Of a stretch of DNA of 64,000 nucleotides, positions 1-64,000 are shown piece by piece (position 1 is the first letter of the stretch; every line of letters starts with the position of its first letter). The DNA lies in contig NZ_CP004078.1 of NCBI RefSeq assembly GCF_000612505.1, positions 1,724,001-1,788,000 on the forward strand. The letters run 5' to 3'. The notes below the pieces were generated by a model. It was not told where the DNA came from and made no database searches. It was given only the letters and a program-made list of their open reading frames with translations. The DNA is from Paenibacillus sabinae T27. GTDB lineage: Bacteria; Bacillota; Bacilli; Paenibacillales; Paenibacillaceae. The translations under genes were made by a program, and so were the position numbers.

Positions 1-156
1 CCTTTTAGGTGGTGGTTTTACTGCTTTTTTTCGCCAAAATAGTATTTGCAATTAAAACCTGGTTATTCGCCGGATCATAGAAACTTCACGCATAAAACGC
101 CGTGCTTTGAGGAATAATCTTACCGCTTTGTTAATCCTTTTTTTGGAGGGGTTCAC

Positions 157-381
157 ATGATAAAATCACGTGCTGGCTTAATACTGGGCGCTGCGGCATT
201 ATTGTTGGCATGTTCGCCGGAGGCCAGAAAAGCCGTAAGGAAATGGGCGGTGAAGGGAACGGAGACCGTGCTCGATCTGACCGAAATGGCGAAGGATGCA
301 GGTTCGGCCGCACAAAGCAGGCTGCAATCGCTAACCACACGAAACGAGGAGAAGATTTCCAGTAATACAGCCGATAACTAG
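157..381 (+). CDS. Small protein with lipobox-like N-terminus, unknown function
   Basis: A 74-aa protein with a short basic N-terminus, a hydrophobic stretch (about residues 7-18) and the sequence LLAC at 16-19, which fits a lipobox with Cys19 as the modified residue. The rest is polar and Lys/Arg/Asp-rich with predicted helical character. The start is supported by a strong GGAGGGG ribosome binding site about 6 bases upstream. I recognise no catalytic motif and assign no function. It may be a small membrane-anchored or lipid-anchored protein, but a simple membrane anchor without lipidation is equally possible. It lies 68 bases upstream of a second small membrane-associated gene on the same strand, and the two may be cotranscribed. 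Confidence 0.7.
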   Translation: MIKSRAGLILGAAALLLACSPEARKAVRKWAVKGTETVLDLTEMAKDAGSAAQSRLQSLTTRNEEKISSNTADN

Positions 382-449
382 TAGACAAAATGGGCACAAT
401 CTGATGAGACCGCAGCATGCGGTTATTCAGATGAATGGAGGGCTTTCCT

Positions 450-791
450 ATGTTCCAGGGCGGATCGCTGTGGGCAGGCCTTCTCTCCGGAGGCATGTCA
501 CAGCTTCAGGACACGAAAAACTTGCAGCAAGGGCAGCTTGGCAGACAGGAGTTCACCGCACGTACGGTGGAGAACGTAACCGGGGCTGTCGGCGTTATGG
601 CTGGAGTCGAGTACGGAGCCGTACTTGGAAGTGCGCTTCTGCCCGGCGTCGGCACTGTGGTTGGAGCTACGCTCGGCGGCTTTCTGGGCGACCGGGTGGG
701 TCGGATTGTAGGCGGACAGGCTGGCAGTATGATCAACAGAAGTCAGCTGGTTAACAAAGTTGCGGAGCCGATAAAAGAGGCGGTTCAGTAA
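450..791 (+). CDS. Glycine-zipper small membrane protein
   Basis: A 113-aa protein. The middle (about residues 45-100) is rich in Gly/Ala/Val with repeated GxxxG spacing (GAVLG, GVGTVVGATLGGFLG), typical of glycine-zipper membrane segments that pack or oligomerise. The start at 450 is chosen because GGAGGG lies 7 bases upstream; an in-frame ATG 15 bases earlier would itself overlap that ribosome binding site. A Rho-independent terminator follows directly, so this gene ends its transcript. The function is unknown; structural or envelope-associated roles are guesses. Confidence 0.7.
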   Translation: MFQGGSLWAGLLSGGMSQLQDTKNLQQGQLGRQEFTARTVENVTGAVGVMAGVEYGAVLGSALLPGVGTVVGATLGGFLGDRVGRIVGGQAGSMINRSQLVNKVAEPIKEAVQ

Positions 792-798
792 AAGCAAG

Positions 799-828
799 GG
801 CGGAGATGCGTCTCCGCCTTCTTTTTTT
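799..828 (+). terminator. Rho-independent terminator
   Basis: Perfect 8-bp stem GGCGGAGA/TCTCCGCC with a TGCG loop, followed by TTC and seven T. It ends the transcript of the two small genes before it. Confidence 0.9.
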
Positions 829-894
829 GACCGTTTAAAGGGATAAAATATTGTCCAGACTGGTTAGCACTGAAGTAAAAGAAGAGGTGCCGAC

Positions 895-1257
895 ATGTCC
901 GAACACATTCATCAATTGGTCGAAACCGCATTGCAAAATCTGAAAGGCATGAACGACGCAGAGACTGTCATTGGCAAGCCAATCCAGACGCCGGACGGTA
1001 CGGTCGTCATCCCCATTTGCCGGACGAACTTTGGATTAGTGACCGGGGGCACTGAATTCTCAAGCGCGGTTGCTGCAAAGCTGCCGTTCGGTGGAGGGAT
1101 TGGAGTGGGCATGTCCATTATTCCCGTCGCTTTTCTCATCATCGGTCCTTCCGGAGTGCAGATGGTACCCCTTGAATCCCCGAAAGATGCATACAGCCGC
1201 TTAATCGATCTGAGCCCGCAGCTGCTCGACAAGCTGAAAAGCTTGTTGGAACGGTAG
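895..1257 (+). CDS. gerW: GerW family sporulation protein (YtfJ-like)
   Basis: A 120-aa protein of the GerW/YtfJ family (Spore_YtfJ domain across nearly the whole length). Visible family features are the N-terminal helix, the segment VIGKPIQTPDGTVVIPI, the glycine-rich GGIGVGMSIIPVAFLII and a C-terminal Leu/Lys helix. In Bacillus the protein is made during sporulation and affects germination; the exact biochemical role is not established. It is monocistronic here: a terminator precedes it and a 269-base gap follows. The start is supported by GAGGTG about 6 bases upstream. Its presence is one of the signs that the host forms endospores. Confidence 0.9.
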   Translation: MSEHIHQLVETALQNLKGMNDAETVIGKPIQTPDGTVVIPICRTNFGLVTGGTEFSSAVAAKLPFGGGIGVGMSIIPVAFLIIGPSGVQMVPLESPKDAYSRLIDLSPQLLDKLKSLLER

Positions 1258-1451
1258 TGGTCGGGCAGGAATCTTTTCCCCCTTTCTCCTCACACCCTTC
1301 AACACCCACGAAAGCTGGTTAACTAAGTCGAAACGAACCCCATTATTTTACTTTTTTACATGGAATGCGACAGTTTATTATGGATTTATTGCATAACTAT
1401 GTTAAAACGCCGTTAAATTTTATAAAAAATGAAATATAAGGTAAAAAATCA

Positions 1452-1489
1452 TTGACAAGAAATCCCAGCGCAAGGTACATACATATGTA
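1452..1489 (+). promoter_or_regulatory. Possible promoter and 10-bp palindrome before the biosynthetic locus
   Basis: A perfect TTGACA -35 box at 1452-1457 is followed 18 bases later by only a poor -10 match (TACATA). The perfect palindrome TACATATGTA lies at 1480-1489, overlapping the expected -10/+1 region, where a repressor or activator could bind. The surrounding 1258-1526 gap is AT-rich and holds nothing else I can identify. The NRPS start follows an AAGGGGGAT ribosome binding site. The weak -10 suggests the promoter may need an activator; this is inference. Confidence 0.4.
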
Positions 1490-1526
1490 AGATCAATAAT
1501 ACCTTTCGTATAAGGGGGATAGCTTA

Positions 1527-4500
1527 ATGAGCAAAATGTATGTTGATCCATCCAAAGAAAACGGTGCATCCAGGCAAAGGATTCTTAAGACGGTATCCAG
1601 TGTGACGGGTCACAGGATTGAAGACATTGAAGAGGAAATGTTTCTGGAAGAAGATCTGGGGCTGGACTCGATCAAGATGATTTCGCTGATGAATGAAATG
1701 ATGAAGCTGATCCCGGAGGAACAGCTGGATGATTTTCAAGACGCTCACCCGGTGGGATCATTGCTGGTTATATCCACTGTCCGTGAATTGCTGGGTATTT
1801 TTGAGACGTGGGAAGCCTCCCTTGGAAAAACTATGAATTCTCCTGAAATTGCGGCCACTGCCGATGGCGTCTCCATAACCGGTGAAATGCGCGAGCAGCT
1901 CAGGGTGGAGGTCTGCGAATTGATCTCCGAAATCACCGGCCATAACCTTGCCGATCTGCATGTGGATATGGATCTGGAAAGTGATCTGGGGCTGGATTCG
2001 ATCAAAATGATTTCGCTCATGAACGCTATGCTGAGACTCATTCCTGCAGACCAGGTGGATGACTTTACATGCAAATATTCCTTCGCTTCGCTGCTGACCC
2101 TGCAGACCGTCGGAGATATTGTAGAGTTGTTTGCCGATTGGCGGAAGAATGCCGGTATTGTCCCCCAGCCGGTTCTGAACGCCGACGCCCCTATTATGGC
2201 AGGAATTTCTGAAAATGATCCTGAGTTTCTTGAAATTTTACATACCCAATATTTATTTTTGGTCACGTATTTATCCGTAGCTAATCTCTCCATCAGCACG
2301 GGAGTGAAGGTCAGAGGCGAGCTGAATTTGGGAAGTCTGAGAGAGTCCTGGGGAGAGCTGATTTACCGCCATCCTGTTCTCCGGAGCGTGTTTACCCTTG
2401 ATCAAGGGACAAGCAGCCTGAAGGGCTACCGCCTGAAACTGCTCAAGGATGTTGCTCCGCCTGAGATTCCCGTGGAGGATATCCGGCATCTGGACCAGCA
2501 GGCACAGCAGCAAGTAATCTCCCGAAAATTTGAAGACGCGCTGAATCGTAAATTTGATATTACCCGGTGGCCGCTGCACACCTTCTCAGTGATGCGTACC
2601 GCCGATGATGAATTCGAACTCATTTTGGATATTAACCATCTCATCTCGGATGGTCTCGGCAACCAGCAGATCGTGAAGGAATTGCTGGAGATTTACGGCG
2701 CAAGATCGCACAAGAGAAACGCCCGGCTGGGACCTGCCCTTCGCGCCAAAGAGTATAACGATATCGTTATGAAGATTAATCAGTGGGAAGCGCCGGAGGA
2801 AGTTCAAGCCCTGGACGATTATGTACGGCAGCAGGGGAGGGGAACCTATTTTTTCAACCCCTATAAATCCTTAGGCGCACTCGCACCTGAGCGTACGAAA
2901 GAAGCTGTAATCCATACCCGGAAATATTGGATCGATGAGCAGACTACGTCTCTCCTGTTCAAGCGTACCAAAGCATGGCGCACCTCCTTGTTTGTTCTTC
3001 TGGTCAGCGCGTATTTAAAGACGATCAAACAGCAGGGGGAAGAACAAAGCCGAATTATTCTCAATCTGCCGACAAGCGGCAAGCTGTACCCCAATCAGGA
3101 TGCAACAGACGTGCTCGGCGCGTTTGCGCAGAATCTGGCCCTTACCTTTAATTGCGACGATGCCGGGGATGGCTGGGAATCGCTGATTGGCAGAACCAAA
3201 GAAGTCATCAACAGCAAGCTATCCTCAGGAATGGACCGGGCGCAGACCTCCAGAGCTGCACACTACTCCAAAGACTCGATCCGCCTGCACAATGGCAGCA
3301 TGCCAGAAGCGGCTGCTTCCATGATCCGCTCTACATTGAAATCAAACCTTTATCTCTCCTTCGTAGGAAACACATCCATTGACAAGAATTACGGACAGTA
3401 TGAAGTTCAAGATTATGAAGCTTATACGGGAACCAACCCCGGGACGATAGACAATCTGGTAGAAATTTTTCAAGGCAGACTGATGCTCACATCGAACTAT
3501 GACAGCACCTTTTTTGACGACGGCTACATCGACAAGCATATGAGCAGATTTATTGAAAATATTAACCGGCTCGCCGCATTTGAAGGGAAGACCGCCGAGT
3601 CTGTCTCTGTGGCGCCGGGACCGCAGGCGGATCGGAGGACCGGTGAGACGGAAGAGAAGCTGCGGGCCATCGCCCAAGAAATCAGCGCAAGGAAGCTTGG
3701 CGCCGAAGATCTGTCCCGTGATCTGGAAGCCGAGCTTGGTCTCGATTCCCTGCAGCGTATCCGGCTCATCACGAGGCTGGGCGGCGTATTCGGGAATATC
3801 GATAAGGGAGCTTTGTTCGAATGCCGGACGATGAATGAAATGATTTCCAAATTGGACGGCGGCAGCGCTGGTTCGTCAGAGGATAGCGAAACGGCGGCAG
3901 CGGAGATCCCTTATCTAAAAATCTCCGAGCAATCCAAGCTTACCCCGAACGCCGTCGCTGTTCTGGACGGAACTCGAAGCGTCACCTACCGCGAACTGGA
4001 TGAATTATCCAACCGCTTGGCTAACTATCTGCGCTCACAGGGAGTGAAATCGCAGACGCTGGTCGGAATTATGACGCTTCCCGGTCACCTGATGCTTGTC
4101 GGAATATTAGGAATTCTGAAGGCCGGGGCCGCTTATGTTCCTCTTGATCCGGTGTATCCGCCTGAACGGATCAAGTATATTACCCGGCATGCCCAGCTTC
4201 AGTTCCTGCTGACGGAACAGCTGCTGAATGAGCAGGCGAACCAAATCGTTCAGGAAAGCTCGTCTGTCCGGGCATTGATTTATCTGGATGAAGCTGTTGA
4301 CAAGCATGAACGGCAAGTCCAGCCTGCTTCGGCGCAGTGGAGGAACTATTCCGAGCGCGATCCTGAGGTCATAAGCTCGCCCCATGATGTCATGGTCGTT
4401 CTCTATACATCGGGATCAACCGGAAATCCGAAGGGCGTTGTGCTGAATCACCGCGGCTATATGAACCGGCTGGAATGGCATCAGGAGACGTTCCGGCTGC

Positions 4501-7500
4501 AGCCCGGCGAACGGGTGGCGCAAAAGACGTCCTGCTGCTTCGACATCTCGGTCTGGGAGCTGCTGTGGCCGCTGATGTATGGCGGAACTGTGTGCCCGGC
4601 CAAGCCGGAGGTCGTCAAGAATCCGTGGAGCCTGGCCCGGTGGATGATCGATACCCGCATCAATGTCATGCATTTTGTGCCCTCATTGTTCGGTGAATTT
4701 GTCAATTCGCTTGAGGACGAGGGATATGCGTTTCCCGGGCTGCGCTGGCTCATTTTCAGTGGAGAAGGTCTTCCTCTCTCTCCGGTTCAGAAATGGATGG
4801 ACCGGTACGGGAAGTCCACCGGACTCGCCAATCTCTATGGTCCCACCGAGGCTTCCATCGATGTCACTTATCATATCGTTTCCGAAAGACCGGGGTCGAA
4901 CGGCGAGTTCAGCATCCCTATTGGCAAGCCTATCAACAACGTGTTTATTAAAAATCTGGACGAGCGGATGCGTGAAGTTCCGGAGGGCGAAATGGGCGAG
5001 CTGTGGATCGGCGGCATTCAGCTGGCCAAAGGATATTTGCATGATCCGGAGAAGACCCGCGCCGCCTTCCACCCGAATCCGTTCCCGGAAACTCCCGGGG
5101 AATTCATTTACCGGACTGGGGATTTGACGGTGAAAAGGGCGGATGGCAGCTTCGAATACCATGGCCGCATCGATAATCAGGTGAAGCTGCGCGGCTTTCG
5201 GGTGGAATTGGGCGAGATTGAAGCCGTTCTGGACGCCCATGATCATATCGACGAGGCTGCTGTCATTGTAGTTGAGCTGGTTCCCGGACAGCAAATCCTG
5301 CTGGCCTGCCTGTCCGGCAAGACGACTGAGGAACAAGAAATCAAGGATTTTATCGGCCGGAAGCTCCCCTACTACATGATTCCGCATCGTTTGGAGTGGC
5401 TCCCACGGCTGCCGAAGAACCCGAACGGCAAGCTGGACCGCAAAGCGCTGCATGACTTGTTCGGTGGATTGGGCTATCCGGCGAAGCCTTTGGAGAGTCC
5501 TCATCTCCCTGAGATGAAAGCGGAGGACACCCTTCCGCTGGCGCCGGCCCAGAGCTGGCTGATGAATTATTTTGAATCCCCGTATTGCTGGGCGGGCTAT
5601 ACCCGATTTGTATACAACCGGCCGCTGGATTTGCTGCAGTTCAAAAAAGCCGTTGCTATATTGAACGGGCGGCATGATGTACTGAGAAGCGTCCTGGTGC
5701 AAAAGGATTTCGGATGGGAGCAGCGTTTCCTTTCGAAGGAAGTGGACAGCAATGTGGATTTCTACGACGGCACCCATATGGAGGAAGCCGAAAGAAATGA
5801 AGCGATTCAAGCAGCCCTGACCGAAGCGATTAAGGGATTGCAGGTTGACCGGTGGCCTTTATGGCGAATTGTCGTCGTTCAGATTTCGGAGTCGTCGTAC
5901 GATATTGCGGCGGTTGGCCATCATCTGATTTCGGATATTATTACCAACCAGCTGTTGGTTCGGGAAATTTGGCAGATTTATGCCGGTCTCGGGCCGGAAG
6001 AGCAGCAAGTGCAGCTCCCGAAGCCTCATTCATATGCCGATTTCATTAAGGCCGTACAGGAACACAAACAAATTCACGGCAAAAACTATGCGGATTACTG
6101 GTCATCCCAATTTCCGCCGGAGTCCGTGTTCAAGCTCCCTGCCGATTATATCAAGGGGCCAAACGATGAGCAGTCCGCAAGGCTTATCCGCTTCGAATTT
6201 AACAAAGAGCAGACTTCGAAGGTACTGGGCCGGGCCAAAAAGCACTTTGGCAGCAATGTATATCCGATTCTGCTGGCTCCGCTTTACCGGCTGCTGGGCA
6301 GTCTCTATCAGCGCCAGAAGGTCATTGTCAGCCACCGGGTGCATGGGCGAGAGCTGGGGAGCGAGCAGAGCTTTATGCAGACGCCCGGCAATTTTGCCGT
6401 CAATTTTCCGATGGGCGTTCATGTGGAGGAGAATAGCAGTTGGCAGGAACTTGTCCGCGCCATTCGCCAGAGTTTGGAGGAGGTTCCGCTTGGCGGGGTG
6501 AGCTATGATCTTATCTCCGAGAATTTGCCGATCTACATGTACCCGGACGTCAAATTAACGCCGATCAGGGCCAATTATCTCGGAAACCGGGATATGCCGA
6601 AGCTGCCCGGCTTTGAATTCTCGAAGGAAGGGCTGGACCGCCGGTTCGCACTGCCGGAGCAAAAAAGAATATCCGTCATTGAATTTTTCTTCTCCATCGA
6701 GGAGGGCAAACTGGCCCTTGAGATTGAATATTCGTCCAATCTTCATGCGGCGTCAACGATCAATCGCCTGGCGGAGCACTACACCGAAAATATGCTGAAC
6801 CTGCTTTCGTCGATCGAATCGCCGGCACCGCAGCTTAGATCAAGAGAAGGACTGCTGTCCAATAAAGTGGCCATTGTGACGGGCGGCAGCAAAGGCATCG
6901 GACGGAGCATCGCGGAATCCTTGGCCCGGGAGGGAGCCGATATTGTTCTCGTATCCAGATCGGCTCTTCAGCTCCAAGAAACAGCCGAAGAGATCCGCAA
7001 GTTAGGTGCGGAGGTTCTGGCGATATCGGCTGATGTCAGCGATATTTCGAGTGTATATAAGGCCGTAGATCAGGCCATGGAACGCTTCGGCCATATTGAT
7101 ATTCTGGTCAACAGCGCCGGAATCACCGGAATGGCTGCAGCGGCCGATATGAGCCCCGAGGCGTGGAGCGAGATTATTCAGGTGAATCTGCTGGGAACGT
7201 ATCACTTTTGCTATGCGGTTATCCCGCATCTGCTGAAACAGAAGCAGGGCAAGATCATCAATATCGGCTCCGACTCCTCGTTTATCGGTTATCCGATGAT
7301 GAGCGCCTATGCAGCCTCCAAACATGGTGTCCTTGGTTTGACCCGGTCTTTGTCGGAAGAGCTAAAGAACAGCAATATTCAGGTGAACGCGCTGTGCCCG
7401 GCGCTTGTGGATACCGATATGGCCCCCGCTGCGTTCAGAGGAAGGGCCATCCCTCCATCAGGCGTTGCCGATGCGGCGGTATTCCTGGCTTCGTCCGCTT

Positions 7501-7616
7501 CAGATTATATTACCGGCGAAGCTCTGCAAATCTATGGCAAGCAGGATATGAACTGGTTTGGAGCACAGCAGATGCAAATGCTGCAGGCGGTCATGCGCAA
7601 GCAACCATCATTGTAA
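1527..7616 (+). CDS. Hybrid NRPS: carrier-carrier-C-carrier-A(Ser)-E/C-like-SDR
   Basis: A 2029-aa multidomain megasynthase. Domains in order: carrier 1 (Ser48 in GLDSIKM), carrier 2 (Ser158, same motif), condensation domain (about 230-680; NHLISDG with His371 and Asp375), carrier 3 (Ser741 in GLDSLQR), adenylation domain (about 785-1290; YTSGSTGNPKG at 960-970), a second condensation-superfamily domain (about 1320-1765; HHLISD at 1465-1470), and a C-terminal short-chain dehydrogenase (about 1778-2010; TGGSKGIG at 1785-1792, YAASK at 1928-1932). The adenylation pocket residues read D-I-W-H-I-S-L-I-D-K by motif alignment, close to the known serine code. No carrier follows the A domain and there is no thioesterase. 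The second C-type domain has E-domain-like features (HGRE, a VNFPMG stretch, NYLG) but Arg1604 where epimerases have the catalytic Glu. It starts the locus and is followed 11 bases later by the exporter. It probably builds a serine-containing, lipid-linked product together with the PKS. Confidence 0.93.
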   Translation: MSKMYVDPSKENGASRQRILKTVSSVTGHRIEDIEEEMFLEEDLGLDSIKMISLMNEMMKLIPEEQLDDFQDAHPVGSLLVISTVRELLGIFETWEASLGKTMNSPEIAATADGVSITGEMREQLRVEVCELISEITGHNLADLHVDMDLESDLGLDSIKMISLMNAMLRLIPADQVDDFTCKYSFASLLTLQTVGDIVELFADWRKNAGIVPQPVLNADAPIMAGISENDPEFLEILHTQYLFLVTYLSVANLSISTGVKVRGELNLGSLRESWGELIYRHPVLRSVFTLDQGTSSLKGYRLKLLKDVAPPEIPVEDIRHLDQQAQQQVISRKFEDALNRKFDITRWPLHTFSVMRTADDEFELILDINHLISDGLGNQQIVKELLEIYGARSHKRNARLGPALRAKEYNDIVMKINQWEAPEEVQALDDYVRQQGRGTYFFNPYKSLGALAPERTKEAVIHTRKYWIDEQTTSLLFKRTKAWRTSLFVLLVSAYLKTIKQQGEEQSRIILNLPTSGKLYPNQDATDVLGAFAQNLALTFNCDDAGDGWESLIGRTKEVINSKLSSGMDRAQTSRAAHYSKDSIRLHNGSMPEAAASMIRSTLKSNLYLSFVGNTSIDKNYGQYEVQDYEAYTGTNPGTIDNLVEIFQGRLMLTSNYDSTFFDDGYIDKHMSRFIENINRLAAFEGKTAESVSVAPGPQADRRTGETEEKLRAIAQEISARKLGAEDLSRDLEAELGLDSLQRIRLITRLGGVFGNIDKGALFECRTMNEMISKLDGGSAGSSEDSETAAAEIPYLKISEQSKLTPNAVAVLDGTRSVTYRELDELSNRLANYLRSQGVKSQTLVGIMTLPGHLMLVGILGILKAGAAYVPLDPVYPPERIKYITRHAQLQFLLTEQLLNEQANQIVQESSSVRALIYLDEAVDKHERQVQPASAQWRNYSERDPEVISSPHDVMVVLYTSGSTGNPKGVVLNHRGYMNRLEWHQETFRLQPGERVAQKTSCCFDISVWELLWPLMYGGTVCPAKPEVVKNPWSLARWMIDTRINVMHFVPSLFGEFVNSLEDEGYAFPGLRWLIFSGEGLPLSPVQKWMDRYGKSTGLANLYGPTEASIDVTYHIVSERPGSNGEFSIPIGKPINNVFIKNLDERMREVPEGEMGELWIGGIQLAKGYLHDPEKTRAAFHPNPFPETPGEFIYRTGDLTVKRADGSFEYHGRIDNQVKLRGFRVELGEIEAVLDAHDHIDEAAVIVVELVPGQQILLACLSGKTTEEQEIKDFIGRKLPYYMIPHRLEWLPRLPKNPNGKLDRKALHDLFGGLGYPAKPLESPHLPEMKAEDTLPLAPAQSWLMNYFESPYCWAGYTRFVYNRPLDLLQFKKAVAILNGRHDVLRSVLVQKDFGWEQRFLSKEVDSNVDFYDGTHMEEAERNEAIQAALTEAIKGLQVDRWPLWRIVVVQISESSYDIAAVGHHLISDIITNQLLVREIWQIYAGLGPEEQQVQLPKPHSYADFIKAVQEHKQIHGKNYADYWSSQFPPESVFKLPADYIKGPNDEQSARLIRFEFNKEQTSKVLGRAKKHFGSNVYPILLAPLYRLLGSLYQRQKVIVSHRVHGRELGSEQSFMQTPGNFAVNFPMGVHVEENSSWQELVRAIRQSLEEVPLGGVSYDLISENLPIYMYPDVKLTPIRANYLGNRDMPKLPGFEFSKEGLDRRFALPEQKRISVIEFFFSIEEGKLALEIEYSSNLHAASTINRLAEHYTENMLNLLSSIESPAPQLRSREGLLSNKVAIVTGGSKGIGRSIAESLAREGADIVLVSRSALQLQETAEEIRKLGAEVLAISADVSDISSVYKAVDQAMERFGHIDILVNSAGITGMAAAADMSPEAWSEIIQVNLLGTYHFCYAVIPHLLKQKQGKIINIGSDSSFIGYPMMSAYAASKHGVLGLTRSLSEELKNSNIQVNALCPALVDTDMAPAAFRGRAIPPSGVADAAVFLASSASDYITGEALQIYGKQDMNWFGAQQMQMLQAVMRKQPSL

Positions 7617-7627
7617 AAGGGGCCTAA

Positions 7628-8812
7628 GTGAAAATGGAGCAGCAATCGGGCAACTTTCATGAGCTCTTTGGCGGAAGCAAAGGGATCATTTACAGCATTG
7701 CCCTTCTGGTGGGAACCTCCATGGGCGTCATCAACCCGCTTTCTACGACCCACATGACCACCAACCATGGAGATGAAATCTGGATTGGCATCATTTCTTC
7801 CTCTTATTTTTTCTTTATGGCACTGGGTTCCGTATTTGTGGACCGCACGATGAGAGGAAGCAATGTGAAAAGGGTCATTACGACAGGGCTGCTGCTAACC
7901 TCAGTTTGCGCATCGATTTTCCCGTTTTTTACCGTCAATAGTATCTGGCTGGGCCTCATGTCCGTGATGGGTATTGGCATCAGCTGCAATATGGTGGGGA
8001 TGCAGACAGCGCTGCATAATCTTTCGAGTGCAAAAAGTCTCGGGATGATCAACGGAATTTACAGCTTATGCTATGCCTTGGGGCTGATAGTCAGCGCGGC
8101 GCTGTCGCCGCAGGTGTACGGTTATGCGGCATGGCTGCCCTTTGCTTTCAGCGGTCTGTGCCTGGTGCTCGCCGCGGGAATTATTCATTTTAAGCTGACC
8201 GATGTATTGATCATTCCCGGGCGTGCAAGGGACAAGGTCATATCCAAAATTACGCTGGCACTCTTCGGGGCCTTTGTGTACGGGTTCAGCGAAACGATTG
8301 TCGTTTCGTTGTATCCCCTCTACTTAATAAGGGAGCATGTCGAGGTTTCCCAGACAGGGTATGCTTTAAGTATTTTTGTAATCGGCAGCATTATCGGTCT
8401 TCTTCCATTAACCTATCTGGCCGACCGGATCGGACGGAGGAAGTGCCTGGCTATATGTGTGCTTCTCTCGATTGTGGCCGTGACCGGCATCGTGTACGTA
8501 TCGGATATGTCTCTTAAAATGCTTTTTTCCTTCGCCGCCGGGTTTATGATCGGGCCGCTGTATCCTCTCTCAATGGCTCTTGCGGTTCAGGATTTGCCTC
8601 AAAGCGAGAGGTCATCGGGAAATGCATGGTTCACCACCTTTTACGGCTTTGGTTCGGCGGCCGGGCCGTTTTTCTCCTCAGTCGTGATGGACGTTTGGGG
8701 GCACCGGCATATTTTTACGGCCAGTCTGCTGCTGTTTGGCTTGTTTCTGACCCACATGTTTGTGACTAGAAAAGGTTCAAAAGTACGATTAGCCAAGGAG
8801 GAAATGTTGTGA
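7628..8812 (+). CDS. MFS transporter, probable exporter of the cluster product
   Basis: A 394-aa integral membrane protein with about 12 hydrophobic segments. The MFS signature LADRIGRRK lies in the C-terminal half; the N-terminal copy (VFVDRTMRG) is degenerate. GTG at 7628 is used, with AAAAGGGG just upstream; ATG at 7634 is an alternative. The gene sits between the NRPS and PKS genes and its stop overlaps the PKS start (GTGA), so the three are translationally coupled. Family and position suggest product efflux and self-protection; the substrate is inferred. It could also take up a precursor. Confidence 0.88.
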   Translation: MKMEQQSGNFHELFGGSKGIIYSIALLVGTSMGVINPLSTTHMTTNHGDEIWIGIISSSYFFFMALGSVFVDRTMRGSNVKRVITTGLLLTSVCASIFPFFTVNSIWLGLMSVMGIGISCNMVGMQTALHNLSSAKSLGMINGIYSLCYALGLIVSAALSPQVYGYAAWLPFAFSGLCLVLAAGIIHFKLTDVLIIPGRARDKVISKITLALFGAFVYGFSETIVVSLYPLYLIREHVEVSQTGYALSIFVIGSIIGLLPLTYLADRIGRRKCLAICVLLSIVAVTGIVYVSDMSLKMLFSFAAGFMIGPLYPLSMALAVQDLPQSERSSGNAWFTTFYGFGSAAGPFFSSVVMDVWGHRHIFTASLLLFGLFLTHMFVTRKGSKVRLAKEEML

Positions 8813-11800
8813 GCAGATTCAAGAGGAAGAGTAAAGAGAATCTATCTATTCTCAAGGGAAAAAGCATAACCGGCAAATATGCCGAGCTCGGCAATCTGGC
8901 GAATGCCCTCGTTCAAGTGACGGGCAACCCGGAAAGAGGCATTACTTTTATCCAAAATGATAACTCGGAATTCTTCCTTTCGTATCAGGCGCTCTTGGAT
9001 GGAGCTACCCGCCGCCTGGGAGGTCTGCAGGAACTAGGGTTTAAGCCGGGCGAGTATGCGTTGATTTTGCTGGAAGACAGCAAGGATTTCATTCTTACCT
9101 TCTGGGCCTGCATCCTTGGCGGTGTTATCCCTGTTCCGGCATCCTACCCGGCATCCTCCAAGGTAATCAATACCTCGCTTAGCAAGCTGCAGGCCATTTG
9201 GGAGGTTATTGAGCGTCCCCGGATTCTGTCCGACCGAAGTCTGCTGGAGTCCCGTGAAGAAATGGAAACGACACTCGGCATCAGCGGATTGCAGATTCTT
9301 GAAGCTTCAAGCCTGGATGAGGCGCAGCAGGACGGAACTCTTATGCTGGCTGACGCCCATTCGCCCGCGCTGATCCAGTTTAGCTCCGGCAGCACGAATA
9401 TACCTAAAGGGACGATCCTGACTCATGACAACCTGTTAACAAACATTGAGGCCATTATCTCCAGCTGCCGGATGTCGGACAAGGACCGCTCCCTCGGCTG
9501 GATGCCATACCACCACGATATGGGGCTGATCGGCTTTCACCTCTCCACCTTGGTTTGCGGCATCCATCAATTCAATATGACGCCCATGAAATTCGTCAAG
9601 CGGCCGACCCTGTGGCTCGATATCATCGATAAGCACCGGATCACCTTCTCCGGCTGCCCCAATTTCGGTCTTCGGCTCGTTCACAGCAGGGTGAAGGAGG
9701 AACAATTGAGCTCCTGGGACCTAAGCTCGTTAAGATTGCTCTTTAACGGCGCCGAACCCGTTTCAGTCAAAACAATGCGGAAATTCATGGATAAATTTGC
9801 GAAAAGCGGATTCAACAAAAATGCCATGTTTCCGGTTTACGGGATGGCCGAGGCCTGTCTGGCCGTAAGCTTTCCCGCCCTGGGTGAAGAGCCTCTGGTT
9901 CACTCGTTGAACCGCGAATTGCTGGCGGGAGAATCGCGTGCCGAGGCCATTGACGAGGACGACAAGCGGGCCACATTAATGGCCGATGAAGGCTATCCTG
10001 TCCATGGCATGGAAATTCGGATTGTGGAGGAGGAATCCGGCGAAGTCGTTCCCGAGGGAACCGTGGGCGAAATCCAGATTCGCGGGCGGAATGTCACTTC
10101 CGGTTATATCAACAACCCTGAGGTTACAGCCAAATCCTTTCAGGACGGGTGGCTAAAGACCGGCGATACCGGTTTTATTTTGAACGGGCGTTTATCGGTC
10201 AGCGGACGGATCAAGGACATAGTCTTCGTCAACGGGCAGAACTTTTTCGCCCATGATATTGAAGCGGTCATTGAGGAGCTGGACGAGGTTGAGCCTGGAA
10301 AAATGGCCGTTTGCGGTTGGCATGATGAGGCAGAGGGAAAAGAAAAGGTGGGGCTGTTCTCCACCCAGCGGCTGCAGGAGAAGGACGTAAAGCCGGTCTA
10401 TTCCAGAATCCTCCGCCATATCAACGAGACAATGGGTATTCCTGTCGACTATGTCTCATTCATCCGCTCTATTCCCAAGACGACCAGCGGCAAAGTGCAG
10501 CGATTCAATCTTGTCGAATCATTCAAGAAGGGCGAATTTCAGGATAAGACGTATCCTGGCTCTTATTTTACAGCCGAAGCTAATCCGATGGAACCGGAGA
10601 AAAAATCAGGCGGCGAAGCCGCTTCCGGTGCATTTATAGAGACCATTCGGAAGATATGGGCTTCTGTTCTTCATAAACCGGTAGAAACCATACCGTACGA
10701 TGAGCCCTTCCTGTCTTTGGGAGGCACCTCTTTGAAAGCAATGCAAGTTCTTGGGGCGCTTGAGGATGAGCTGCACATTGAACTGACGCATGATTTGTTA
10801 ATCAAATGCCGCACCGTGCGTGAAATGGACGAGTACCTTGCCGTCTGGATTAACTCCAAGGGCAGCCCCTCCGAAGAGCGGAAGGAGCCGTCCGCTTCAA
10901 GTGGCGTCAAGTCCGGCGGCGGAGATATTGCCGTGATCGCCATGGCCTGCCGGTTCCCGGGAGCGTCCAGCCCGGAGGAGTTCTGGAACAACCTGATGCA
11001 GGGAGTGACGTCAATCGGCGAAGTGCCCGTCAGCCATTGGAATATTGATGACTATTACAGTCCGAGTCCGGAATTCGGCAAGACCTACTGCCGCACAGGA
11101 GGCTTTCTTGACAATCCCTACGGCTTTGACGCCGGCTTGTTTGGCATCTCCGATGAAGAAGCGGCTGTGATGGACCCGCAGCAGCGAATGGTCCTGGAAC
11201 TGACATACGAGCTGATCGAACGGGCGGGGTATTCCCGGCAGCAAATGAGCGGGAAGAAGGTCGGACTATTTGTCGGTGCAGGAGGAAATTCCTATTTTGA
11301 ATATCATCTGAATACCTTGAACCGGATGAAGCTGCAGAGCTTTGACAGCTTCGCCGTGCTCAGCCGTGAGCAGCAGGAGCAGATAATGGAGGAGTGGAGA
11401 CGGAAGCTGGGAATCACGGGCGACCATTCCAATCTGCTGGTCGATAATATTGTTAATATGATTCCGGCGCGAACCTCGCAGGAATTCAATTTCAAAGGGC
11501 CGAGCATGGCCGTGGATACGGCGTGCTCATCGTCGCTGGTTACCCTTCACCTTGCCGCCGATTCCATTCGCAGAGGGGAATGCGAATCCGCTATAGCTGG
11601 AGGAATCTCTCTCCTGCTGACGCCTACCTCGTATCAATATTTCAGCAATGCCGGCGCTTTATCTGCCAGCGGGCGCAGCAGCGTCTTTGATGCCGGCGCC
11701 GACGGCTTCGTACCCGGAGAAGGGGGCGGGCTGGTAATGCTCAAGCCACTTGAGCAAGCGCAAAGAGACGGAGATTCCGTTCTGGCGGTTCTTAGGGCCA

Positions 11801-14800
11801 GTGAAATCAACAACGACGGCCACTCCATCGGTGTTATGGCCCCTAACCCTGACGGGCAGAGAGAGCTGATCGAGTCCCTCTATGTGCGCAGCGGGCTGAA
11901 TCCGGCGGACATTCAGTATGTGGAAGCCCATGGAACGGGCACGAAAATCGGGGATCCGAGCGAAGTCAGAGCGCTTGATAAAGCCTTCAAAAGCTGGGGG
12001 CTTGCCGCGCAATCGATAGCCATTGGTTCGGTAAAATCCAATATCGGGCATCTGTTGGGCGCGGCGGGAATCGCCAGCTTTATCAAGATCGTCATGGCCC
12101 TGCGGAACAAAACGATGCCGCCGCAGGTGAATGTTGTTCAGCCGAATCCGATGCTGAAATTTGAGCAGACTCCTTTCTATCTGCTCCCTGAAGCCAGCGA
12201 ATGGAAAGTGGCGGAGGGAGCGGCCAGACGAGCGGCCATTAACTCCTTCGGTTTTGGCGGGACCAACAGCCATATGGTCGTTGAAGAGGCGCTGCAGGGA
12301 CATACGATAAGCAGGGAAGGGTATCCTGAGCGGCCGAAGCACGTCATCGGGCTGTCGGCTCACACTCCTTCCGCGCTGGAGCAAAAAAAGGCGGAGCTGG
12401 CGGCCTTTCTCGAACAATCCGGGGAGTATTCGCTCGGGGATGTGTGCTACACGGAAAATGTGACGCGTACTGCGCTGCCGCACCGTTTCCATGCGGTAGC
12501 GGATTCGGCTCAGGACCTGATCGACAAATTAAAGCTCCCTTCGCCTGAGCCGGTATCGGCCCTGATTTCGCCGAAGATTGCGTTGATGTTTACCGGACAA
12601 GGCTCGCAATATGCGGGGATGGGCAGAGCTTTATACGATCAGCTTCCCGTTTTTCGTCAAATTGTGGACGAGTGCTCCGAGGCCTTTTATCCCTATTTGC
12701 AATTGAAGCTGACCGACTTGCTCTACGGCGCGGCGGCCGACAATCAAGTTCTTGCGCAGACGAACATCACTCAACCGGCCGTCTTTACGATGGACTATAC
12801 CTTTGGCAGACTGCTGCTCGATTTGGGCATCCGGCCCGCTTACCTGCTCGGCCACAGCATCGGGGAATGGGTTGCTGCTTGTCTCGCGGGCGTCGTGAGC
12901 CTTGAGGATGCGGCAAGATTGGTAGCCGCAAGAGGCAAGTTAATGAGTGAGCTGCCGGCGGCGGGCGCCATGGCGGCGGTATTTACTTCAGCCAGCAAAC
13001 TTAATGCTTTGCTGAAGTCCTTTGAAGGTTCCTTGTGGGTCGCTGGGTACAACGTCACGCATCAGGTTGTGTCCGGAACGGCGGAAGCGGTGGAAGCATT
13101 TGTGTCCGCGCTGCAGACGCAGGGAATTGGAGCCAAGAAACTGAATGTGTCCCAAGCCTTTCACACGCCGCTGATGGAACCGATGCTGGAAGCGTTCAAG
13201 AAGGAACTGGAAGCCACTGTGTTCCATGCTCCGCAAATTCCGGTCATTTCCAATGTGACCGCTGAAGTCATTCAGGAATCACCCACGGCGCAGTATTGGA
13301 TGCAGCATATTCTGGATGCCGTTAAGTTTGAGCAAAGCCTGACTTACGCGATAGACCAGGAGGTCTCGGTTCTGGTCGAATGCGGACCGGACGCTATCCT
13401 TGCCGGGATGGCGGGAGGCTTGCAGCATCCAGGCAAACCGCAGGTGCTCCATTCTCTTAGCCGCAAAAAAGAGAACTGGGAGACCTGGCTCGGTATGCTT
13501 GGGCAGTTATTTTCGCTGGGAGCGGGCATCAATTGGACAGCGATAGAGCCCGAGCATGTCTACCGGAAAGTGGCGCTCCCGGCGTATCCTTTCGAGCATA
13601 AGACGTTCAAGCCGGACTTTGGAGCAGACTCGGAAGCTGGGGCAAATGGCAGCGGCTTGTTCCACGAATGGCAGTGGAAACCTGCGGACCTTACCGGCGG
13701 TACCCTGTTTAATGAAGGAGCCCTGATCGTATGGAATGGCAACCTGGAGATCGGCGGGGAGCTGGAACGCCTGACGGACACTGAACGGAACCCGGTCTAC
13801 TACGCTGCCTCCGGCGATAAGTTCCATTTCGACGGCAAGCGCAGCTTTACCATACGGCCCGACCATGCGGAGGATTATGCGGATTTGCTGGAGCAGGTGC
13901 CAGGCAGGCTGTCGGCAGTTATTCATTTATCCCATTATCTGCAGGAAGAGCTTCATGCCGAGAATCTGCTGAAGGATGGCGGCGTGAATGAACATTTTTA
14001 CAGTCTTCTGTATTTGGGGCAAGGTTTGGTCCGCCACGGGCTGAGCGATGTCCAGCTGGTCATAGTTACGGATAAAGCTTATGCACTGCCTGACGATGCA
14101 GGCGGGGGCAATCCGAATCAGGCGGCTGCGGCCACACTGGGCCAGGTCATCGGTACCGAGAATGACGGAATCCGGGTATCGATAGTTGATATGAACAAGC
14201 AGGAATACCCGTCAGGCCGGGAGCTGGCCAAAGCATTGACTTTAGCCATACAGCAGCAGGCCGATGAGGAGTCGATCTCGGCCATACGCGGCGGTGTCCG
14301 TTATGAGCGCACCTTGGAGAAAATGCCCGCGCCGGCCGTAGGACAGGCTATTAACCTTAACGATGGGGAAACGTACCTGATCACTGGAGGCACTGGGCTC
14401 GTGGGAGGCCAAATTGCTCTGGCGCTTGCGCGGCAAGCACGGATCAATGTCGTTCTTACTGGCCGAAAACAGCTTCCGCCAGATCATCCCCTCCTGCCAA
14501 AGCTGGAAGAGCTGGGCGCTCAGGTGATGTACGCGGCCGTAGATGTTACGGATCAGGCTCAAATGGAGGAACTGCTGCGCAGCATTCACGCCGCCTATGG
14601 CCCATTGCACGGAGTCGTTCATGCCGCGGGACAGCTGGAATACACGCCGCATAAGATTTTAAGCCGAAGTGTAAACGATATGGACAGCATTCTGGCTCCC
14701 AAATGGAAGGGGACCATTATTACGGACCTCGTAACCCGTCAAGAGCCGCTGCGATTCTTCGCGGCCCTGTCTTCGGTTTCGGCCACCCGCAAAGCATGGG

Positions 14801-17800
14801 CCTCGGGTCTTGGCGATTATGCCGCGGCCAACGCTTTCTTGAATAGCTACAGCTCCTATCGAACGAAGGTGCAGGCTCCGGGGCGTTCCTTGTCGGTCAA
14901 CTTCTCGCTTTGGTCGGACACGGGGGCGGGAACGGAGTTTGGGAATCTTCTTGAGCTGACGCTTAGATCACAAGGGCTGAAGCCGCTTGCTCACTCGAGA
15001 GCCGCCGATGCTTTCCTGAGAGCCTTGGGAACCGCCCGGCCGGATGTCATTCATATCCTGGACCTGGTAAAAACCGATGAGAAGAAGGAACGCCCGGCCG
15101 CTCTTAAAGCAGAACGTCATCCCGCAGCCGCCGCCGATACCGGCGCTCGGACGCAGGTTTACCACACGGCAAAAGAAATCCGGGAAACGGTATACCGGAC
15201 AATAGCCGGGCAGCTGCAAATTCCTGTCAGCCACCTGGAGGCGGGCAAGAATTTCATGGAGCTTGGCCTGGATTCGCTCGGGGCGGTTCAGGTGGTGTCC
15301 AAGCTTGGCGGCATCTTTAATACCGAGCTGTACCCGACGCTCATTTTTGAATACCAGACGCCCGAAGAATTATCCGCGCACATTGTGGAGCTGCTCACGG
15401 CTGAACCCGTAAAGGCAGCGGCTCACGGGGAGAACAAGAAACCCGAGGACAACGGGAAGAATGAAAAACTTGGAGATATCGCCATTATCGGGATCGGTCT
15501 GCGCATACCCGGAGCGGGCAATCCGGAGGAATATTGGGAGCTGCTGCATAACGGCCGAAGCGCCATTCGCCCTGTCGATCCCGGAAGATGGTCTAATGAT
15601 GAGCATGTGAACACCGATGCCACGGCGCTTCATACGACTTACATCAGCCGTGGGGGCTTTATCGACGCTCCGTACGACTTTGATCCGTTGTTCTTTGGAA
15701 TGTCGCCGAAAGAAGCGGAGGCCACCGATCCCCAGCAGAGGATCTTTCTGCAGATCGCCTGGGAGGCCTTGCAGCAAGCGGGGTATGGAGGGAAATACCG
15801 CACCCGCAAAATCGGCGTGTTCGCAGGCTGCGAGCAGAACACCTATATGGAGCACTTCGCCAATTACCGTTCCTATAAGCTGATCAAGAACCGTTTGGCG
15901 GACAGCCCCGCCTTCAAACGGATGAACCCTGAAGAACGGCAGGAAATTCTCGCCGGCATTTCCGGCGTTCTTGAGCCGGCCCGCCTCGTTCCCGATACGG
16001 TCGCCGGCAACGGCTTGAATGAGGTAGCGGCGCGGGTAAGCCATTGCTTGAATTTGACCGGACCCAGTCTGATCGTAAATTCCGCCTGCTCCTCTTCCCT
16101 GGTAGCCATTCACATGGCCTGTGAAAGTCTTCGCACCGGAGAGTCTGAAATGGCCATTGCGGGCGGCGTGAACCTGAACCTTAGCCCGACGCCGTTCGTC
16201 TCCCTCAGCCGGGTGACCGCGCTGTCGCCGACCGGAGTCTGCTACCCGTTTGACCAAAGAGCGAACGGAATGGTGCTGGGTGAAGGAGCCGGAGCTGTAC
16301 TGCTGAAGCCGCTTGAAGCCGCGCAGAGAGACGGCGATTACATCTATGCGGTCATCAAAGGCTCGGCCATTAACAATGACGGCCGCTCCCAGGGAATTAC
16401 TGCGCCAAGACCGCAGGGGCAGGCCGAGGTAATCAGGGCAGCGTTCCTGCGGACGGGAATACATCCCGAAACGGTTTCTTATGTCGAAACGCACGGTACC
16501 GCCACGCCGCTTGGCGACCCCATTGAAATTGAGGGGATGACCCAGGCGTTCAGCACCTTTACGGACAAGAAGCAATTTTGCGGAATCGGTTCAGTCAAAT
16601 CCTCCGTTGGCCATATGCTGTCCGCCGCCGGGGTGACCAGTCTGATCAAGGTGGCTCTTGCCTTGAAGCATCAAACGCTGCCGCATACGCTGAATTATGA
16701 CCGGCCGAATCCGAATATCGATTTTGAGCAATCCCCGTTCTATGTGGTCGATAAATATCCAAGACCATGGAAGGCGGAAGGAGACACGCCGCTCAGAGCA
16801 AGTGTCAATGCCTTCGGATTCGGAGGTACCAACGCCCATGTTATTTTGGAACAGGCCCCGCAGACTGCGGATGTTCTTTCTCCGGCGGATAACGAACCGC
16901 ATCTTCTGATGCTTACCGGCAGAAATGAACAAAGCATAAGGGCCGTTGCCGGACAGCTCAGAGCGTATCTTGAAAAGCATGAGGAGGCTAGCGCAGCTTC
17001 CGTATGCTGCACAATGAATCTTTCACAGAAAGAAATGTCCGCCAAAGCGGCTGCCGTCATCAGGTCCCGTGAGCATTTGACGAGTGTTCTTTCCGCGGTT
17101 GAAAATGGCGAGTCTTTTGCTGAAATTACCAAAGGACGCTCCAATCCAAGCCGAACGACAGCGGTACATCTTATGCTGGACGGCAATCTAAAGGTAAGCT
17201 GCAGTGAAGTGGATGCGCTCTGCTCCCGGTTCCCAGGCTTTGACTCGGCCTACCAGAAAGCGAAGCAGGAAATTAAGAGTGGCGGAGAGCAGCTTAAGTC
17301 TTTTGCCCTTCAATACGCATCTGCAAAGCTGCTGCTCGAATTAGGGATTCGTCCTGCCGGAATCTTTGCGGAGGGAACAGGCATACTCGCCGCGCTCGTT
17401 CTCACAGGCCAGATTTCACTGCGGCAAGCCGTATTATTTATGCAGGAGGGAATCGAGCAGCCTGGCGAGACGACAATTGATGATCACGAATTTTTGAAAT
17501 GTCCGGTGGTAACTCCTCTAGGCGTAATCTATCGCGGCCATAACAGAGACATCTGGTCTTTCGTTAAGAACGCTGCCGGGAATAAACTGGAGGAACAGGA
17601 TTTTACGGATGCCATGGGCGCGGGCGAAGCGCTGATTTATTTCGGAAGCGATCTTCGCTCGGTTAACCTGCCGGCCGGTCAGCGCGATACAATCCAGACC
17701 CTAAGCATCTCGCTGGAATCGGACGCTGTAGAGAATCTTTTGCAGGGCATGGGCAAGCTGTATGTTCTTGGCGTTCCTTTCGACCCGTCCGGACTTGGTA

Positions 17801-17922
17801 GTCCCGATCAGAAAAAGGTGCTCTTGCCGACCTATCCGTTCGCTAATGAGTTCTATAAGGTTTCTTATGAACAAGAGGAAGTGCCGGTCATAAAGGCAGG
17901 ACTCCGAAAAATCGAGGTATAA
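8809..17922 (+). CDS. Polyketide synthase: FAAL-ACP-KS-AT-KR-ACP-KS-inactive AT
   Basis: A 3037-aa modular PKS. Domains: fatty-acyl-AMP ligase (about 30-600; SSGSTNIPKG at 192-201, YHHDMGLIG, YGMAEA), carrier (Ser641 in GGTSL), KS1 (about 705-1140; Cys906, His1041, His1081), AT1 (about 1250-1560; GHSIG with Ser1350; QAFH, resembling the malonyl-type HAFH), KR (structural half plus Rossmann half about 1640-2060; GGTGLVG, Tyr2004 in YAAAN), carrier (Ser2156 in GLDSL), KS2 (about 2222-2650; Cys2427, His2562, His2602), and a C-terminal AT remnant in which the GHSxG His and Ser are Glu2855 and Gly2856. There is no carrier after KS2 and no thioesterase. The FAAL should adenylate a fatty acid and load it on the first carrier; module 1 adds malonate and reduces it to a beta-hydroxy acid. 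The start is GTG behind AAGGAGGAA. KS2 presumably passes its chain to the tandem carriers of the NRPS. Confidence 0.95.
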   Translation: MSRFKRKSKENLSILKGKSITGKYAELGNLANALVQVTGNPERGITFIQNDNSEFFLSYQALLDGATRRLGGLQELGFKPGEYALILLEDSKDFILTFWACILGGVIPVPASYPASSKVINTSLSKLQAIWEVIERPRILSDRSLLESREEMETTLGISGLQILEASSLDEAQQDGTLMLADAHSPALIQFSSGSTNIPKGTILTHDNLLTNIEAIISSCRMSDKDRSLGWMPYHHDMGLIGFHLSTLVCGIHQFNMTPMKFVKRPTLWLDIIDKHRITFSGCPNFGLRLVHSRVKEEQLSSWDLSSLRLLFNGAEPVSVKTMRKFMDKFAKSGFNKNAMFPVYGMAEACLAVSFPALGEEPLVHSLNRELLAGESRAEAIDEDDKRATLMADEGYPVHGMEIRIVEEESGEVVPEGTVGEIQIRGRNVTSGYINNPEVTAKSFQDGWLKTGDTGFILNGRLSVSGRIKDIVFVNGQNFFAHDIEAVIEELDEVEPGKMAVCGWHDEAEGKEKVGLFSTQRLQEKDVKPVYSRILRHINETMGIPVDYVSFIRSIPKTTSGKVQRFNLVESFKKGEFQDKTYPGSYFTAEANPMEPEKKSGGEAASGAFIETIRKIWASVLHKPVETIPYDEPFLSLGGTSLKAMQVLGALEDELHIELTHDLLIKCRTVREMDEYLAVWINSKGSPSEERKEPSASSGVKSGGGDIAVIAMACRFPGASSPEEFWNNLMQGVTSIGEVPVSHWNIDDYYSPSPEFGKTYCRTGGFLDNPYGFDAGLFGISDEEAAVMDPQQRMVLELTYELIERAGYSRQQMSGKKVGLFVGAGGNSYFEYHLNTLNRMKLQSFDSFAVLSREQQEQIMEEWRRKLGITGDHSNLLVDNIVNMIPARTSQEFNFKGPSMAVDTACSSSLVTLHLAADSIRRGECESAIAGGISLLLTPTSYQYFSNAGALSASGRSSVFDAGADGFVPGEGGGLVMLKPLEQAQRDGDSVLAVLRASEINNDGHSIGVMAPNPDGQRELIESLYVRSGLNPADIQYVEAHGTGTKIGDPSEVRALDKAFKSWGLAAQSIAIGSVKSNIGHLLGAAGIASFIKIVMALRNKTMPPQVNVVQPNPMLKFEQTPFYLLPEASEWKVAEGAARRAAINSFGFGGTNSHMVVEEALQGHTISREGYPERPKHVIGLSAHTPSALEQKKAELAAFLEQSGEYSLGDVCYTENVTRTALPHRFHAVADSAQDLIDKLKLPSPEPVSALISPKIALMFTGQGSQYAGMGRALYDQLPVFRQIVDECSEAFYPYLQLKLTDLLYGAAADNQVLAQTNITQPAVFTMDYTFGRLLLDLGIRPAYLLGHSIGEWVAACLAGVVSLEDAARLVAARGKLMSELPAAGAMAAVFTSASKLNALLKSFEGSLWVAGYNVTHQVVSGTAEAVEAFVSALQTQGIGAKKLNVSQAFHTPLMEPMLEAFKKELEATVFHAPQIPVISNVTAEVIQESPTAQYWMQHILDAVKFEQSLTYAIDQEVSVLVECGPDAILAGMAGGLQHPGKPQVLHSLSRKKENWETWLGMLGQLFSLGAGINWTAIEPEHVYRKVALPAYPFEHKTFKPDFGADSEAGANGSGLFHEWQWKPADLTGGTLFNEGALIVWNGNLEIGGELERLTDTERNPVYYAASGDKFHFDGKRSFTIRPDHAEDYADLLEQVPGRLSAVIHLSHYLQEELHAENLLKDGGVNEHFYSLLYLGQGLVRHGLSDVQLVIVTDKAYALPDDAGGGNPNQAAAATLGQVIGTENDGIRVSIVDMNKQEYPSGRELAKALTLAIQQQADEESISAIRGGVRYERTLEKMPAPAVGQAINLNDGETYLITGGTGLVGGQIALALARQARINVVLTGRKQLPPDHPLLPKLEELGAQVMYAAVDVTDQAQMEELLRSIHAAYGPLHGVVHAAGQLEYTPHKILSRSVNDMDSILAPKWKGTIITDLVTRQEPLRFFAALSSVSATRKAWASGLGDYAAANAFLNSYSSYRTKVQAPGRSLSVNFSLWSDTGAGTEFGNLLELTLRSQGLKPLAHSRAADAFLRALGTARPDVIHILDLVKTDEKKERPAALKAERHPAAAADTGARTQVYHTAKEIRETVYRTIAGQLQIPVSHLEAGKNFMELGLDSLGAVQVVSKLGGIFNTELYPTLIFEYQTPEELSAHIVELLTAEPVKAAAHGENKKPEDNGKNEKLGDIAIIGIGLRIPGAGNPEEYWELLHNGRSAIRPVDPGRWSNDEHVNTDATALHTTYISRGGFIDAPYDFDPLFFGMSPKEAEATDPQQRIFLQIAWEALQQAGYGGKYRTRKIGVFAGCEQNTYMEHFANYRSYKLIKNRLADSPAFKRMNPEERQEILAGISGVLEPARLVPDTVAGNGLNEVAARVSHCLNLTGPSLIVNSACSSSLVAIHMACESLRTGESEMAIAGGVNLNLSPTPFVSLSRVTALSPTGVCYPFDQRANGMVLGEGAGAVLLKPLEAAQRDGDYIYAVIKGSAINNDGRSQGITAPRPQGQAEVIRAAFLRTGIHPETVSYVETHGTATPLGDPIEIEGMTQAFSTFTDKKQFCGIGSVKSSVGHMLSAAGVTSLIKVALALKHQTLPHTLNYDRPNPNIDFEQSPFYVVDKYPRPWKAEGDTPLRASVNAFGFGGTNAHVILEQAPQTADVLSPADNEPHLLMLTGRNEQSIRAVAGQLRAYLEKHEEASAASVCCTMNLSQKEMSAKAAAVIRSREHLTSVLSAVENGESFAEITKGRSNPSRTTAVHLMLDGNLKVSCSEVDALCSRFPGFDSAYQKAKQEIKSGGEQLKSFALQYASAKLLLELGIRPAGIFAEGTGILAALVLTGQISLRQAVLFMQEGIEQPGETTIDDHEFLKCPVVTPLGVIYRGHNRDIWSFVKNAAGNKLEEQDFTDAMGAGEALIYFGSDLRSVNLPAGQRDTIQTLSISLESDAVENLLQGMGKLYVLGVPFDPSGLGSPDQKKVLLPTYPFANEFYKVSYEQEEVPVIKAGLRKIEV

Positions 17923-17934
17923 AGGGAGAAGGGC

Positions 17935-19125
17935 ATGAGCAAGGGCTACAAAATAACAAGAACTATAATCCTGTCTGTCATTGTTCTGCTCGCCCTGCTG
18001 GCCTTCACCTTGTTCACTGCCAGCGGTGCGTTGAAGAAGGCCGAATATCTTGATCCCTGGAAACGGGATTATGCCAAACAGTTCGAGGACCCGCGACTGC
18101 AGCTCGTGGCTCATGGATTATTGGCCGCGAACAGCCATAATCTGCAGCCATGGAAAATTCGCTTGGACCAGCAGAACCCGCTGCTGTTCTATCTTTACAC
18201 CGACAGCGAACGGCTTGCGCCGGAATCGGACCCCTTGGCCCGGCAAACGCTGGTTTCACAAGGCACCTTTTTGGAGTATATGCGGATAGCCGGCGAGCAG
18301 CTGGGATACCCCGCAGAGATCACGCTGTTTCCGGATGGGGAGTACGATGAACAACATTTAAGTGAGAGCATGGAACGGAAGCCGGTGGCGAAGATTACGT
18401 TGTCCAAGGCGAACCCCCGGCGAGATCCGCTTTATGAATTTATGTTCTTGCCGGATACGAACAGAATGGCCTATCGGGCGGATGAAGTGACGCCGGCTCA
18501 AATCCGGAAGCTGAGCGCAACCGACACGGAGCAGGACCTGATCTTATCCTTTTTAAACGGAAACGAGGATATCAAGAAGTTTGGCGTCTACGGTGTGGAG
18601 GGCACGGAAATCGAAACCGGTCTGCAGCGGATGAACGACGAGTCGGCCCGGATTTTTCGTTCCAATGAGTATCAGAAGAATAAATACCGTTTTGGATTTT
18701 CATTTGAAGGGCAAGGAACGACGGGCTGGAAAAAGCATCTGCTGCAAGGATTAATCACGCTCATTCCCTCCCTCAACAATGAAGAAGCCGCGGCCAAGCT
18801 CGCCGTCCAGACGGCCCGAACCGCAGCGAGCCATACTCCGGCGTATGCTTTGGTCCTCAGCAAGGATAACAGCCGGACCAGCCAGGTTAAAGCGGGAATG
18901 CTGTACAGCAGGCTTATCCTTGCCGCGCATGAGGAAGGACTCGTGATGCAGCCGCTCAGCCAGGTCTTGGAGGAATATCCGGAAATGCGAGAGGCTTACG
19001 GCAGAATCCACAGAGAGTATGCGTCGCCGGGCGAAACGATCCAGTTCCTGATCCGCTTGGGAAGACCGACCCGAGAGACACCGCTTAGCATGAGACGGGA
19101 GGCTGTGGATTTGATTCGGGAATAG
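17935..19125 (+). CDS. Acg-family FMN-binding nitroreductase-like protein, membrane-anchored
   Basis: A 396-aa protein with one N-terminal membrane segment (about residues 9-30), then a nitroreductase-fold region. The motif LLAANSHNLQPWKI (about 62-75) matches the ANSHNxQPW signature of Acg-type proteins, which bind FMN but often lack full nitroreductase activity. Late motifs such as AAHEEGLVMQPLSQ fit the second half of the fold. It lies 12 bases after the PKS stop with an AAGGGAGAAGGG ribosome binding site, so it belongs to the same operon. It might oxidise or reduce the product or an intermediate at the membrane, or sequester flavin; the role in the cluster is inferred only from position. 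Confidence 0.82.
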   Translation: MSKGYKITRTIILSVIVLLALLAFTLFTASGALKKAEYLDPWKRDYAKQFEDPRLQLVAHGLLAANSHNLQPWKIRLDQQNPLLFYLYTDSERLAPESDPLARQTLVSQGTFLEYMRIAGEQLGYPAEITLFPDGEYDEQHLSESMERKPVAKITLSKANPRRDPLYEFMFLPDTNRMAYRADEVTPAQIRKLSATDTEQDLILSFLNGNEDIKKFGVYGVEGTEIETGLQRMNDESARIFRSNEYQKNKYRFGFSFEGQGTTGWKKHLLQGLITLIPSLNNEEAAAKLAVQTARTAASHTPAYALVLSKDNSRTSQVKAGMLYSRLILAAHEEGLVMQPLSQVLEEYPEMREAYGRIHREYASPGETIQFLIRLGRPTRETPLSMRREAVDLIRE

Positions 19126-19159
19126 GAATGGCTTGCAGGTTAAAAGTACAGATAAACTC

Positions 19160-19204
19160 GGGCAGTGAGCAGGGGTGACACTCCTCTGTTCACTGTCTAT
19201 TTTT
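19160..19204 (+). terminator. Imperfect terminator hairpin between the Acg-like gene and PPTase
   Basis: An imperfect long stem (CAGTGAGCAGGGGTG against CACTCCTCTGTTCACTG, with one bulged region) is followed by TCTATTTTT. It sits just before the PPTase ribosome binding site, so it could reduce rather than abolish readthrough into the PPTase gene. Confidence 0.55.
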
Positions 19205-19223
19205 AAGGAGTGGAAGGACATCA

Positions 19224-19943
19224 ATGGTTGAGGTCTATGCGCTGCCGGTGCCGTATGAAGAGGGTTTTCCGCAAAATATGGAATTGTGCGATTATGTGTC
19301 GCCAGAGAAAAGCATACGCATCAAGCGCATGGCAAGCCCAAAAGACGCGCAGCGTCTTCTTTGGGCCGAATTGCTCGTTCGCGTTCTGATTATGGACAAA
19401 TACAAGCTGAAAAACAAAGAGATTACGTTTGTTACCAATCCACATGGCAAGCCTGTTTTTGAGAGAGATCCAAGCTTTGCGTTCAATATCTCCCACTCGG
19501 GAAATTGGATCGTTGCGGCCGTTGCCGAACATGGACAATGGATAGGAGTTGATATTGAAGAAATCCGGCCGATTGAGCTTGATATTGCCGAACGATTTTT
19601 CGCCCCGATGGAGTACCGTCGTTTGATTAGGGAAAGCAAGTCCCGTCAATTGGAGTATTTCTATGATTTATGGACGCTAAAGGAAAGCTATCTTAAAGCT
19701 ACCGGCGCAGGATTGACGCTTCCTCTTGATTCATTTGAGATCCATAAGGACAGGGAAGCAGGCGCCATTTCCGTTGCCCAGACCCATTACGCGCATTCGT
19801 TCTTTTTTCGGCAATATGATGTTGATCCTTCCTATAAACTGTCCGTTTGTTCCACGGAGGAAAGCTTTGCCGACGCTGTTAAAAGGGTTGAGTGTTCCGA
19901 GGTTTATGAGCGGGTGGCTGGAGTGCCGATGCAAAAGCTTTAA
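19224..19943 (+). CDS. Sfp-type 4'-phosphopantetheinyl transferase
   Basis: A 239-aa Sfp-type phosphopantetheinyl transferase. It moves the phosphopantetheine arm from CoA to the conserved Ser of carrier domains. All three family motifs are visible: FNISHSGNWIVAAV (about 90-103), IGVDIEEI with the Mg-binding Asp/Glu (about 110-117), and WTLKESYLKATG (about 152-163). Length matches Sfp (about 224-240 aa). It is the last gene of the biosynthetic locus and should activate the five carriers on the NRPS and PKS proteins (Ser48, Ser158, Ser741; Ser641, Ser2156). A partial terminator precedes it, so its level may differ from the megasynthases. Confidence 0.93.
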   Translation: MVEVYALPVPYEEGFPQNMELCDYVSPEKSIRIKRMASPKDAQRLLWAELLVRVLIMDKYKLKNKEITFVTNPHGKPVFERDPSFAFNISHSGNWIVAAVAEHGQWIGVDIEEIRPIELDIAERFFAPMEYRRLIRESKSRQLEYFYDLWTLKESYLKATGAGLTLPLDSFEIHKDREAGAISVAQTHYAHSFFFRQYDVDPSYKLSVCSTEESFADAVKRVECSEVYERVAGVPMQKL

Positions 19944-20040
19944 TTCATAAGATTCGACATCTGTATTTTGATTCCTTTACCTATACGAGAACGTGCTCGA
20001 GTTCTTGCTCGATAATGATTACACCCCATGTAAATTATAC

Positions 20041-20070
20041 TTGCCAGCTTCTCTGTCCACATGGTAGTAT
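20041..20070 (+). promoter_or_regulatory. Candidate sigma-A promoter for the ABC exporter operon
   Basis: TTGCCA (20041-20046) and TAGTAT (20065-20070) are separated by 18 bases. Transcription from here would start near 20077 and cross the hairpin at 20110-20139 before the ABC gene. Confidence 0.4.
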
Positions 20071-20109
20071 CGATAGAAATAATTGGAAGTACATAGAGAT
20101 CAACGACTT

Positions 20110-20139
20110 CCGGCAAGCTGCATGCCAGGGTCTTTTTTT
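20110..20139 (+). terminator. Terminator-like hairpin in the leader of the ABC operon
   Basis: CCGGCA pairs with TGCCaGG (one bulged A), followed by GTC and seven T. It either ends the PPTase transcript or, if the promoter at 20041 is real, attenuates the ABC operon. Confidence 0.5.
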
Positions 20140-20171
20140 ATTGAGGAAGGAAATCCGGGGAGGGAATGTCA

Positions 20172-21251
20172 ATGTCGGCCATACGTGTACAGGGCTTAAG
20201 CAAGGTGTTCAATGTCAAGGAAAAGCGGCAGGGGCTTCGCGGCAGTATGCAGTCTTTGTTCCGGCCGGTATACAGGGAGAAGATAGCGGTGAGGCCGATT
20301 GATTTTTCGGTGGAGGAGGGAGAAATCCTGGCCTTTATGGGACCTAACGGTGCGGGAAAATCAACCACGATCAAAATGCTGACCGGTATTCTCCATCCGA
20401 CATCAGGCCATGCAGAGGTTCTGGGTCTGTGCCCCTGGAAGGAACGCGGCAGGCTGGGCTTCGTGGTCGGGTCCGTCTTCGGACAGAAATCGCAGCTCTG
20501 GTATCATCTTCCGCCTGTGGACTCCTTCGAGCTGCTCGGGGCCGTCTACGAACTCCCGAAAACGGATTTCCTGCGCCGCAGAGACGATCTGGCCGAACGC
20601 TTTGAGATTGGCCCTTATATGAACACTCCCGTGCGCAGGCTGTCTCTTGGCGAAAGAATGCGCTGTGAGATTGTGGCGGCGCTGCTCCACAGCCCAAGAG
20701 TGGTATTCCTCGACGAGCCCACCATCGGACTGGATATTGTCGTCAAGCAGAAGATTCGCGACCTGATCGTGGAGATGAACAGAGAGGAAGGGACCACGCT
20801 GTTCCTGACCTCTCATGACGCCGGTGATATCGAGCAGTTGTGCAAAAGAGCTATCGTCATCAACCATGGAGATATCATTCTCGATCAGGAGGTATCCCGG
20901 ATGAAGCGGGATTACCTCACCTACAAGACCATCAACCTGCGGTTGAAGGAGAAACCCGCCTCTATGGAGCTCCCCGGCGTACAGATCCTGAAGCAGCAAG
21001 GGAATGGGCTGAAGCTTAACATTGACACCGCCGTGATTAACATCGAAGAGGTTCTAGGGTACATTGTCGCTCACTGCCAGGTGGAGGATGTAACCATTGA
21101 AGATCCTCCTATGGAAGAGATTATCGCCAAAATATACGAGCGCACCGGCGGCACTCGCAGCTCCTTGGCCGGGTATCCCGCAGGAGCGGAGAAGGAAGCT
21201 GCGCACGTAGCCGCCTTGCACCGCGGCAAGGCTTCAGGAGGTTCCCTATGA
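20172..21251 (+). CDS. ABC transporter ATP-binding protein (ABC-2 type)
   Basis: A 359-aa ABC ATPase. Walker A is GPNGAGKST, the signature is LSLGERMRCE and Walker B is VVFLDEPTIGLD, all in order, with a TSHD switch His after them. A C-terminal extension of about 100 residues follows the ATPase core, as in drug/polysaccharide ABC-2 exporters. The start at 20172 is preferred because GGGGAGGGA is only 2 bases from the ATG at 20166 but 8 from this one. Its stop overlaps the first permease start (ATGA). It powers the two following permeases; the substrate is unknown. Its location next to the biosynthetic locus raises the possibility of product export, but it appears to be a separate operon. Confidence 0.92.
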   Translation: MSAIRVQGLSKVFNVKEKRQGLRGSMQSLFRPVYREKIAVRPIDFSVEEGEILAFMGPNGAGKSTTIKMLTGILHPTSGHAEVLGLCPWKERGRLGFVVGSVFGQKSQLWYHLPPVDSFELLGAVYELPKTDFLRRRDDLAERFEIGPYMNTPVRRLSLGERMRCEIVAALLHSPRVVFLDEPTIGLDIVVKQKIRDLIVEMNREEGTTLFLTSHDAGDIEQLCKRAIVINHGDIILDQEVSRMKRDYLTYKTINLRLKEKPASMELPGVQILKQQGNGLKLNIDTAVINIEEVLGYIVAHCQVEDVTIEDPPMEEIIAKIYERTGGTRSSLAGYPAGAEKEAAHVAALHRGKASGGSL

Positions 21252-22051
21252 ATGTATCGGTCAAGCTGCGCAAATATCGGGCCGTCAGCCGGATAACGGT
21301 CAAGAACCAACTCATGTATGTTATGGATTTGCTGGTAAGAACGCTGTTTCTGCTCATCATTCTCTATATCTTCATTCAGCTGTGGACCGCCACTTATGCC
21401 GGTACAGGGGAGAAGGTTATCGGAGGCTACCGTTTCGAGGAACTGATCTGGTATCTTATTTTTTCCGAATCTCTCGTGACGGCTATGCCGAAGCTTCATA
21501 TTACTGTGGAGGACGAGGTGAAGACGGGCGGCATCGGGTACCTGCTGTGCAGACCTGTGAGTTACATCCTTTATCGGTATGCGGAGTTTGCCGGGGAATT
21601 TGCCGTAAGGCTTGTCGTCAACCTGCTGGTGGGAGGCGCCCTGGGCCTCACGCTTTTCGGACTCCCGGGCTTCGGATGGGGCTGGCTCGGCTTTGTGCCG
21701 GTGGCTGCCGCGGCGGTAACGCTGAATTTTATGATCCGGATGATGCTGTCGCTGTGCGCTTTTTGGGTGGAGGAAATTCAAGGCCTGATCTTCGTGTATG
21801 ACAAGCTGCTGTTTACAATTGGAGGGATGCTGCTTCCCTTGGAACTGTTTGCAGAGCCGTTCCGGAGCATCTGCCGCTGGCTGCCTTTTCAGACCATGAT
21901 CTATTTTCCGGTCAAGACGGCTGTTCAATTTGAAGCCGGGAGAATGCTCCAGATGCTGGGGATCCAGGCTGTATGGGGGCTGGTGTTCGGTCTGCTGCTC
22001 AGCCTGGTGTACAGGAGAGGGGTGAACAAGCTTAATGTTAACGGCGGTTAA
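21248..22051 (+). CDS. ABC-2 family permease, first subunit
   Basis: A 267-aa membrane protein with about six hydrophobic segments, of the ABC-2 permease group usually encoded as an ATPase plus two related permeases (ABC2_membrane_6/DUF990-like). The segment EDEVKTGGIGYLLCRPV after the second or third membrane span is typical of this group. It is translationally coupled on both sides: 4-bp ATGA overlap upstream, 17-bp overlap downstream. It likely pairs with the next gene product to make the membrane channel. Confidence 0.85.
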   Translation: MNVSVKLRKYRAVSRITVKNQLMYVMDLLVRTLFLLIILYIFIQLWTATYAGTGEKVIGGYRFEELIWYLIFSESLVTAMPKLHITVEDEVKTGGIGYLLCRPVSYILYRYAEFAGEFAVRLVVNLLVGGALGLTLFGLPGFGWGWLGFVPVAAAAVTLNFMIRMMLSLCAFWVEEIQGLIFVYDKLLFTIGGMLLPLELFAEPFRSICRWLPFQTMIYFPVKTAVQFEAGRMLQMLGIQAVWGLVFGLLLSLVYRRGVNKLNVNGG

Positions 22052-22832
22052 ACGAAAATACGGCTTTGTCTTTACGGCGTGGAAGCTGAATTTGGCCGGC
22101 GCCATGGAGTTTCGCCTCAGCTTCTTCATGACGGCTGGGATGATGGCCTTAAGCAATATGGTGTTTCTATTCTTCTGGGCAATGTACTTTCATCGGTTTC
22201 CCCTGATCAACGGATGGACCTTGAGCGATGTGATGATGGTCTGGGCCGTCAGCACGGCCGGCTTTGGCATATCCAATATGCTGTTCGGCAATACACTGCG
22301 CATCGCTTTTATCGTGGCGAACGGCGACTTGGATTTGTATCTGGCTCAGCCCAAGCCGGTGCTGCTAAATGTGCTGGTCAACCGGATGTCGCTAACGGCG
22401 GTAGGAGATTTTGTGTTCGGGCTGGTGATCTATGTCTGGTTCGGGCAGCATACCCCGCTGGGGCTGTTAAAATACGCCGCTGCGGTGCTGCTGGCCGCCA
22501 TGATCTTCACCTTTTTTAACCTGCTGATCCAGTCCCTTGCCTTCTATATCGGAAATGCGGAAGGAATCGGGTATCAGATGTTTATAGGCTTCATATCGTT
22601 CAGCACCTACCCTACGGATATTTTCAAAAGCTGGGGGAAGATCATGCTGTTTACCGTTTTGCCAGCCGGATTCATCAGCTATCTGCCGGTCGGTTTTTTG
22701 CGGGAGTTCAACTGGGGCTTTATGGTCGGACTTGTGGCTGCGGTAACTGTGCTGGGGATGGGCGCGTGGACACTGTTCCACCAGGGGCTCGCCCGGTATA
22801 GTTCCGGCAACCGGATGGGGCTGCGGGGATGA
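22035..22832 (+). CDS. ABC-2 family permease, second subunit
   Basis: A 265-aa membrane protein with about six hydrophobic segments, related in layout to the preceding permease (a GDLDLYLAQPKPVL segment replaces TGGIGYLLCRPV). The ATG lies within the 3' end of the preceding gene. It is the last gene of the three-gene exporter operon. The transported compound cannot be told from sequence. Confidence 0.85.
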   Translation: MLTAVKRKYGFVFTAWKLNLAGAMEFRLSFFMTAGMMALSNMVFLFFWAMYFHRFPLINGWTLSDVMMVWAVSTAGFGISNMLFGNTLRIAFIVANGDLDLYLAQPKPVLLNVLVNRMSLTAVGDFVFGLVIYVWFGQHTPLGLLKYAAAVLLAAMIFTFFNLLIQSLAFYIGNAEGIGYQMFIGFISFSTYPTDIFKSWGKIMLFTVLPAGFISYLPVGFLREFNWGFMVGLVAAVTVLGMGAWTLFHQGLARYSSGNRMGLRG

Positions 22833-22896
22833 AGCGGTATCAGCGGGCAGGTGAGTTTAGAAAGGACGTCGATGTGTATTAGGAAGGGATAACAAA

Positions 22897-22968
22897 ATGG
22901 CTTGGTTAAAGCTATAGGTACATTTCGGAATTGCCAAAGTCGGAGTAGTTTCAGCTTTATCAAGCCAT
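22897..22968 (+). repeat. Inverted repeat containing a six-codon open frame
   Basis: Left arm 22897-22913 and right arm 22953-22968 are nearly perfect inverted copies (ATGGCTTG...AAAGCT against AGCTTT...CAAGCCAT) around a 39-base loop. The left arm is itself a tiny open frame, ATG to TAG, encoding MAWLKL, with AGGAAGGG upstream. It lies in AT-rich DNA before a small membrane gene. It could be a leader-peptide attenuator or simply a decayed repeat. Confidence 0.5.
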
Positions 22969-23036
22969 AGCAGAAGAACTTAGTATCCATATAGCAACAG
23001 CTTTCTACTGGAGGCATAATATCTAAGGAGTTGAAT

Positions 23037-23240
23037 ATGTCTATTCTTATAACGATCGGTGTTCTATTAATAGGATTACTATGCCTTTTATTTCCACAAA
23101 AGTTTTGGGATTCATTTTATCTTGGGATTAGGCCTTATAAAAAAAGGATGCTCAATTGGAGATGGAAGTTACTCATCAGAATAGCAGGGGTATTATTCAT
23201 TGCAATTAGTTTTCTTAAGTCCTGCGATAGTTTCCTGTAA
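23037..23240 (+). CDS. Small membrane protein, unknown function
   Basis: A 67-aa hydrophobic protein with two probable membrane segments (about residues 2-18 and 47-60) and a basic middle (RPYKKRMLNWRWKLLIR). ATG at 23037 is chosen because AAGGAG lies 6 bases upstream. A clear terminator follows. Base composition is much more AT-rich than its neighbours, which may point to later acquisition. I recognise no family and assign no function. Confidence 0.65.
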   Translation: MSILITIGVLLIGLLCLLFPQKFWDSFYLGIRPYKKRMLNWRWKLLIRIAGVLFIAISFLKSCDSFL

Positions 23241-23244
23241 AGCA

Positions 23245-23291
23245 AAAAGCTCGTTTTATAGCCTGTGAAATGGCTTTAAACGAGCTTTTTG
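23245..23291 (+). terminator. Rho-independent terminator after the small membrane gene
   Basis: AAAAAGCTCGTTT pairs with AAACGAGCTTTTT (13 bp) around a loop that also holds an AGCC/GGCT pair. The T-rich end continues as TGTCGTTTTT. The A-run on the left arm means it may work on both strands. Confidence 0.85.
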
Positions 23292-23352
23292 TCGTTTTTA
23301 ATAATGTAGAACGACATTTATTTGAAGCAACAATACTTTAGAAAAGAGCCAA

Positions 23353-23384
23353 ATAATAAAAACCCCTTGGATACCAAGGGGTTT
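23353..23384 (-). terminator. Terminator of the tRNA-Pro gene
   Basis: On the minus strand AACCCCTTGG pairs perfectly with CCAAGGGGTT around TATC, followed by TTTATTATTT. It lies 15 bases past the tRNA 3' end. Confidence 0.85.
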
Positions 23385-23398
23385 GTCATTTGTAAGTA

Positions 23399-23475
23399 TG
23401 GTCGAGACGACAGGATTTGAACCTGCGACCTCTTGCTCCCGAAGCAAGCGCTCTACCAAGCTGAGCCACGTCTCG
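23399..23475 (-). tRNA. tRNA-Pro (anticodon CGG)
   Basis: Reading the minus strand gives a full cloverleaf: acceptor CGAGACG/CGTCTCG, D-loop GGCTCAGCTTGGTAGAGC, anticodon stem CTTGC/GCAAG with loop TTCGGGA (anticodon CGG, reads CCG), T-loop GGTTCAAATCC and discriminator A with an encoded CCA. A strong promoter lies upstream and a terminator downstream, so it is a single-gene transcript. Confidence 0.97.
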
Positions 23476-23517
23476 TTAACGGAAATTATCAGTGATGTTT
23501 CGTCCGAACAATTAGAG

Positions 23518-23546
23518 ATTATACGCCTGTTCGCGTTTCTTGTAAA
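23518..23546 (-). promoter_or_regulatory. Sigma-A promoter of tRNA-Pro
   Basis: On the minus strand TTTACA (-35), 17 bases, then consensus TATAAT (-10). It points at the tRNA gene about 43 bases away, a normal distance for a stable RNA. Confidence 0.8.
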
Positions 23547-23681
23547 GGAGTGTTTTTGGGAAAAAAGAGGTGAAAATATGAACATCTGGCTGAAGTAGGT
23601 TTAGAGACCGCCAGTATGTATAATGTCCATATGAGAATTTTTAACAGGGCGGTATCGTCCGCCATCTAAGGGGGAGTTAAC

Positions 23682-24464
23682 ATGGACCTGGGTTTAAAGG
23701 GGAAAAAAGCAATAGTGACCGGCGGCAGCAAAGGAATCGGTCTGGCTACGGCCATCCTTCTGGCGAGTGAAGGCGCAGAGGTGGCCATCGTCGCCCGCAC
23801 GCTGGAGCCGCTGAACGCAGCCGCGCAGCGGATTCAGGAAGAGACGGGAAAGGAGCCGCTGGTCATCGAGGCCGACATCTCGTCGGAGGAGGGCGCACGG
23901 CGGGCGGTCGAGACGGCCGGAGCGCATTTTGGAGGCGTCGATATACTTATCAATAATGCCGGGACCTCAGCGGCCAAGCCGTTCGAGGAAGTGGACGCCG
24001 AATCATGGGACGCCGACCTTGACCTGAAGCTGCTGGGCGCAGTTCACTGCGCGCGGGCGGCGATCCCGTATATGCGCGGGGCGGGCGGCGGCGCGATCGT
24101 CAATGTCACGGCGGTGAAAGGCAAGGCTCCGTCCGCATCTTCTCTGCCTACGTCGGTCAGCCGGGCCGCAGGGCTCGCGCTGACCAAAGCGATGAGCAAG
24201 GATTTGGGCGGAGCGGGCATTCGCGTCAACGCGGTATGCATCGGCCTTATCCGCAGCGACCAGATCGAGCGGAAGTGGAAGCAATCTGCTCCAGAGAAGA
24301 GCTGGGAGGAGTTCTCGGCCGACCCGCAGCACGGCATTCCGCTGGGAAGAATCGGCGAGGCGGAAGAAGCGGCCAAGGTGATCGCGTTCCTCGTATCCGA
24401 TTCGGCTTCCTATGTAACCGGAACGTCCGTCAATATCGACGGCGGCTCTTCGGCAGTGCTGTAA
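23682..24464 (+). CDS. SDR-fold protein lacking the canonical catalytic triad
   Basis: A 260-aa short-chain dehydrogenase fold protein. The cofactor motif TGGSKGIG (about 13-20) and the NNAG motif are intact, and the C-terminal GTSVNIDGG is typical. However, the positions of the catalytic Ser, Tyr and Lys hold Ala144, Thr157 and Arg161 (VNVTA and TSVSRAAG), with the normal 13-residue and 4-residue spacing. It may therefore bind NAD(P) without classical SDR chemistry, or use a different mechanism. The start follows AAGGGGGAG. It is a single gene between tRNA-Pro and the alaS T-box. The substrate is unknown. Confidence 0.88.
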   Translation: MDLGLKGKKAIVTGGSKGIGLATAILLASEGAEVAIVARTLEPLNAAAQRIQEETGKEPLVIEADISSEEGARRAVETAGAHFGGVDILINNAGTSAAKPFEEVDAESWDADLDLKLLGAVHCARAAIPYMRGAGGGAIVNVTAVKGKAPSASSLPTSVSRAAGLALTKAMSKDLGGAGIRVNAVCIGLIRSDQIERKWKQSAPEKSWEEFSADPQHGIPLGRIGEAEEAAKVIAFLVSDSASYVTGTSVNIDGGSSAVL

Positions 24465-24575
24465 CCGTCAGCGCTTAAACCGGACAGGCTCTGTCTTAAG
24501 GCTGGCGCACAGCTAAGAAATAGGATTGCCACGATCTAGGGCAGCCGGTTGTCATAGCAGATCCAGTAAGGCTGT

Positions 24576-24604
24576 TTGACAGAAACGATGGACATAGATA
24601 TACT
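24576..24604 (+). promoter_or_regulatory. Sigma-A promoter of the alaS leader
   Basis: Consensus TTGACA (24576-24581), 17-base spacer, TATACT (24599-24604). Transcription should start near 24611, about 38 bases before the first T-box helix. Confidence 0.75.
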
Positions 24605-24610
24605 TATAAT

Positions 24611-24930
24611 GTTAAAATGCGTTAACCTCATAGCTATGAATACAGTGATGAAATGAAGTACGCCGGAAACAAGGCTTCAGCAGAGAACGGATTCCCTTGC
24701 GGGTTACGCAAGCGGCTGCGAGAATCCGGGAGACGGGCCGGCGGAAAGCTGATTTCGGAGTGCGGGTAAAGCCCGCCGGATGGCCCCGTTAACGGCTGTA
24801 ACAAGGCGATCGCTCGGCTGCGGCGTATCTTTAAGCACCTTTACTGGATGCTCAAGACGCAAATGGGCGATAACCAGGGTGGTACCGCGATATGAATCGT
24901 CCCTGAATTTATTCAGGGGCGTTTTTGTTT
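24611..24930 (+). promoter_or_regulatory. T-box leader (tRNA-Ala sensing) with terminator, controls alaS
   Basis: This fills most of the 565-base gap before alaS. Stem I base GAAAT (24650-24654) pairs with ATTTC (24752-24756). AGTA lies at 24657-24660 and CGCCGG (24661-24666) pairs with CCGGCG (24738-24743). In the specifier loop GCT (24748-24750) is an alanine codon. The conserved T-box AGGGTGGTACCGCG is at 24876-24889, followed by a terminator, CGTCCCTGAA/TTCAGGGGCG (24898-24921) and a T-run. Uncharged tRNA-Ala should stabilise the antiterminator and permit alaS transcription. The DNA before 24576 holds nothing else I can identify. Confidence 0.95.
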
Positions 24931-25029
24931 TCATTTTTTCGAAATCCTGGCAAGGATCGGACGAGCGCTTATCCGCTGCCAGATTTTTACGATTCTTCTT
25001 AAACTTCAATCGACGGGAGCTGTATTTAG

Positions 25030-27660
25030 ATGAAAGCTAGTGAAATCCGTTCCAAATGGCTGGAATTTTTTGCGGGAAAAGGTCATAAAATCGAGCCCAG
25101 CGCGTCTCTGGTTCCTCATAACGACCCTTCGCTTTTGTGGATTAACGCAGGGATGGCGCCGCTTAAAGCTTATTTTGACGGCCGGGTGAAGCCGGAGAAT
25201 CCGCGTCTTGCGAACTCGCAGAAGTGTATCCGCACCAATGACATCGAGAACGTCGGCAAGACACGCCGGCACCATACGTTTTTTGAAATGCTGGGCAACT
25301 TCTCCATTGGCGACTATTTTAAGGAAGAAGCGATTACATGGGCCTGGGAGTTCCTGACGGGCAAGGATTGGATCGGCTTCGATCCGGACCGCTTGTCGGT
25401 TACTGTATACCCAGAGGATGAAGAAGCGTTCAAGTTCTGGAATGAAAAAATCGGGCTGCCCGCAGAGCGCATCATCAAGCTGGAGGACAACTTCTGGGAT
25501 ATCGGCGAAGGGCCATGCGGACCCTGTACGGAAATTTTCTACGACCGCGGCGAAGCCTACGGCAGCGACATGTCGGACCCTGAAATGTACCCGGGCGGCG
25601 AGAATGAACGCTACCTGGAAGTGTGGAATCTGGTGTTCTCGCAGTTCAACCATAATAAAGACGGCAGCTATACACCGCTTCCAAACAAGAACATCGATAC
25701 CGGCGCGGGTCTGGAGCGTTTCGCTTCCATCCTCCAGGATGTGGATTCGAACTTCGACACCGACCTGTTCCAGCCGATCATTCAATCAACGGCCAAGCTT
25801 GCCGGCGTAAACTACAAGGACAATCTGGAGCAGGATATCGCGCTGAAGGTCATCGCCGACCATATCCGTACCGTTGCTTTCGCTGTAGGCGACGGTGTAC
25901 TGCCTTCCAATGAAGGACGCGGCTACATTATCCGCCGTCTGCTGCGCCGTGCGGTTCGTTACGGCAAGACGCTGGGCCTGGACCGTCCGTTCATGTACGA
26001 GCTGACAAGCGTTGTGGGCGACATCATGGGCGTCTACTACCCAACCGTTGTAGAGAACCGCGAATATATCGCCAAAATCATCCGCACGGAAGAAGAACGC
26101 TTCCATGAAACGCTGTCCGACGGCCTGGCCATCCTGGGCGAAATCAGCGACCGGGCAAAGGCGGAAGGCGTGGACACGATCAGCGGTGCGGATGCGTTCA
26201 AGCTGTATGACACGTATGGCTTCCCGTTCGACCTGACGGAAGACTATGCAGCCGAGCAGGGGCTGAAGGTCGACCGCGAAGGGTTCGACGCGGCGATGCA
26301 GGAGCAGCGCGACCGGGCAAGAGCTGCCCGTCACGACAGCGGCAGCATGAAGGTGCAGGGCGGCGCGTTGTCCGAATTGACGGTTAAAAGCGAATTTGTT
26401 GGATATAATGACCTCGTAGCCGAAACGAAAATCGCCGCCATCCTGGTTGGGGACGAGCTGGTGGACACCGCAGGTGAGGGCGCTGAAGCGCAGGTTATTC
26501 TGGAGTCCACTCCGTTCTACGCCGAAAGCGGCGGTCAAGTAAGCGACCACGGCGTGCTGACGGGCGGTGCGGTTACAGCGAAGGTCAACGGGCTCTTCAA
26601 GGCGCCCCGCGGCCAGCATGTCCATCTGGTGACCGTGGAGTCCGGTGAGCTGAAAGTGGGAGATACGGTCCGCGCCGAAGTGAACCGGACGGAACGCGAA
26701 GATGTGGTGAAGAACCACACGGCTACTCACCTGCTGCATAAAGCGCTGAAGGAAGTGCTTGGCAGCCATGTCAATCAGGCGGGCTCGCTCGTGGAAGGGC
26801 AGCGCCTGCGGTTCGACTTCTCGCATTTCGGCGCGATTACACCGGAAGAGCTGACGGAAATTGAGCATAAGGTCAATGAGCAAATCTGGCGTGCCCTGGA
26901 CGTCATCATCGAAAACAAACCGATCGACGAAGCCAAAGCGATGGGCGCAATGGCGCTCTTCGGCGAAAAATACGGCGATATCGTCCGCGTGGTGCAGGTC
27001 GGCGATTACAGCCTTGAGCTGTGCGGCGGCTGTCATGTAAGCAACACATCGCAGATCGGCATCTTCAAGCTCGTCAGCGAGAGCGGCATCGGCTCCGGCG
27101 TGCGCCGGATCGAGGCTGTGACCGGCCGTTACGCTTACCAGTACACGGAGAGCCAGCTCGACGTGCTGAAGCAGGCTGCCGCGCTGCTGAAATCGTCGCT
27201 GCCGGATGTGCCGAAGCGGATCGAGGCTTTGAGCGGCCAGGTGCGAGAGCTTGCACGCGAGAACGAGTCGCTGCAATCGAAGCTCAGCGCGGCTGCGGCT
27301 GCCGAGCTGACGAGCAGCGTGAAGACGGTCGGCAGCGGCGTTCAGGTGCTGACGGCTGCCGTGCAGGCCGGCAGTATGGATGCGCTGCGCTCCATGGCCG
27401 ACGAGCTGAAAGTGAAGCTGCCAGAGGCGATCATCGTGCTGGGCGCTTCCATGGACGACAAAGTGAACTTTGTTGTGGCCGTGCCGCAGGCGCTGGTGAA
27501 GCAAGGCTACCATGCCGGCAAGCTGGTGAAGGAAGTCGCCGCCTTATGCGGCGGAGGCGGAGGCGGCCGTCCGGACATGGCGCAGGCCGGCGGCAAGGAC
27601 GCCTCCAAGCTGGCTGCCGCGCTGGCGAAGGCCGAAGAGCTGGTAGCGGCTCAGGGCTAG
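25030..27660 (+). CDS. alaS: Alanyl-tRNA synthetase
   Basis: An 876-aa class II synthetase, normal length for AlaRS. The N-terminal catalytic domain (about 1-440) begins with the family sequence [13 protein letters not shown] and contains [14 protein letters not shown] and [19 protein letters not shown]. The editing domain carries the zinc ligands His563, His567 (HTATH), Cys665 and His669 (CGGCH), nearly the same positions as in E. coli. The C-terminal oligomerisation domain (DHHA1-like) ends with a Gly-rich [16 protein letters not shown]. It charges tRNA-Ala in the cytosol. Expression is governed by the T-box leader. It heads the conserved block leading to ireB and ruvX, but 400 bases and a new promoter separate them. 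Confidence 0.98.
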
Positions 27661-27673
27661 AGAGTCGGCTGCC

Positions 27674-27715
27674 CGTCCATTTGCCCTTTCCCGCGAGGGG
27701 AGCGGCAAATGGACG
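27674..27715 (+). other. Strong hairpin after alaS without a U-tract
   Basis: A perfect 12-bp stem, CGTCCATTTGCC (27674-27685) with GGCAAATGGACG (27704-27715), with further CCC/GGG pairing inside. No T-run follows, so it may be a processing or 3' stabilising hairpin rather than a terminator. The rest of the 410-base gap to ireB (27716-27980) is GC-rich with scattered partial repeats and no gene I can support. Confidence 0.6.
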
Positions 27716-27980
27716 CACTTTGGGCGTGCCCGTTCTGAAAGGGCCGCAAGCGCTTAGAGTCCCGGAACAGAGGGGCCTTGGAAGACTTGCAGCCTGAAAG
27801 GCTTGCTCTTTGAGTCGGGCCTTCAGTCAGGCGCCCAAGCAGGCTTTAGGCCCCTGCGGGACAAGTTTTGCGCTTTTTCATCTCTTATGTCCGCTGCCCA
27901 TTCTTAAATTGCGGGTTTTGCAGGCAAAATCCCAAAAAAGCGCTATATTCCGGCAGGATTTTCTTGTTTGGCCGTGAATA

Positions 27981-27989
27981 TGTTATGAT
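27981..27989 (+). promoter_or_regulatory. Extended -10 promoter for the ireB operon
   Basis: TGTTATGAT is an extended -10 element (TGnTATGAT) with no good -35 at the usual distance. It lies 82 bases before the ireB start and is the likely start of the ireB-ruvX-DUF1292 transcript. Confidence 0.5.
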
Positions 27990-28070
27990 GGGGACAGATA
28001 TAAATCAGTAATACAGCAACTTTGCGAGTGCCGCTATTAAAATCGGCTGCGCAGGAGGAAGGTGTCACAG

Positions 28071-28346
28071 ATGGACTCCATGGACAAAACGGTCAAATTC
28101 AATGTGAAGGGCGACGAGAAAGAGGCATCTCCCCGGGAGATTCTGCTCACCGTCCACAACGCCCTGTTGGAGAAGGATTATAATCCGATCAACCAGATTG
28201 TAGGGTATCTTCTTTCCGGTGATCCGGCTTATATTCCGCGCCACAACAATGCGAGAAGTTTGGTCCGGAGGAAAGAACGTGACGAGCTGATTGAAGAGCT
28301 GGTCCGGTTCTACCTTGCCAATCAGCCGGTGGATAAGGTCAAATGA
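28071..28346 (+). CDS. ireB: IreB family regulatory phosphoprotein (UPF0297/YrzL)
   Basis: A 91-aa protein of the IreB/YrzL family (DUF965). The conserved core [19 protein letters not shown] is intact. In Enterococcus, IreB is phosphorylated on N-terminal Thr residues by the PASTA kinase IreK and affects envelope stress and cephalosporin resistance; Thr7 here lies in the matching MDKT context. ATG at 28071 is preferred over the upstream GTG at 28062 because AGGAGGAAGG ends at 28061 and because family members begin near this point. It overlaps ruvX by 4 bases (ATGA), so they are coupled. Confidence 0.95.
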
Positions 28347-28759
28347 GGAAGCTCGGTCTGGATTACGGAGACCGCCGGATCGGCGCGGCCGTAAGCGATG
28401 CTTTTGGCTGGACCGCTCAGGGACTGGAGACCATCGAGCGCCGCCGGGACGGGAGCGAGCTGGAGCGAATTCGTCACCTGATCGAGGAGTATGAAGTGTC
28501 CGAGGTTGTGGTCGGCCTGCCCAAGAATATGAATGGCACAGTAGGCCCTCGCGGCGAGATCTGCATTGAATTCGCAAACGCGCTGCGGGAGAAGCTGAAC
28601 TTGCCCGTACACCTTTGGGATGAGCGTCTGACAACGGTATCCGCGGAGCGGGTGCTGATTGAAGGCGATGTCAGCCGTAAGAAGCGCAAAGGAATTGTGG
28701 ATAAAATGGCCGCAGTTCTGATTTTGCAAAATTATTTGGATGCTAACAGTAAAAGGTGA
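28343..28759 (+). CDS. ruvX: Holliday junction resolvase-like YqgF/RuvX
   Basis: A 138-aa protein, typical RuvX/YqgF length. Family motifs are [16 protein letters not shown] at the N-terminus, [16 protein letters not shown] in the middle, and [11 protein letters not shown] with the acidic residues of the RNase H-like fold. In other bacteria it takes part in 16S pre-rRNA 5' end maturation and may resolve junctions. It is coupled to ireB and followed 13 bases later by the first DUF1292 gene, the same order as B. subtilis yrzL-yrrK-yrzB. Confidence 0.95.
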
Positions 28760-28772
28760 GGGGTGCGCACAC

Positions 28773-29081
28773 ATGGCAAACGAGCAGATCGGCATGGAAG
28801 AGGAACCGGAAATTATTTATATTCCCGATGATGAAGGCAACGAAGAGGAATTCGAGGTTATTATGAAGTTCGAGGTTGACGGCTCCGATTCCAAGTACAT
28901 GATGGTCGTCCCGCTCGATTCCGAGGACGATGAAGCCGATGAGGTATACGCATTCCGTTATGAAGAGGACGGAGACGATCTGCAGTTGTTCATGATCGAG
29001 GACGACGAGGAGTGGGCGATTGTCGAAGAAACCTTCAACACGCTGGTTGACGAGCTGGACGGAGGAGCGGAGAATGACTGA
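28773..29081 (+). CDS. DUF1292 family protein (YrzB-like)
   Basis: A 102-aa very acidic protein with the DUF1292 pattern (YIPDDEGNEEEFEVIMKFEV, then YAFRYEEDGDDLQLF and EEWAIVEETFNTL). ATG at 28773 follows AGGTGAGGGG and gives the family-typical N-terminus; an upstream in-frame start would overlap ruvX. Function is unknown, though it is conserved next to ruvX across Firmicutes. It overlaps the next, related gene by 8 bases. Confidence 0.92.
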   Translation: MANEQIGMEEEPEIIYIPDDEGNEEEFEVIMKFEVDGSDSKYMMVVPLDSEDDEADEVYAFRYEEDGDDLQLFMIEDDEEWAIVEETFNTLVDELDGGAEND

Positions 29082-29379
29082 GTACTCTGCCGACCAGGTG
29101 AAATGGACCTCCAGGCTGAAAGAAGCTTTTGGAGAAACCGTGGAACTGGAAGACGAGAACGGCACAGCCTCCGTATACGAGATCATCGCCGAATTTGAAG
29201 TGCAGGGCCGCGGATATGCGGTGCTGAAAGAGTCGGACAAGGACGGGGAGCCGGAAATTCTGCGCATGCTCGTTTCCCCGGATGGCCTTCCGGAGCTGGA
29301 AAGTATTGAAGACGACGACGAATGGGAAGATGTCTCGGAGCTATACGACGAGCTGACTTTTCCGGACGACGAAGTGTAA
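29074..29379 (+). CDS. Second DUF1292 family protein
   Basis: A 101-aa acidic protein, distantly similar to the preceding one: a beta-rich start (LKEAFGETVELEDENG), a YEIIAEFEVQGRGYAVL segment aligned with the first copy's FEVIMKFEVDG region, and a C-terminal DDDEWEDVSELYDEL. The ATG at 29074 overlaps the previous stop by 8 bases and is preceded by GGAGGAGCGGAG. A tandem duplication followed by divergence is likely. No function is known. Confidence 0.85.
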   Translation: MTEYSADQVKWTSRLKEAFGETVELEDENGTASVYEIIAEFEVQGRGYAVLKESDKDGEPEILRMLVSPDGLPELESIEDDDEWEDVSELYDELTFPDDEV

Positions 29380-29440
29380 GCATATACGGCTTGCCGCTTT
29401 CGGCCCTCGGGCCGGCTGCCGCAGGCGCATGCAGGGGAGG

Positions 29441-29463
29441 GCGGAGCATTCCGCGCTCCTTTT
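29441..29463 (+). terminator. Weak terminator-like hairpin before mltG
   Basis: GCGGA/TCCGC or GGAGC/GCTCC can form a short stem followed by TTTT. Neither is strong, and a further T-run lies 8 bases on. It might partly separate the ireB operon from mltG. Confidence 0.35.
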
Positions 29464-29542
29464 GCATGATTATTTTTTAAAATATCTATTGAATTTAAAT
29501 GAATACAATTTTATATTTATAGTCGGAAAGCGAGGAGTAGGT

Positions 29543-30604
29543 TTGAAATCCGCCATTCGCAATCTGTTGATTGTCCTGCTGCTGTTGATCATTGCGGCGG
29601 GGGGAGGAATCTGGTACGTATGGAACGGCATGAAGCCGGTTGAGCCTTCTGGCTCCGCAGTAACCTTTACGGTACAAAAAGGAATGGGCAGCTCGGAAAT
29701 TGCCAACCTTTTGGAGAAGCACGGCATTATCCGCAGCGCTCTTTTATTTAAAGGCTATTTGAAATGGACCAATGAAGGCTCGCAGTTCAAGGCGGGAACC
29801 TACAGCGCCGCGCCTGGCGCAACGTATGACAATCTGATTTCCCGGCTGAATGCAGGAGACGTGGTAAAAAAGGAAACGGTCGTGTTCACCATCCCGGAAG
29901 GCTATACGGCGGAGCAGATTGCGGACAGGCTGGCTCAGGCGTGGGGCAAGGAAGCATCGGTCTTTTTGTCGCTGATGGACAAGGGGGAGGGCCTTAAGGA
30001 GATGGAGGTTCTCGGCGTTCCGCCGGATCAGGATTTGCGTCACCGGCTGGAGGGTTATCTGTTTCCGGAGACGTATGAGCTGGTCAAGGGCAGCACCCCG
30101 CAGCAGATTGTCGAGAAGCTGATGGACGAGCTGCAAAAGAAGCTCGATAGTATTCCGGATTGGCAGACCCGGCTTAAAGAACGCGGAATGACTCTGCACG
30201 AGCTGCTGACCGTCGCTTCGCTTGTGGAGCGTGAGGTCGTTGTGGACAGCGAGCGGCCGCTTGTGGCCGGCGTGATCTATAACAGGCTGAAGAAGGGGCA
30301 AAAGCTGGAGATCGACGCGACTGTCCAGTATTTGCTGGGCCGCCAGAAGGAAAGATTGTTGTATAAAGACCTGGAAATCAAGAGTCCGTACAATACGTAC
30401 CGGAATACTGGGCTGCCGCCAGGACCGATCTGCAACCCCGGATTAGCCTCGATCAAAGCGGCGCTTGCGCCGGAGGCTTCGGATTATTATTTCTATGTCA
30501 CGAAAAAAGATGGAACGCACACCCATCTGTTCGCCAAGACGTACAAGGAACATTTGGCCAATGTGAAAAAAAGCCAGCAGGGAGCGAAGGAAACGTCCTC
30601 ATAA
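29543..30604 (+). CDS. mltG: Endolytic murein transglycosylase MltG (YceG/YrrL)
   Basis: A 353-aa type II membrane protein: one N-terminal membrane segment (about residues 7-27), a LysM-like region with FTVQKGMGSSEIANLLE, then the YceG/MltG catalytic domain with TVASLVEREV carrying the presumed catalytic Glu, and AGVIYNRLKKGQKLEIDATVQY. It cleaves nascent glycan strands and sets peptidoglycan chain length. The TTG start at 29543 is chosen because GAGGAG is 5 bases upstream and it removes an unrelated AT-rich extension of 38 codons. It is at the same position as B. subtilis yrrL. Confidence 0.93.
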   Translation: MKSAIRNLLIVLLLLIIAAGGGIWYVWNGMKPVEPSGSAVTFTVQKGMGSSEIANLLEKHGIIRSALLFKGYLKWTNEGSQFKAGTYSAAPGATYDNLISRLNAGDVVKKETVVFTIPEGYTAEQIADRLAQAWGKEASVFLSLMDKGEGLKEMEVLGVPPDQDLRHRLEGYLFPETYELVKGSTPQQIVEKLMDELQKKLDSIPDWQTRLKERGMTLHELLTVASLVEREVVVDSERPLVAGVIYNRLKKGQKLEIDATVQYLLGRQKERLLYKDLEIKSPYNTYRNTGLPPGPICNPGLASIKAALAPEASDYYFYVTKKDGTHTHLFAKTYKEHLANVKKSQQGAKETSS

Positions 30605-30664
30605 GGACCGTATCGTTTCCGGGCAAATATATAGCACTTATCAAAATCGTAAGAAACAATAAGA

Positions 30665-30703
30665 ATGCCGTCCGGGGCCGTCTCGGATTGCCTAAGACGG
30701 CAT
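30665..30703 (+). other. Hairpin just upstream of trhP1 ribosome binding site
   Basis: ATGCCGTC (30665-30672) pairs perfectly with GACGGCAT (30696-30703), ending 3 bases before AGGAGG of trhP1. It could influence translation start or mark the scar of a lost gene; both are inference. Confidence 0.4.
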
Positions 30704-30719
30704 GACAGGAGGATACACG

Positions 30720-31652
30720 ATGAAGAGCAAACCGGAGCTGCTGGCGACGGCTGCTTCTCTTGCGGAAGCGGCCGCGCTGCTGGATGCCGGAGCCGACGCG
30801 CTGCTGATCGGCGACGACCGGTTCGGCATGCGGCTGGCGGGACATTTCAGTCTGGAAGATACGGCGGCAGCGGTTGAGCTGGCCCATGCACGCGGCTGTA
30901 AAATATATTCCGGACTCGGAGGGCTGATGCCGAACCGGCTGCTGGACGAGCTTCCGGCCTATATCAAGGCCATTGCCGAAATCGGCGTGGATGCCGCAGA
31001 GTTCGGCGATCCGGCCGTGCTGGCCGCGGTAAGGCACGAGGCGCCCGGCTTCAAGCTGCACTGGAACGCAGAGATGACGTCGACCAATTTCGCGACGTCT
31101 AACTACTGGGGACGCAAAGGCGCTTCCCGCGTCGTGCTGGCCCGGGAGCTGAACATGGACGAAATCACGGAAATGGTGCCGAAGCTTGAGGTAGAGGCCC
31201 AGGTTCAGGTCCACGGCATGACCAATATTTATCACTCCAAGCGGAAGCTTGTGGAGAGCTATATGGCTCATCAGGGGCGGCCGATCACCGGCGGAAGCCT
31301 TGGAAAGGAACGCGGCCTGTTCCTGATCGAGGCCGAACGGCCTGACGAGAAATTCCCGATTTACGAGGATCGCAACGGCACCCATATTATGAGCTCGGAC
31401 GATATTTGCATTTTGGAAGATTTACATGTGCTGATGGAAGCCGGAGTAGACAGCTTCAAAATTGAAGGGCTGCTGAAGCCAACGTCTTACAACGTGGCGG
31501 CGGTCAAGGCTTACCGCAAGGCGATCGACGCCTATGCGGCCGATCCGGCAGGCTACGCCTTCCAGGAGGAGTGGCTGGACGAAGTCCGGGAGCTTCAGGA
31601 CCCGGAGCGGGAGCTGACCTTCGGCTTCTTTTACAAGGAGCAGGTTTTTTAA
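30720..31652 (+). CDS. trhP1: Peptidase U32 family protein, tRNA 5-hydroxyuridine synthesis (YrrN)
   Basis: A 310-aa U32-family protein, close to B. subtilis YrrN in size (309 aa) and position. Motifs include ADALLIGDDRFGMR, the HWNAEMTSTNF segment, and DICILEDLHVLMEAGVDSFKIEG, the U32 signature region. In B. subtilis YrrN (TrhP1) acts with YrrO (TrhP2) in prephenate-dependent hydroxylation of U34 in tRNA. ATG at 30720 follows AGGAGG by 7 bases; the upstream in-frame start lacks this. It lacks the Cys cluster found in its partner. It is followed 39 bases later by trhP2. Confidence 0.9.
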   Translation: MKSKPELLATAASLAEAAALLDAGADALLIGDDRFGMRLAGHFSLEDTAAAVELAHARGCKIYSGLGGLMPNRLLDELPAYIKAIAEIGVDAAEFGDPAVLAAVRHEAPGFKLHWNAEMTSTNFATSNYWGRKGASRVVLARELNMDEITEMVPKLEVEAQVQVHGMTNIYHSKRKLVESYMAHQGRPITGGSLGKERGLFLIEAERPDEKFPIYEDRNGTHIMSSDDICILEDLHVLMEAGVDSFKIEGLLKPTSYNVAAVKAYRKAIDAYAADPAGYAFQEEWLDEVRELQDPERELTFGFFYKEQVF

Positions 31653-31691
31653 AAATCTAATTATATTGGAATAAAGGAGAGGAGAACAGGG

Positions 31692-33017
31692 ATGAATACT
31701 GTGGCCAAGCCGCAATTCAAAGGCAAGCGTTACCGTTTGGACAAACCGGAGCTCCTGGCTCCGGCGGGCAATCTGGAAAAATTGAAATTTGCCGTGCATT
31801 ATGGCGCGGATGCGGTCTATATCGGCGGGCAGAAATACGGCCTGCGCTCGAATGCGGACAACTTCAGCTTCGAGGAAATGCGCGAGGGTGTGGAATTCGC
31901 CAAGAAATACGGTGCTAAAGTATTTGTAGCGACAAATATTTACGCGCATAACGAAGATATCGCCGGGATTGAGGAGTATCTGCGCAATCTGTATGAGGTT
32001 GGCATCGCCGCCATTATTGTCGCGGACCCCGCGATTGTGGACATTGCCCAGCGGACCGTACCTGGCCTTGAGGTGCACCTCAGCACCCAGCAGTCTACAT
32101 TGAACTGGCAGGCCGTATCCTTCTGGAAGGAAGAAGGACTGCCGCGCGTCGTGCTGGGCCGCGAGACGAGCCTTGAGGAAATCGCCGAGATCAAGCAGCA
32201 TGTCGATATAGAAATCGAGGCATTTATCCATGGAGCGATGTGCTCCTCATATTCCGGCCGCTGCGTGCTGTCCAACCACTTTACGGACCGCGACTCCAAT
32301 CGCGGAGGCTGCTGCCAGTCGTGCCGGTGGAAATACGATTTGTTCGAGGATACGCGTGAAGACGGAGTCCGGATTTCTGAGGAATCAAGCGCCGGACGGC
32401 TGCCGCAGCGCCTGGTTCCCGGCGTAACGCAGCTTCCGCTGCACGAGCCGGAGGATAATCCGTTTTCGATGGGTGCCAAGGATCTGTGCATGCTGGAGCG
32501 CATTCCCGATCTGATCGAGGCGGGCATCGACAGCTTCAAGATCGAAGGCCGGATGAAGTCCATCCACTACGTCGCCACCGTGGTCAATGCTTACCGGAAG
32601 GCGATCGACGCCTATATGGCTGATCCCGAGCATTACGAGATGAAGCGGGAATGGATGGATGAACTGAACAAAGCGGCCAACCGTCCGCTGAACACGGGAT
32701 TCTTCTACGACACGCCGGATCATGAGGACCACATCTACGAACCGGAAGAAAAAGCCGCTCCATTTGACTTTGCCGGCCTTGTGCTGGAGTATGACGCGGA
32801 GACGGGCACGGCGCTGATTCAGCAGCGCAACCATTTCAAACCGGGTCAGGAAGTTGAATTCTTCGGGCCGGACCGCAGCTCTTTCAAGCAGATTGTTGGC
32901 GAGCTGCGTGATGAGGAAGGCACTGTACTGGACGCCGCGCGCCATCCTTTGCAGCGCATCCGAATGAAGGTCGACCAGCCGGTGGCTTATTTTGATATGA
33001 TGCGGAAGAAGAAATAA
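31692..33017 (+). CDS. trhP2: Peptidase U32 family tRNA hydroxylase subunit (YrrO)
   Basis: A 441-aa U32 family protein. The N-terminal TIM-barrel-like domain has LLAPAGNLEKLKFAVHYGADAVYIGG. A Cys cluster (MCSSYSGRCVLSNH...GGCCQSCRW, about residues 183-218) is the likely Fe-S or metal site, and the signature ERIPDLIEAGIDSFKIEGRMKS follows. The C-terminal domain (about 360-441) is beta-rich. It acts with TrhP1 to hydroxylate U34 of certain tRNAs using prephenate (known from B. subtilis). A terminator follows, so trhP1-trhP2 end a transcript. B. subtilis has udk and greA next; here a chemotaxis gene follows. Confidence 0.93.
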   Translation: MNTVAKPQFKGKRYRLDKPELLAPAGNLEKLKFAVHYGADAVYIGGQKYGLRSNADNFSFEEMREGVEFAKKYGAKVFVATNIYAHNEDIAGIEEYLRNLYEVGIAAIIVADPAIVDIAQRTVPGLEVHLSTQQSTLNWQAVSFWKEEGLPRVVLGRETSLEEIAEIKQHVDIEIEAFIHGAMCSSYSGRCVLSNHFTDRDSNRGGCCQSCRWKYDLFEDTREDGVRISEESSAGRLPQRLVPGVTQLPLHEPEDNPFSMGAKDLCMLERIPDLIEAGIDSFKIEGRMKSIHYVATVVNAYRKAIDAYMADPEHYEMKREWMDELNKAANRPLNTGFFYDTPDHEDHIYEPEEKAAPFDFAGLVLEYDAETGTALIQQRNHFKPGQEVEFFGPDRSSFKQIVGELRDEEGTVLDAARHPLQRIRMKVDQPVAYFDMMRKKK

Positions 33018-33035
33018 CAAAGCGGAATGTATGGA

Positions 33036-33074
33036 ACGGGCGGGTTTCGGATGACGGAACCCGCCTGTTTTTTT
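33036..33074 (+). terminator. Rho-independent terminator after trhP2
   Basis: GGCGGGTTTC pairs with GGAACCCGCC (one G-T), 7-base loop, then TGTTTTTTTT. Confidence 0.9.
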
Positions 33075-33135
33075 GTACAAAATTACAAATTTACAAAGAA
33101 AGTAGGTCTGCAGACATAAAAAATAAAGAAAGGTA

Positions 33136-33163
33136 TAAGAAAAATCTCCCAGTCTGCCGATAT
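33136..33163 (+). promoter_or_regulatory. Sigma-D-type promoter of the chemotaxis receptor gene
   Basis: GCCGATAT (33156-33163) matches the B. subtilis sigma-D -10 consensus exactly. TAAG (33136-33139) lies 16 bases upstream, where TAAA is expected. Sigma-D drives motility and chemotaxis genes, which fits the receptor downstream. Confidence 0.7.
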
Positions 33164-33218
33164 AATAGATAACGCTTACATCATGCAGTGCAAATTCATC
33201 AGGCAGGTGATAATAGGA

Positions 33219-35462
33219 ATGGGAGAAGCTGAAAGAGAGAGAAAACGAGTTCAACGCAAAGAAAGGTTAGCGAAAGGTCAGCGGGATGAAGGCCGGCCAG
33301 GCCAGAACCTGACGACAAGGGAGAAGACGGGCGGCTGGTTTGCGGGCATAACGGCACGTCTGAGTTGGAAGCGCTTGCTGACTCAATCCGCAGGGCAATT
33401 CAGAACGGTCAATCCCGCCAAGTCGGTCGGGGTCAAGCTGTTTTTGATTTTTTTATCGTCCATTGTCGTTGTGGTTATGTTCCTGGGATTAATGTCTTAT
33501 ACGAAGGCCAAGAACACCATCAAGGATAATGTGTCCGAAGCGAACCGCCAGACGATTATTCAAAATGCCGAGAAGCTTGATATTATTTTGAACCAGTACG
33601 AGACGCTCGCTTTGCAGCTGTTCTTTGATCCGGAGGTTCAGGGGCAGATTGACAATCTGAAAAACGCTAAATCGTTCTATGATCAATTTGTGGCGATGGA
33701 TAACATCGGTGAGAAGCTGACCAATCAGACGACCTCGGATTCCAATATCATCAGTTTTTCGCTGATCCCGGATAACGCTAAACAGCAAGTCATGACAAGC
33801 GGCAATTCCAAGCTGGTTTCGGAGGATATGCGGGACAAGGATTGGTACAAGCAGGCGATCGCCAATACGGAAAATTATAAGCCGACCTTTGCGGGCGACT
33901 CCTTCAGCTCGAAGTTCTACTGGTTTCCGGTTAGCGATGTTGTGAAGGAAAGCACCAATATCGCCATTGTGCGAAAGCTCCAGAATATGGGGGATACTTC
34001 CGGGTACGTCGTGGTGATCGAAATCAAACAAGATGCGCTTGAAAGCGCCTTCCGATGCGTAAATCTGGGGAACGGATCACATATCCAACTGGTTTCGCCC
34101 GGAGGAACCGTTATCGCTTCCTCGGTCAAGGAGGAGGACGGAAAAGCGTCGGCCTATGCTTTTATCAAGGACAGCAAAGCCAATAACAGCAGCATCGAGA
34201 CCCGGGACGCCAAGGGCCGTGACCTGCTGGCCGTGTTCAGCCCGCTTACAAAAGCCGACTGGAAGCTTACGGGCATCGTTCCGACTGATGCGCTCGTGAA
34301 GGACGCGAAGCCGATTCTTTTTACTACTTATATCGCGGCTGGAGCGGCGGCCCTGCTGGCGCTGCTGCTCGGCGTATGGATGGTGCGCATGATCGCCCGT
34401 CCGCTTGCACGTCTCAAGGATCTGATGGGCGAAGGCGCCAAGGGGAATTTGACGGTACGCACACCGTATACGTCCTCGGATGAGATCGGCCAGCTGTCGG
34501 CTTCCTTTAATCTGATGATGGAACGCATTACGGAGCTGGTCTCACAGACGACGGAATCGGCTCGCGATGTGCTGGGGACGGCGGGCGAGCTTGGAGAAGC
34601 TTCCCGCAAGACGGCGGTATCCGCCAAGGAAATTGCGTCCGCAACCGAAGAAATTGCCGAGGGAGCCGGCAGTCTCGCGCTTGAGGCAGAGAAAGGCAAT
34701 GAGCTGACCGAGGCCTTGTCGGCCCAAATGGAGGCGGTTATTCTCTCCAACCGCGAAATGGATGACAGGGCGCGTATTGTTGGAGAATCCAGCGGCAAAG
34801 GGATGATGCAGCTTGAAGAGCTGCTGAAGCAGACGGGGCGCACGGGCCAGATGACCAAGGCGCTCGTCGATAAAGTGGACAACCTGAAGCAGACGGCTCT
34901 GTCCGTCCTGAAGGTGCTTGACGTGATGAAAAATATTACCCAGCAGACGAACATTCTGTCGCTGAACGCAACGATCGAAGCGGCGCGCGCAGGCGCGGCA
35001 GGCCGGGGCTTTATGGTGGTGGCGGGCGAAATACGGGCGCTGGCCGATCAATCGAAGGAATCGATCGCGCTCGTTGCGAACATCACCGACAAGATCATGA
35101 CGGAGATGAACGAAACGGTGGATGTGCTGTCAGAGGTGACGCCGCTCTTTGCGGAGCAGATGAGCTCGGTCAAGAATACGAGCGATATTTTTCTATCGGT
35201 TCGGGAACAGATGGATGGCTTCGTTGCCAGCCTGCAATCTGTAACATCTGCGGTCGACAGTCTAAAAGCTTCCCAGACGGTGCTGTCTGAGGCGATGAGC
35301 AATGTAAGCGCTGTGGCGGAGCAGTCGTCGGCAACCTCGGAGGAGGTGGCGTCGCTCAGCAGCGAGCAGCAGAGTGTGAGTGATCAGCTGGTCATGCTGT
35401 CTGCCAACCTTGAAAGCGTTTCGGGCCATTTGAAGGAAAAGCTGTCGCTTTTCAAAATTTGA
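33219..35462 (+). CDS. Methyl-accepting chemotaxis protein with dCache-like sensor
   Basis: A 747-aa chemoreceptor. A basic cytosolic N-terminus (about 65 aa, unusually long) precedes membrane segment 1 (about 70-92). An extracellular sensor of Cache type (about 95-360; [23 protein letters not shown] is typical) follows, then membrane segment 2 (about 366-390), HAMP ([20 protein letters not shown]) and the signalling domain with its hairpin tip [15 protein letters not shown] (about 575-590). It senses an external small ligand and signals to CheA/CheW. ATG at 33219 has AGGTGA 8 bases upstream; an ATG at 33183 has no ribosome binding site. A sigma-D-type promoter precedes and a terminator follows. 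The ligand cannot be predicted. Confidence 0.95.
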
Positions 35463-35510
35463 CCGCAGCGCAAGCAATCGGCGGCAACGAGAGGACTTCT
35501 GTTAATAGCG

Positions 35511-35544
35511 GACCTTCGCATCAATCGGTGCGGAGGTCTTTTTT
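35511..35544 (+). terminator. Rho-independent terminator after the chemoreceptor gene
   Basis: GACCTTCGCA (35511-35520) pairs with TGCGGAGGTC (35529-35538), one G-T, followed by six T. Confidence 0.9.
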
Positions 35545-35636
35545 GCATATTCAAGCGACATACAAGGACGATAGCGGGCATTGTTATCGCGGACGCTGGA
35601 CATAATAGGAAAAATTACGCTTTCGGAGGCGGTCCG

Positions 35637-37493
35637 ATGCCAAGCAAACGCCACTACAAAAACAAACGAATTTCTGTCGCCCTGATTCTGCTCGCTGCCG
35701 TCTTCGCTCTGCTTGTACTGCGGCTCGCCTGGATTCAATTCGTCATCAGCGGGCGCCGTGTTCCCGGGGGGCAGTATCCTCTCGCCAAAATGTCCCGGAT
35801 TCAGAGCGAACGGGAGGTTGTGCTCGACACCGGCCGGGGACGGCTGTATGACCGTCATGGCCTGCCGCTGGCTGGAGAGACGATCTGGGCGGCGGCTTTT
35901 TACCCGCAGGAGGCAGGAAAGCGAGGAGAGAGTAGCGCCGGGGCTGCGGATTCGCTTCAAGCGCTTCGCCGTTTGGCCCTGGTACTGGGCGTGCCCTATA
36001 AACAGCTACAGGAAAAAAGAGAGAAGCTGGTCCAGCCCTTCCTCTGGCCCGCCAAGTCCGGCGGCGGCCCGCTTGCGCTTACGCCAGAGCAGGCCGCCGA
36101 AATCGGTCGGCTTCAGATTGACGGCGTCCAGGTGCTGCCGTTCGCCCGCAGACCGGGCGGCAGTCTGAATGGGCGCCAGTGGCTGGGCCATTTGTCCGAA
36201 GCCCGGCCGAAGCAGCAGAGCCGTGCGGCGGACGGTAAAGCGGCATCCACCGGAAACGGCGGAAATGGCGGCTCCGGTCTGCGCGTGACGATGGAAGGAA
36301 CGACGGGACTTGAGAAGACGCTGGAGCCGCTGCTTCGCGGGGTCGGGCATACCGAGGTCTTTGTGAGAGTCGACGCCGAAGGGAAGCGTCTGCCGGACAG
36401 CGGATTGACGGTGCGGACGCCGTCCAATCCCTATTATCCACTGAAGCTTCAGACCACTGTCGATCTGAAGCTTCAGGACAAGATTGAGAGGCTGGCTGCC
36501 GAAAGCGGCGTCAAGGAAGGAGCGGTCGTCGTGCTGGAGGCCGGGACCGGCGATGTGGCGGTGATGGTATCGCTGCCGTTCTATGATCCCGGCAATGTCT
36601 CGCCCGAGGGAGGCGAGTGGAATAACCGCGCGCTCCAGGCGGCGGCGCCCGGCTCGATCTTCAAAATCGTTACCGCCGCCGCCGCGCTGGAAGCCGGCGT
36701 GACTTCGCCGGGTGAGACGTTTCACTGTCATGGCGCCTATGGCAAATACGGGCTGTCCTGCCATAAGAAAGCCGGACACGGCGCGCTGACTCTGGAGCAG
36801 GGCTTCGCCCTGTCCTGCAACAGCGTGTTCGCCGCGCTCGCCGAGCGGCTGACGGCGAGCCAGCTCCAGTCCGCGGCGCTGGCGCTCGGCCTCGGCCGGG
36901 ACATCGGCTGGCGGCAGGAGAAGGTTCTCGGCCTGCCGCTGCTCCAGCCGCTCTCCGGCGAACAGCGGGGGACCGTCTTTCGGACGCTGCTCCCGGGCGA
37001 CGGGGGAGCCCGCGTCCAGACGGCCATCGGCCAGCGCGACGCCATGGTCACGCCGCTGCAGGCGGCGAATCTGGTCGTCACGCTGCTGCACGGCGGCGAG
37101 GTGCGCGCGCCGCGAATCCTGCGCGAGGTCGATTTCGCCAATGGGCAGAAGCTGATGGACCTGCCCCCGCATCTGGCGCCCGCCCCGGAAGGGCGCATCT
37201 CGGAGCGGACCGCGAAGCTGCTGCGGTCCTGGATGCGCCGGGTGGTGACGGAAGGCACGGGCCGGTCCCTCAGCGGCGCGCGCTGGTCGCTCGCCGGCAA
37301 GTCCGGCACGGCGGAGACGCTGGTCCGGGGAGCCCCCCGGACCAATCAATGGTTTATCGGCTTCGGTCCGGCGGAGAAGCCGGAATATGCGGTGGCGGTG
37401 CTGGCCAAGAACGCGGCTCCGGAGAGCCCCCACACCGCCACCCGGCTGTTCGGCGAGATCATGGACCTTCTGGCGGAGCCTTCCGACGGCTGA
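35637..37493 (+). CDS. Class B penicillin-binding protein (PbpI/YrrR-like)
   Basis: A 618-aa class B PBP: one N-terminal membrane anchor (about residues 11-34), a non-catalytic pedestal domain, and a transpeptidase domain with SIFK (Ser340-Lys343), SCN (393-395) and KSGT (555-558). It cross-links peptidoglycan outside the membrane. B. subtilis pbpI (yrrR) lies near the same yrr genes, supporting the assignment, although PBP2-type alternatives are possible. A Gly/Ser-rich insert (about residues 195-220) is unusual. The second half is very GC-rich, higher than neighbours. The 3' end overlaps the convergent permease gene by 35 bases. Confidence 0.92.
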   Translation: MPSKRHYKNKRISVALILLAAVFALLVLRLAWIQFVISGRRVPGGQYPLAKMSRIQSEREVVLDTGRGRLYDRHGLPLAGETIWAAAFYPQEAGKRGESSAGAADSLQALRRLALVLGVPYKQLQEKREKLVQPFLWPAKSGGGPLALTPEQAAEIGRLQIDGVQVLPFARRPGGSLNGRQWLGHLSEARPKQQSRAADGKAASTGNGGNGGSGLRVTMEGTTGLEKTLEPLLRGVGHTEVFVRVDAEGKRLPDSGLTVRTPSNPYYPLKLQTTVDLKLQDKIERLAAESGVKEGAVVVLEAGTGDVAVMVSLPFYDPGNVSPEGGEWNNRALQAAAPGSIFKIVTAAAALEAGVTSPGETFHCHGAYGKYGLSCHKKAGHGALTLEQGFALSCNSVFAALAERLTASQLQSAALALGLGRDIGWRQEKVLGLPLLQPLSGEQRGTVFRTLLPGDGGARVQTAIGQRDAMVTPLQAANLVVTLLHGGEVRAPRILREVDFANGQKLMDLPPHLAPAPEGRISERTAKLLRSWMRRVVTEGTGRSLSGARWSLAGKSGTAETLVRGAPRTNQWFIGFGPAEKPEYAVAVLAKNAAPESPHTATRLFGEIMDLLAEPSDG

Positions 37494-38652
37494 TCTCTGC
37501 ATCGCTGCCGGCGGCTGATTCGCCCGGCTCATCTCCGTTTCCGTCACCGTATGCGAAAGGAGAAACGATAAATTCCTCCTGCGGCAGGGAAATCCACTTC
37601 TTAAGATAGCCCTGCTGCAGCAGCTCCTTGATCAGAATCAGCAGAATCGGCGAGAGAATCAGCCCGGCGACGCCGAAGGCGGAGGTCGACAGGATGACAA
37701 AGGACAGCATCAGGAACGCCGAAGAGACGCCAATGGAGTTGCCGGTAATCTTCGGCTCCAGCAGCTGACGGACGAGCAGCACGACAGCCAGCAGGACGAG
37801 AAGGCCGATCGCGAGCGGCGTGCTGCCGATGATGAACAGATAAATGATCCACGGGATCAGAATCGTTGACACTCCAAGGAGCGGCAGTACGTCGAACACC
37901 GCGCAGACGATCGCCATCGTGATTTCATTTCCGGTCCGCAGGATGAACAGGCCAACCAATACAATGACGAATGTAATGGAAATCAGGATCAGCTGCGCTT
38001 TTAAATAGGAGCCGATGGCTTTGAAGACGTTACCCTGCAGGAAGCTGTAAGCCGTCTTGAACGTCTTCGGCATTTTATCATGCGCGACCCGCCGCCAATC
38101 CTTGATCTCCATGCTCAGGAAGAACGCGAGGATGATGGCGACCCCGAAATTGGCCATAAACGAGGAGAACGTGCCCAGAAGCCGGATCATATATTTAAAG
38201 AACACAATCAGCCAACCCGACAGCAGATCGGTAGCCGTTTTGAAATAGCTGTTCAGTTTGCCCGTAATATCGGGCGGGAGATTCGCTATTTTTTGCTGAA
38301 GCCAGGTCGTCAGCTCAATAAATTGCTGCTGCACCACATATGTATAATGGGGGAGATTTTCCTGAAGCTGCAGCGCCTGCGATGCAATCAGCAGTCCGGC
38401 GCCGAACAACGTGCCGAGCAGCAGAATCAGGAACAGCAGCACGGAGATAGCGGAAGCGAACGGCTTGGGCAGCCCCCTGCGATTCAGGAAGCGCGCCAGA
38501 GGTTCGATCAGCATAAATACGAAAAAGGACAAAAACACGGGAGCGGCCAACTGGTACAGCTTGCTGAAGGCGAGCATGACCAGATAGACGGTAAGCACGA
38601 GCAGTCCGATATCGAAAAAGGTACGCCAATATTTTTTGTAAAGCGGCAGCAT
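37459..38652 (-). CDS. AI-2E family permease (YtvI/YrrI-like)
   Basis: A 397-aa membrane protein with about eight hydrophobic segments, in the AI-2E transporter family. Typical traits are LIEPLARFLNRRGLPKPFAS near the start and the late segment ITGNSIGVSSAFLMLSFVI. Related Bacillus proteins include YtvI (sporulation) and YrrI; which is closer needs alignment. The last 30 residues are a polar Gly/Glu/Ser tail produced where the gene runs into the convergent PBP gene. The start follows AAGGAGT. Substrate unknown; despite the family name, AI-2 export should not be assumed. Confidence 0.9.
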   Translation of the reverse strand: MLPLYKKYWRTFFDIGLLVLTVYLVMLAFSKLYQLAAPVFLSFFVFMLIEPLARFLNRRGLPKPFASAISVLLFLILLLGTLFGAGLLIASQALQLQENLPHYTYVVQQQFIELTTWLQQKIANLPPDITGKLNSYFKTATDLLSGWLIVFFKYMIRLLGTFSSFMANFGVAIILAFFLSMEIKDWRRVAHDKMPKTFKTAYSFLQGNVFKAIGSYLKAQLILISITFVIVLVGLFILRTGNEITMAIVCAVFDVLPLLGVSTILIPWIIYLFIIGSTPLAIGLLVLLAVVLLVRQLLEPKITGNSIGVSSAFLMLSFVILSTSAFGVAGLILSPILLILIKELLQQGYLKKWISLPQEEFIVSPFAYGDGNGDEPGESAAGSDAEISRRKAPPEGP

Positions 38653-38718
38653 GGATTTAACGACTCCTTTGCGATTGGGATGGCATTTCTTTCACAGAAC
38701 TGATTTCCATTGTACACG

Positions 38719-38763
38719 ATTTTACCAAAAAACCGTCTTTTTCTTTGACAGCTGTGGTAAAAT
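38719..38763. repeat. Inverted repeat in the divergent region between the permease and deacetylase genes
   Basis: ATTTTACCA (38719-38727) and TGGTAAAAT (38755-38763) form a perfect 9-bp inverted repeat with a 27-base spacer, inside the 348-base gap between two divergent genes. A TTGACA at 38745 has no matching -10. It may be a regulator site. The remaining gap to 39000 shows no gene I can support. Confidence 0.5.
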
Positions 38764-39000
38764 GGGGAGTAACGGTTTTTAAAAGGATGCGACTCGTTCA
38801 GTCCAGAAACGGATATTCACAAGCGTCTGCACGCATCGCTGGCACAGAAAGCGCAAGCTCTACAAGATCGGTGCTGCCGCTTCTTCATGCCTTGTCGCCG
38901 CTTATGCCGGCATTCACCTCTATTGGCCGTTTTCCGCCTGTCAGCTAACAGACGTAAGAGCGGCTCTCAAGTCAACTCTCGAGAAAAGCGGGGAAGAAAA

Positions 39001-40383
39001 ATGGAGACTTTGCTGCTCTGGTTGTTTTATATCTCAACATTTTATGCTTTTATTCCCGGTATCATCAGCCGGATCTTTGGCTACCGCGTCTTTCGAAGAG
39101 GAATCGGAGTTAAGGATTTCGCCCTTACCTTTGACGACGGTCCTGATCCGCAGTACACGCCGAAGCTGCTTGATTTGCTGAACAAGTATAACGCCAAGGC
39201 TACCTTCTTTGTCGTCGGCTCCCACGCGGAGCGGTACCCCGAGCTGATCCGCCGCATGCATGCGGAGGGGCATCTGATCGGTATTCACAATTACGTCCAC
39301 AAGAGCAACTGGCTGATGCGCCCCGGCACGGTATGCAAGCAGATTCAGCGCACCGACGATATTATCTACGGGATTACCGGCGAGCGCAGCACGTACTACC
39401 GTCCACCTTGGGGGATCGTCAACCTGTTCGATTTCTCGAAGCGCCGTCATGTCAAAATCGTCCTATGGTCCGCCATGTTCGGGGATTGGCGCACGAATCT
39501 TGGCGTGGATCGACTGACGGAAAAAATGCTGGCCCGTTTGAATCCCGGTGAAGTAATGCTGCTGCATGACTGCGGCTTGACGCTGGGGGCCGATCCCGAG
39601 GCGCCGGAGCAAATGCTGGCTGCGCTGGAACGCACGCTGGAAGAAGCCAAGGTCAGGGGGCTTAACAGCATCCGGGTTGACGAGATGATCAAGGCGGCCG
39701 AGAAATCCTCGCTGGCCCGGATGTCCTTCAGCAAGCGTCTGCTTGTCGGTCTGTGGCTTCTTTGGGAACGGTGCTTTCACTTCCTGTTCCGTCTGCGGAC
39801 GGTATCACCGGCGCTTCCGTTCCTCCATTACCGTCTGCGCGCTTATCAAGGCCATTCGGTTTCACTTGATGACGGAACGACGCTGAGCAAGGGCGACCAG
39901 GTCATTGAGCTTCATATCGACAATCACCAGCTGTTCGAGCTCGGGATGCAGTCTCGTTCGGCGGCCCAGCTCGCGATCCGGATGATTCGCCGGATGGATA
40001 AGGATATGCCGTATCTTGCGGAAATCATCGCCGGAGACGATGCCCTGTCCGAAGCGAAGGCGCTGTACGGCATCAGTATGATCAACCGGGGGCCGGAGAA
40101 GTTCGGCTTTACCGTCAAGGATATGCCGAAAGGGCTCTTTGCAAGCCTTACGAAATTTTATCTCAGCATTCTTCTTAGCGTCATTCATCCTGCAGGCGGG
40201 GCGCGGCTGAAGGAACGAAGCGAGGCGCTGGTTCCCAAGATCATCGTGATGCCGGTATCTCAGCTGCTTGATTCCTATGGGCAAAAATGCACCGGAGCCA
40301 AGCTCCACAGACGGCAGGCCGCTGGTCCGGAGCATGAAGAAGATATGGCCGAAGCTGAGCTTCCCGGCGCGCACGCTCATTGA
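39001..40383 (+). CDS. Polysaccharide deacetylase (NodB-type) with C-terminal extension
   Basis: A 460-aa protein. A short hydrophobic N-terminus (residues 1-22) may be a membrane anchor. The NodB domain (about 38-235) has all five motifs: TFDDGPD (43-49), HNYVH (96-100), YRPPWG, the W-rich WSAMFGDW region and LLHD. It should remove acetyl groups from an N-acetylated sugar polymer such as peptidoglycan. The C-terminal 200 residues form a second domain of the kind found on YkoP-like deacetylases, containing DQVIELHIDNHQLFE. The true start at 39001 follows GGGGAAG; 38 upstream codons look non-coding. Confidence 0.9.
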   Translation: METLLLWLFYISTFYAFIPGIISRIFGYRVFRRGIGVKDFALTFDDGPDPQYTPKLLDLLNKYNAKATFFVVGSHAERYPELIRRMHAEGHLIGIHNYVHKSNWLMRPGTVCKQIQRTDDIIYGITGERSTYYRPPWGIVNLFDFSKRRHVKIVLWSAMFGDWRTNLGVDRLTEKMLARLNPGEVMLLHDCGLTLGADPEAPEQMLAALERTLEEAKVRGLNSIRVDEMIKAAEKSSLARMSFSKRLLVGLWLLWERCFHFLFRLRTVSPALPFLHYRLRAYQGHSVSLDDGTTLSKGDQVIELHIDNHQLFELGMQSRSAAQLAIRMIRRMDKDMPYLAEIIAGDDALSEAKALYGISMINRGPEKFGFTVKDMPKGLFASLTKFYLSILLSVIHPAGGARLKERSEALVPKIIVMPVSQLLDSYGQKCTGAKLHRRQAAGPEHEEDMAEAELPGAHAH

Positions 40384-40436
40384 TTAGGCAATTATCCGCA
40401 TATAGAGATCCCTTTCTGGAAGACGCTCAGTCAGAA

Positions 40437-40478
40437 CCCTTTGGCGGGATTTGGCGGCGTCCGACGGAAAGGGCTTTT
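40437..40478 (+). terminator. Terminator-like hairpin after the deacetylase gene
   Basis: CCCTTT (40437-40442) pairs with AAAGGG (40468-40473), with weaker internal pairing, followed by CTTTTTATT. It is the only structure I support in the 277-base gap before the beta-glucosidase. Confidence 0.55.
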
Positions 40479-40660
40479 TATTATGGCAATAGCTGGCGCG
40501 ACTGCCCCTTTGTGTTACTTGTTTTGTACGAAGGACTTTCGTACCCGTTTCAAAAAAAACAAAATGAGCTCCTTTCTCATTGACGCTTCAAAAAGGTAAT
40601 ATAGAAGTGTGGAAGTCATCATTTTTTTGTCACCCTAACGATAACAGGAGGTTCTTGCCA

Positions 40661-41998
40661 ATGAAACCCGTACAGTTTCCGCAGGATTTTATCTGGGGCG
40701 CGGCTACCGCTTCGTACCAAATCGAAGGCGCTTACGATGAAGACGGCAGAGGGATGTCCATCTGGGACACGTTCGCCCGGATTCCCGGAAAAGTTGAGAA
40801 CATGGACAACGGAGACGTCGCCTGCGACAGCTATCACCGGTTCCGCGAGGATATCGCCTTTATGAAGGAGCTCGGCGTTAAAGCTTACCGGTTCTCCATT
40901 GCCTGGCCGCGGATTTTTCCCGAAGGCACGGGGGAGCTTAACCCGGAAGGGCTTGCTTACTATGATGCTTTGGTTGACGCACTGCTAGAGAACGGGATCG
41001 AGCCCGTATGCACGCTGTACCACTGGGACCTGCCCCAAACGCTGCAGGATGCGGGAGGATGGGAGAACCGGGCGACTGTCGATGCATTTGCCGAATATGC
41101 GAAGACGCTGTTCCGCGCTCTGGGAGGCAGAATCAAGACATGGATAACGATTAACGAACCTTGGTGTGTGTCGTTTCTGTCCAATTACCTTGGAGTGCAT
41201 GCGCCCGGCAACATGGATTTGCAGCTCGCCGTAACCGTTTCCCATCATTTGCTGCTGGCACACGGAATGGCCGTTCGAACCTTTCGGGAATTGGAAATCC
41301 CCGGAGAAATCGGCTTTGCCCCCAATGTAACGTGGATGGAGCCATACAGCAGCCGGAAAAAGGATACAGATGCCTGCAAACGGGAGAACGGCTGGTTCAT
41401 AGAATGGTTTATGGACCCGGTATTCAAGGGCGAGTATCCGTCCTTTCTGGTCAAATGGTTCCGGGAGAAGGGAGCGGTGGTTCCCGCACTGGAAGGCGAT
41501 CTGGAGCTTATCCGTGAGAAGATCGATTTTCTTGGCATCAATTACTATTCCGGCTCCGTGGCAAAATACGGCGAGCAAGCGGGTCTTATGGCATGCGAAC
41601 CGGTGGACATGGGGTATGCCCGGACGGATATCGGCTGGCCGATTTACCCGGAGGGCTTTTACAAAGCGCTGAGCTATATAGGCGGCCGTTACGGCGATAT
41701 TCCGATCTACATTACGGAGAATGGGGCCTGCTACAACGACGGACCGGACAGGGGAATCGTGGCGGATCAGAAGCGGATTGATTATCTGTACCAGCATCTG
41801 CTCCAGCTTCACCGCAGCATCGGCAGCGGTATTCCGGTCAAAGGATATTTTGCCTGGTCGCTGCTCGACAATTTCGAGTGGGCTTTCGGATACAGCATGC
41901 GGTTCGGACTGATCCATGTGGATTACGATACGCTTGTCCGTACGCCGAAAGACAGCTATTACTGGTATCAGGATGTAATCGAAACGGGCGAGGTTTAA
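40661..41998 (+). CDS. bglA: GH1 family beta-glucosidase
   Basis: A 445-aa glycoside hydrolase family 1 enzyme of normal length, with no signal peptide, so cytosolic. FIWGAATASYQIEGA near the start is the family N-terminal signature. The acid/base Glu166 lies in TINEPW and the nucleophile Glu353 in ITENG. WSLLDNFEWAFGY shows the glucose-binding Glu-Trp pattern of true beta-glucosidases, not the 6-phospho type, so it should hydrolyse cellobiose-like sugars that enter unphosphorylated. ATG at 40661 follows AGGAGG; the 27 upstream codons are not conserved-looking. It appears to be a single gene, ending at a bidirectional terminator. Confidence 0.96.
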   Translation: MKPVQFPQDFIWGAATASYQIEGAYDEDGRGMSIWDTFARIPGKVENMDNGDVACDSYHRFREDIAFMKELGVKAYRFSIAWPRIFPEGTGELNPEGLAYYDALVDALLENGIEPVCTLYHWDLPQTLQDAGGWENRATVDAFAEYAKTLFRALGGRIKTWITINEPWCVSFLSNYLGVHAPGNMDLQLAVTVSHHLLLAHGMAVRTFRELEIPGEIGFAPNVTWMEPYSSRKKDTDACKRENGWFIEWFMDPVFKGEYPSFLVKWFREKGAVVPALEGDLELIREKIDFLGINYYSGSVAKYGEQAGLMACEPVDMGYARTDIGWPIYPEGFYKALSYIGGRYGDIPIYITENGACYNDGPDRGIVADQKRIDYLYQHLLQLHRSIGSGIPVKGYFAWSLLDNFEWAFGYSMRFGLIHVDYDTLVRTPKDSYYWYQDVIETGEV

Positions 41999-42041
41999 GG
42001 CAGGAACGCTGAGCGGAAACTGCATAAATGAGGATTCGCCT

Positions 42042-42100
42042 CAAAAAAACAGCCCGGAAGGCTTTCGTCGATTAGACGATGCCTTCCGGGCTTGTTTGTT
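42042..42100. terminator. Bidirectional terminator between bglA and ilvD
   Basis: AGCCCGGAAGGC (42051-42062) pairs perfectly with GCCTTCCGGGCT (42081-42092); CGTC/GACG pairs inside. An A-run on the left and a T-rich tail on the right let it serve both convergent genes. Confidence 0.9.
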
Positions 42101-42149
42101 GAATGGCCGCAGCCAGTATCACAATCTGTTCCGCTGGCCTGCGGGAAAA

Positions 42150-43835
42150 TTAAATTTTGAGTACGCCGCCCTTGCTGGCGTTCGTAACAAGCTTGGAGTA
42201 GCGGGCCAGGTAGCCCGTCTTCACTTTGGGCTCGAACTCCACCCAGTCTTTGCGGCGGTCCGCCAGCTCCTCTTCGCTGACATGCAGCTCGATCTTGCGG
42301 TTGTTCAGATCCAGCTCGATGATATCGCCGTCGCGAACGAAGGCAATCGGTCCGCCTTCCGCCGCCTCCGGCGAGATATGGCCGATGCTGATGCCGCGGG
42401 AAGCGCCCGAGAAGCGGCCGTCGGTGATCAGGCCGACTTTGGCGCCAAGGCCCATGCCAACGATCTGCGAGGTCGGGGCGAGCATTTCCGGCATACCCGG
42501 TCCGCCTTTCGGACCTTCGTAGCGGATTACGACGACATGGCCTTCTTTAACCTTGCCGCCCGCGATGCCTTGCAGCGCTTCTTCCTGGGAATCAAAGCAG
42601 ATAGCCGGGCCTTTATGGTAGCCGCCCACGGACGGGTCCACCGCTCCGACTTTGATGATGGAGCCTTCCGGCGCCAGGTTGCCGTACAGCACGGACAATC
42701 CGCCGACCGCAGAGTACGGGTTGTCCAGTGTATGGATAACGCTCGTATCCTGAATTTCATGTCCGGTAACATTCTCTGCAAGTGTCTTTCCGGAAACGGT
42801 CATGCAATCGCCGAACAGCGTGCCCGGCTTCTTCAGCAGCTCGTTCAGCACGGCGCTGACGCCGCCTGCCCGGTCCACGTCCTCGATGAAGATGTCCGAA
42901 GCGGGAGCCAGCTTGGACAGATACGGTGTGCGGTTGGCGACTTCGTTGATCCGCTCAAGCGGGTATTCGATGTCGGCTTCCTGTGCGAGCGCAAGGGTGT
43001 GCAGCACCGTGTTGGTGGAGCCGCCCATCGCCATGTCCAGGGCAAAGGCGTTGTCGATCGACTCTTTGGTCACGATATCGCGGGGCTTCAGGTCCAGCTT
43101 GATCAGCTCCATGAGCTGTTTGGCGGACTTCCGTACAAATTCCTTGCGCTCTTCCGCTACGGCCAGAATCGTGCCGTTGCCCGGCAGGGCGAGGCCCAGA
43201 GCTTCCGCCAGACAGTTCATCGAGTTGGCGGTGAACATGCCCGAACAGGAACCACAGGTCGGACAGCCATATTGTTCCAGTTCTGTCAGCTCTGCGTCGT
43301 TGATCTTGCCGACCTGGTACGCGCCGACGCCTTCAAAGACGGAGGTCAGCGACAGTTTGCGGCCCTTGCTGTCCACGCCGGCCTTCATCGGTCCGCCGCT
43401 GACGAAGATGGTCGGGATGTTGACGCGCAGCGCGCCCATCATCATGCCCGGCGTAATCTTGTCGCAGTTCGGGATGCAGACCATGCCGTCGAACCAGTGC
43501 GCGGATACGACCGTTTCCAGGGAGTCGGCGATAATCTCGCGGCTGGGCAGCGAGTAGCGCATGCCGATATGTCCCATGGCGATGCCGTCGTCAACGCCGA
43601 TTGTATTGAATTCAAAAGGAACGCCGCCCGCTTCGCGGATCGCTTCCTTGACGATTTTGCCGAATTCCTGAAGATGCACATGACCCGGCACGATATCGAT
43701 ATACGAATTGCAGACCGCGATGAACGGTTTGCCGAAATCCTCTTCCTTAACGCCTGCGGCCCGCAGCAGACTGCGGTGCGGGGCCCGGTCAAAGCCCTTC
43801 TTGATCATGTCTGAACGCATTTTCTTGGCTGCCAT
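42150..43835 (-). CDS. ilvD: Dihydroxy-acid dehydratase
   Basis: A 561-aa enzyme of the IlvD/Edd family. It converts 2,3-dihydroxy-3-methyl acids to 2-keto acids in isoleucine, valine and leucine synthesis. Iron-sulfur Cys residues are visible in [22 protein letters not shown] and [17 protein letters not shown]. Other family segments include [22 protein letters not shown] at 43835 gives the usual [14 protein letters not shown] start; a TTG at 43844 is too near the AAGGGGG ribosome binding site. The gene stands alone, without other ilv genes, behind a leader of about 260 bases. Confidence 0.97.
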
Positions 43836-43882
43836 ATTAAACAATTTCCCCCTTATTAATCAATTGTGATTCCGTATTTTGC

Positions 43883-43983
43883 CGCGTTAACGCGCTGCTC
43901 TCCGAGGAGCCGCGAGCCCGCGGTTTATAGAAAGAACAGGGTCCAGCTCTATTCAAGAGGGTGGTCGACGCCGTTTCTATAAA
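43883..43983 (-). promoter_or_regulatory. Structured ilvD leader
   Basis: On the ilvD strand this leader holds a perfect 10-bp inverted repeat (TTTATAGAAA at 43974-43983 with TTTCTATAAA at 43924-43933, plus-strand positions) around 40 bases. It also holds a CCGCG/CGCGG hairpin and the palindrome CGCGTTAACGCG (43883-43894). I see no intact T-box core (TGGNACC) and no clear terminator, so attenuation is only inferred. This, with the promoters at 44105 and 44153, accounts for the 385-base gap. Confidence 0.4.
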
Positions 43984-44104
43984 AATATAAAGGCTGCAAA
44001 CCGCCTGAAGGTAAGGTCAGGCTTTGCTCATTTATTAGTAGAGTCTATCATAAAGGACCGCTTTTTTCTACCGGACGATGTTAAGTTTATCACAAACTTT
44101 ATTC

Positions 44105-44113
44105 ATTATAGCA
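44105..44113 (-). promoter_or_regulatory. Extended -10 promoter of ilvD
   Basis: On the minus strand TGCTATAAT is a consensus extended -10 element. No good -35 precedes it. It would give an ilvD leader of about 260 bases. Confidence 0.6.
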
Positions 44114-44152
44114 AAGCTGATGGGCTGTCCGATTGTGGCAAATTGTAGAAGG

Positions 44153-44181
44153 TTGTTTGCTTGTAGCGATTCCTCTATAAT
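44153..44181 (+). promoter_or_regulatory. Sigma-A promoter of the hydrolase gene
   Basis: TTGTTT (44153-44158), 17-base spacer, consensus TATAAT (44176-44181), about 40 bases before the hydrolase start. It is divergent to the ilvD promoter. Confidence 0.7.
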
Positions 44182-44220
44182 TTTCCTTAAGTACAAGCGA
44201 CGCATGCGGTAAATCCGGGA

Positions 44221-44970
44221 GTGGACAAATTGACTGAGACTCGTACGAAGCGCGGTTTCGCATTGTTGGTGCTGGCGTTCATCGCGGCTGTAGCGCTGGC
44301 TCTCTGGGTTTATTTGAAGCCTTACGCCTTGACAGGCCAGGCCGAAACAGCCCTGGTCTCCGGCAAGGGAATCACCATCGAGATGAATGATAACTGGATT
44401 TCCCTCGAGCCTTTGGCGGCAAGCGGTGCAGGCGTCATTTTTTATCCGGGGGGTCTCGTAAAAGCCGAAGCGTATGCGCCGCTAGCCAGAGGATTGGCTG
44501 CAGCCGGGCATCCGGTCTACATCGCCCGCATGCCGCTTAATCTCGCGATGACCCGCAGCGATGCGGCGGAGGAGATCATTCGCGTGCATCCGGGCCTGTC
44601 CTTTGTGCTGGGCGGGCATTCGCTGGGAGGCGTGATAGCGGCGCGGTATGCCGCAAGTCATCCCGACGAGCTGGCAGGTGTGTTCTTCCTTGCTTCCTAT
44701 CCGGATGAGAAAGGGAGCCTGAAGTCGACAACGCTGGCTGTCCTGTCGGTGCTGGGTACGGAAGACAAGGTGGTCGATCCGAAAAAGTACCGCGAGGGCA
44801 GAGCCTACCTGCCGGACAGCACCGTGTACTATTCGCTGGAAGGCGGTAACCACGCCCAGTTCGGCAGCTACGGCCCCCAAAAAGGAGACGGAGAGGCAAC
44901 GATAACCGAGAATGCCCAGCAGAAAGAGACCGTTCGTGCGCTGCTTGATTGGATGAGCAATTTACGCTGA
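44221..44970 (+). CDS. Alpha/beta hydrolase, membrane-anchored
   Basis: A 249-aa protein with one N-terminal membrane segment (about residues 11-31), then an alpha/beta hydrolase-5-like domain. The nucleophile motif is GGHSLGG (Ser in the middle), the acid is probably in GTEDKVVD, and the His lies in GGNHAQFG. Substrate unknown; small esters or lipids are possible. The GTG at 44221 is used here, but TTG at 44230 is better spaced from GGGAG and may be the true start. It is followed 83 bases later by a HAD phosphatase gene. Confidence 0.85.
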   Translation: MDKLTETRTKRGFALLVLAFIAAVALALWVYLKPYALTGQAETALVSGKGITIEMNDNWISLEPLAASGAGVIFYPGGLVKAEAYAPLARGLAAAGHPVYIARMPLNLAMTRSDAAEEIIRVHPGLSFVLGGHSLGGVIAARYAASHPDELAGVFFLASYPDEKGSLKSTTLAVLSVLGTEDKVVDPKKYREGRAYLPDSTVYYSLEGGNHAQFGSYGPQKGDGEATITENAQQKETVRALLDWMSNLR

Positions 44971-45053
44971 TCCCGGATGTGTCCGCTAGGCACCGGCTGC
45001 GGCCCTCCGGGATGCGAAGGCCGCAGTACATAAGGACGAAGGGAGATACGAAA

Positions 45054-45821
45054 GTGCCTCTACTGCATGCAAACGGCATTTCCGTGCCCTGCAAAGCCAT
45101 CCTGTTCGACAAAGACGGCACACTGCTGGATCTGATGGAAATGTGGGGGACATGGGCAGAATCGGTGCTTCTCGCGATGGAGACCCATTTGGCCCTGGCC
45201 GGGTCCGGCTTTTCCGGCGGCAAGAACCTGGTGCTCGGCACCGTCCAGAACGCCGAAGGCCGGATCACCGGCTACGATCCCGGCGGGCCGCTGCCGATGG
45301 CGACGGTGGAGCAGACCTACGGCATTCTGGCCTGGCAGCTCTATGCCGCAGGTGTTCCCTGGAACGATGCGGTAACCCGGGTGATGGGCATTGCCAAGGA
45401 TGCGATGAACGTGCTCCGGGAGCGACGCTCCGCAAGGCCTCTGCCTGGGCTGCTTCCCTTTTTAAGGCAGTGCGAAGCGGCTTCGCTGAAGATGGGTGTC
45501 GTTACATCGGATGAGTCGAAGATGACTGCCGAGCATCTGGAGTGGCTCGGAATTGCCGGGTACTTCGGCTCGGTTGTAACGAGAGACAGAGTAAGCAAGG
45601 GCAAGCCTGCTCCGGAAATGGCGGAAACCGCCTGCCGGGAGCTTGGCGTTCTGCCCGAAGAGACGGTTGTCATCGGTGACAGCAACGCCGACATGCAGAT
45701 GGGCAGGGGAGCCGGACTTCGGTTGACCATCGGTATATGGCCAGGCGCGGAGACGGCGGAGCATTTGACGGATGCGGATATCGTCGTGCGGGATTTTACC
45801 CGGTTGTCCGTCTCTATATAG
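45054..45821 (+). CDS. HAD-superfamily hydrolase (phosphatase)
   Basis: A 255-aa HAD phosphatase. Motif I is FDKDGTLLD, motif II Thr/Ser is in VVTSDES, motif III Lys is in KGKPAPEM, and motif IV is VIGDSNADM. The cap is inserted between motifs I and II, as in phosphoglycolate phosphatase-like enzymes. GTG at 45054 is supported by GAAGGGAG 8 bases upstream; the longer frame overlaps the hydrolase gene and is not credible. The substrate is not predictable. It is followed 35 bases later by the sirtuin gene. Confidence 0.88.
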   Translation: MPLLHANGISVPCKAILFDKDGTLLDLMEMWGTWAESVLLAMETHLALAGSGFSGGKNLVLGTVQNAEGRITGYDPGGPLPMATVEQTYGILAWQLYAAGVPWNDAVTRVMGIAKDAMNVLRERRSARPLPGLLPFLRQCEAASLKMGVVTSDESKMTAEHLEWLGIAGYFGSVVTRDRVSKGKPAPEMAETACRELGVLPEETVVIGDSNADMQMGRGAGLRLTIGIWPGAETAEHLTDADIVVRDFTRLSVSI

Positions 45822-45856
45822 CTCTATAAAATTTGAAAGAAGGGAAGATGCTAGCT

Positions 45857-46597
45857 ATGGAAGATTTGGAGACTTTGGCTTCGTGGATACGGGAAAGCCG
45901 CAGCATCGTCTTCTTCGGCGGGGCGGGAACGTCCACGGAAAGCGGGATTCCCGATTTCCGTTCCGCTGCGGGACTGTACCTGACGGAGAAGCATTCACCG
46001 TATCCGCCCGAGCAAATGCTCAGCCACAGCTTTTTCATCTCCAAGCCGGATGTCTTTTTTGACTTTTATCGCACGAAGATGCTCCATCCGGGTGCGGAGC
46101 CGAACGGCGCCCACCGTCTGCTGGCCCGGCTGGAAAGCGAAGGGCGGCTGAGCGCTGTCGTGACGCAGAATATCGACGGGCTTCACCAGAAGGCGGGCAG
46201 CCGCAGCGTGCTGGAGCTTCACGGGTCCGTGCACCGCAATCACTGTATGAATTGCTCCCGTTACTATGGACTGGACGCCATTACAAGCAGCGCCGAAACC
46301 GTTCCCCGCTGCCCGGCCTGCGGCGGCATCATCAAGCCGGATGTTGTGCTGTATGAGGAACAGCTGGACGATCAGGTGCTGAATGATTCCGTCCAGGCGA
46401 TTGCAAGCGCCGATCTGCTTCTCATCGGCGGAACCTCGCTGACCGTTCAGCCTGCCGCGAGTCTGATCCAATTTTTCCGTGGCAAGCATACGGTGCTGCT
46501 TAACGGCGAGTCGACGCCCTACGATTCGAGGGCGGATCTGATTATTAAGGATCGGATCGGCCAGGCGATGGAACGCATAGGGGGGCTGTTGTCCTGA
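45857..46597 (+). CDS. NAD-dependent protein deacylase, Sir2 family
   Basis: A 246-aa bacterial sirtuin. Motifs are GGAGTSTESGIPDFR (NAD binding), TQNIDGLH, the catalytic His in LELHGS, and a four-Cys zinc site (CMNC and CPAC). It removes acyl groups from protein lysines using NAD. ATG at 45857 gives a normal start 10 bases from GGGAA; ATG at 45848 and TTG at 45833 are alternatives. B. subtilis SrtN is the closest well-known type. It seems cotranscribed with the HAD gene. Confidence 0.94.
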   Translation: MEDLETLASWIRESRSIVFFGGAGTSTESGIPDFRSAAGLYLTEKHSPYPPEQMLSHSFFISKPDVFFDFYRTKMLHPGAEPNGAHRLLARLESEGRLSAVVTQNIDGLHQKAGSRSVLELHGSVHRNHCMNCSRYYGLDAITSSAETVPRCPACGGIIKPDVVLYEEQLDDQVLNDSVQAIASADLLLIGGTSLTVQPAASLIQFFRGKHTVLLNGESTPYDSRADLIIKDRIGQAMERIGGLLS

Positions 46598-46697
46598 CCG
46601 TTCTCTTAGGCTTTGGCGGCCACTCGCGATTCTGACGGCCCGCGGCAGTTTAATAAGAACAAGGTAGACACTAGACCAAAGAGGCAGGGGGATACGC

Positions 46698-47702
46698 ATG
46701 GTATATGTGGCAAGCGACGAGCGCTATGAGGCAATGAGATACAACCGCTGCGGTAAATCCGGACTAAAGCTCCCGGCCATCTCGCTCGGACTGTGGCATA
46801 ACTTCGGCGGCATCGACACTTACGAGAACGGCAGGGACATGATTACCCGGGCCTTCGATCTGGGCATCACCCACTTCGATTTGGCTAACAACTACGGTCC
46901 TCCCCCGGGTTCTGCGGAGGAGCTGTTCGGAAGGGTACTCGCCAGAGATTTGGCGCCGTATCGTGACGAAATGGTGATCTCGACCAAAGCCGGCTTTTAT
47001 ATGTGGCCGGGCCCGTACGGAGAATGGGGCTCGCGCAAATATGTGCTGTCGAGCCTGGACCAGAGCCTGAAGCGGCTCGGACTGGATTATGTAGATATTT
47101 TTTATTCCCACCGTCCCGATCCGGAGACGCCGCTGGAAGAGACGATGGGCGCGCTGGATCAGGCCGTCCGCTCCGGCAAGGCCTTGTATGTAGGGTTATC
47201 CAATTATTCCGCGGAGCAGACGGAAGCCGCCATCGCCATCCTGCGGGAGCTTGGCACTCCGCTGCTGATCCACCAGCCCAGATATTCCTTGCTGGACCGC
47301 TGGATCGAGAACGGGCTGCGGGATGTGCTGGAACATCACGGCGTCGGCAGCATCGCCTTTACGCCGCTGGCGCAGGGAATGCTGACGAATAAATACCTGA
47401 ACGGCATTCCCGGCGATTCCCGGGCGGCCAAGCCTTCGACTGCGCTTAGCGAGAGCCAGATCACGCCGGACACGCTGCGAAAGGTGCGGCTGCTGAATCA
47501 GATGGCTGCGGCGCGCGGCCAGAGCCTGGCGCAGTTTGCGCTGGCCTGGGTGCTTCGCAGCGGCAGAGTCACTTCCGCGCTGATTGGCGCGAGCCGGGTC
47601 AGCCAAATCGAAGACAACGTCGCCGCTTTGTCCAATCTGGAGTTCTCGCAGGAGGAGCTGGAACGGATCGAAGTGATTCTGGGGGCGGAGAACGACGGGT
47701 AA
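46698..47702 (+). CDS. gpr: Aldo/keto reductase, L-glyceraldehyde 3-phosphate reductase type (YghZ/Gpr-like)
   Basis: A 334-aa aldo-keto reductase with strong YghZ resemblance: the MRYNRCGKSGLKLPAISLGL start, ITHFDLANNYGPPPGSAEE (with catalytic Asp and Tyr), and TKAGFYMWPGPYGEWGSRKY. E. coli YghZ (Gpr) reduces L-glyceraldehyde 3-phosphate and methylglyoxal. The enzyme here probably detoxifies aldehydes using NADPH. It follows GGGGG by 6 bases and ends 15 bases from the convergent AraC-type regulator gene. Confidence 0.92.
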   Translation: MVYVASDERYEAMRYNRCGKSGLKLPAISLGLWHNFGGIDTYENGRDMITRAFDLGITHFDLANNYGPPPGSAEELFGRVLARDLAPYRDEMVISTKAGFYMWPGPYGEWGSRKYVLSSLDQSLKRLGLDYVDIFYSHRPDPETPLEETMGALDQAVRSGKALYVGLSNYSAEQTEAAIAILRELGTPLLIHQPRYSLLDRWIENGLRDVLEHHGVGSIAFTPLAQGMLTNKYLNGIPGDSRAAKPSTALSESQITPDTLRKVRLLNQMAAARGQSLAQFALAWVLRSGRVTSALIGASRVSQIEDNVAALSNLEFSQEELERIEVILGAENDG

Positions 47703-47717
47703 CTTGGAGGCTGCTTG

Positions 47718-48575
47718 TTAGCGGTCCTGCTGACGGGCCGTGACGGCGCGGTAAACCGTCGGCGACAGCCCGCAGAAGCGCTTGAACTGGCGCGAGAAAT
47801 ACAGGGCGTCGGTCAGGCCGACTGAAGCGGCCACCTGCTCGACCGACAGCTCCGGCCGTTCGCGCAGCAGCTGGCGTGACTTGTCGATCCGCAGCTTGAG
47901 TAGGTAGGTAACGGGGGACAGGCCCGTCTCCTCTTTGAAAATGCGCGACAGATAAGCTCGATTGTAGCCGAGACTCGCGCACATTTGCTCAATGGAGACA
48001 GGGTGGGCGTACTGCGAGGACATGTAATGGATCATCTGCTTGACGGTCCGCTTCACCTGTGAGTCCTTTCCCTGAGGGCCGGACTCGGCCTTCAGCTTTC
48101 CGGCCGCCTCACCCAGTGTGAGGTAGAGCAGTCCAAGTGAGGTTAAATGACCGCTCTCCCTGCCTTCGAAGAACGTTTCCATGATGCCGGCGAGCGCGCC
48201 CGGAATGCCGCTTTCGCCTCCGCAGGCTGCGACCGGCTGCTCGGGAGAGAAGCCGGCTTCCCGGACAGTCCTGTCCGCCTCCTTGCCGGAAAAGGCCGCC
48301 CAGCGGTATTTCCACGGATTCTCGGGGTCGGATACGTAACTGACCAGCTGGCCGGGATGGATGAGAAAGCAATCCCCGGGTCCAAGCTTATAAGTCCGCT
48401 GCTCTGTGCGGAACATGCCAGTCCCGGTTTCAATGCAGTGCAGCAGAAAATAATCGTAGATTTTTGGTCCGACCTGGTGCGTCGGGGGTGTCTGGCTTTC
48501 GCCCGCGAACAGGACATGAAGGTTCTGCTCTTCGTAATATACGGGGTTGGAAGCGACGGAGTAGGATTGTTCCAT
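47718..48575 (-). CDS. AraC family transcriptional regulator
   Basis: A 285-aa regulator. The N-terminal half (about 1-150) is a cupin-like effector domain (LGPGDCFLIHPGQLVSYV). The C-terminal 100 residues hold two HTH motifs, MCASLGYNRAYLSRIFKEETGLSPVTY in part and VAASVGLTDALYFSRQFKRFCGLSP in part, typical of AraC/XylS. It senses a small molecule, perhaps a sugar. Possible targets are the divergent galE-galT operon or the convergent reductase gene. An 18-residue truncation or frameshift is not seen. Targets are inferred from position. Confidence 0.92.
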   Translation of the reverse strand: MEQSYSVASNPVYYEEQNLHVLFAGESQTPPTHQVGPKIYDYFLLHCIETGTGMFRTEQRTYKLGPGDCFLIHPGQLVSYVSDPENPWKYRWAAFSGKEADRTVREAGFSPEQPVAACGGESGIPGALAGIMETFFEGRESGHLTSLGLLYLTLGEAAGKLKAESGPQGKDSQVKRTVKQMIHYMSSQYAHPVSIEQMCASLGYNRAYLSRIFKEETGLSPVTYLLKLRIDKSRQLLRERPELSVEQVAASVGLTDALYFSRQFKRFCGLSPTVYRAVTARQQDR

Positions 48576-48623
48576 CCACGGATCCCTTTCTTTCTATACT
48601 CGGGTAAAGTCACATTTATCCAT

Positions 48624-48652
48624 ACTTTACACACATGATTGCATTACGGCAA
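48624..48652 (-). promoter_or_regulatory. Possible promoter of the AraC-type regulator gene
   Basis: On the minus strand TTGCCG, 17 bases, TAAAGT. Both boxes are imperfect. Confidence 0.35.
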
Positions 48653-48687
48653 TAGTCTCCTTTAATTATACTATAAGCATAAAGGTG

Positions 48688-48699
48688 CTGAATATTCAG
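48688..48699. promoter_or_regulatory. 12-bp palindrome between regulator gene and galE
   Basis: CTGAATATTCAG is perfectly self-complementary and lies in the divergent region, 143 bases before galE. It could be an operator. AraC-type proteins usually bind direct repeats, so another regulator is possible. Confidence 0.4.
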
Positions 48700-48841
48700 T
48701 CTAGAAGGAGATGCGGCAAAAGGGTGGATGCTATGGGTTTGCGGATACTTGGAGCTGCATAAAGAATGGTCCCTTAAGGGCCAAAATATTACGTATGCGG
48801 CATCGGAAACGGTGTTAAATAATCGGGAGGAGTGAAGGAAG

Positions 48842-49831
48842 ATGGCTATTTTGGTAACAGGTGGAGCAGGGTATATTGGTTCTCATACGGTGGCGGAGCT
48901 GCTGGATCGCGGCGAAGAGGTGGTGGTGCTCGACAGTCTGGTGACAGGGCACCGGGAGTCCCTGCTGGGAGGCAAGCTGTATGTCGGCGATTTAAGGGAC
49001 AAGGAGCTGCTGGCAAAGCTGTTTGCCGAGAACGACATTGAAGCGGTCATTCACTTTGCCGCAAGCTCGCTCGTTGGAGAGAGCATGAAGGATCCGGTAA
49101 AATATTACGACAACAACGTATACGGCACACAGTGCCTGCTGGAAGGCATGCAGAAGGCGAGAGTGGACAAAATCGTATTTTCCTCCACCGCCGCTACCTA
49201 CGGTGAGCCTGAGAAGGTGCCGATTGAAGAGACCGACCGTACCGAGCCTTCCAACGTCTACGGGGAAACGAAGCTGACGATGGAGCGGATGATGTCTTGG
49301 TTCGACAAGGTACTTGGAATCAAGTACGTGGCGCTGCGCTACTTCAATGCCGCCGGGGCCCATGCTAGCGGAACAATCGGCGAGGATCACCGTCCGGAAA
49401 GCCATCTGATTCCGCTCGTTCTTCAGACCGCGCTGAAGCAGCGCGAAAGCATCGCCGTATTCGGCGACGACTACCCGACCGAAGACGGCACCTGCATCCG
49501 TGACTACATCCATGTCAGCGATCTGGCCGACGCCCATGTCCGGGCTGTAACCTATCTGCGCAGCGGAAGCGGAAGCAATTTCTTCAATCTTGGCAACGGC
49601 CTCGGCTTCTCCGTCAAGGAAGTGATCGAAACGGCCAAGGAAGTGACCGGTCTCGACATCCCGGTAGTCATCCAGGAACGCCGCGCGGGCGACCCCGCCG
49701 TGCTTGTGGCCTCTTCGGACAAGGCCCGCAGCGTGCTGGGCTGGAATCCTTCGCGCGCCAACCTGAAGGAGATTATCCGCAGCGCCTGGAACTGGCATTC
49801 GTCACATCCGTCAGGGTACGGAGAAGCCTGA
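48842..49831 (+). CDS. galE: UDP-glucose 4-epimerase
   Basis: A 329-aa epimerase of normal length. The NAD-binding motif TGGAGYIGSH is at the start; the catalytic Ser/Tyr/Lys region is FSSTAATYGEP and VYGETK; further segments ALRYFNAAGAH and RDYIHVSDLADAH are typical. It interconverts UDP-glucose and UDP-galactose in the Leloir pathway. The start is supported by GGGAGGAGTGAAGG. It is coupled to galT (TGATG, one-base overlap). Confidence 0.97.
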   Translation: MAILVTGGAGYIGSHTVAELLDRGEEVVVLDSLVTGHRESLLGGKLYVGDLRDKELLAKLFAENDIEAVIHFAASSLVGESMKDPVKYYDNNVYGTQCLLEGMQKARVDKIVFSSTAATYGEPEKVPIEETDRTEPSNVYGETKLTMERMMSWFDKVLGIKYVALRYFNAAGAHASGTIGEDHRPESHLIPLVLQTALKQRESIAVFGDDYPTEDGTCIRDYIHVSDLADAHVRAVTYLRSGSGSNFFNLGNGLGFSVKEVIETAKEVTGLDIPVVIQERRAGDPAVLVASSDKARSVLGWNPSRANLKEIIRSAWNWHSSHPSGYGEA

Positions 49832-51459
49832 TGAACTCCCTTGATACGGTATCCGCAATGAAGGAGTCGAACGTTATGGTTAGCGGTAATACTGCAGCTT
49901 CCGCGGCCGATCGGGCACTGTATGCCATTGAGCAGCTGGTGCTGTTCGCCGTAAGACGGCGCCTGATCGAGCCCGCCGACACTGACTACAGCCGCAATCT
50001 GCTGCTGGATCAGTTCCGCTTCACTGAACCGTATACGGGTGATGTCGACGAGACGGAATTGAGCGGCCCGCAGGGTCCGCTCGATATCCTGATCGATTAC
50101 GGCTTCGGCATCGGACTGATACCGGAGAACAGCGACACGTACCGGGATTTGCTGGACGCCAAAATCATGGGACTGCTCATGGCGCGCCCGTCGGAAGTGA
50201 ACGCGGAATTTTACCGGCTGAGTGAAGAGCGGGGCGGCGCTGCTGCGACGGACCGGTTCTATCAGCTCAGCATTGATTCGAACTATATCCGCATGGACCG
50301 CATTTCGAAGAACGTCTACTGGCTGCAGCCTTCGCCTTACGGTGATCTGGAGATGACGATCAATCTGTCCAAGCCGGAAAAAAATCCGAAGGAAATCGCG
50401 GCGGCGCGCCTGCTTCCCCCTCCGGTGTATCCGAAATGCCTGCTCTGCCGGGAAAATATAGGCTATGCCGGGCAGCTCAACCATCCGGCCCGCCAGAATC
50501 TTCGCGCCATTCCAATTACGCTCAATGACGAGAAATGGTTTTTCCAATACTCGCCTTATGTGTATTACAACGAGCACTGCATCGTGTTCCATCACGATCA
50601 TGTTCCAATGAAGCTGACGAAGGATACGCTGAAGCGGCTGCTCGGATTTGTAAGCGAGTTCCCGCACTATTTTATCGGCTCAAATGCGGATCTTCCGATT
50701 GTGGGCGGCTCCATATTGACGCATGACCACTTTCAGGGCGGCCGCCATACCTTTGCGCTTCAAAAAGCGCCGATCGAAGAGACCTTCAACCATCCGAAGT
50801 ATCCGGGAGTCAGTCTGGGGCTTGTCAATTGGCCGATGTCTGTCATCCGCCTTCAGGGTGATGAGCCGGACATCCTGCTGGAATGCGCCAACGACCTTTA
50901 CGAAGCATGGAAAAGCTACAGCGACTCTGCGGCCGATATTCTGGCGTTCACCGAATTAGAGGGCGAGCGGCAACCTCATAACACGGTCACGCCGATTGTC
51001 CGGCGCAGCGAAGGGGGCGGGTACGAGCTGGATCTCGTGCTGCGCAACAACCGGACCAGCGAGGAGCATCCCGAGGGCATTTTCCATCCGCACCGGGAGA
51101 TGCACCATATCAAGAAGGAGAACATCGGCCTGATCGAGGTCATGGGACTGGCGATTTTGCCGGGAAGGCTCAAGCAGGAGCTGGACGACATCGCAGACAT
51201 TCTGGCTGGGAACTCGGCGGAGCTGGAAGCGGTTCGAAGCGTTGCGGACCACCCTCTGGCCCAGCATGCGGATTGGATCGCGGAACTCACCGAACGATTT
51301 GGAACGGCAATGGATCACGAGGATGCCGTGCGGACGGTCCGGAATGAAGTTGGCCTCAAGTTCGCGCAAATTCTGGAGCATGCCGGGGTTTACAAACGCA
51401 CGTCCGAAGGCCGTGAAGCCTTCCGGCGTTTCGTTAAGAACTTCGGTGCGGTGGAATAG
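49831..51459 (+). CDS. galT: UDP-glucose-hexose-1-phosphate uridylyltransferase (Gram-positive type)
   Basis: A 542-aa class II GalT, the longer form found in Firmicutes (about 500-520 aa). It transfers UMP between glucose-1-P and galactose-1-P. The segment ILTHDHFQGGRHTFAL holds the family His motif, and CLLCRENIGYAG is also typical. The start overlaps galE by one base, with GGAG 7 bases upstream. ATG at 49876, behind AAGGAG, is an alternative that gives the more conserved N-terminus. A terminator follows, closing the galE-galT operon. No galK is present here. Confidence 0.95.
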   Translation: MNSLDTVSAMKESNVMVSGNTAASAADRALYAIEQLVLFAVRRRLIEPADTDYSRNLLLDQFRFTEPYTGDVDETELSGPQGPLDILIDYGFGIGLIPENSDTYRDLLDAKIMGLLMARPSEVNAEFYRLSEERGGAAATDRFYQLSIDSNYIRMDRISKNVYWLQPSPYGDLEMTINLSKPEKNPKEIAAARLLPPPVYPKCLLCRENIGYAGQLNHPARQNLRAIPITLNDEKWFFQYSPYVYYNEHCIVFHHDHVPMKLTKDTLKRLLGFVSEFPHYFIGSNADLPIVGGSILTHDHFQGGRHTFALQKAPIEETFNHPKYPGVSLGLVNWPMSVIRLQGDEPDILLECANDLYEAWKSYSDSAADILAFTELEGERQPHNTVTPIVRRSEGGGYELDLVLRNNRTSEEHPEGIFHPHREMHHIKKENIGLIEVMGLAILPGRLKQELDDIADILAGNSAELEAVRSVADHPLAQHADWIAELTERFGTAMDHEDAVRTVRNEVGLKFAQILEHAGVYKRTSEGREAFRRFVKNFGAVE

Positions 51460-51479
51460 ATCAGACAGTAACGGCATGG

Positions 51480-51511
51480 CCGGTTTCTCTTAGCAGAGAA
51501 GCCGGTTTTTT
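51480..51511 (+). terminator. Rho-independent terminator after galT
   Basis: CCGGTTTCTCT pairs with AGAGAAGCCGG (one G-T) around TAGC, followed by six T. Confidence 0.92.
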
Positions 51512-51542
51512 GCTCTGACCGGGAATGTGGACTTTCGCCGGT

Positions 51543-51571
51543 TTGAACGGCAAAAATTACAGGAATATAAT
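51543..51571 (+). promoter_or_regulatory. Sigma-A promoter of the alcohol dehydrogenase gene
   Basis: TTGAAC (51543-51548), 17-base spacer, consensus TATAAT (51566-51571), 40 bases before the ATG. Confidence 0.75.
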
Positions 51572-51611
51572 AGAAAATGCAGGACCAATTCTAAAATGCG
51601 GAGGTCTACCT

Positions 51612-52775
51612 ATGCGCAATTTCCAATTTTACAACCCGACGAAGCTTATTTTTGGCAAAGGTACAGTGGAAGCATTATCTTCCGAAGTTCCTAAATACGG
51701 AAAAAATGTGCTCCTTCTCTATGGCGGAGGCAGCATTAAACGCAATGGCTTATATGACAAAGTCATCTCGCAGCTTCAAACCATTGGCGCGAATGTTACC
51801 GAGCTGGCCGGAGTCGAGCCGAATCCCCGCTTGTCCACCGTACATAAAGGCGTCGATCTGTGCCGCAGCAATGGCATTGAACTGATTATCGCCGTCGGCG
51901 GCGGAAGCGTGCTGGACTGCGGCAAGGCGATTGCCGTGGGCGCGAAATACGAAGGCGATATGTGGGACTTCGTAGAGCGCAAGGCGGCTCCGCAGGATGC
52001 GCTGCCGCTCGGTACCGTCCTGACGATGGCTGCAACGGGCTCGGAGATGAATAGCAACTCGGTAATCACAAACGAAACGACGATGGAAAAAATAGGCTGG
52101 AGCAGCCCTTACGCTTACCCGGCATTCTCTATTCTCGATCCTGAAATGACCTTCTCCCTGCCGCGTGACCAGACCGTGTACGGTGTTGTGGATATGATGG
52201 TTCATGTCCTGGAGCATTATTTCCACACGGATGGCAACACGCCCGTTCAGGACGGCTTCTGTGAAGCGCTGCTGCGGACCATGATGGATGCCGGCTCTAA
52301 ACTGGTAAACGATCTTGAGAATTATGAACTGCGCGAGACGATTCTGTATTGCGGCACAATGGCTCTGAACGGTATGGTGAGCATGGGCTTTGCCGGTGAC
52401 TGGGCTACGCATAATATTGAGCATGCCGTCTCGGCTGTGTACGATATCCCACATGGCGGCGGCCTGGCGATTCTGTTCCCGCAGTGGATGAAGTATAACC
52501 TGGACGCCGGCCCTGAGCGGTTCCGCCAGCTTGCGGTAAACGTGTTCGGCGTAGATCATTCCGGCAAAACCGACCGCGAAGCCGGCCTGGAAGGCATCGA
52601 GGCGCTGAGCCGCTTCTGGAATTCCATTGGCGCTCCTGCCCGCCTGGCGGATTACGAAATTGACGGAAGCCATATTGGCGCTATGGCAGACAAGGCTGTC
52701 CGTTTCGGTTCGTTCGGAAATTTCCGCAAGCTACAGCGGGAAGATGTGGTTGAGATTTACAAATTGGCCTTATAA
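51612..52775 (+). CDS. Iron-containing alcohol dehydrogenase (YugJ/BdhA-like)
   Basis: A 387-aa group III alcohol dehydrogenase. The start [16 protein letters not shown], the NAD-binding [13 protein letters not shown] and metal-ligand regions ([29 protein letters not shown]) are typical. It resembles NADH-dependent butanol dehydrogenases such as YugJ/YugK. It reduces aldehydes to alcohols, perhaps for redox balance. The start at 51612 has GCGGAGGT upstream, and 29 earlier in-frame codons contain the promoter. Monocistronic: its own promoter and terminator. Confidence 0.95.
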
Positions 52776-52835
52776 GCTCTCTTTCAGAGGAACCTGAATC
52801 TTTTTTCGAAATAGCTGATCGAATGCCAGTCTTTT

Positions 52836-52862
52836 ACCGGAAGCAGCTGCTTCCGGTTTTTT
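52836..52862 (+). terminator. Rho-independent terminator after the alcohol dehydrogenase gene
   Basis: A perfect 22-base palindrome (ACCGGAAGCAG with CTGCTTCCGGT) followed by a run of six T. Confidence 0.9.
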
Positions 52863-52921
52863 GCGCTCCTTAAGCATGTCCTGCCACAACATCAATACTT
52901 TAGGTATTAATCCATAATTTG

Positions 52922-52950
52922 TGAAACCTTACACAACCTTTATGCGTTAA
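52922..52950 (+). promoter_or_regulatory. Sigma-W-type promoter of the NfeD-flotillin operon
   Basis: TGAAAC (52922-52927) is the ECF sigma-W -35 consensus, followed after 17 bases by CGTTAA (consensus CGTA). B. subtilis yuaF-floT-yuaI is a known sigma-W operon, which supports the call. Confidence 0.75.
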
Positions 52951-52988
52951 TAAGATATGGAGTCGGGAACAAGATCGGAGGAGAAACA

Positions 52989-53504
52989 ATGCAAACATTA
53001 TACATAGGCTGCTTGTTTCTGGGGGTGTTATTTGCCCTGATCAGCTTGCTGGCCGGGGATTTGATCGGGCATGCGCTCGGAGGAATGCTTGATTTTCTGT
53101 CCTTTGACGCCTTAAGTCCGACGGTTCTGGCCGGGGGAGTGACCGTGTTTGGGGGAGCCGGGATTCTGCTCACGAGATACAGCGGGCTGGCGAACGAGGC
53201 TGTCCTCGTCCTGTCTTTGCTGATATCCGTTTTTATGAGCTTGCTGCTGTATCTCGGATTTGTGAGGCCAGCGAGTAAGAGCGAAGTATCGACCGGCTTC
53301 TCCATGCGGGAGCTTCCCGGCAAAATCGGCGAAATCACCGTTCCCGTTCCCGCGCAAGGCTACGGCGAAGTGATGGTGAAATTTGGCCCTGCCAATACGC
53401 TGCATACCGCCGCAAGCTTTGACCGCCGGACACTGCCCGCCGGGACAAAAGTGGTCGTGGTTGAAGTGATCGAAGGCGTGGCGCTCGTGTCCGAACTGGA
53501 TTAA
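52989..53504 (+). CDS. yuaF: NfeD-like membrane protein (YuaF-type)
   Basis: A 171-aa membrane protein with three or four hydrophobic segments (about 2-28, 45-62, 66-93) followed by a C-terminal beta-barrel OB-like domain (about 105-171; LPGKIGEITVPVPAQGYGEV). NfeD proteins pair with flotillins and are needed for their membrane microdomain function. It is followed 26 bases later by the flotillin gene. The start follows GGAGGAG. Control is likely by envelope stress through sigma-W. Confidence 0.93.
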   Translation: MQTLYIGCLFLGVLFALISLLAGDLIGHALGGMLDFLSFDALSPTVLAGGVTVFGGAGILLTRYSGLANEAVLVLSLLISVFMSLLLYLGFVRPASKSEVSTGFSMRELPGKIGEITVPVPAQGYGEVMVKFGPANTLHTAASFDRRTLPAGTKVVVVEVIEGVALVSELD

Positions 53505-53530
53505 CCCATGAGAAGAGGAGAGGATTCATA

Positions 53531-55045
53531 ATGTTTGGTGTACCTGATTTTCTGTTGATACCCGCAGTCGTTATCGCCGTTTTGATTGTTCTTGGCCTGG
53601 CTTTTTGGGCTCGTTACAAGACGGTTGGTCCCGATAAAGCAATGATCGTAACCGGCTCTTTTCTGGGCAACAACCATATTTCCGATGATGGCTCAGGAAG
53701 GAAAATCAAGATCGTGCGCGGCGGCGGCGCATTTATTTTGCCTGTGTTTCAAAAGGCGGAATTCATGTCGCTGTTGTCCCACAAGCTTGATGTCACCACT
53801 CCGGAAGTGTATACCGAGCAGGGTGTCCCCGTAATCGCGGACGGTGTGGCCATTATCAAGGTGGGCAGTGCGGTAGAGGATGTCGCAACGGCGGCTGAAC
53901 AGTTCATGGGCAAGCCGATCGAATCGCTCAAGGCTGAGGCCCAGGAGGTGCTGGAAGGGCATCTGCGGGCCATTCTGGGGACGATGACGGTAGAGGAAGT
54001 GTACCGCAACCGCGACCGGTTTGCCCAGGAGGTGCAGGGAGTGGCCGCGCGGGACCTTAAGAAAATGGGGCTGCAGATCGTTTCTTTCACCATTAAAGAT
54101 GTGCGCGACAAGCACGGATATCTGGAAGCGCTCGGCAAGCCGCGGATTGCTGCCGTCAAGCGGGATGCGGAAGTCGCCGAAGCGGAGGCGCTGCGCGACG
54201 CAAGAATCCAGAAGGCCAACGCGGAGGAGCAGGGCCAGAAGGCCGAACTGCTGCGCGATACGAATATCGCGGAGGCATCCCGCGACAATCAGCTGCAGAT
54301 CGCCGCGTTTAAGCGGGATCAGGATACGGCCAAAGCGGACGCCGACCAGGCCTACCATATCCAGGAGGCCCGCGCCAAGCAGACCGCAGTGGAGGAGCAG
54401 ATGAAAGTAGAGCTTGTCCGCAAGATGCGGGAGATCGACCTTCAGGAGAAGGAAATCCAAATCCGCGAGAAGCAGTATGATGCGGAAGTCAAGAAGAAGG
54501 CCGAAGCGGACCGCTACGCGGTGGAACAGGCTGCAGAAGCGGAGAAAGCGCGGAAGATGAGAGAGGCCGACGCGATGCAGTACAGCATCGAGACGCAGGC
54601 CAGAGCGACAGCCGAGCAGAAACGTCTCGAAGGGCAGGCCGTCGCCGACGCCGAGCGCGCCAAGGGTACCGCGGATGCTGAAGTCATCCGGCTGCGCGGC
54701 CTGGCCGAAGCGGAAGCGAAAGAGAAACTTGCCGAGGCTTTCCAGAAATTCGGTGAGGCTGCGGTGCTGGACATCATCGTGAAAATGCTGCCCGAGCTGG
54801 CAGGCCGAATCGCCGATCCGCTATCGTCTATCGATAAGCTGACTGTAGTCGATACAGGCAGCGGTGAGGGAGCCGCCCGGGTGAGCAATTATGTGACCGG
54901 ACTGATGGCAACCGCGCCGGAAATGCTGAAGAGCGTCTCGGGCATTGATCTGGAACAATTGATCAAAAGTCTGACAAAGACTGGAGCGCCCGGCAAGCAG
55001 GAGTCTCCGGCAGCCGTTCCGGTTCAAACTTCCCTTGCCGAATAA
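53531..55045 (+). CDS. floT: Flotillin (YuaG/FloT)
   Basis: A 504-aa flotillin, matching FloT of B. subtilis (509 aa). One N-terminal membrane-associated segment (about 5-25), the SPFH/band-7 domain (about 30-210; VEEVYRNRDRFAQEVQ), then a long Glu/Ala/Lys-rich coiled coil (about 220-400; EAEAL, EKARKMREAD and similar repeats), and a tail with VDTGSG. It organises functional membrane microdomains and helps cell-wall and secretion complexes. It is the second gene of the sigma-W operon; a large terminator follows. Confidence 0.96.
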   Translation: MFGVPDFLLIPAVVIAVLIVLGLAFWARYKTVGPDKAMIVTGSFLGNNHISDDGSGRKIKIVRGGGAFILPVFQKAEFMSLLSHKLDVTTPEVYTEQGVPVIADGVAIIKVGSAVEDVATAAEQFMGKPIESLKAEAQEVLEGHLRAILGTMTVEEVYRNRDRFAQEVQGVAARDLKKMGLQIVSFTIKDVRDKHGYLEALGKPRIAAVKRDAEVAEAEALRDARIQKANAEEQGQKAELLRDTNIAEASRDNQLQIAAFKRDQDTAKADADQAYHIQEARAKQTAVEEQMKVELVRKMREIDLQEKEIQIREKQYDAEVKKKAEADRYAVEQAAEAEKARKMREADAMQYSIETQARATAEQKRLEGQAVADAERAKGTADAEVIRLRGLAEAEAKEKLAEAFQKFGEAAVLDIIVKMLPELAGRIADPLSSIDKLTVVDTGSGEGAARVSNYVTGLMATAPEMLKSVSGIDLEQLIKSLTKTGAPGKQESPAAVPVQTSLAE

Positions 55046-55071
55046 ATAATTATCCGGTCCATGTTATGTTC

Positions 55072-55161
55072 AGAGCCGTTTCGCAAGCAAGGTCCTTTCC
55101 CCCCGCTCCGGCGGGGGAACATTTCTGGACACAATTGCTTGAAAAATCGGCTCTCTTTTTT
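55072..55161 (+). terminator. Long branched terminator after floT
   Basis: AGAGCCG (55072) pairs with CGGCTCT (55148), CAAGCAA (55084) with TTGCTTG (55135), and a CCCCCGC/GCGGGGG hairpin sits inside; CTTTTTT follows. Confidence 0.85.
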
Positions 55162-55170
55162 ACAGATTTC

Positions 55171-55199
55171 TTGATGTTGAGAGCGTGCCAAAGTATAAT
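55171..55199 (+). promoter_or_regulatory. Sigma-A promoter of glcT
   Basis: TTGATG (55171-55176), 17-base spacer, TATAAT (55194-55199). Its position inside a longer open frame shows the upstream in-frame start (55185) is not used. Confidence 0.8.
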
Positions 55200-55268
55200 T
55201 TAACCGTGCCGCTTCCATTTAAGCTGCTGCCAAATGATAGGGTATTCAGAAATAAAAGAGGTGTACAC

Positions 55269-56138
55269 GTGAGCAGCATAACTGTGGCCAAGGTGTTGAA
55301 TAACAATGTTATTATTGCAGATCATCCCCAATATGCGGAAGTTGTCGTGATTGGAAAAGGAATCGGTTTCAACCGCAAAAGCCGCGATCAGATCAACCTG
55401 TCCGCCGTAGAGAAGATGTTCATTCTCCGTAACCAGCAGGAGCAGGAACAATATAAACAGCTTGTGCCACAGGTTGAAGAGAAACTGATCGAAGCGATTC
55501 AGGAAATCGTGCTGTATATTGTTCAGCACAGCAATAAGCCAGTCAACGAGCATATCCATATCGCGCTGACCGATCACTTGTCCTTCGCAATACGGCGGTA
55601 TGAGCAGGATGTCGCCTTTCATAATCCTTTTTTGTACGAGACCAAAGAGATTTACCCCGAGGAATATGCCATGGCCGAATACGCCATCGACAAAATTAAC
55701 AAGGCCATGAACGTAACGATGCCGGCCGACGAGGTGGGCTTTGTAGCTCTGCACATTCACAGCGCACTAAGTAACAGACATATTTCGGAGCTCAAGCAGC
55801 ATTCGAAGCTGATCGGAGACTTGGTAAGCATAGTCGAGGACAGTCTCGAATATCGCGTTCCCCGGGATTCGCTGGATTACTCCAGACTGGTTACCCACAT
55901 GAGGTTCGTGCTGGAACGGCTGCGCCGCGGGGAGGCAGTCAGGGAAACGACCTCGCTTGACGGTTTGATGAAACGCGAGTACCCGGAAATGTATGCGCTC
56001 GCTTGGAAGCTGACCAAGGTGATCGAGCAGCGGGTGCACTTGTCCGTATATCCGGCGGAAGTCAGTTATTTGACGGTCCATTTGCAGCGTTTGGCGCAGA
56101 AAAAAGAGGACGAGGGCGATTTGAATAAATCGAAATAG
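55269..56138 (+). CDS. glcT: GlcT-type transcription antiterminator (BglG family)
   Basis: A 289-aa BglG/GlcT family antiterminator. An N-terminal RNA-binding CAT domain (about 1-58; VAKVLNNNVIIADHPQYAEVVVIGKGIGFN) is followed by two PRD regulatory domains (about 65-170 and 175-280; EHIHIALTDHLSFAI with a PRD His, and DEVGFVALHIHSAL). It binds the ptsG leader and prevents termination when glucose is used; the PTS proteins phosphorylate its PRDs. GTG at 55269 matches the B. subtilis start. It lies directly before ptsG, its target. Confidence 0.95.
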   Translation: MSSITVAKVLNNNVIIADHPQYAEVVVIGKGIGFNRKSRDQINLSAVEKMFILRNQQEQEQYKQLVPQVEEKLIEAIQEIVLYIVQHSNKPVNEHIHIALTDHLSFAIRRYEQDVAFHNPFLYETKEIYPEEYAMAEYAIDKINKAMNVTMPADEVGFVALHIHSALSNRHISELKQHSKLIGDLVSIVEDSLEYRVPRDSLDYSRLVTHMRFVLERLRRGEAVRETTSLDGLMKREYPEMYALAWKLTKVIEQRVHLSVYPAEVSYLTVHLQRLAQKKEDEGDLNKSK

Positions 56139-56213
56139 CGCAATAGTGTTTTAGTCCATGGTTTTAGACCAATTTTGAGTACGAGCGAACGAATGTTTTT
56201 TTAAGATTATGTA

Positions 56214-56242
56214 TTGCAAGAAAACGTATTCAGTGCTACAAT
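56214..56242 (+). promoter_or_regulatory. Sigma-A promoter of the ptsG leader
   Basis: TTGCAA (56214-56219), 17-base spacer, TACAAT (56237-56242). It would start transcription near 56250, before the antiterminator element. Confidence 0.8.
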
Positions 56243-56280
56243 TATCAATGTCAATAAGTTGCAAAACAGAATACTAACGT

Positions 56281-56401
56281 GTAACTGATTCGATCAGGCA
56301 TGAGTGATTTACGGTAACTTGGTTGTATTTCCCCTTGTCGGGGTAATCTAACTCTAGGGTTAGGGAACAACCGGTAGACTGTTTACGCTCATGCCTTTTT
56401 T
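56281..56401 (+). promoter_or_regulatory. RAT antiterminator and overlapping terminator of ptsG
   Basis: An antiterminator-like hairpin (56281-56311: GTAA closing with TTAC around CTGAT/ATCAG and a CAGGCA segment) matches GlcT RAT elements in layout. It contains the left arm (AGGCATGAG, 56296-56304) of a terminator whose right arm is CTCATGCCT (56388-56396) followed by T's, so the two structures exclude each other. Inside the terminator loop, GGTTGT/ACAACC closes a branch with two small hairpins. GlcT binding should allow ptsG transcription. This and the promoter fill the 313-base gap. Confidence 0.85.
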
Positions 56402-56451
56402 GTGCTCTGTTTTGCTTGTTGTTCATAATCGTTAAAGGAAGTGACACTTCA

Positions 56452-58524
56452 ATGTTTAAAAAGCTTTTCGGGGTTTTACAGAGAGTCGGTAAAGCGCTAA
56501 TGCTTCCTGTTGCGATTCTTCCGGCGGCGGGCTTGCTGCTGGGGATTGGCAACATGCTGGTCAACCCGGACTTTCTGCAATATGTGCCGGCGCTTGAGAA
56601 CCATTCGGTTCAGGCCATTGCTAACGTATTGATGAATTCGGGGCAAATCGTCTTCAGCAACCTGTCGTTGTTGTTCGCCGTCGGGGTGGCGATCGGTCTG
56701 GCCGGAGGCGAGGGTGTTGCGGGCCTTGCGGCGATCATCGGATTCCTCGTCATGAATGTGACAATGGGAACGGTGCTCGGAATCAACGATTACGTTCTGA
56801 GCAGACAGGATTACGCCTATGCCAGCGTATTGGGGATTCCGACACTTCAGACCGGGGTGTTCGGCGGTATTATCGTCGGTATATTGGCGTCATCCATGTA
56901 CAAGCGCTTCTTCAATATTGAGCTGCCCTCGTATCTAGGGTTCTTTGCGGGCAAACGCTTTGTGCCGATCATGACGGCCGTTACATCCTTGATCCTGGGT
57001 CTTGTTCTGACCATTGTCTGGCCTCCCATCCAGCATGGACTTAACTTCTTGTCCCAGAACATGATCAATACGAATTTGACGCTGTCGGCGTTCATCTTCG
57101 GACTGATCGAACGTTCGCTGATTCCGTTCGGCTTGCACCACATTTTCTATGCGCCGTTCTGGTACGAGTTCGGAAGCTATGTCGACAAGGCGGGCGATCT
57201 GGTCCGAGGCGACCAGCGGATCTTCATGCAGCAGCTTCGTGACGGCGTTCCGTTTACGGCGGGTACGTTTACAACCGGTAAGTATCCGTTCATGATGTTC
57301 GGGCTTCCTGCCGCCGCTCTGGCTATCTACCATGAGTCCAGACCGGAGAACAAAAAGGTTGTCGGCTCCCTGATGGTATCCGCGGCCTTGACTTCATTCC
57401 TGACAGGGATTACCGAGCCGCTGGAGTTCTCGTTCCTGTTCGTGGCACCGCTGCTGTTCGCGGTACACGTCGTTTTTGCCGGTCTCTCCTTTATGACAAT
57501 GCAAATTCTTGGCGTCAAGATCGGTATGACCTTCTCCGGCGGGTTCATCGACTATACGCTGTTCGGGATTATTCCGAACCGCACCGCATGGTGGCTTGTC
57601 ATTCCAGTCGGTCTTGTGATAGCCGTCATCTACTACTTCGGATTCCGTTTTGTGATCCGCAAGTTCAACCTGAAGACGCCGGGCCGCGAAGATGCGGTCG
57701 ACAATGACGCCGACGGTACGGCTGCAGACGCGGCGGCGGTTTCTACGGCGGGCGATGATTTGCCGCGCAATATTCTGTCCGCTCTCGGCGGCCAGCAGAA
57801 CATTGTTCATCTGGACGCCTGCATTACCCGACTGCGGGTTGAAGTTAAAGACAAAGTGAATGTCGACAAGAACCGGCTGAAGAAGCTGGGCGCGTCGGGT
57901 GTGCTGGAAGTAGGAAATAACGTACAGGCCATTTTCGGCACCCGTTCCGATACGATCAAGTCGCAAATTCAGGATGTTATTTCAGGCAGAACGCCGGCAG
58001 CAGCTCCTGTAGCCCTGGCTCCCGAGCCGGAAGCCGAGCAGCAGGCAGGTGAACAAGGTCTGGCTATTATCCCTGAAGATATCGTTTCGCCGGTTAACGG
58101 TGAACTGCTGGATATCACGCAGGTTCCGGACGCCGTGTTCTCCCAGAAGATGACGGGTGACGGCTTCGCGTTCCTGTCCTCCGACGGCAAAATCGCTTCG
58201 CCGGTCTACGGTAAAGTGTTCAACGTATTCCCGAGCAAGCATGCAATCGGCATTATGTCCGATGGCGGCAAAGAAGTGCTCGTCCATATCGGCGTCAACA
58301 CCGTTAAGTTGAAAGGCCAGGGCTTTACCGTACTGGTAGAAGAAGGCGATCTTGTCGCCGCAGGCCAGCCGATTATGGAAGTCGATCTGGAATATGTGAA
58401 GGCTCACGCGCCTTCCGTCATTTCGCCGGTAATCTTCTCGAATCTGCCGGAAGGCTCTGCGGTAACGCTGAAGAAGCCGGGCAAGGTGTCCATTGGCGAT
58501 AAAGACATCATCTCCATCCAGTAA
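56452..58524 (+). CDS. ptsG: Glucose-specific PTS enzyme IICBA
   Basis: A 690-aa fused glucose permease: EIIC membrane domain with about ten hydrophobic segments (about 1-400; [22 protein letters not shown] is typical), EIIB (about 430-510; phosphorylated Cys457 in ACITRLR) and EIIA (about 535-690; phospho-His612 in [12 protein letters not shown]), joined by Ala/Glu-rich linkers. It imports and phosphorylates glucose in the membrane. ATG at 56452 follows AAAGGAAG. Expression is controlled by GlcT; ptsH and ptsI follow. Confidence 0.97.
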
Positions 58525-58616
58525 AAGTGCAAACCGGCTGCGCATCCTTTATAATATATGGAAGCGTTAGCCATTACCTTATACACTACAAATTAGAGAA
58601 AGCGAGTTGGATAATT

Positions 58617-58892
58617 ATGCAAAAAACATTCAGAATCATCGACGAGGACGGAATTCACGCACGCCCGGCTACTGCCCTGGTAAACACTGCTACAAAGTTC
58701 AAAGGCACTGAAGCATTTGCAGAAGCAAAAGGCAAAAAGGTAACTTTGAAATCGATCCTCGGCGTTCTGTCCCTTGGCCTGGAACCAGGCGACACCCTGA
58801 CGCTGATTACGGAAGGCAGCGAAGAAACTGAAGCATTGAGCGCGCTTCAGGAAGTTATGATCAAAGAAGGGCTGGGAGAGCTGAATGACTAA
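58617..58892 (+). CDS. ptsH: Phosphocarrier protein HPr
   Basis: A 91-aa HPr. The active His14 lies in GIHARPAT and the regulatory Ser46 in LKSILG, so both enzyme I phosphorylation and HPr kinase control are expected. It shuttles phosphate from enzyme I to sugar EIIs in the cytosol and, as Ser-P form, helps CcpA repression. ATG at 58617 is the family start; the longer in-frame version has no ribosome binding site. It overlaps ptsI by 8 bases. Confidence 0.97.
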
Positions 58893-60597
58893 AATTTCAG
58901 GAATCGCGGCTTCGGCAGGTATTGCGGTAGCCAGAGCCTTTATCCTGGAACACCCCGACTATACCATCAAGAAGACCGCTGTAGCAGATGTAGAGGCGGA
59001 AGTTGCCAAGCTGGATCAGGCGCTTGAAGTATCGAAAGCGGAGCTCCAGACGATTAAAGAGCGCACTTTGGCGGAGCTGGGCGAGAAGAAGGCGGAGATT
59101 TTCGAATCCCACCTGCTTATTCTGGATGATCCTGAGCTGATCAGCCCTGTGAAGGATAAAATCCGCGAGGAATCGGTAAATGCGGATTACGCATTAAACG
59201 AAGTGTCTGCCCAATTCATCGCCATGTTCGAGAACATGAAAAGCGCGTACCTTCAGGAACGCGCAGCCGATATGCGCGACGTGACCAAACGTGTAATGAA
59301 TCATCTGCTGGGCATCCATTATGTGAGCCCTGCGGAAATCAGTGAAGAGGTTGTCGTCATCGCGGAAGACCTGACGCCGTCCGACACGGCTCAGCTGAAC
59401 CGTCAATATGTCAAAGGCTTTACGACCAATATCGGCGGACGCACCTCCCACTCGGCCATTATGGCCCGCTCCCTGGAGATTCCGGCGGTTGTCGGCACCA
59501 AGAATGTGCTGTCCCAAGTAAAAGCCGGTGATCTCGTCATTGTAGACGGCCTGAGCGGCGATGTGCTCATTAACCCGAGCGACGCCGAGGTGGCTGAGTA
59601 CACCACGAAACAGGAGGCCTATGCTCAGCAAATTGCGGAGTGGAAAAAGCTTCGGGACGAGCCGACGGTATCCGCCGACGGCACGCATGTGGAGCTGGCC
59701 GCCAACATCGGTACGCCGAATGATGTGGCGGGCGTAATTGAGAATGGCGGCGAAGCCGTAGGCCTGTACCGTACCGAATTCCTGTATATGGGCCGCGACA
59801 AGCTGCCTTCCGAGGAAATTCAGTACAATGCCTACCGGACCGTTCTGGAAAATATGAACGGCAAGCCGGTTGTTGTCCGGACGCTGGACATCGGCGGGGA
59901 CAAAGAGCTTCCATATCTGGATCTGCCGAAGGAAATGAACCCGTTCCTGGGCTTCCGCGCAGTGCGTCTGTGTTTGGACCGCCAGGATATTTTCCGCACG
60001 CAGCTCCGCGCTCTGCTGAGAGCAAGCGTTCACGGCAACCTGCGCATCATGTTCCCGATGATCGCGACGCTTACGGAATTCCGCGCCGCCCGCGATCTGC
60101 TGTTTGAAGAGAAAGCCAAGCTTCTGGCCGAAGGCCAGGAAGTTTCGGACAACATTCAGCTCGGCATTATGGTGGAGATTCCGTCCACGGCCGTACTCGC
60201 GGATCAGTTCGCCAAAGAAGTTGATTTCTTCAGTATCGGTACGAACGACCTTATTCAATATACAATGGCTGCCGATCGTATGAACGAACGGGTATCCTAC
60301 CTGTATCAGCCGTACAATCCCGCAATCCTGCGTCTGATCAAGAACGTTATCGACGCGGCTCACGCCCAGGGCAAATGGACGGGAATGTGCGGTGAGATGG
60401 CCGGAGACGCAACAGCCATTCCGCTGCTGCTTGGCCTTGGGCTCGACGAGTTCAGTATGAGCGCCACTTCCATTTTGCCGGCACGCAGCCAAATTTCGAA
60501 GCTGTCTGTCGATGAAATGAAGACATTGGCCGCTAAAGCGCTGGATCTAGGCACAGCGGAGGAAGTAGTTGCTCTGGTGCGCGGCATCAGCAGCTAA
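58885..60597 (+). CDS. ptsI: PTS enzyme I
   Basis: A 570-aa enzyme I. Its N-terminal HPr-binding domain, phospho-His189 in [13 protein letters not shown], and the C-terminal PEP-binding barrel ([24 protein letters not shown], the MCGEMAGD motif with active Cys) are complete. It transfers phosphate from PEP to HPr. The start overlaps ptsH by 8 bases, so the two are coupled; a terminator follows. Confidence 0.98.
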
Positions 60598-60660
60598 TCC
60601 GGCTATCGGCCGGGGCATTCCTTCGATTTAACAATCAACCACTTTTCCAACAATGACTCA

Positions 60661-60687
60661 GCCGGTCCATCGGACCGGCCTTTTTAT
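60661..60687 (+). terminator. Rho-independent terminator after ptsI
   Basis: GCCGGTCC pairs perfectly with GGACCGGC around ATC, followed by CTTTTT. It ends the glucose PTS operon. Confidence 0.93.
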
Positions 60688-61180
60688 TTCTGCGGGGAAG
60701 CTCCTGAAAAAAGTTAGTTTTTCCAAAAAATAAGGATTTTTAAGGTCTGCGCACTTATTACTTTGTTTTATTTTTCTACGAGAAATGGTACCGTCCTTAA
60801 AAGGACGGCGAAGCCGTTTCTTCTTGTTTTGGCGAAAGTTCGTGGCAAAATGGGGATGATGTTCGGAAATCTGCCATATTTCTTGGGCATTTGCATATAT
60901 TTTCTAGTGAATTGCGTTTTTGTGCAGGTTATAATCATTAAAAATTGAAGATAATTTAGTTATTTATATACAGGAAATAGTCATTTTAACCGATAATAAA
61001 AGTAAGAGGTTTCATAAGAAAGCCAAAAACCCAAACCTGTGAACATACTGTTACATATTATATATTGGCAATGAGTTTTATGCCTTTATTATTCATCATT
61101 TGCCATGTATAAGGCATCCGGGTTTTGGGTATATCTGGATTTAAAAACTTCCGGCGGCTATAATGCACGGGAGCGATAGG
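60688..61180 (+). other. AT-rich gap before pulA with alternative hairpins
   Basis: This 490-base gap has no gene I can support. It contains CCGTCCTT/AAGGACGG (60791-60808) overlapping ACGGC/GCCGT (60805-60817), two hairpins that exclude each other. Further on are ATGCCTT/AAGGCAT (61080-61117) and a consensus TATAAT at 61159 that lacks a matching -35 and lies too close to the start. The layout suggests a regulated leader, but I recognise no known riboswitch class. Confidence 0.4.
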
Positions 61181-63565
61181 ATGGTGGATGCAATGAAAAA
61201 CTATTATATGAATGCGGAATCCGCAGCTGAAATATATGAGGGCAGAGATTTGGGCTTGAGCTATACTCCGGAAGGCAGCATCTTCAAGGTGTGGGCGCCG
61301 ACAGCTTCGGCTGTGTCACTTGTGCTGTACAATTCGGGAGGAGAAGAAAGCGGAAATGCTGAGTGGTCGGAAGACGCCCGCTTGACTTATATGCTTCGCC
61401 GGGAAGGCGGGGTGTGGCAGACCAGAATTGCCGGGGATCTGAAGGGTAAATTTTACATGTACCGTGTTGTTTATGCGGATGGGACGATCCGGGAGTCGAC
61501 CGATCCTTATTCATTCTCCGTTTCGGCAAACGGACTTCGATCGGCCATTATCGATATGAGTGAAACGAATCCCGAAGGCTGGGAGCTAGATGCATACCTC
61601 CCCTTGGAGCATCCGGTGGATGCGGTGATCTACGAGCTGCACGTACGCGATTTTTCGATTCATGAAACTTCGGGCATCAGCGGAAAGGGAAAATATAAAG
61701 CGTTCACAGAGACAGGTCTTCGCGATTCGGAAGGCCATACGCTTGGAATCGATCATTTAAGCGAGCTGGGTATCACGCATGTTCATCTGCTCCCCGTGTT
61801 CGATTTTCAGACGGTGGACGAACTGCAGCAGAGAGACGCGGCTCCCGGTGAGAACAACTATAACTGGGGATACGATCCGCAGCACTATAATGCACCGGAA
61901 GGCTCATACAGCACGAATGCATCCGACCCCGCCGTACGCATCAGGGAATTTAAAGAGATGGTTCAGGCGCTGCACCGGCAGGGACTTTCGGTCGTTATGG
62001 ACGTGGTTTACAACCATACGTATTCCGTGGATAAGGGACCTTTCGAAGCGTTCGCGCCGGGTTATTTCTATCGGCATGACTATGCGGGCCGTCTCTCCAA
62101 TGGATCCGGAGTCGGCAATGAACTGGCCACCGAACGGCCGATGGTGCGTAAATTCATCAAAGACTCTCTCCGGCACTGGGCTGCTGAATATCATATCGAC
62201 GGTTTTCGTTTTGACCTTATGGGTCTTATCGACACGGCAACCATGCGTGAAATCACCGAGGAACTGCGTCTGGAGATTAACCCGAACCTGATTGTATACG
62301 GTGAACCATGGACCGGTGGCGATTCCCCTCTGGTCACCAAGACGCTTAAAGGCGCACAGCGTGGGAAGGGCTTTGCCGTCTTTAACGATAACTTCCGCTC
62401 AGCCATTAAGGGCGACAGCGACGGTTGGGGAAGAGGCTTTGTTACAGGTGAGATGGGCAAAGAAGGAGCGGTTGCGGCCGGAATTATCGGAGCCGTTCAT
62501 GACTTTGCGGATTCTCCGGCAGAGACGGTTAATTATACGACTGCGCATGACAACTTGAATCTGTGGGATAAGATACTGGCGGTGCAGGGAGTGCGTCAGG
62601 ATTGCCGGTTCCCCGATTTGGATAACGGAAGGCTCAAGAACGGCGGCGGCAGTCTGGAGGAAGCGGTGGCGAAAGCCGACCCGTATATTGGCATTACTGA
62701 AGAGAGCCTGCTTGACAATGAGACGGTGCGCCGTTCATTGCTGGCCGGAGGAATTGTATTGACCTCTCAGGGCGTTCCGTTTATGCATGCGGGTGACGAG
62801 ATGCTTCGCAGCAAATTCGGCGACCATAACAGCTACCGGAGCGGCGACGCCATCAATGCAATCCGCTGGAGCAACAAGGCCAGATTCTTGCCGGTGTTTG
62901 AATACTACAAGAGTCTGATCGCACTGCGGAAAAATCACCCGGCCTTCCGGCTGCGCGGACGCCAGGAGATTGAGCGTTCGCTGGAAATTTACCGCTGCGA
63001 CGGGGGCGTTGTTTCCTACATCCTGAAAAATCACGCCGGCGGCGACGTGTGGAAGAATATCGTCGTTCTGTTCAACGCCAATCCGTGGGAAGTCATGACA
63101 GGTCTGCCCACCTGCTCGGAACAATGGAATGTGGTTGTCGACCATACCCGTGCGGGCTCGGAAGCTTTCCGGAAGGTGGAAGGGACAGAAGTGCAGCTTG
63201 AAGGACTCTCGATGATGGTGCTCTATGACGAGTGCGGTGAGCCGCGTCCGCGGGCCAAAAGAGTCGAGGTGCACTATGAACGCGCCGACGGAGATTTTAG
63301 CGGCTGGAATTTATGGGTGTGGGGCACCGGAATACAGGACGGTCAAATCAATTTCCGGTATATGGAGGACGGCCGGGCTGTCGCCGTGGTCGAGGTGCTG
63401 CCGGAGACGCGTTCCTTCGGTTACATTTTGCGGGTAAACGATTGGGAGGCACGGGACGGAAGCACCGACAAGTTCATCGATTGCTCGAAGAGCGACAAGG
63501 AGGTCAAGGTGCTGATCAGCGACACCAGCCCTGCCGTTGACAAGAAACTCTCCATGACCAGTTGA
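61181..63565 (+). CDS. pulA: Type I pullulanase (GH13), with CBM48 and C-terminal CBM41-like domain
   Basis: A 794-aa debranching enzyme. Domains: CBM48 (about 25-115), the GH13 catalytic barrel with the type I pullulanase hallmark YNWGYDP, nucleophile Asp345 (FRFDLM), acid Glu375 (YGEPWTGG) and Asp457 (TAHDN), a beta domain, and a final segment (about 690-794; VEVHYERADGDFSGWNLWVWG) like a CBM41/PUD starch-binding module. It cleaves alpha-1,6 bonds in pullulan, glycogen and starch. There is no signal peptide, so it probably works in the cytosol on glycogen or imported maltodextrins. ATG at 61181 follows GGGAG; 61163 and 61193 are alternatives. Confidence 0.95.
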   Translation: MVDAMKNYYMNAESAAEIYEGRDLGLSYTPEGSIFKVWAPTASAVSLVLYNSGGEESGNAEWSEDARLTYMLRREGGVWQTRIAGDLKGKFYMYRVVYADGTIRESTDPYSFSVSANGLRSAIIDMSETNPEGWELDAYLPLEHPVDAVIYELHVRDFSIHETSGISGKGKYKAFTETGLRDSEGHTLGIDHLSELGITHVHLLPVFDFQTVDELQQRDAAPGENNYNWGYDPQHYNAPEGSYSTNASDPAVRIREFKEMVQALHRQGLSVVMDVVYNHTYSVDKGPFEAFAPGYFYRHDYAGRLSNGSGVGNELATERPMVRKFIKDSLRHWAAEYHIDGFRFDLMGLIDTATMREITEELRLEINPNLIVYGEPWTGGDSPLVTKTLKGAQRGKGFAVFNDNFRSAIKGDSDGWGRGFVTGEMGKEGAVAAGIIGAVHDFADSPAETVNYTTAHDNLNLWDKILAVQGVRQDCRFPDLDNGRLKNGGGSLEEAVAKADPYIGITEESLLDNETVRRSLLAGGIVLTSQGVPFMHAGDEMLRSKFGDHNSYRSGDAINAIRWSNKARFLPVFEYYKSLIALRKNHPAFRLRGRQEIERSLEIYRCDGGVVSYILKNHAGGDVWKNIVVLFNANPWEVMTGLPTCSEQWNVVVDHTRAGSEAFRKVEGTEVQLEGLSMMVLYDECGEPRPRAKRVEVHYERADGDFSGWNLWVWGTGIQDGQINFRYMEDGRAVAVVEVLPETRSFGYILRVNDWEARDGSTDKFIDCSKSDKEVKVLISDTSPAVDKKLSMTS

Positions 63566-63586
63566 AACATTGAAGGACACCGATGC

Positions 63587-63636
63587 AAAAGGCTGCTGCA
63601 ATCCGCCGTTCATCCCGGCGCTGCAGCAGCCTTTTT
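63587..63636. terminator. Bidirectional terminator between pulA and the GGDEF gene
   Basis: AAAAGGCTGCTGCA pairs with TGCAGCAGCCTTTTT around a loop with its own GCCG/CGGC pairing. A-run and T-run on the two sides allow use by both convergent genes. Confidence 0.92.
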
Positions 63637-63669
63637 AAATTTGAAAAAAGTTTGCAGGGAAACCGGGCT

Positions 63670-64000
63670 TTAATGCCTGGTATCCTCTTGCTCCGGGTAT
63701 TCTTCGTCCATCCCTTTGACATACAGATTGGCTTCATTGCCGCCATGGCTTTTGGAACGGTACATCGCCAGATCGGCTGCCCGCAGCAGTTCGTTAATAG
63801 TCTTTCCATGCTGGGGGTAGAGCGCGACGCCGATGCTTGCCGAAGTACGGAAACTCGATCCGTTATTCACCGACCATGACTTGTTGAACAGCTGGAGCAG
63901 CCGGTCCAGTATCTCATCCATTTTTTCGGGAGCGGAGCCGAGATGAAGCACGACGGCGAATTCATCGCCTCCAATCCGGAATGCTTGGCCCAAGCCTTTT
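63670..64000 (-). CDS. GGDEF domain protein, C-terminal part (truncated by window end)
   Basis: At least 109 residues of the 3' end of a diguanylate cyclase domain. IGGDEFAV is the intact active-site motif, and SASIGVALYPQHG and ADLAMYRSKSHGGN are the standard following segments, with the protein ending soon after. It would make cyclic di-GMP. The 5' part, with any sensor or EAL domain, is beyond 64000, so domain partners and start are unknown. Confidence 0.93.
   Translation of the reverse strand, partial: KGLGQAFRIGGDEFAVVLHLGSAPEKMDEILDRLLQLFNKSWSVNNGSSFRTSASIGVALYPQHGKTINELLRAADLAMYRSKSHGGNEANLYVKGMDEEYPEQEDTRH

Follow-up and report, generated by a model that had tools for sequence, protein, structure and literature searches.

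A small orphan PKS-NRPS operon of Paenibacillus with a predicted epimerization-like domain and relatives in several phyla

Lipopeptide assembly lines of the iturin/mycosubtilin and puwainaphycin types start with a FAAL, extend the chain with a PKS and continue on an NRPS. Columbamide and serinolamide lipids carry a serine-derived head group, and the columbamide line includes halogenase and methyltransferase domains. In columbamide ColG, the amino acid is reported to be coupled to the reduced polyketide by a C domain (PMC12184294). C. kluyveri and C. beijerinckii have PKS/NRPS clusters that are reported as cryptic and called trans-AT (Behnken and Hertweck 2012, PMC3250452). Here we describe an orphan operon that, as read from its sequence, has an unusual module layout built from known domain families.

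Locus layout and conserved core

The operon lies in a 64-kb stretch of DNA, the whole of which is called the window here. The first-pass annotation had described a five-gene locus at 1527-19943, and all five reading frames are indeed open (2029, 394, 3037, 396 and 239 aa). Pfam and NCBIfam assign them, in operon order and all on the + strand, to an NRPS plus SDR (1527..7616), an MFS exporter (7628..8812; PF07690), a FAAL/PKS (8809..17922), an Acg-family FMN-binding oxidoreductase (17935..19125) and a 4'-phosphopantetheinyl transferase (PPTase; 19224..19943; PF01648). The exporter proposed earlier was thus recovered. The Acg-type protein, predicted to be an FMN oxidoreductase of the Acg family, passes the curated NF047509 cut-off (207.5 bits vs 199), matches PDB 2ymv and has an N-terminal hydrophobic stretch that we read from the sequence.

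The core operon is kept in all seven Paenibacillus relatives with enough sequence, and from these comparisons the conserved core is predicted to be four genes: NRPS, MFS, PKS and Acg. Since the gene set is kept in other genera, the locus is not a chance assembly. A tblastn match to the MFS protein was found in 28 of 42 family loci, with the window's own locus counted, and no Acg match was found beside six clostridial-type clusters within a few kb past the PKS. The PPTase gene, which had been listed as part of the locus, is present but optional, because it adjoins the cluster in just one of the seven Paenibacillus relatives. A terminator-like hairpin from a consensus scan (19160..19198, + strand) lies between the Acg and PPTase genes; the scanned stretch holds 13 such sites, with 6.2 expected. 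We also considered the ABC exporter at 20166-22832 as a cluster member and rejected it, with one weak ABC1 match (23% identity) in seven downstream stretches of relatives. A search of plasmids with positions 10000-17900 gave partial matches covering at most 6% of the query among the matches listed.

Module layout and candidate product

The NRPS reads ACP-ACP-C-T-A-E*-SDR, where E* is an E-like domain; this domain and a pseudo-AT in the PKS were both missing from the first-pass annotation. To compare relatives we used a 20-row alignment whose rows were picked for diversity out of at least 120 homologues. The tandem ACPs (1575..2141), read from the sequence, each carry a DLGLDSI site, and both sites are present in 14 rows and one in the other six. 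PF00550 counts two stretches in the whole protein, so not all three carrier domains pass individually. The condensation domain C1 (2211..3581) is the first of two PF00668 stretches and keeps the second His, the Asp and the Gly in its NHLISDG motif. It is followed by the carrier domain T (3657..3860; PF00550, 711-773) and then by the adenylation domain (3906..5459; PF00501, TIGR01733), whose serine-like code, DIWHISLIDK, agrees with the serine incorporation predicted earlier. This code is nearly constant across phyla, as D[IV]WHxSLIDK in 20/20 rows, and the swapped order, T before A, together with an E-like domain lacking the usual Glu, is likewise found in every row.

The second PF00668 stretch, at first a plain C domain, was reassigned as E-like from its sequence and predicted fold. 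This domain (5520..6812) is predicted to be of the epimerization type, closer in fold and sequence to E than to C domains. With TIGR01720, which we take to be the model that marks E domains, it scores 41.6 bits, below the cut-off of 74.2, and C1 has no match at E<=0.01; one result that speaks against E is that several C domains are ranked ahead of the E domain of GrsA. Compared with the NRPS E domains of TycA, TycB3, GrsA, PvdL and BacC, E* shares the fold and the HHxxxD, GR and NYLG motifs but lacks the Gly of HHxxxDG, is separated from T by the A domain, and has Arg in place of the EGHGRE Glu. The Arg, which aligns with the Glu of BacC and PvdL, is present in 20/20 rows and in 29/29 copies among the matches listed. 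The EGHGRE Glu is catalytic in the GrsA and TycA E domains; the papers listed on that point did not deal with it.

The C-terminal domain (6858..7547) is a reductase, as proposed before, although of another class: it is a classical FabG-like SDR with Ser-Tyr-Lys and not a thioester reductase. It belongs to PF00106/PF13561, the nine families listed do not include NAD_binding_4, and its closest solved chains are hydroxyacyl-CoA and 3-oxoacyl-ACP reductases (MFE-2 and FabG), so it is more likely a trans-acting ketoreductase than a releasing enzyme. Of three scanned NRPS proteins from cyanobacteria, two lack the SDR, and among the matches listed its motifs are altered in two relatives (L020 and L028); its reaction is therefore not universal in the family.

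The PKS reads FAAL-ACP-KS-AT-KR-ACP-KS-pseudoAT. The starter ligase claimed earlier is supported by PF00501 and by a sequence that falls in the FAAL/CAL group (8869..10530), with a fatty acid as its probable substrate. The ligase's best NCBIfam match is the fatty acyl-AMP ligase PRK09192 (363.4 bits, under the cut-off of 600), and its best solved match is McyG, which is not a FAAL by name (1.7e-99, vs 1.5e-70 for the best chain named FAAL). As in the McyG case, then, the starter may be aryl or otherwise not a fatty acid, and the product no lipid at all, a reading that would suit the DAHP synthase family found in three cyanobacterial loci. We regard it as unlikely, given the PRK09192 match and a window in which no aromatic-acid genes appeared among those scanned.

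Downstream of the ligase lie an ACP (10630..10848; PF00550, 611-676), KS1 with an intact Cys-His-His (10915..12291), an AT with its linker (12337..13479) carrying GHSIG and QAFH, presumably malonyl-like motifs, a KR (13666..15048; PF08659, PF21394 and motif) whose preceding stretch we take as its structural half, and a second ACP with GLDSL (15169..15396), a second PF00550 stretch placed by reading the sequence. The malonate-type extension with ketoreduction and the second ketosynthase step of the earlier description both found their domains, the latter in KS2, again with an intact Cys-His-His (15466..16857). The pseudo-AT (16900..17892) has an AT fold in the predicted model and no Ser at the nucleophile column, matched to GHSxG by eye, in 19/19 aligned copies, the window's included, among the matches listed. 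As regards cis-AT architecture, module 1 thus has a KS triad and an AT nucleophile and module 2 a KS triad and no AT Ser; the second AT is predicted to be dead.

We give about an even chance to the reading that an N-acyl-serine lipid is both produced and exported by this operon, best described as a (di)hydroxyacyl-serine perhaps finished at the cell surface. Going by its family, the ligase would charge its own ACP with an acyl starter that is probably a fatty acid, and KS1-AT-KR-ACP would add one malonyl unit and reduce it to a 3-hydroxyacyl chain. KS2 may carry out a second extension on the tandem ACPs of the NRPS, with malonyl supplied by the first AT or the cell's FabD. The SDR would reduce the newly added unit in trans to give a 3,5-dihydroxyacyl chain, neither megasynthase having any other ketoreductase-like domain to spare. 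C1 would join this chain to serine loaded by A onto the preceding T; such a PKS-to-NRPS direction is supported by Luteimonas (L021) and Anaeromyxobacter (L023), whose genes run in the order PKS, NRPS, MFS. The E-like domain would then act on acyl-seryl-T and, without the canonical Glu, may not epimerise it. A search for a releasing domain of the TE, R or CT kind came up empty, which leaves release without an assigned enzyme. After export through the MFS protein, the Acg-type flavoprotein would complete the molecule in a redox step at the membrane.

The missing release domain, a second module without KR and the Arg of the E-like domain would also suit a different end, in which KS2 leaves a beta-ketoacyl chain, C1 forms a beta-ketoacyl-serine on T, and a Dieckmann closure, perhaps by E*, releases a serine-derived tetramic acid whose ring the SDR reduces, unless the SDR is a vestige. 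We consider this rather unlikely; no known Dieckmann domain was found, and the SDR, with its Ser-Tyr-Lys, is fused in 19/20 rows, which fits reduction before amide formation. It is about equally improbable that E* still epimerises with its altered residue and that an acyl-D-serine is freed by a separate thioesterase. The E-domain fold and motifs speak for this reading, as does a gene family that neighbours the cluster in 4 of the 45 scanned loci and has one member assigned to Thioesterase by Pfam. Against it, the invariant Arg replaces the catalytic Glu, and the scan of window genes, which reached 27660, showed no thioesterase. Even without the nitrogenase link discussed below, the E-like domain offers a clean target in the search for a new release or tailoring reaction.

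Distribution and the link with nitrogenase genes

Full-length relatives were found in Paenibacillus, Clostridium, Bacillaceae, cyanobacteria, Gammaproteobacteria and Myxococcota. The order NRPS-MFS-FAAL/PKS is kept in five clostridial contigs (L022, L029, L031, L033 and L034) and in Halalkalibacter (L030); in Ruminiclostridium (L019) the ligase stands apart, before the NRPS. The copy in one genome (G033), and perhaps in another (G034), is broken in frame. The locus had been presented as unrecognised, and we too found no characterised product for the family in the papers searched, subscription papers and MIBiG lying outside the scope. The locus is no isolated oddity: this small orphan operon marks out a family of biosynthetic loci crossing Bacillota, Cyanobacteria, Gammaproteobacteria and Myxococcota.

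All 29 carriers in the combined Paenibacillus and Clostridiaceae samples have nifH: 16/16 in Paenibacillus (100 genomes, 54 with nifH) and 13/13 in Clostridiaceae (206 genomes, 66 with nifH over the cut-off, seven weaker ones being left out). The carriers checked are mostly bacteria with nitrogenase genes, a distribution that points to diazotrophs. Of the 32 family-like loci L016-L047, the search took in 29 (L042, L043 and L046 left out) and covered 28. Four more distant carriers, from Halalkalibacter, Luteimonas, Microcystis and Vasconcelosia, matched neither nifH (at 1e-90) nor nifD (at 1e-60). In one further genome (G283) no strong nifD match was found.

We see the scales as level on whether this association merely follows from common descent and genome size, as a by-product, and not from function. 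In favour of a by-product, within the genus of G138 every genome that reaches 5.4 Mb (12 of 12) has nifH, three of them being carriers; the four distant carriers just named gave no nif match; and the tree of the 20 NRPS rows follows phyla and does not point to recent exchange between diazotrophs. Regulation adds to this side. An operon-specific block in the promoter region (1452..1475, + strand), TTGACANNAAATCCCANNNNAAGG, has one exact match per genome, upstream of the operon, in 8/8 Paenibacillus carriers searched, the pattern having been derived from seven of them with G090 as the new genome. Other matches have 2-3 mismatches, in numbers similar to a reversed-pattern control in some genomes, and a regulon shared with nif was rejected because none of the eight genomes has an exact site besides that of the operon. 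GlnR-type control was likewise rejected, with no site for the GlnR consensus in the 64-kb window, and no promoter link between operon and nif was found. Against a by-product, the pattern recurs in two families, large Clostridiaceae without nifH exist (G338, 5.8 Mb; G232 and G253, 5.4 Mb), and NRPS-bearing Clostridiaceae without the cluster have nifH in just 16 of 61 genomes, which puts the link in this family well beyond what NRPS content explains. If it survives a tree-aware test, it would offer one of the few leads towards a small molecule that diazotrophs have conserved. A bolder proposal, to us a long shot, is that E* with its invariant Arg represents a catalytic class new to the condensation superfamily, releasing or cyclising acyl-serine in a T-A swapped module, and that the exported serine lipid serves nitrogen fixation in unrelated diazotrophs, for example in nitrogenase protection, signalling or metal supply.

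Comparison with described assembly lines

The McyG loading ligase, the closest solved relative of the ligase here, stands in a different context. C. kluyveri and C. beijerinckii both have full-length relatives of the NRPS, a likeness drawn by species and not by the cluster accessions of the published clusters (PMC3250452), but the Acg gene of the Paenibacillus operon was not seen in the clostridial loci considered here. With columbamide ColG and the serinolamide lipids the operon would share a C domain that couples a reduced polyketide to an amino acid, as well as a head group derived from serine; the halogenase and methyltransferase domains of the columbamide line were not found in it. The FAAL-PKS-NRPS plan is common to the operon and the iturin/mycosubtilin-type and puwainaphycin-type lines, but here no aminotransferase or TE was found, and the plan is reduced to one serine module with swapped T-A, joined by an E-like domain and an SDR.

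Operon layout and conservation

The first-pass annotation had proposed a five-gene locus with both megasynthases, an exporter, an Acg flavoprotein and a phosphopantetheinyl transferase (PPTase), and all five genes are present, in one direction, at 1527-19943 (reading-frame coordinates) of the window, which comes from a 5.27 Mb single-contig genome. The NRPS (1527-7616) and MFS (7628-8812) genes are 11 bases apart, the MFS gene overlaps the PKS gene (8809-17922), and 12 bases separate the latter from Acg (17935-19125); 98 bases containing a terminator-like hairpin lie between Acg and the PPTase gene (19224-19943). To delimit the operon we used the seven Paenibacillus genomes whose sequence extends far enough past the NRPS gene (G013, G015, G027, G028, G031, G033 and G034), leaving out an eighth, G024, whose sequence stops within the ligase gene. 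The order NRPS, MFS, PKS, Acg is found in all seven, the PPTase is near the cluster in one, and the ABC exporter genes are, as a set, downstream of it in none. Our results define a core operon of four genes, which is real and conserved. The ABC transporter at 20166-22832, with two ABC2_membrane_6 permeases by Pfam, is not a conserved neighbour of the cluster in relatives; further on, the minus strand carries a tRNA gene (23402-23475) and a terminator-like hairpin with an 11-bp stem (23360-23384).

Upstream of the operon in Paenibacillus lies a conserved 24-base block, TTGACANNAAATCCCANNNNAAGG (1452-1475 in the window). The pattern was derived from seven of the eight carrier genomes; when searched, it gave one exact match per genome in 8/8 carriers, always upstream of the operon.

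Architecture of the encoded proteins

Pfam and motif reading gave the PKS order FAAL-ACP-KS-AT-KR-ACP-KS plus a C-terminal AT remnant. The loading ligase is of the FAAL/CAL type; with McyG as its best match among solved structures, a fatty starter is likely rather than proved. Cys-His-His is intact in both ketosynthases of the window, which supports the earlier proposal of a second ketosynthase step (KS2), and the first AT keeps GHSxG, likewise in 45/45 aligned AT copies. The remnant, in turn, lacks the nucleophile-column Ser in all 19 copies (column matched by eye). Its predicted structure (18-row alignment, mean pLDDT 82.8, final 28 residues unreliable) matched PKS AT domains with a Foldseek E of 1.6e-12 and a TM by query of 0.72, superposing at an rmsd of 8.4 over 435 columns. 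The second AT is a pseudo-AT, so KS2 would need an extender loaded from elsewhere. At one locus, L099 in G034, the listed PKS reading frame stops after 2278 residues, yet tblastn matches run on.

The NRPS reads ACP-ACP-C-T-A-E*-SDR, E* being an epimerization-type domain with Arg replacing the Glu of EGHGRE. The A-domain pocket code is DIWHISLIDK, which we take to be an EntF-like serine code, and D[IV]WHxSLIDK is found in all 20 aligned rows (window plus 19 chosen homologues), from Paenibacillus through Methylocaldum and Pendulispora. The gene is split at the T/A boundary in several cyanobacterial relatives; at L038, KS-AT, carrier and C domains share one protein, with two PF00550 stretches and the T located ahead of the break by tblastn, and A-E* is on the next. 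Elsewhere, at G033:C1:4089901-4096036 and L105, the NRPS copy runs across three frames and the KS1 match is in two pieces, reflecting either decay or sequencing error.

The FabG-like SDR keeps Ser-Tyr-Lys in 19/20 rows, and its nearest solved chains are hydroxyacyl-CoA and 3-oxoacyl-ACP reductases. Its motifs are altered in two cyanobacterial copies (L020 and L028), and at L038 and L025 the NRPS protein gave no SDR match in the domain scan. The fourth gene encodes an Acg-family member with an N-terminal hydrophobic stretch, which suggests that its flavin domain may lie on the outer side. Acg proteins extend well beyond this cluster, with 799 hits at E 0.001 among 7997 candidates scored, and a second member lies ~5 kb past the MFS gene of the Anaeromyxobacter cluster, on the opposite strand. 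Near five clostridial-type loci we observed a gene family, F9, which perhaps fills the place of Acg there; the one member scanned (L029, 26919-27356) has an FMN_bind domain.

Distribution and association with nitrogenase

An NRPS homologue search covered 7995 candidates, of which 2179 passed E<=0.001. Among the best 120 of these, PF00668, PF00550, PF00501 and an SDR family occur together in 108; the closest are Paenibacillus apii (96%) and P. durus (89%), and the organisms include Paenibacillus, Clostridium, Bacillus cytotoxicus, Halalkalibacter, Nostoc, Coleofasciculus, Methylocaldum and Pendulispora. A contig search returned at least 79 loci, of which 32 (L016-L047) resemble family members, with L042 and L046 partial and L043 divergent. 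In the midpoint-rooted 20-row NRPS tree the 13 Bacillota rows separate from those of the cyanobacteria, Methylocaldum, Anaeromyxobacter and Pendulispora, and this separation favours an early divergence over a recent exchange across phyla.

Around these loci, L029 (~3756-9790) and L031 (~2225-9815) share a run of seven gene families (F49-F55) upstream of the NRPS, whose gene lengths resemble those of a fab/acc fatty-acid cluster. Among cyanobacterial loci (L035, L038, L045, L025 and L026), genes for P450, SRPBCC, amine-oxidase, DUF4386 and DAHP synthase proteins occur near the cluster, together with a 317-341 aa family whose scanned member gave no Pfam match.

The window's genome has five nifH-family matches at E<=1e-100, four above the curated cut-off. 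Among 100 Paenibacillus genomes nifH is present in 54 and the NRPS C-terminal part in 16, and among 206 Clostridiaceae nifH exceeds the cut-off in 66 and the NRPS occurs in 13; every carrier is nifH-positive (16/16, Fisher 1.6e-5; 13/13, Fisher 1.6e-7; genomes treated as independent, though related). As a control, condensation domains at E<=1e-30 occur in 74/206 Clostridiaceae, and those without the cluster are nifH-positive in 16/61 cases against 13/13 carriers (p 6.5e-7, related genomes again counted as independent); without condensation domains the figure is 37/132. In G138's genus, all 12 genomes that reach 5.4 Mb are nifH-positive, and outside it G338, G232 and G253 are large NRPS-bearing Clostridiaceae without nifH. 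For nifD, 25 of 29 carriers are above the cut-off, three slightly below (636-647 of 653.55 bits) and one, G283, has only a distant match (368.8 bits). Among 28 named carriers, a set overlapping both samples, 23 have nifH. No nifH match came from the Crocosphaera MAG, which has one weak nifD match, or from the Luteimonas, Halalkalibacter, Microcystis and Vasconcelosia carriers, which gave no nifD match, these five being assemblies of unstated completeness. We regard the cluster-nitrogenase link as a lead.

Relation to known assembly lines

PMC3250452 calls the PKS/NRPS clusters of C. kluyveri and C. beijerinckii cryptic, a tie to the present family by species only. The literature searched yielded no product for this family, and within it the operon falls under no characterised cluster. 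Its distribution is surprising, as is the swapped T-A module with its altered E-like domain. The operon works like a FAAL-started PKS-NRPS line, but one in which T precedes A, in contrast to the C-A-T order usual in NRPSs.
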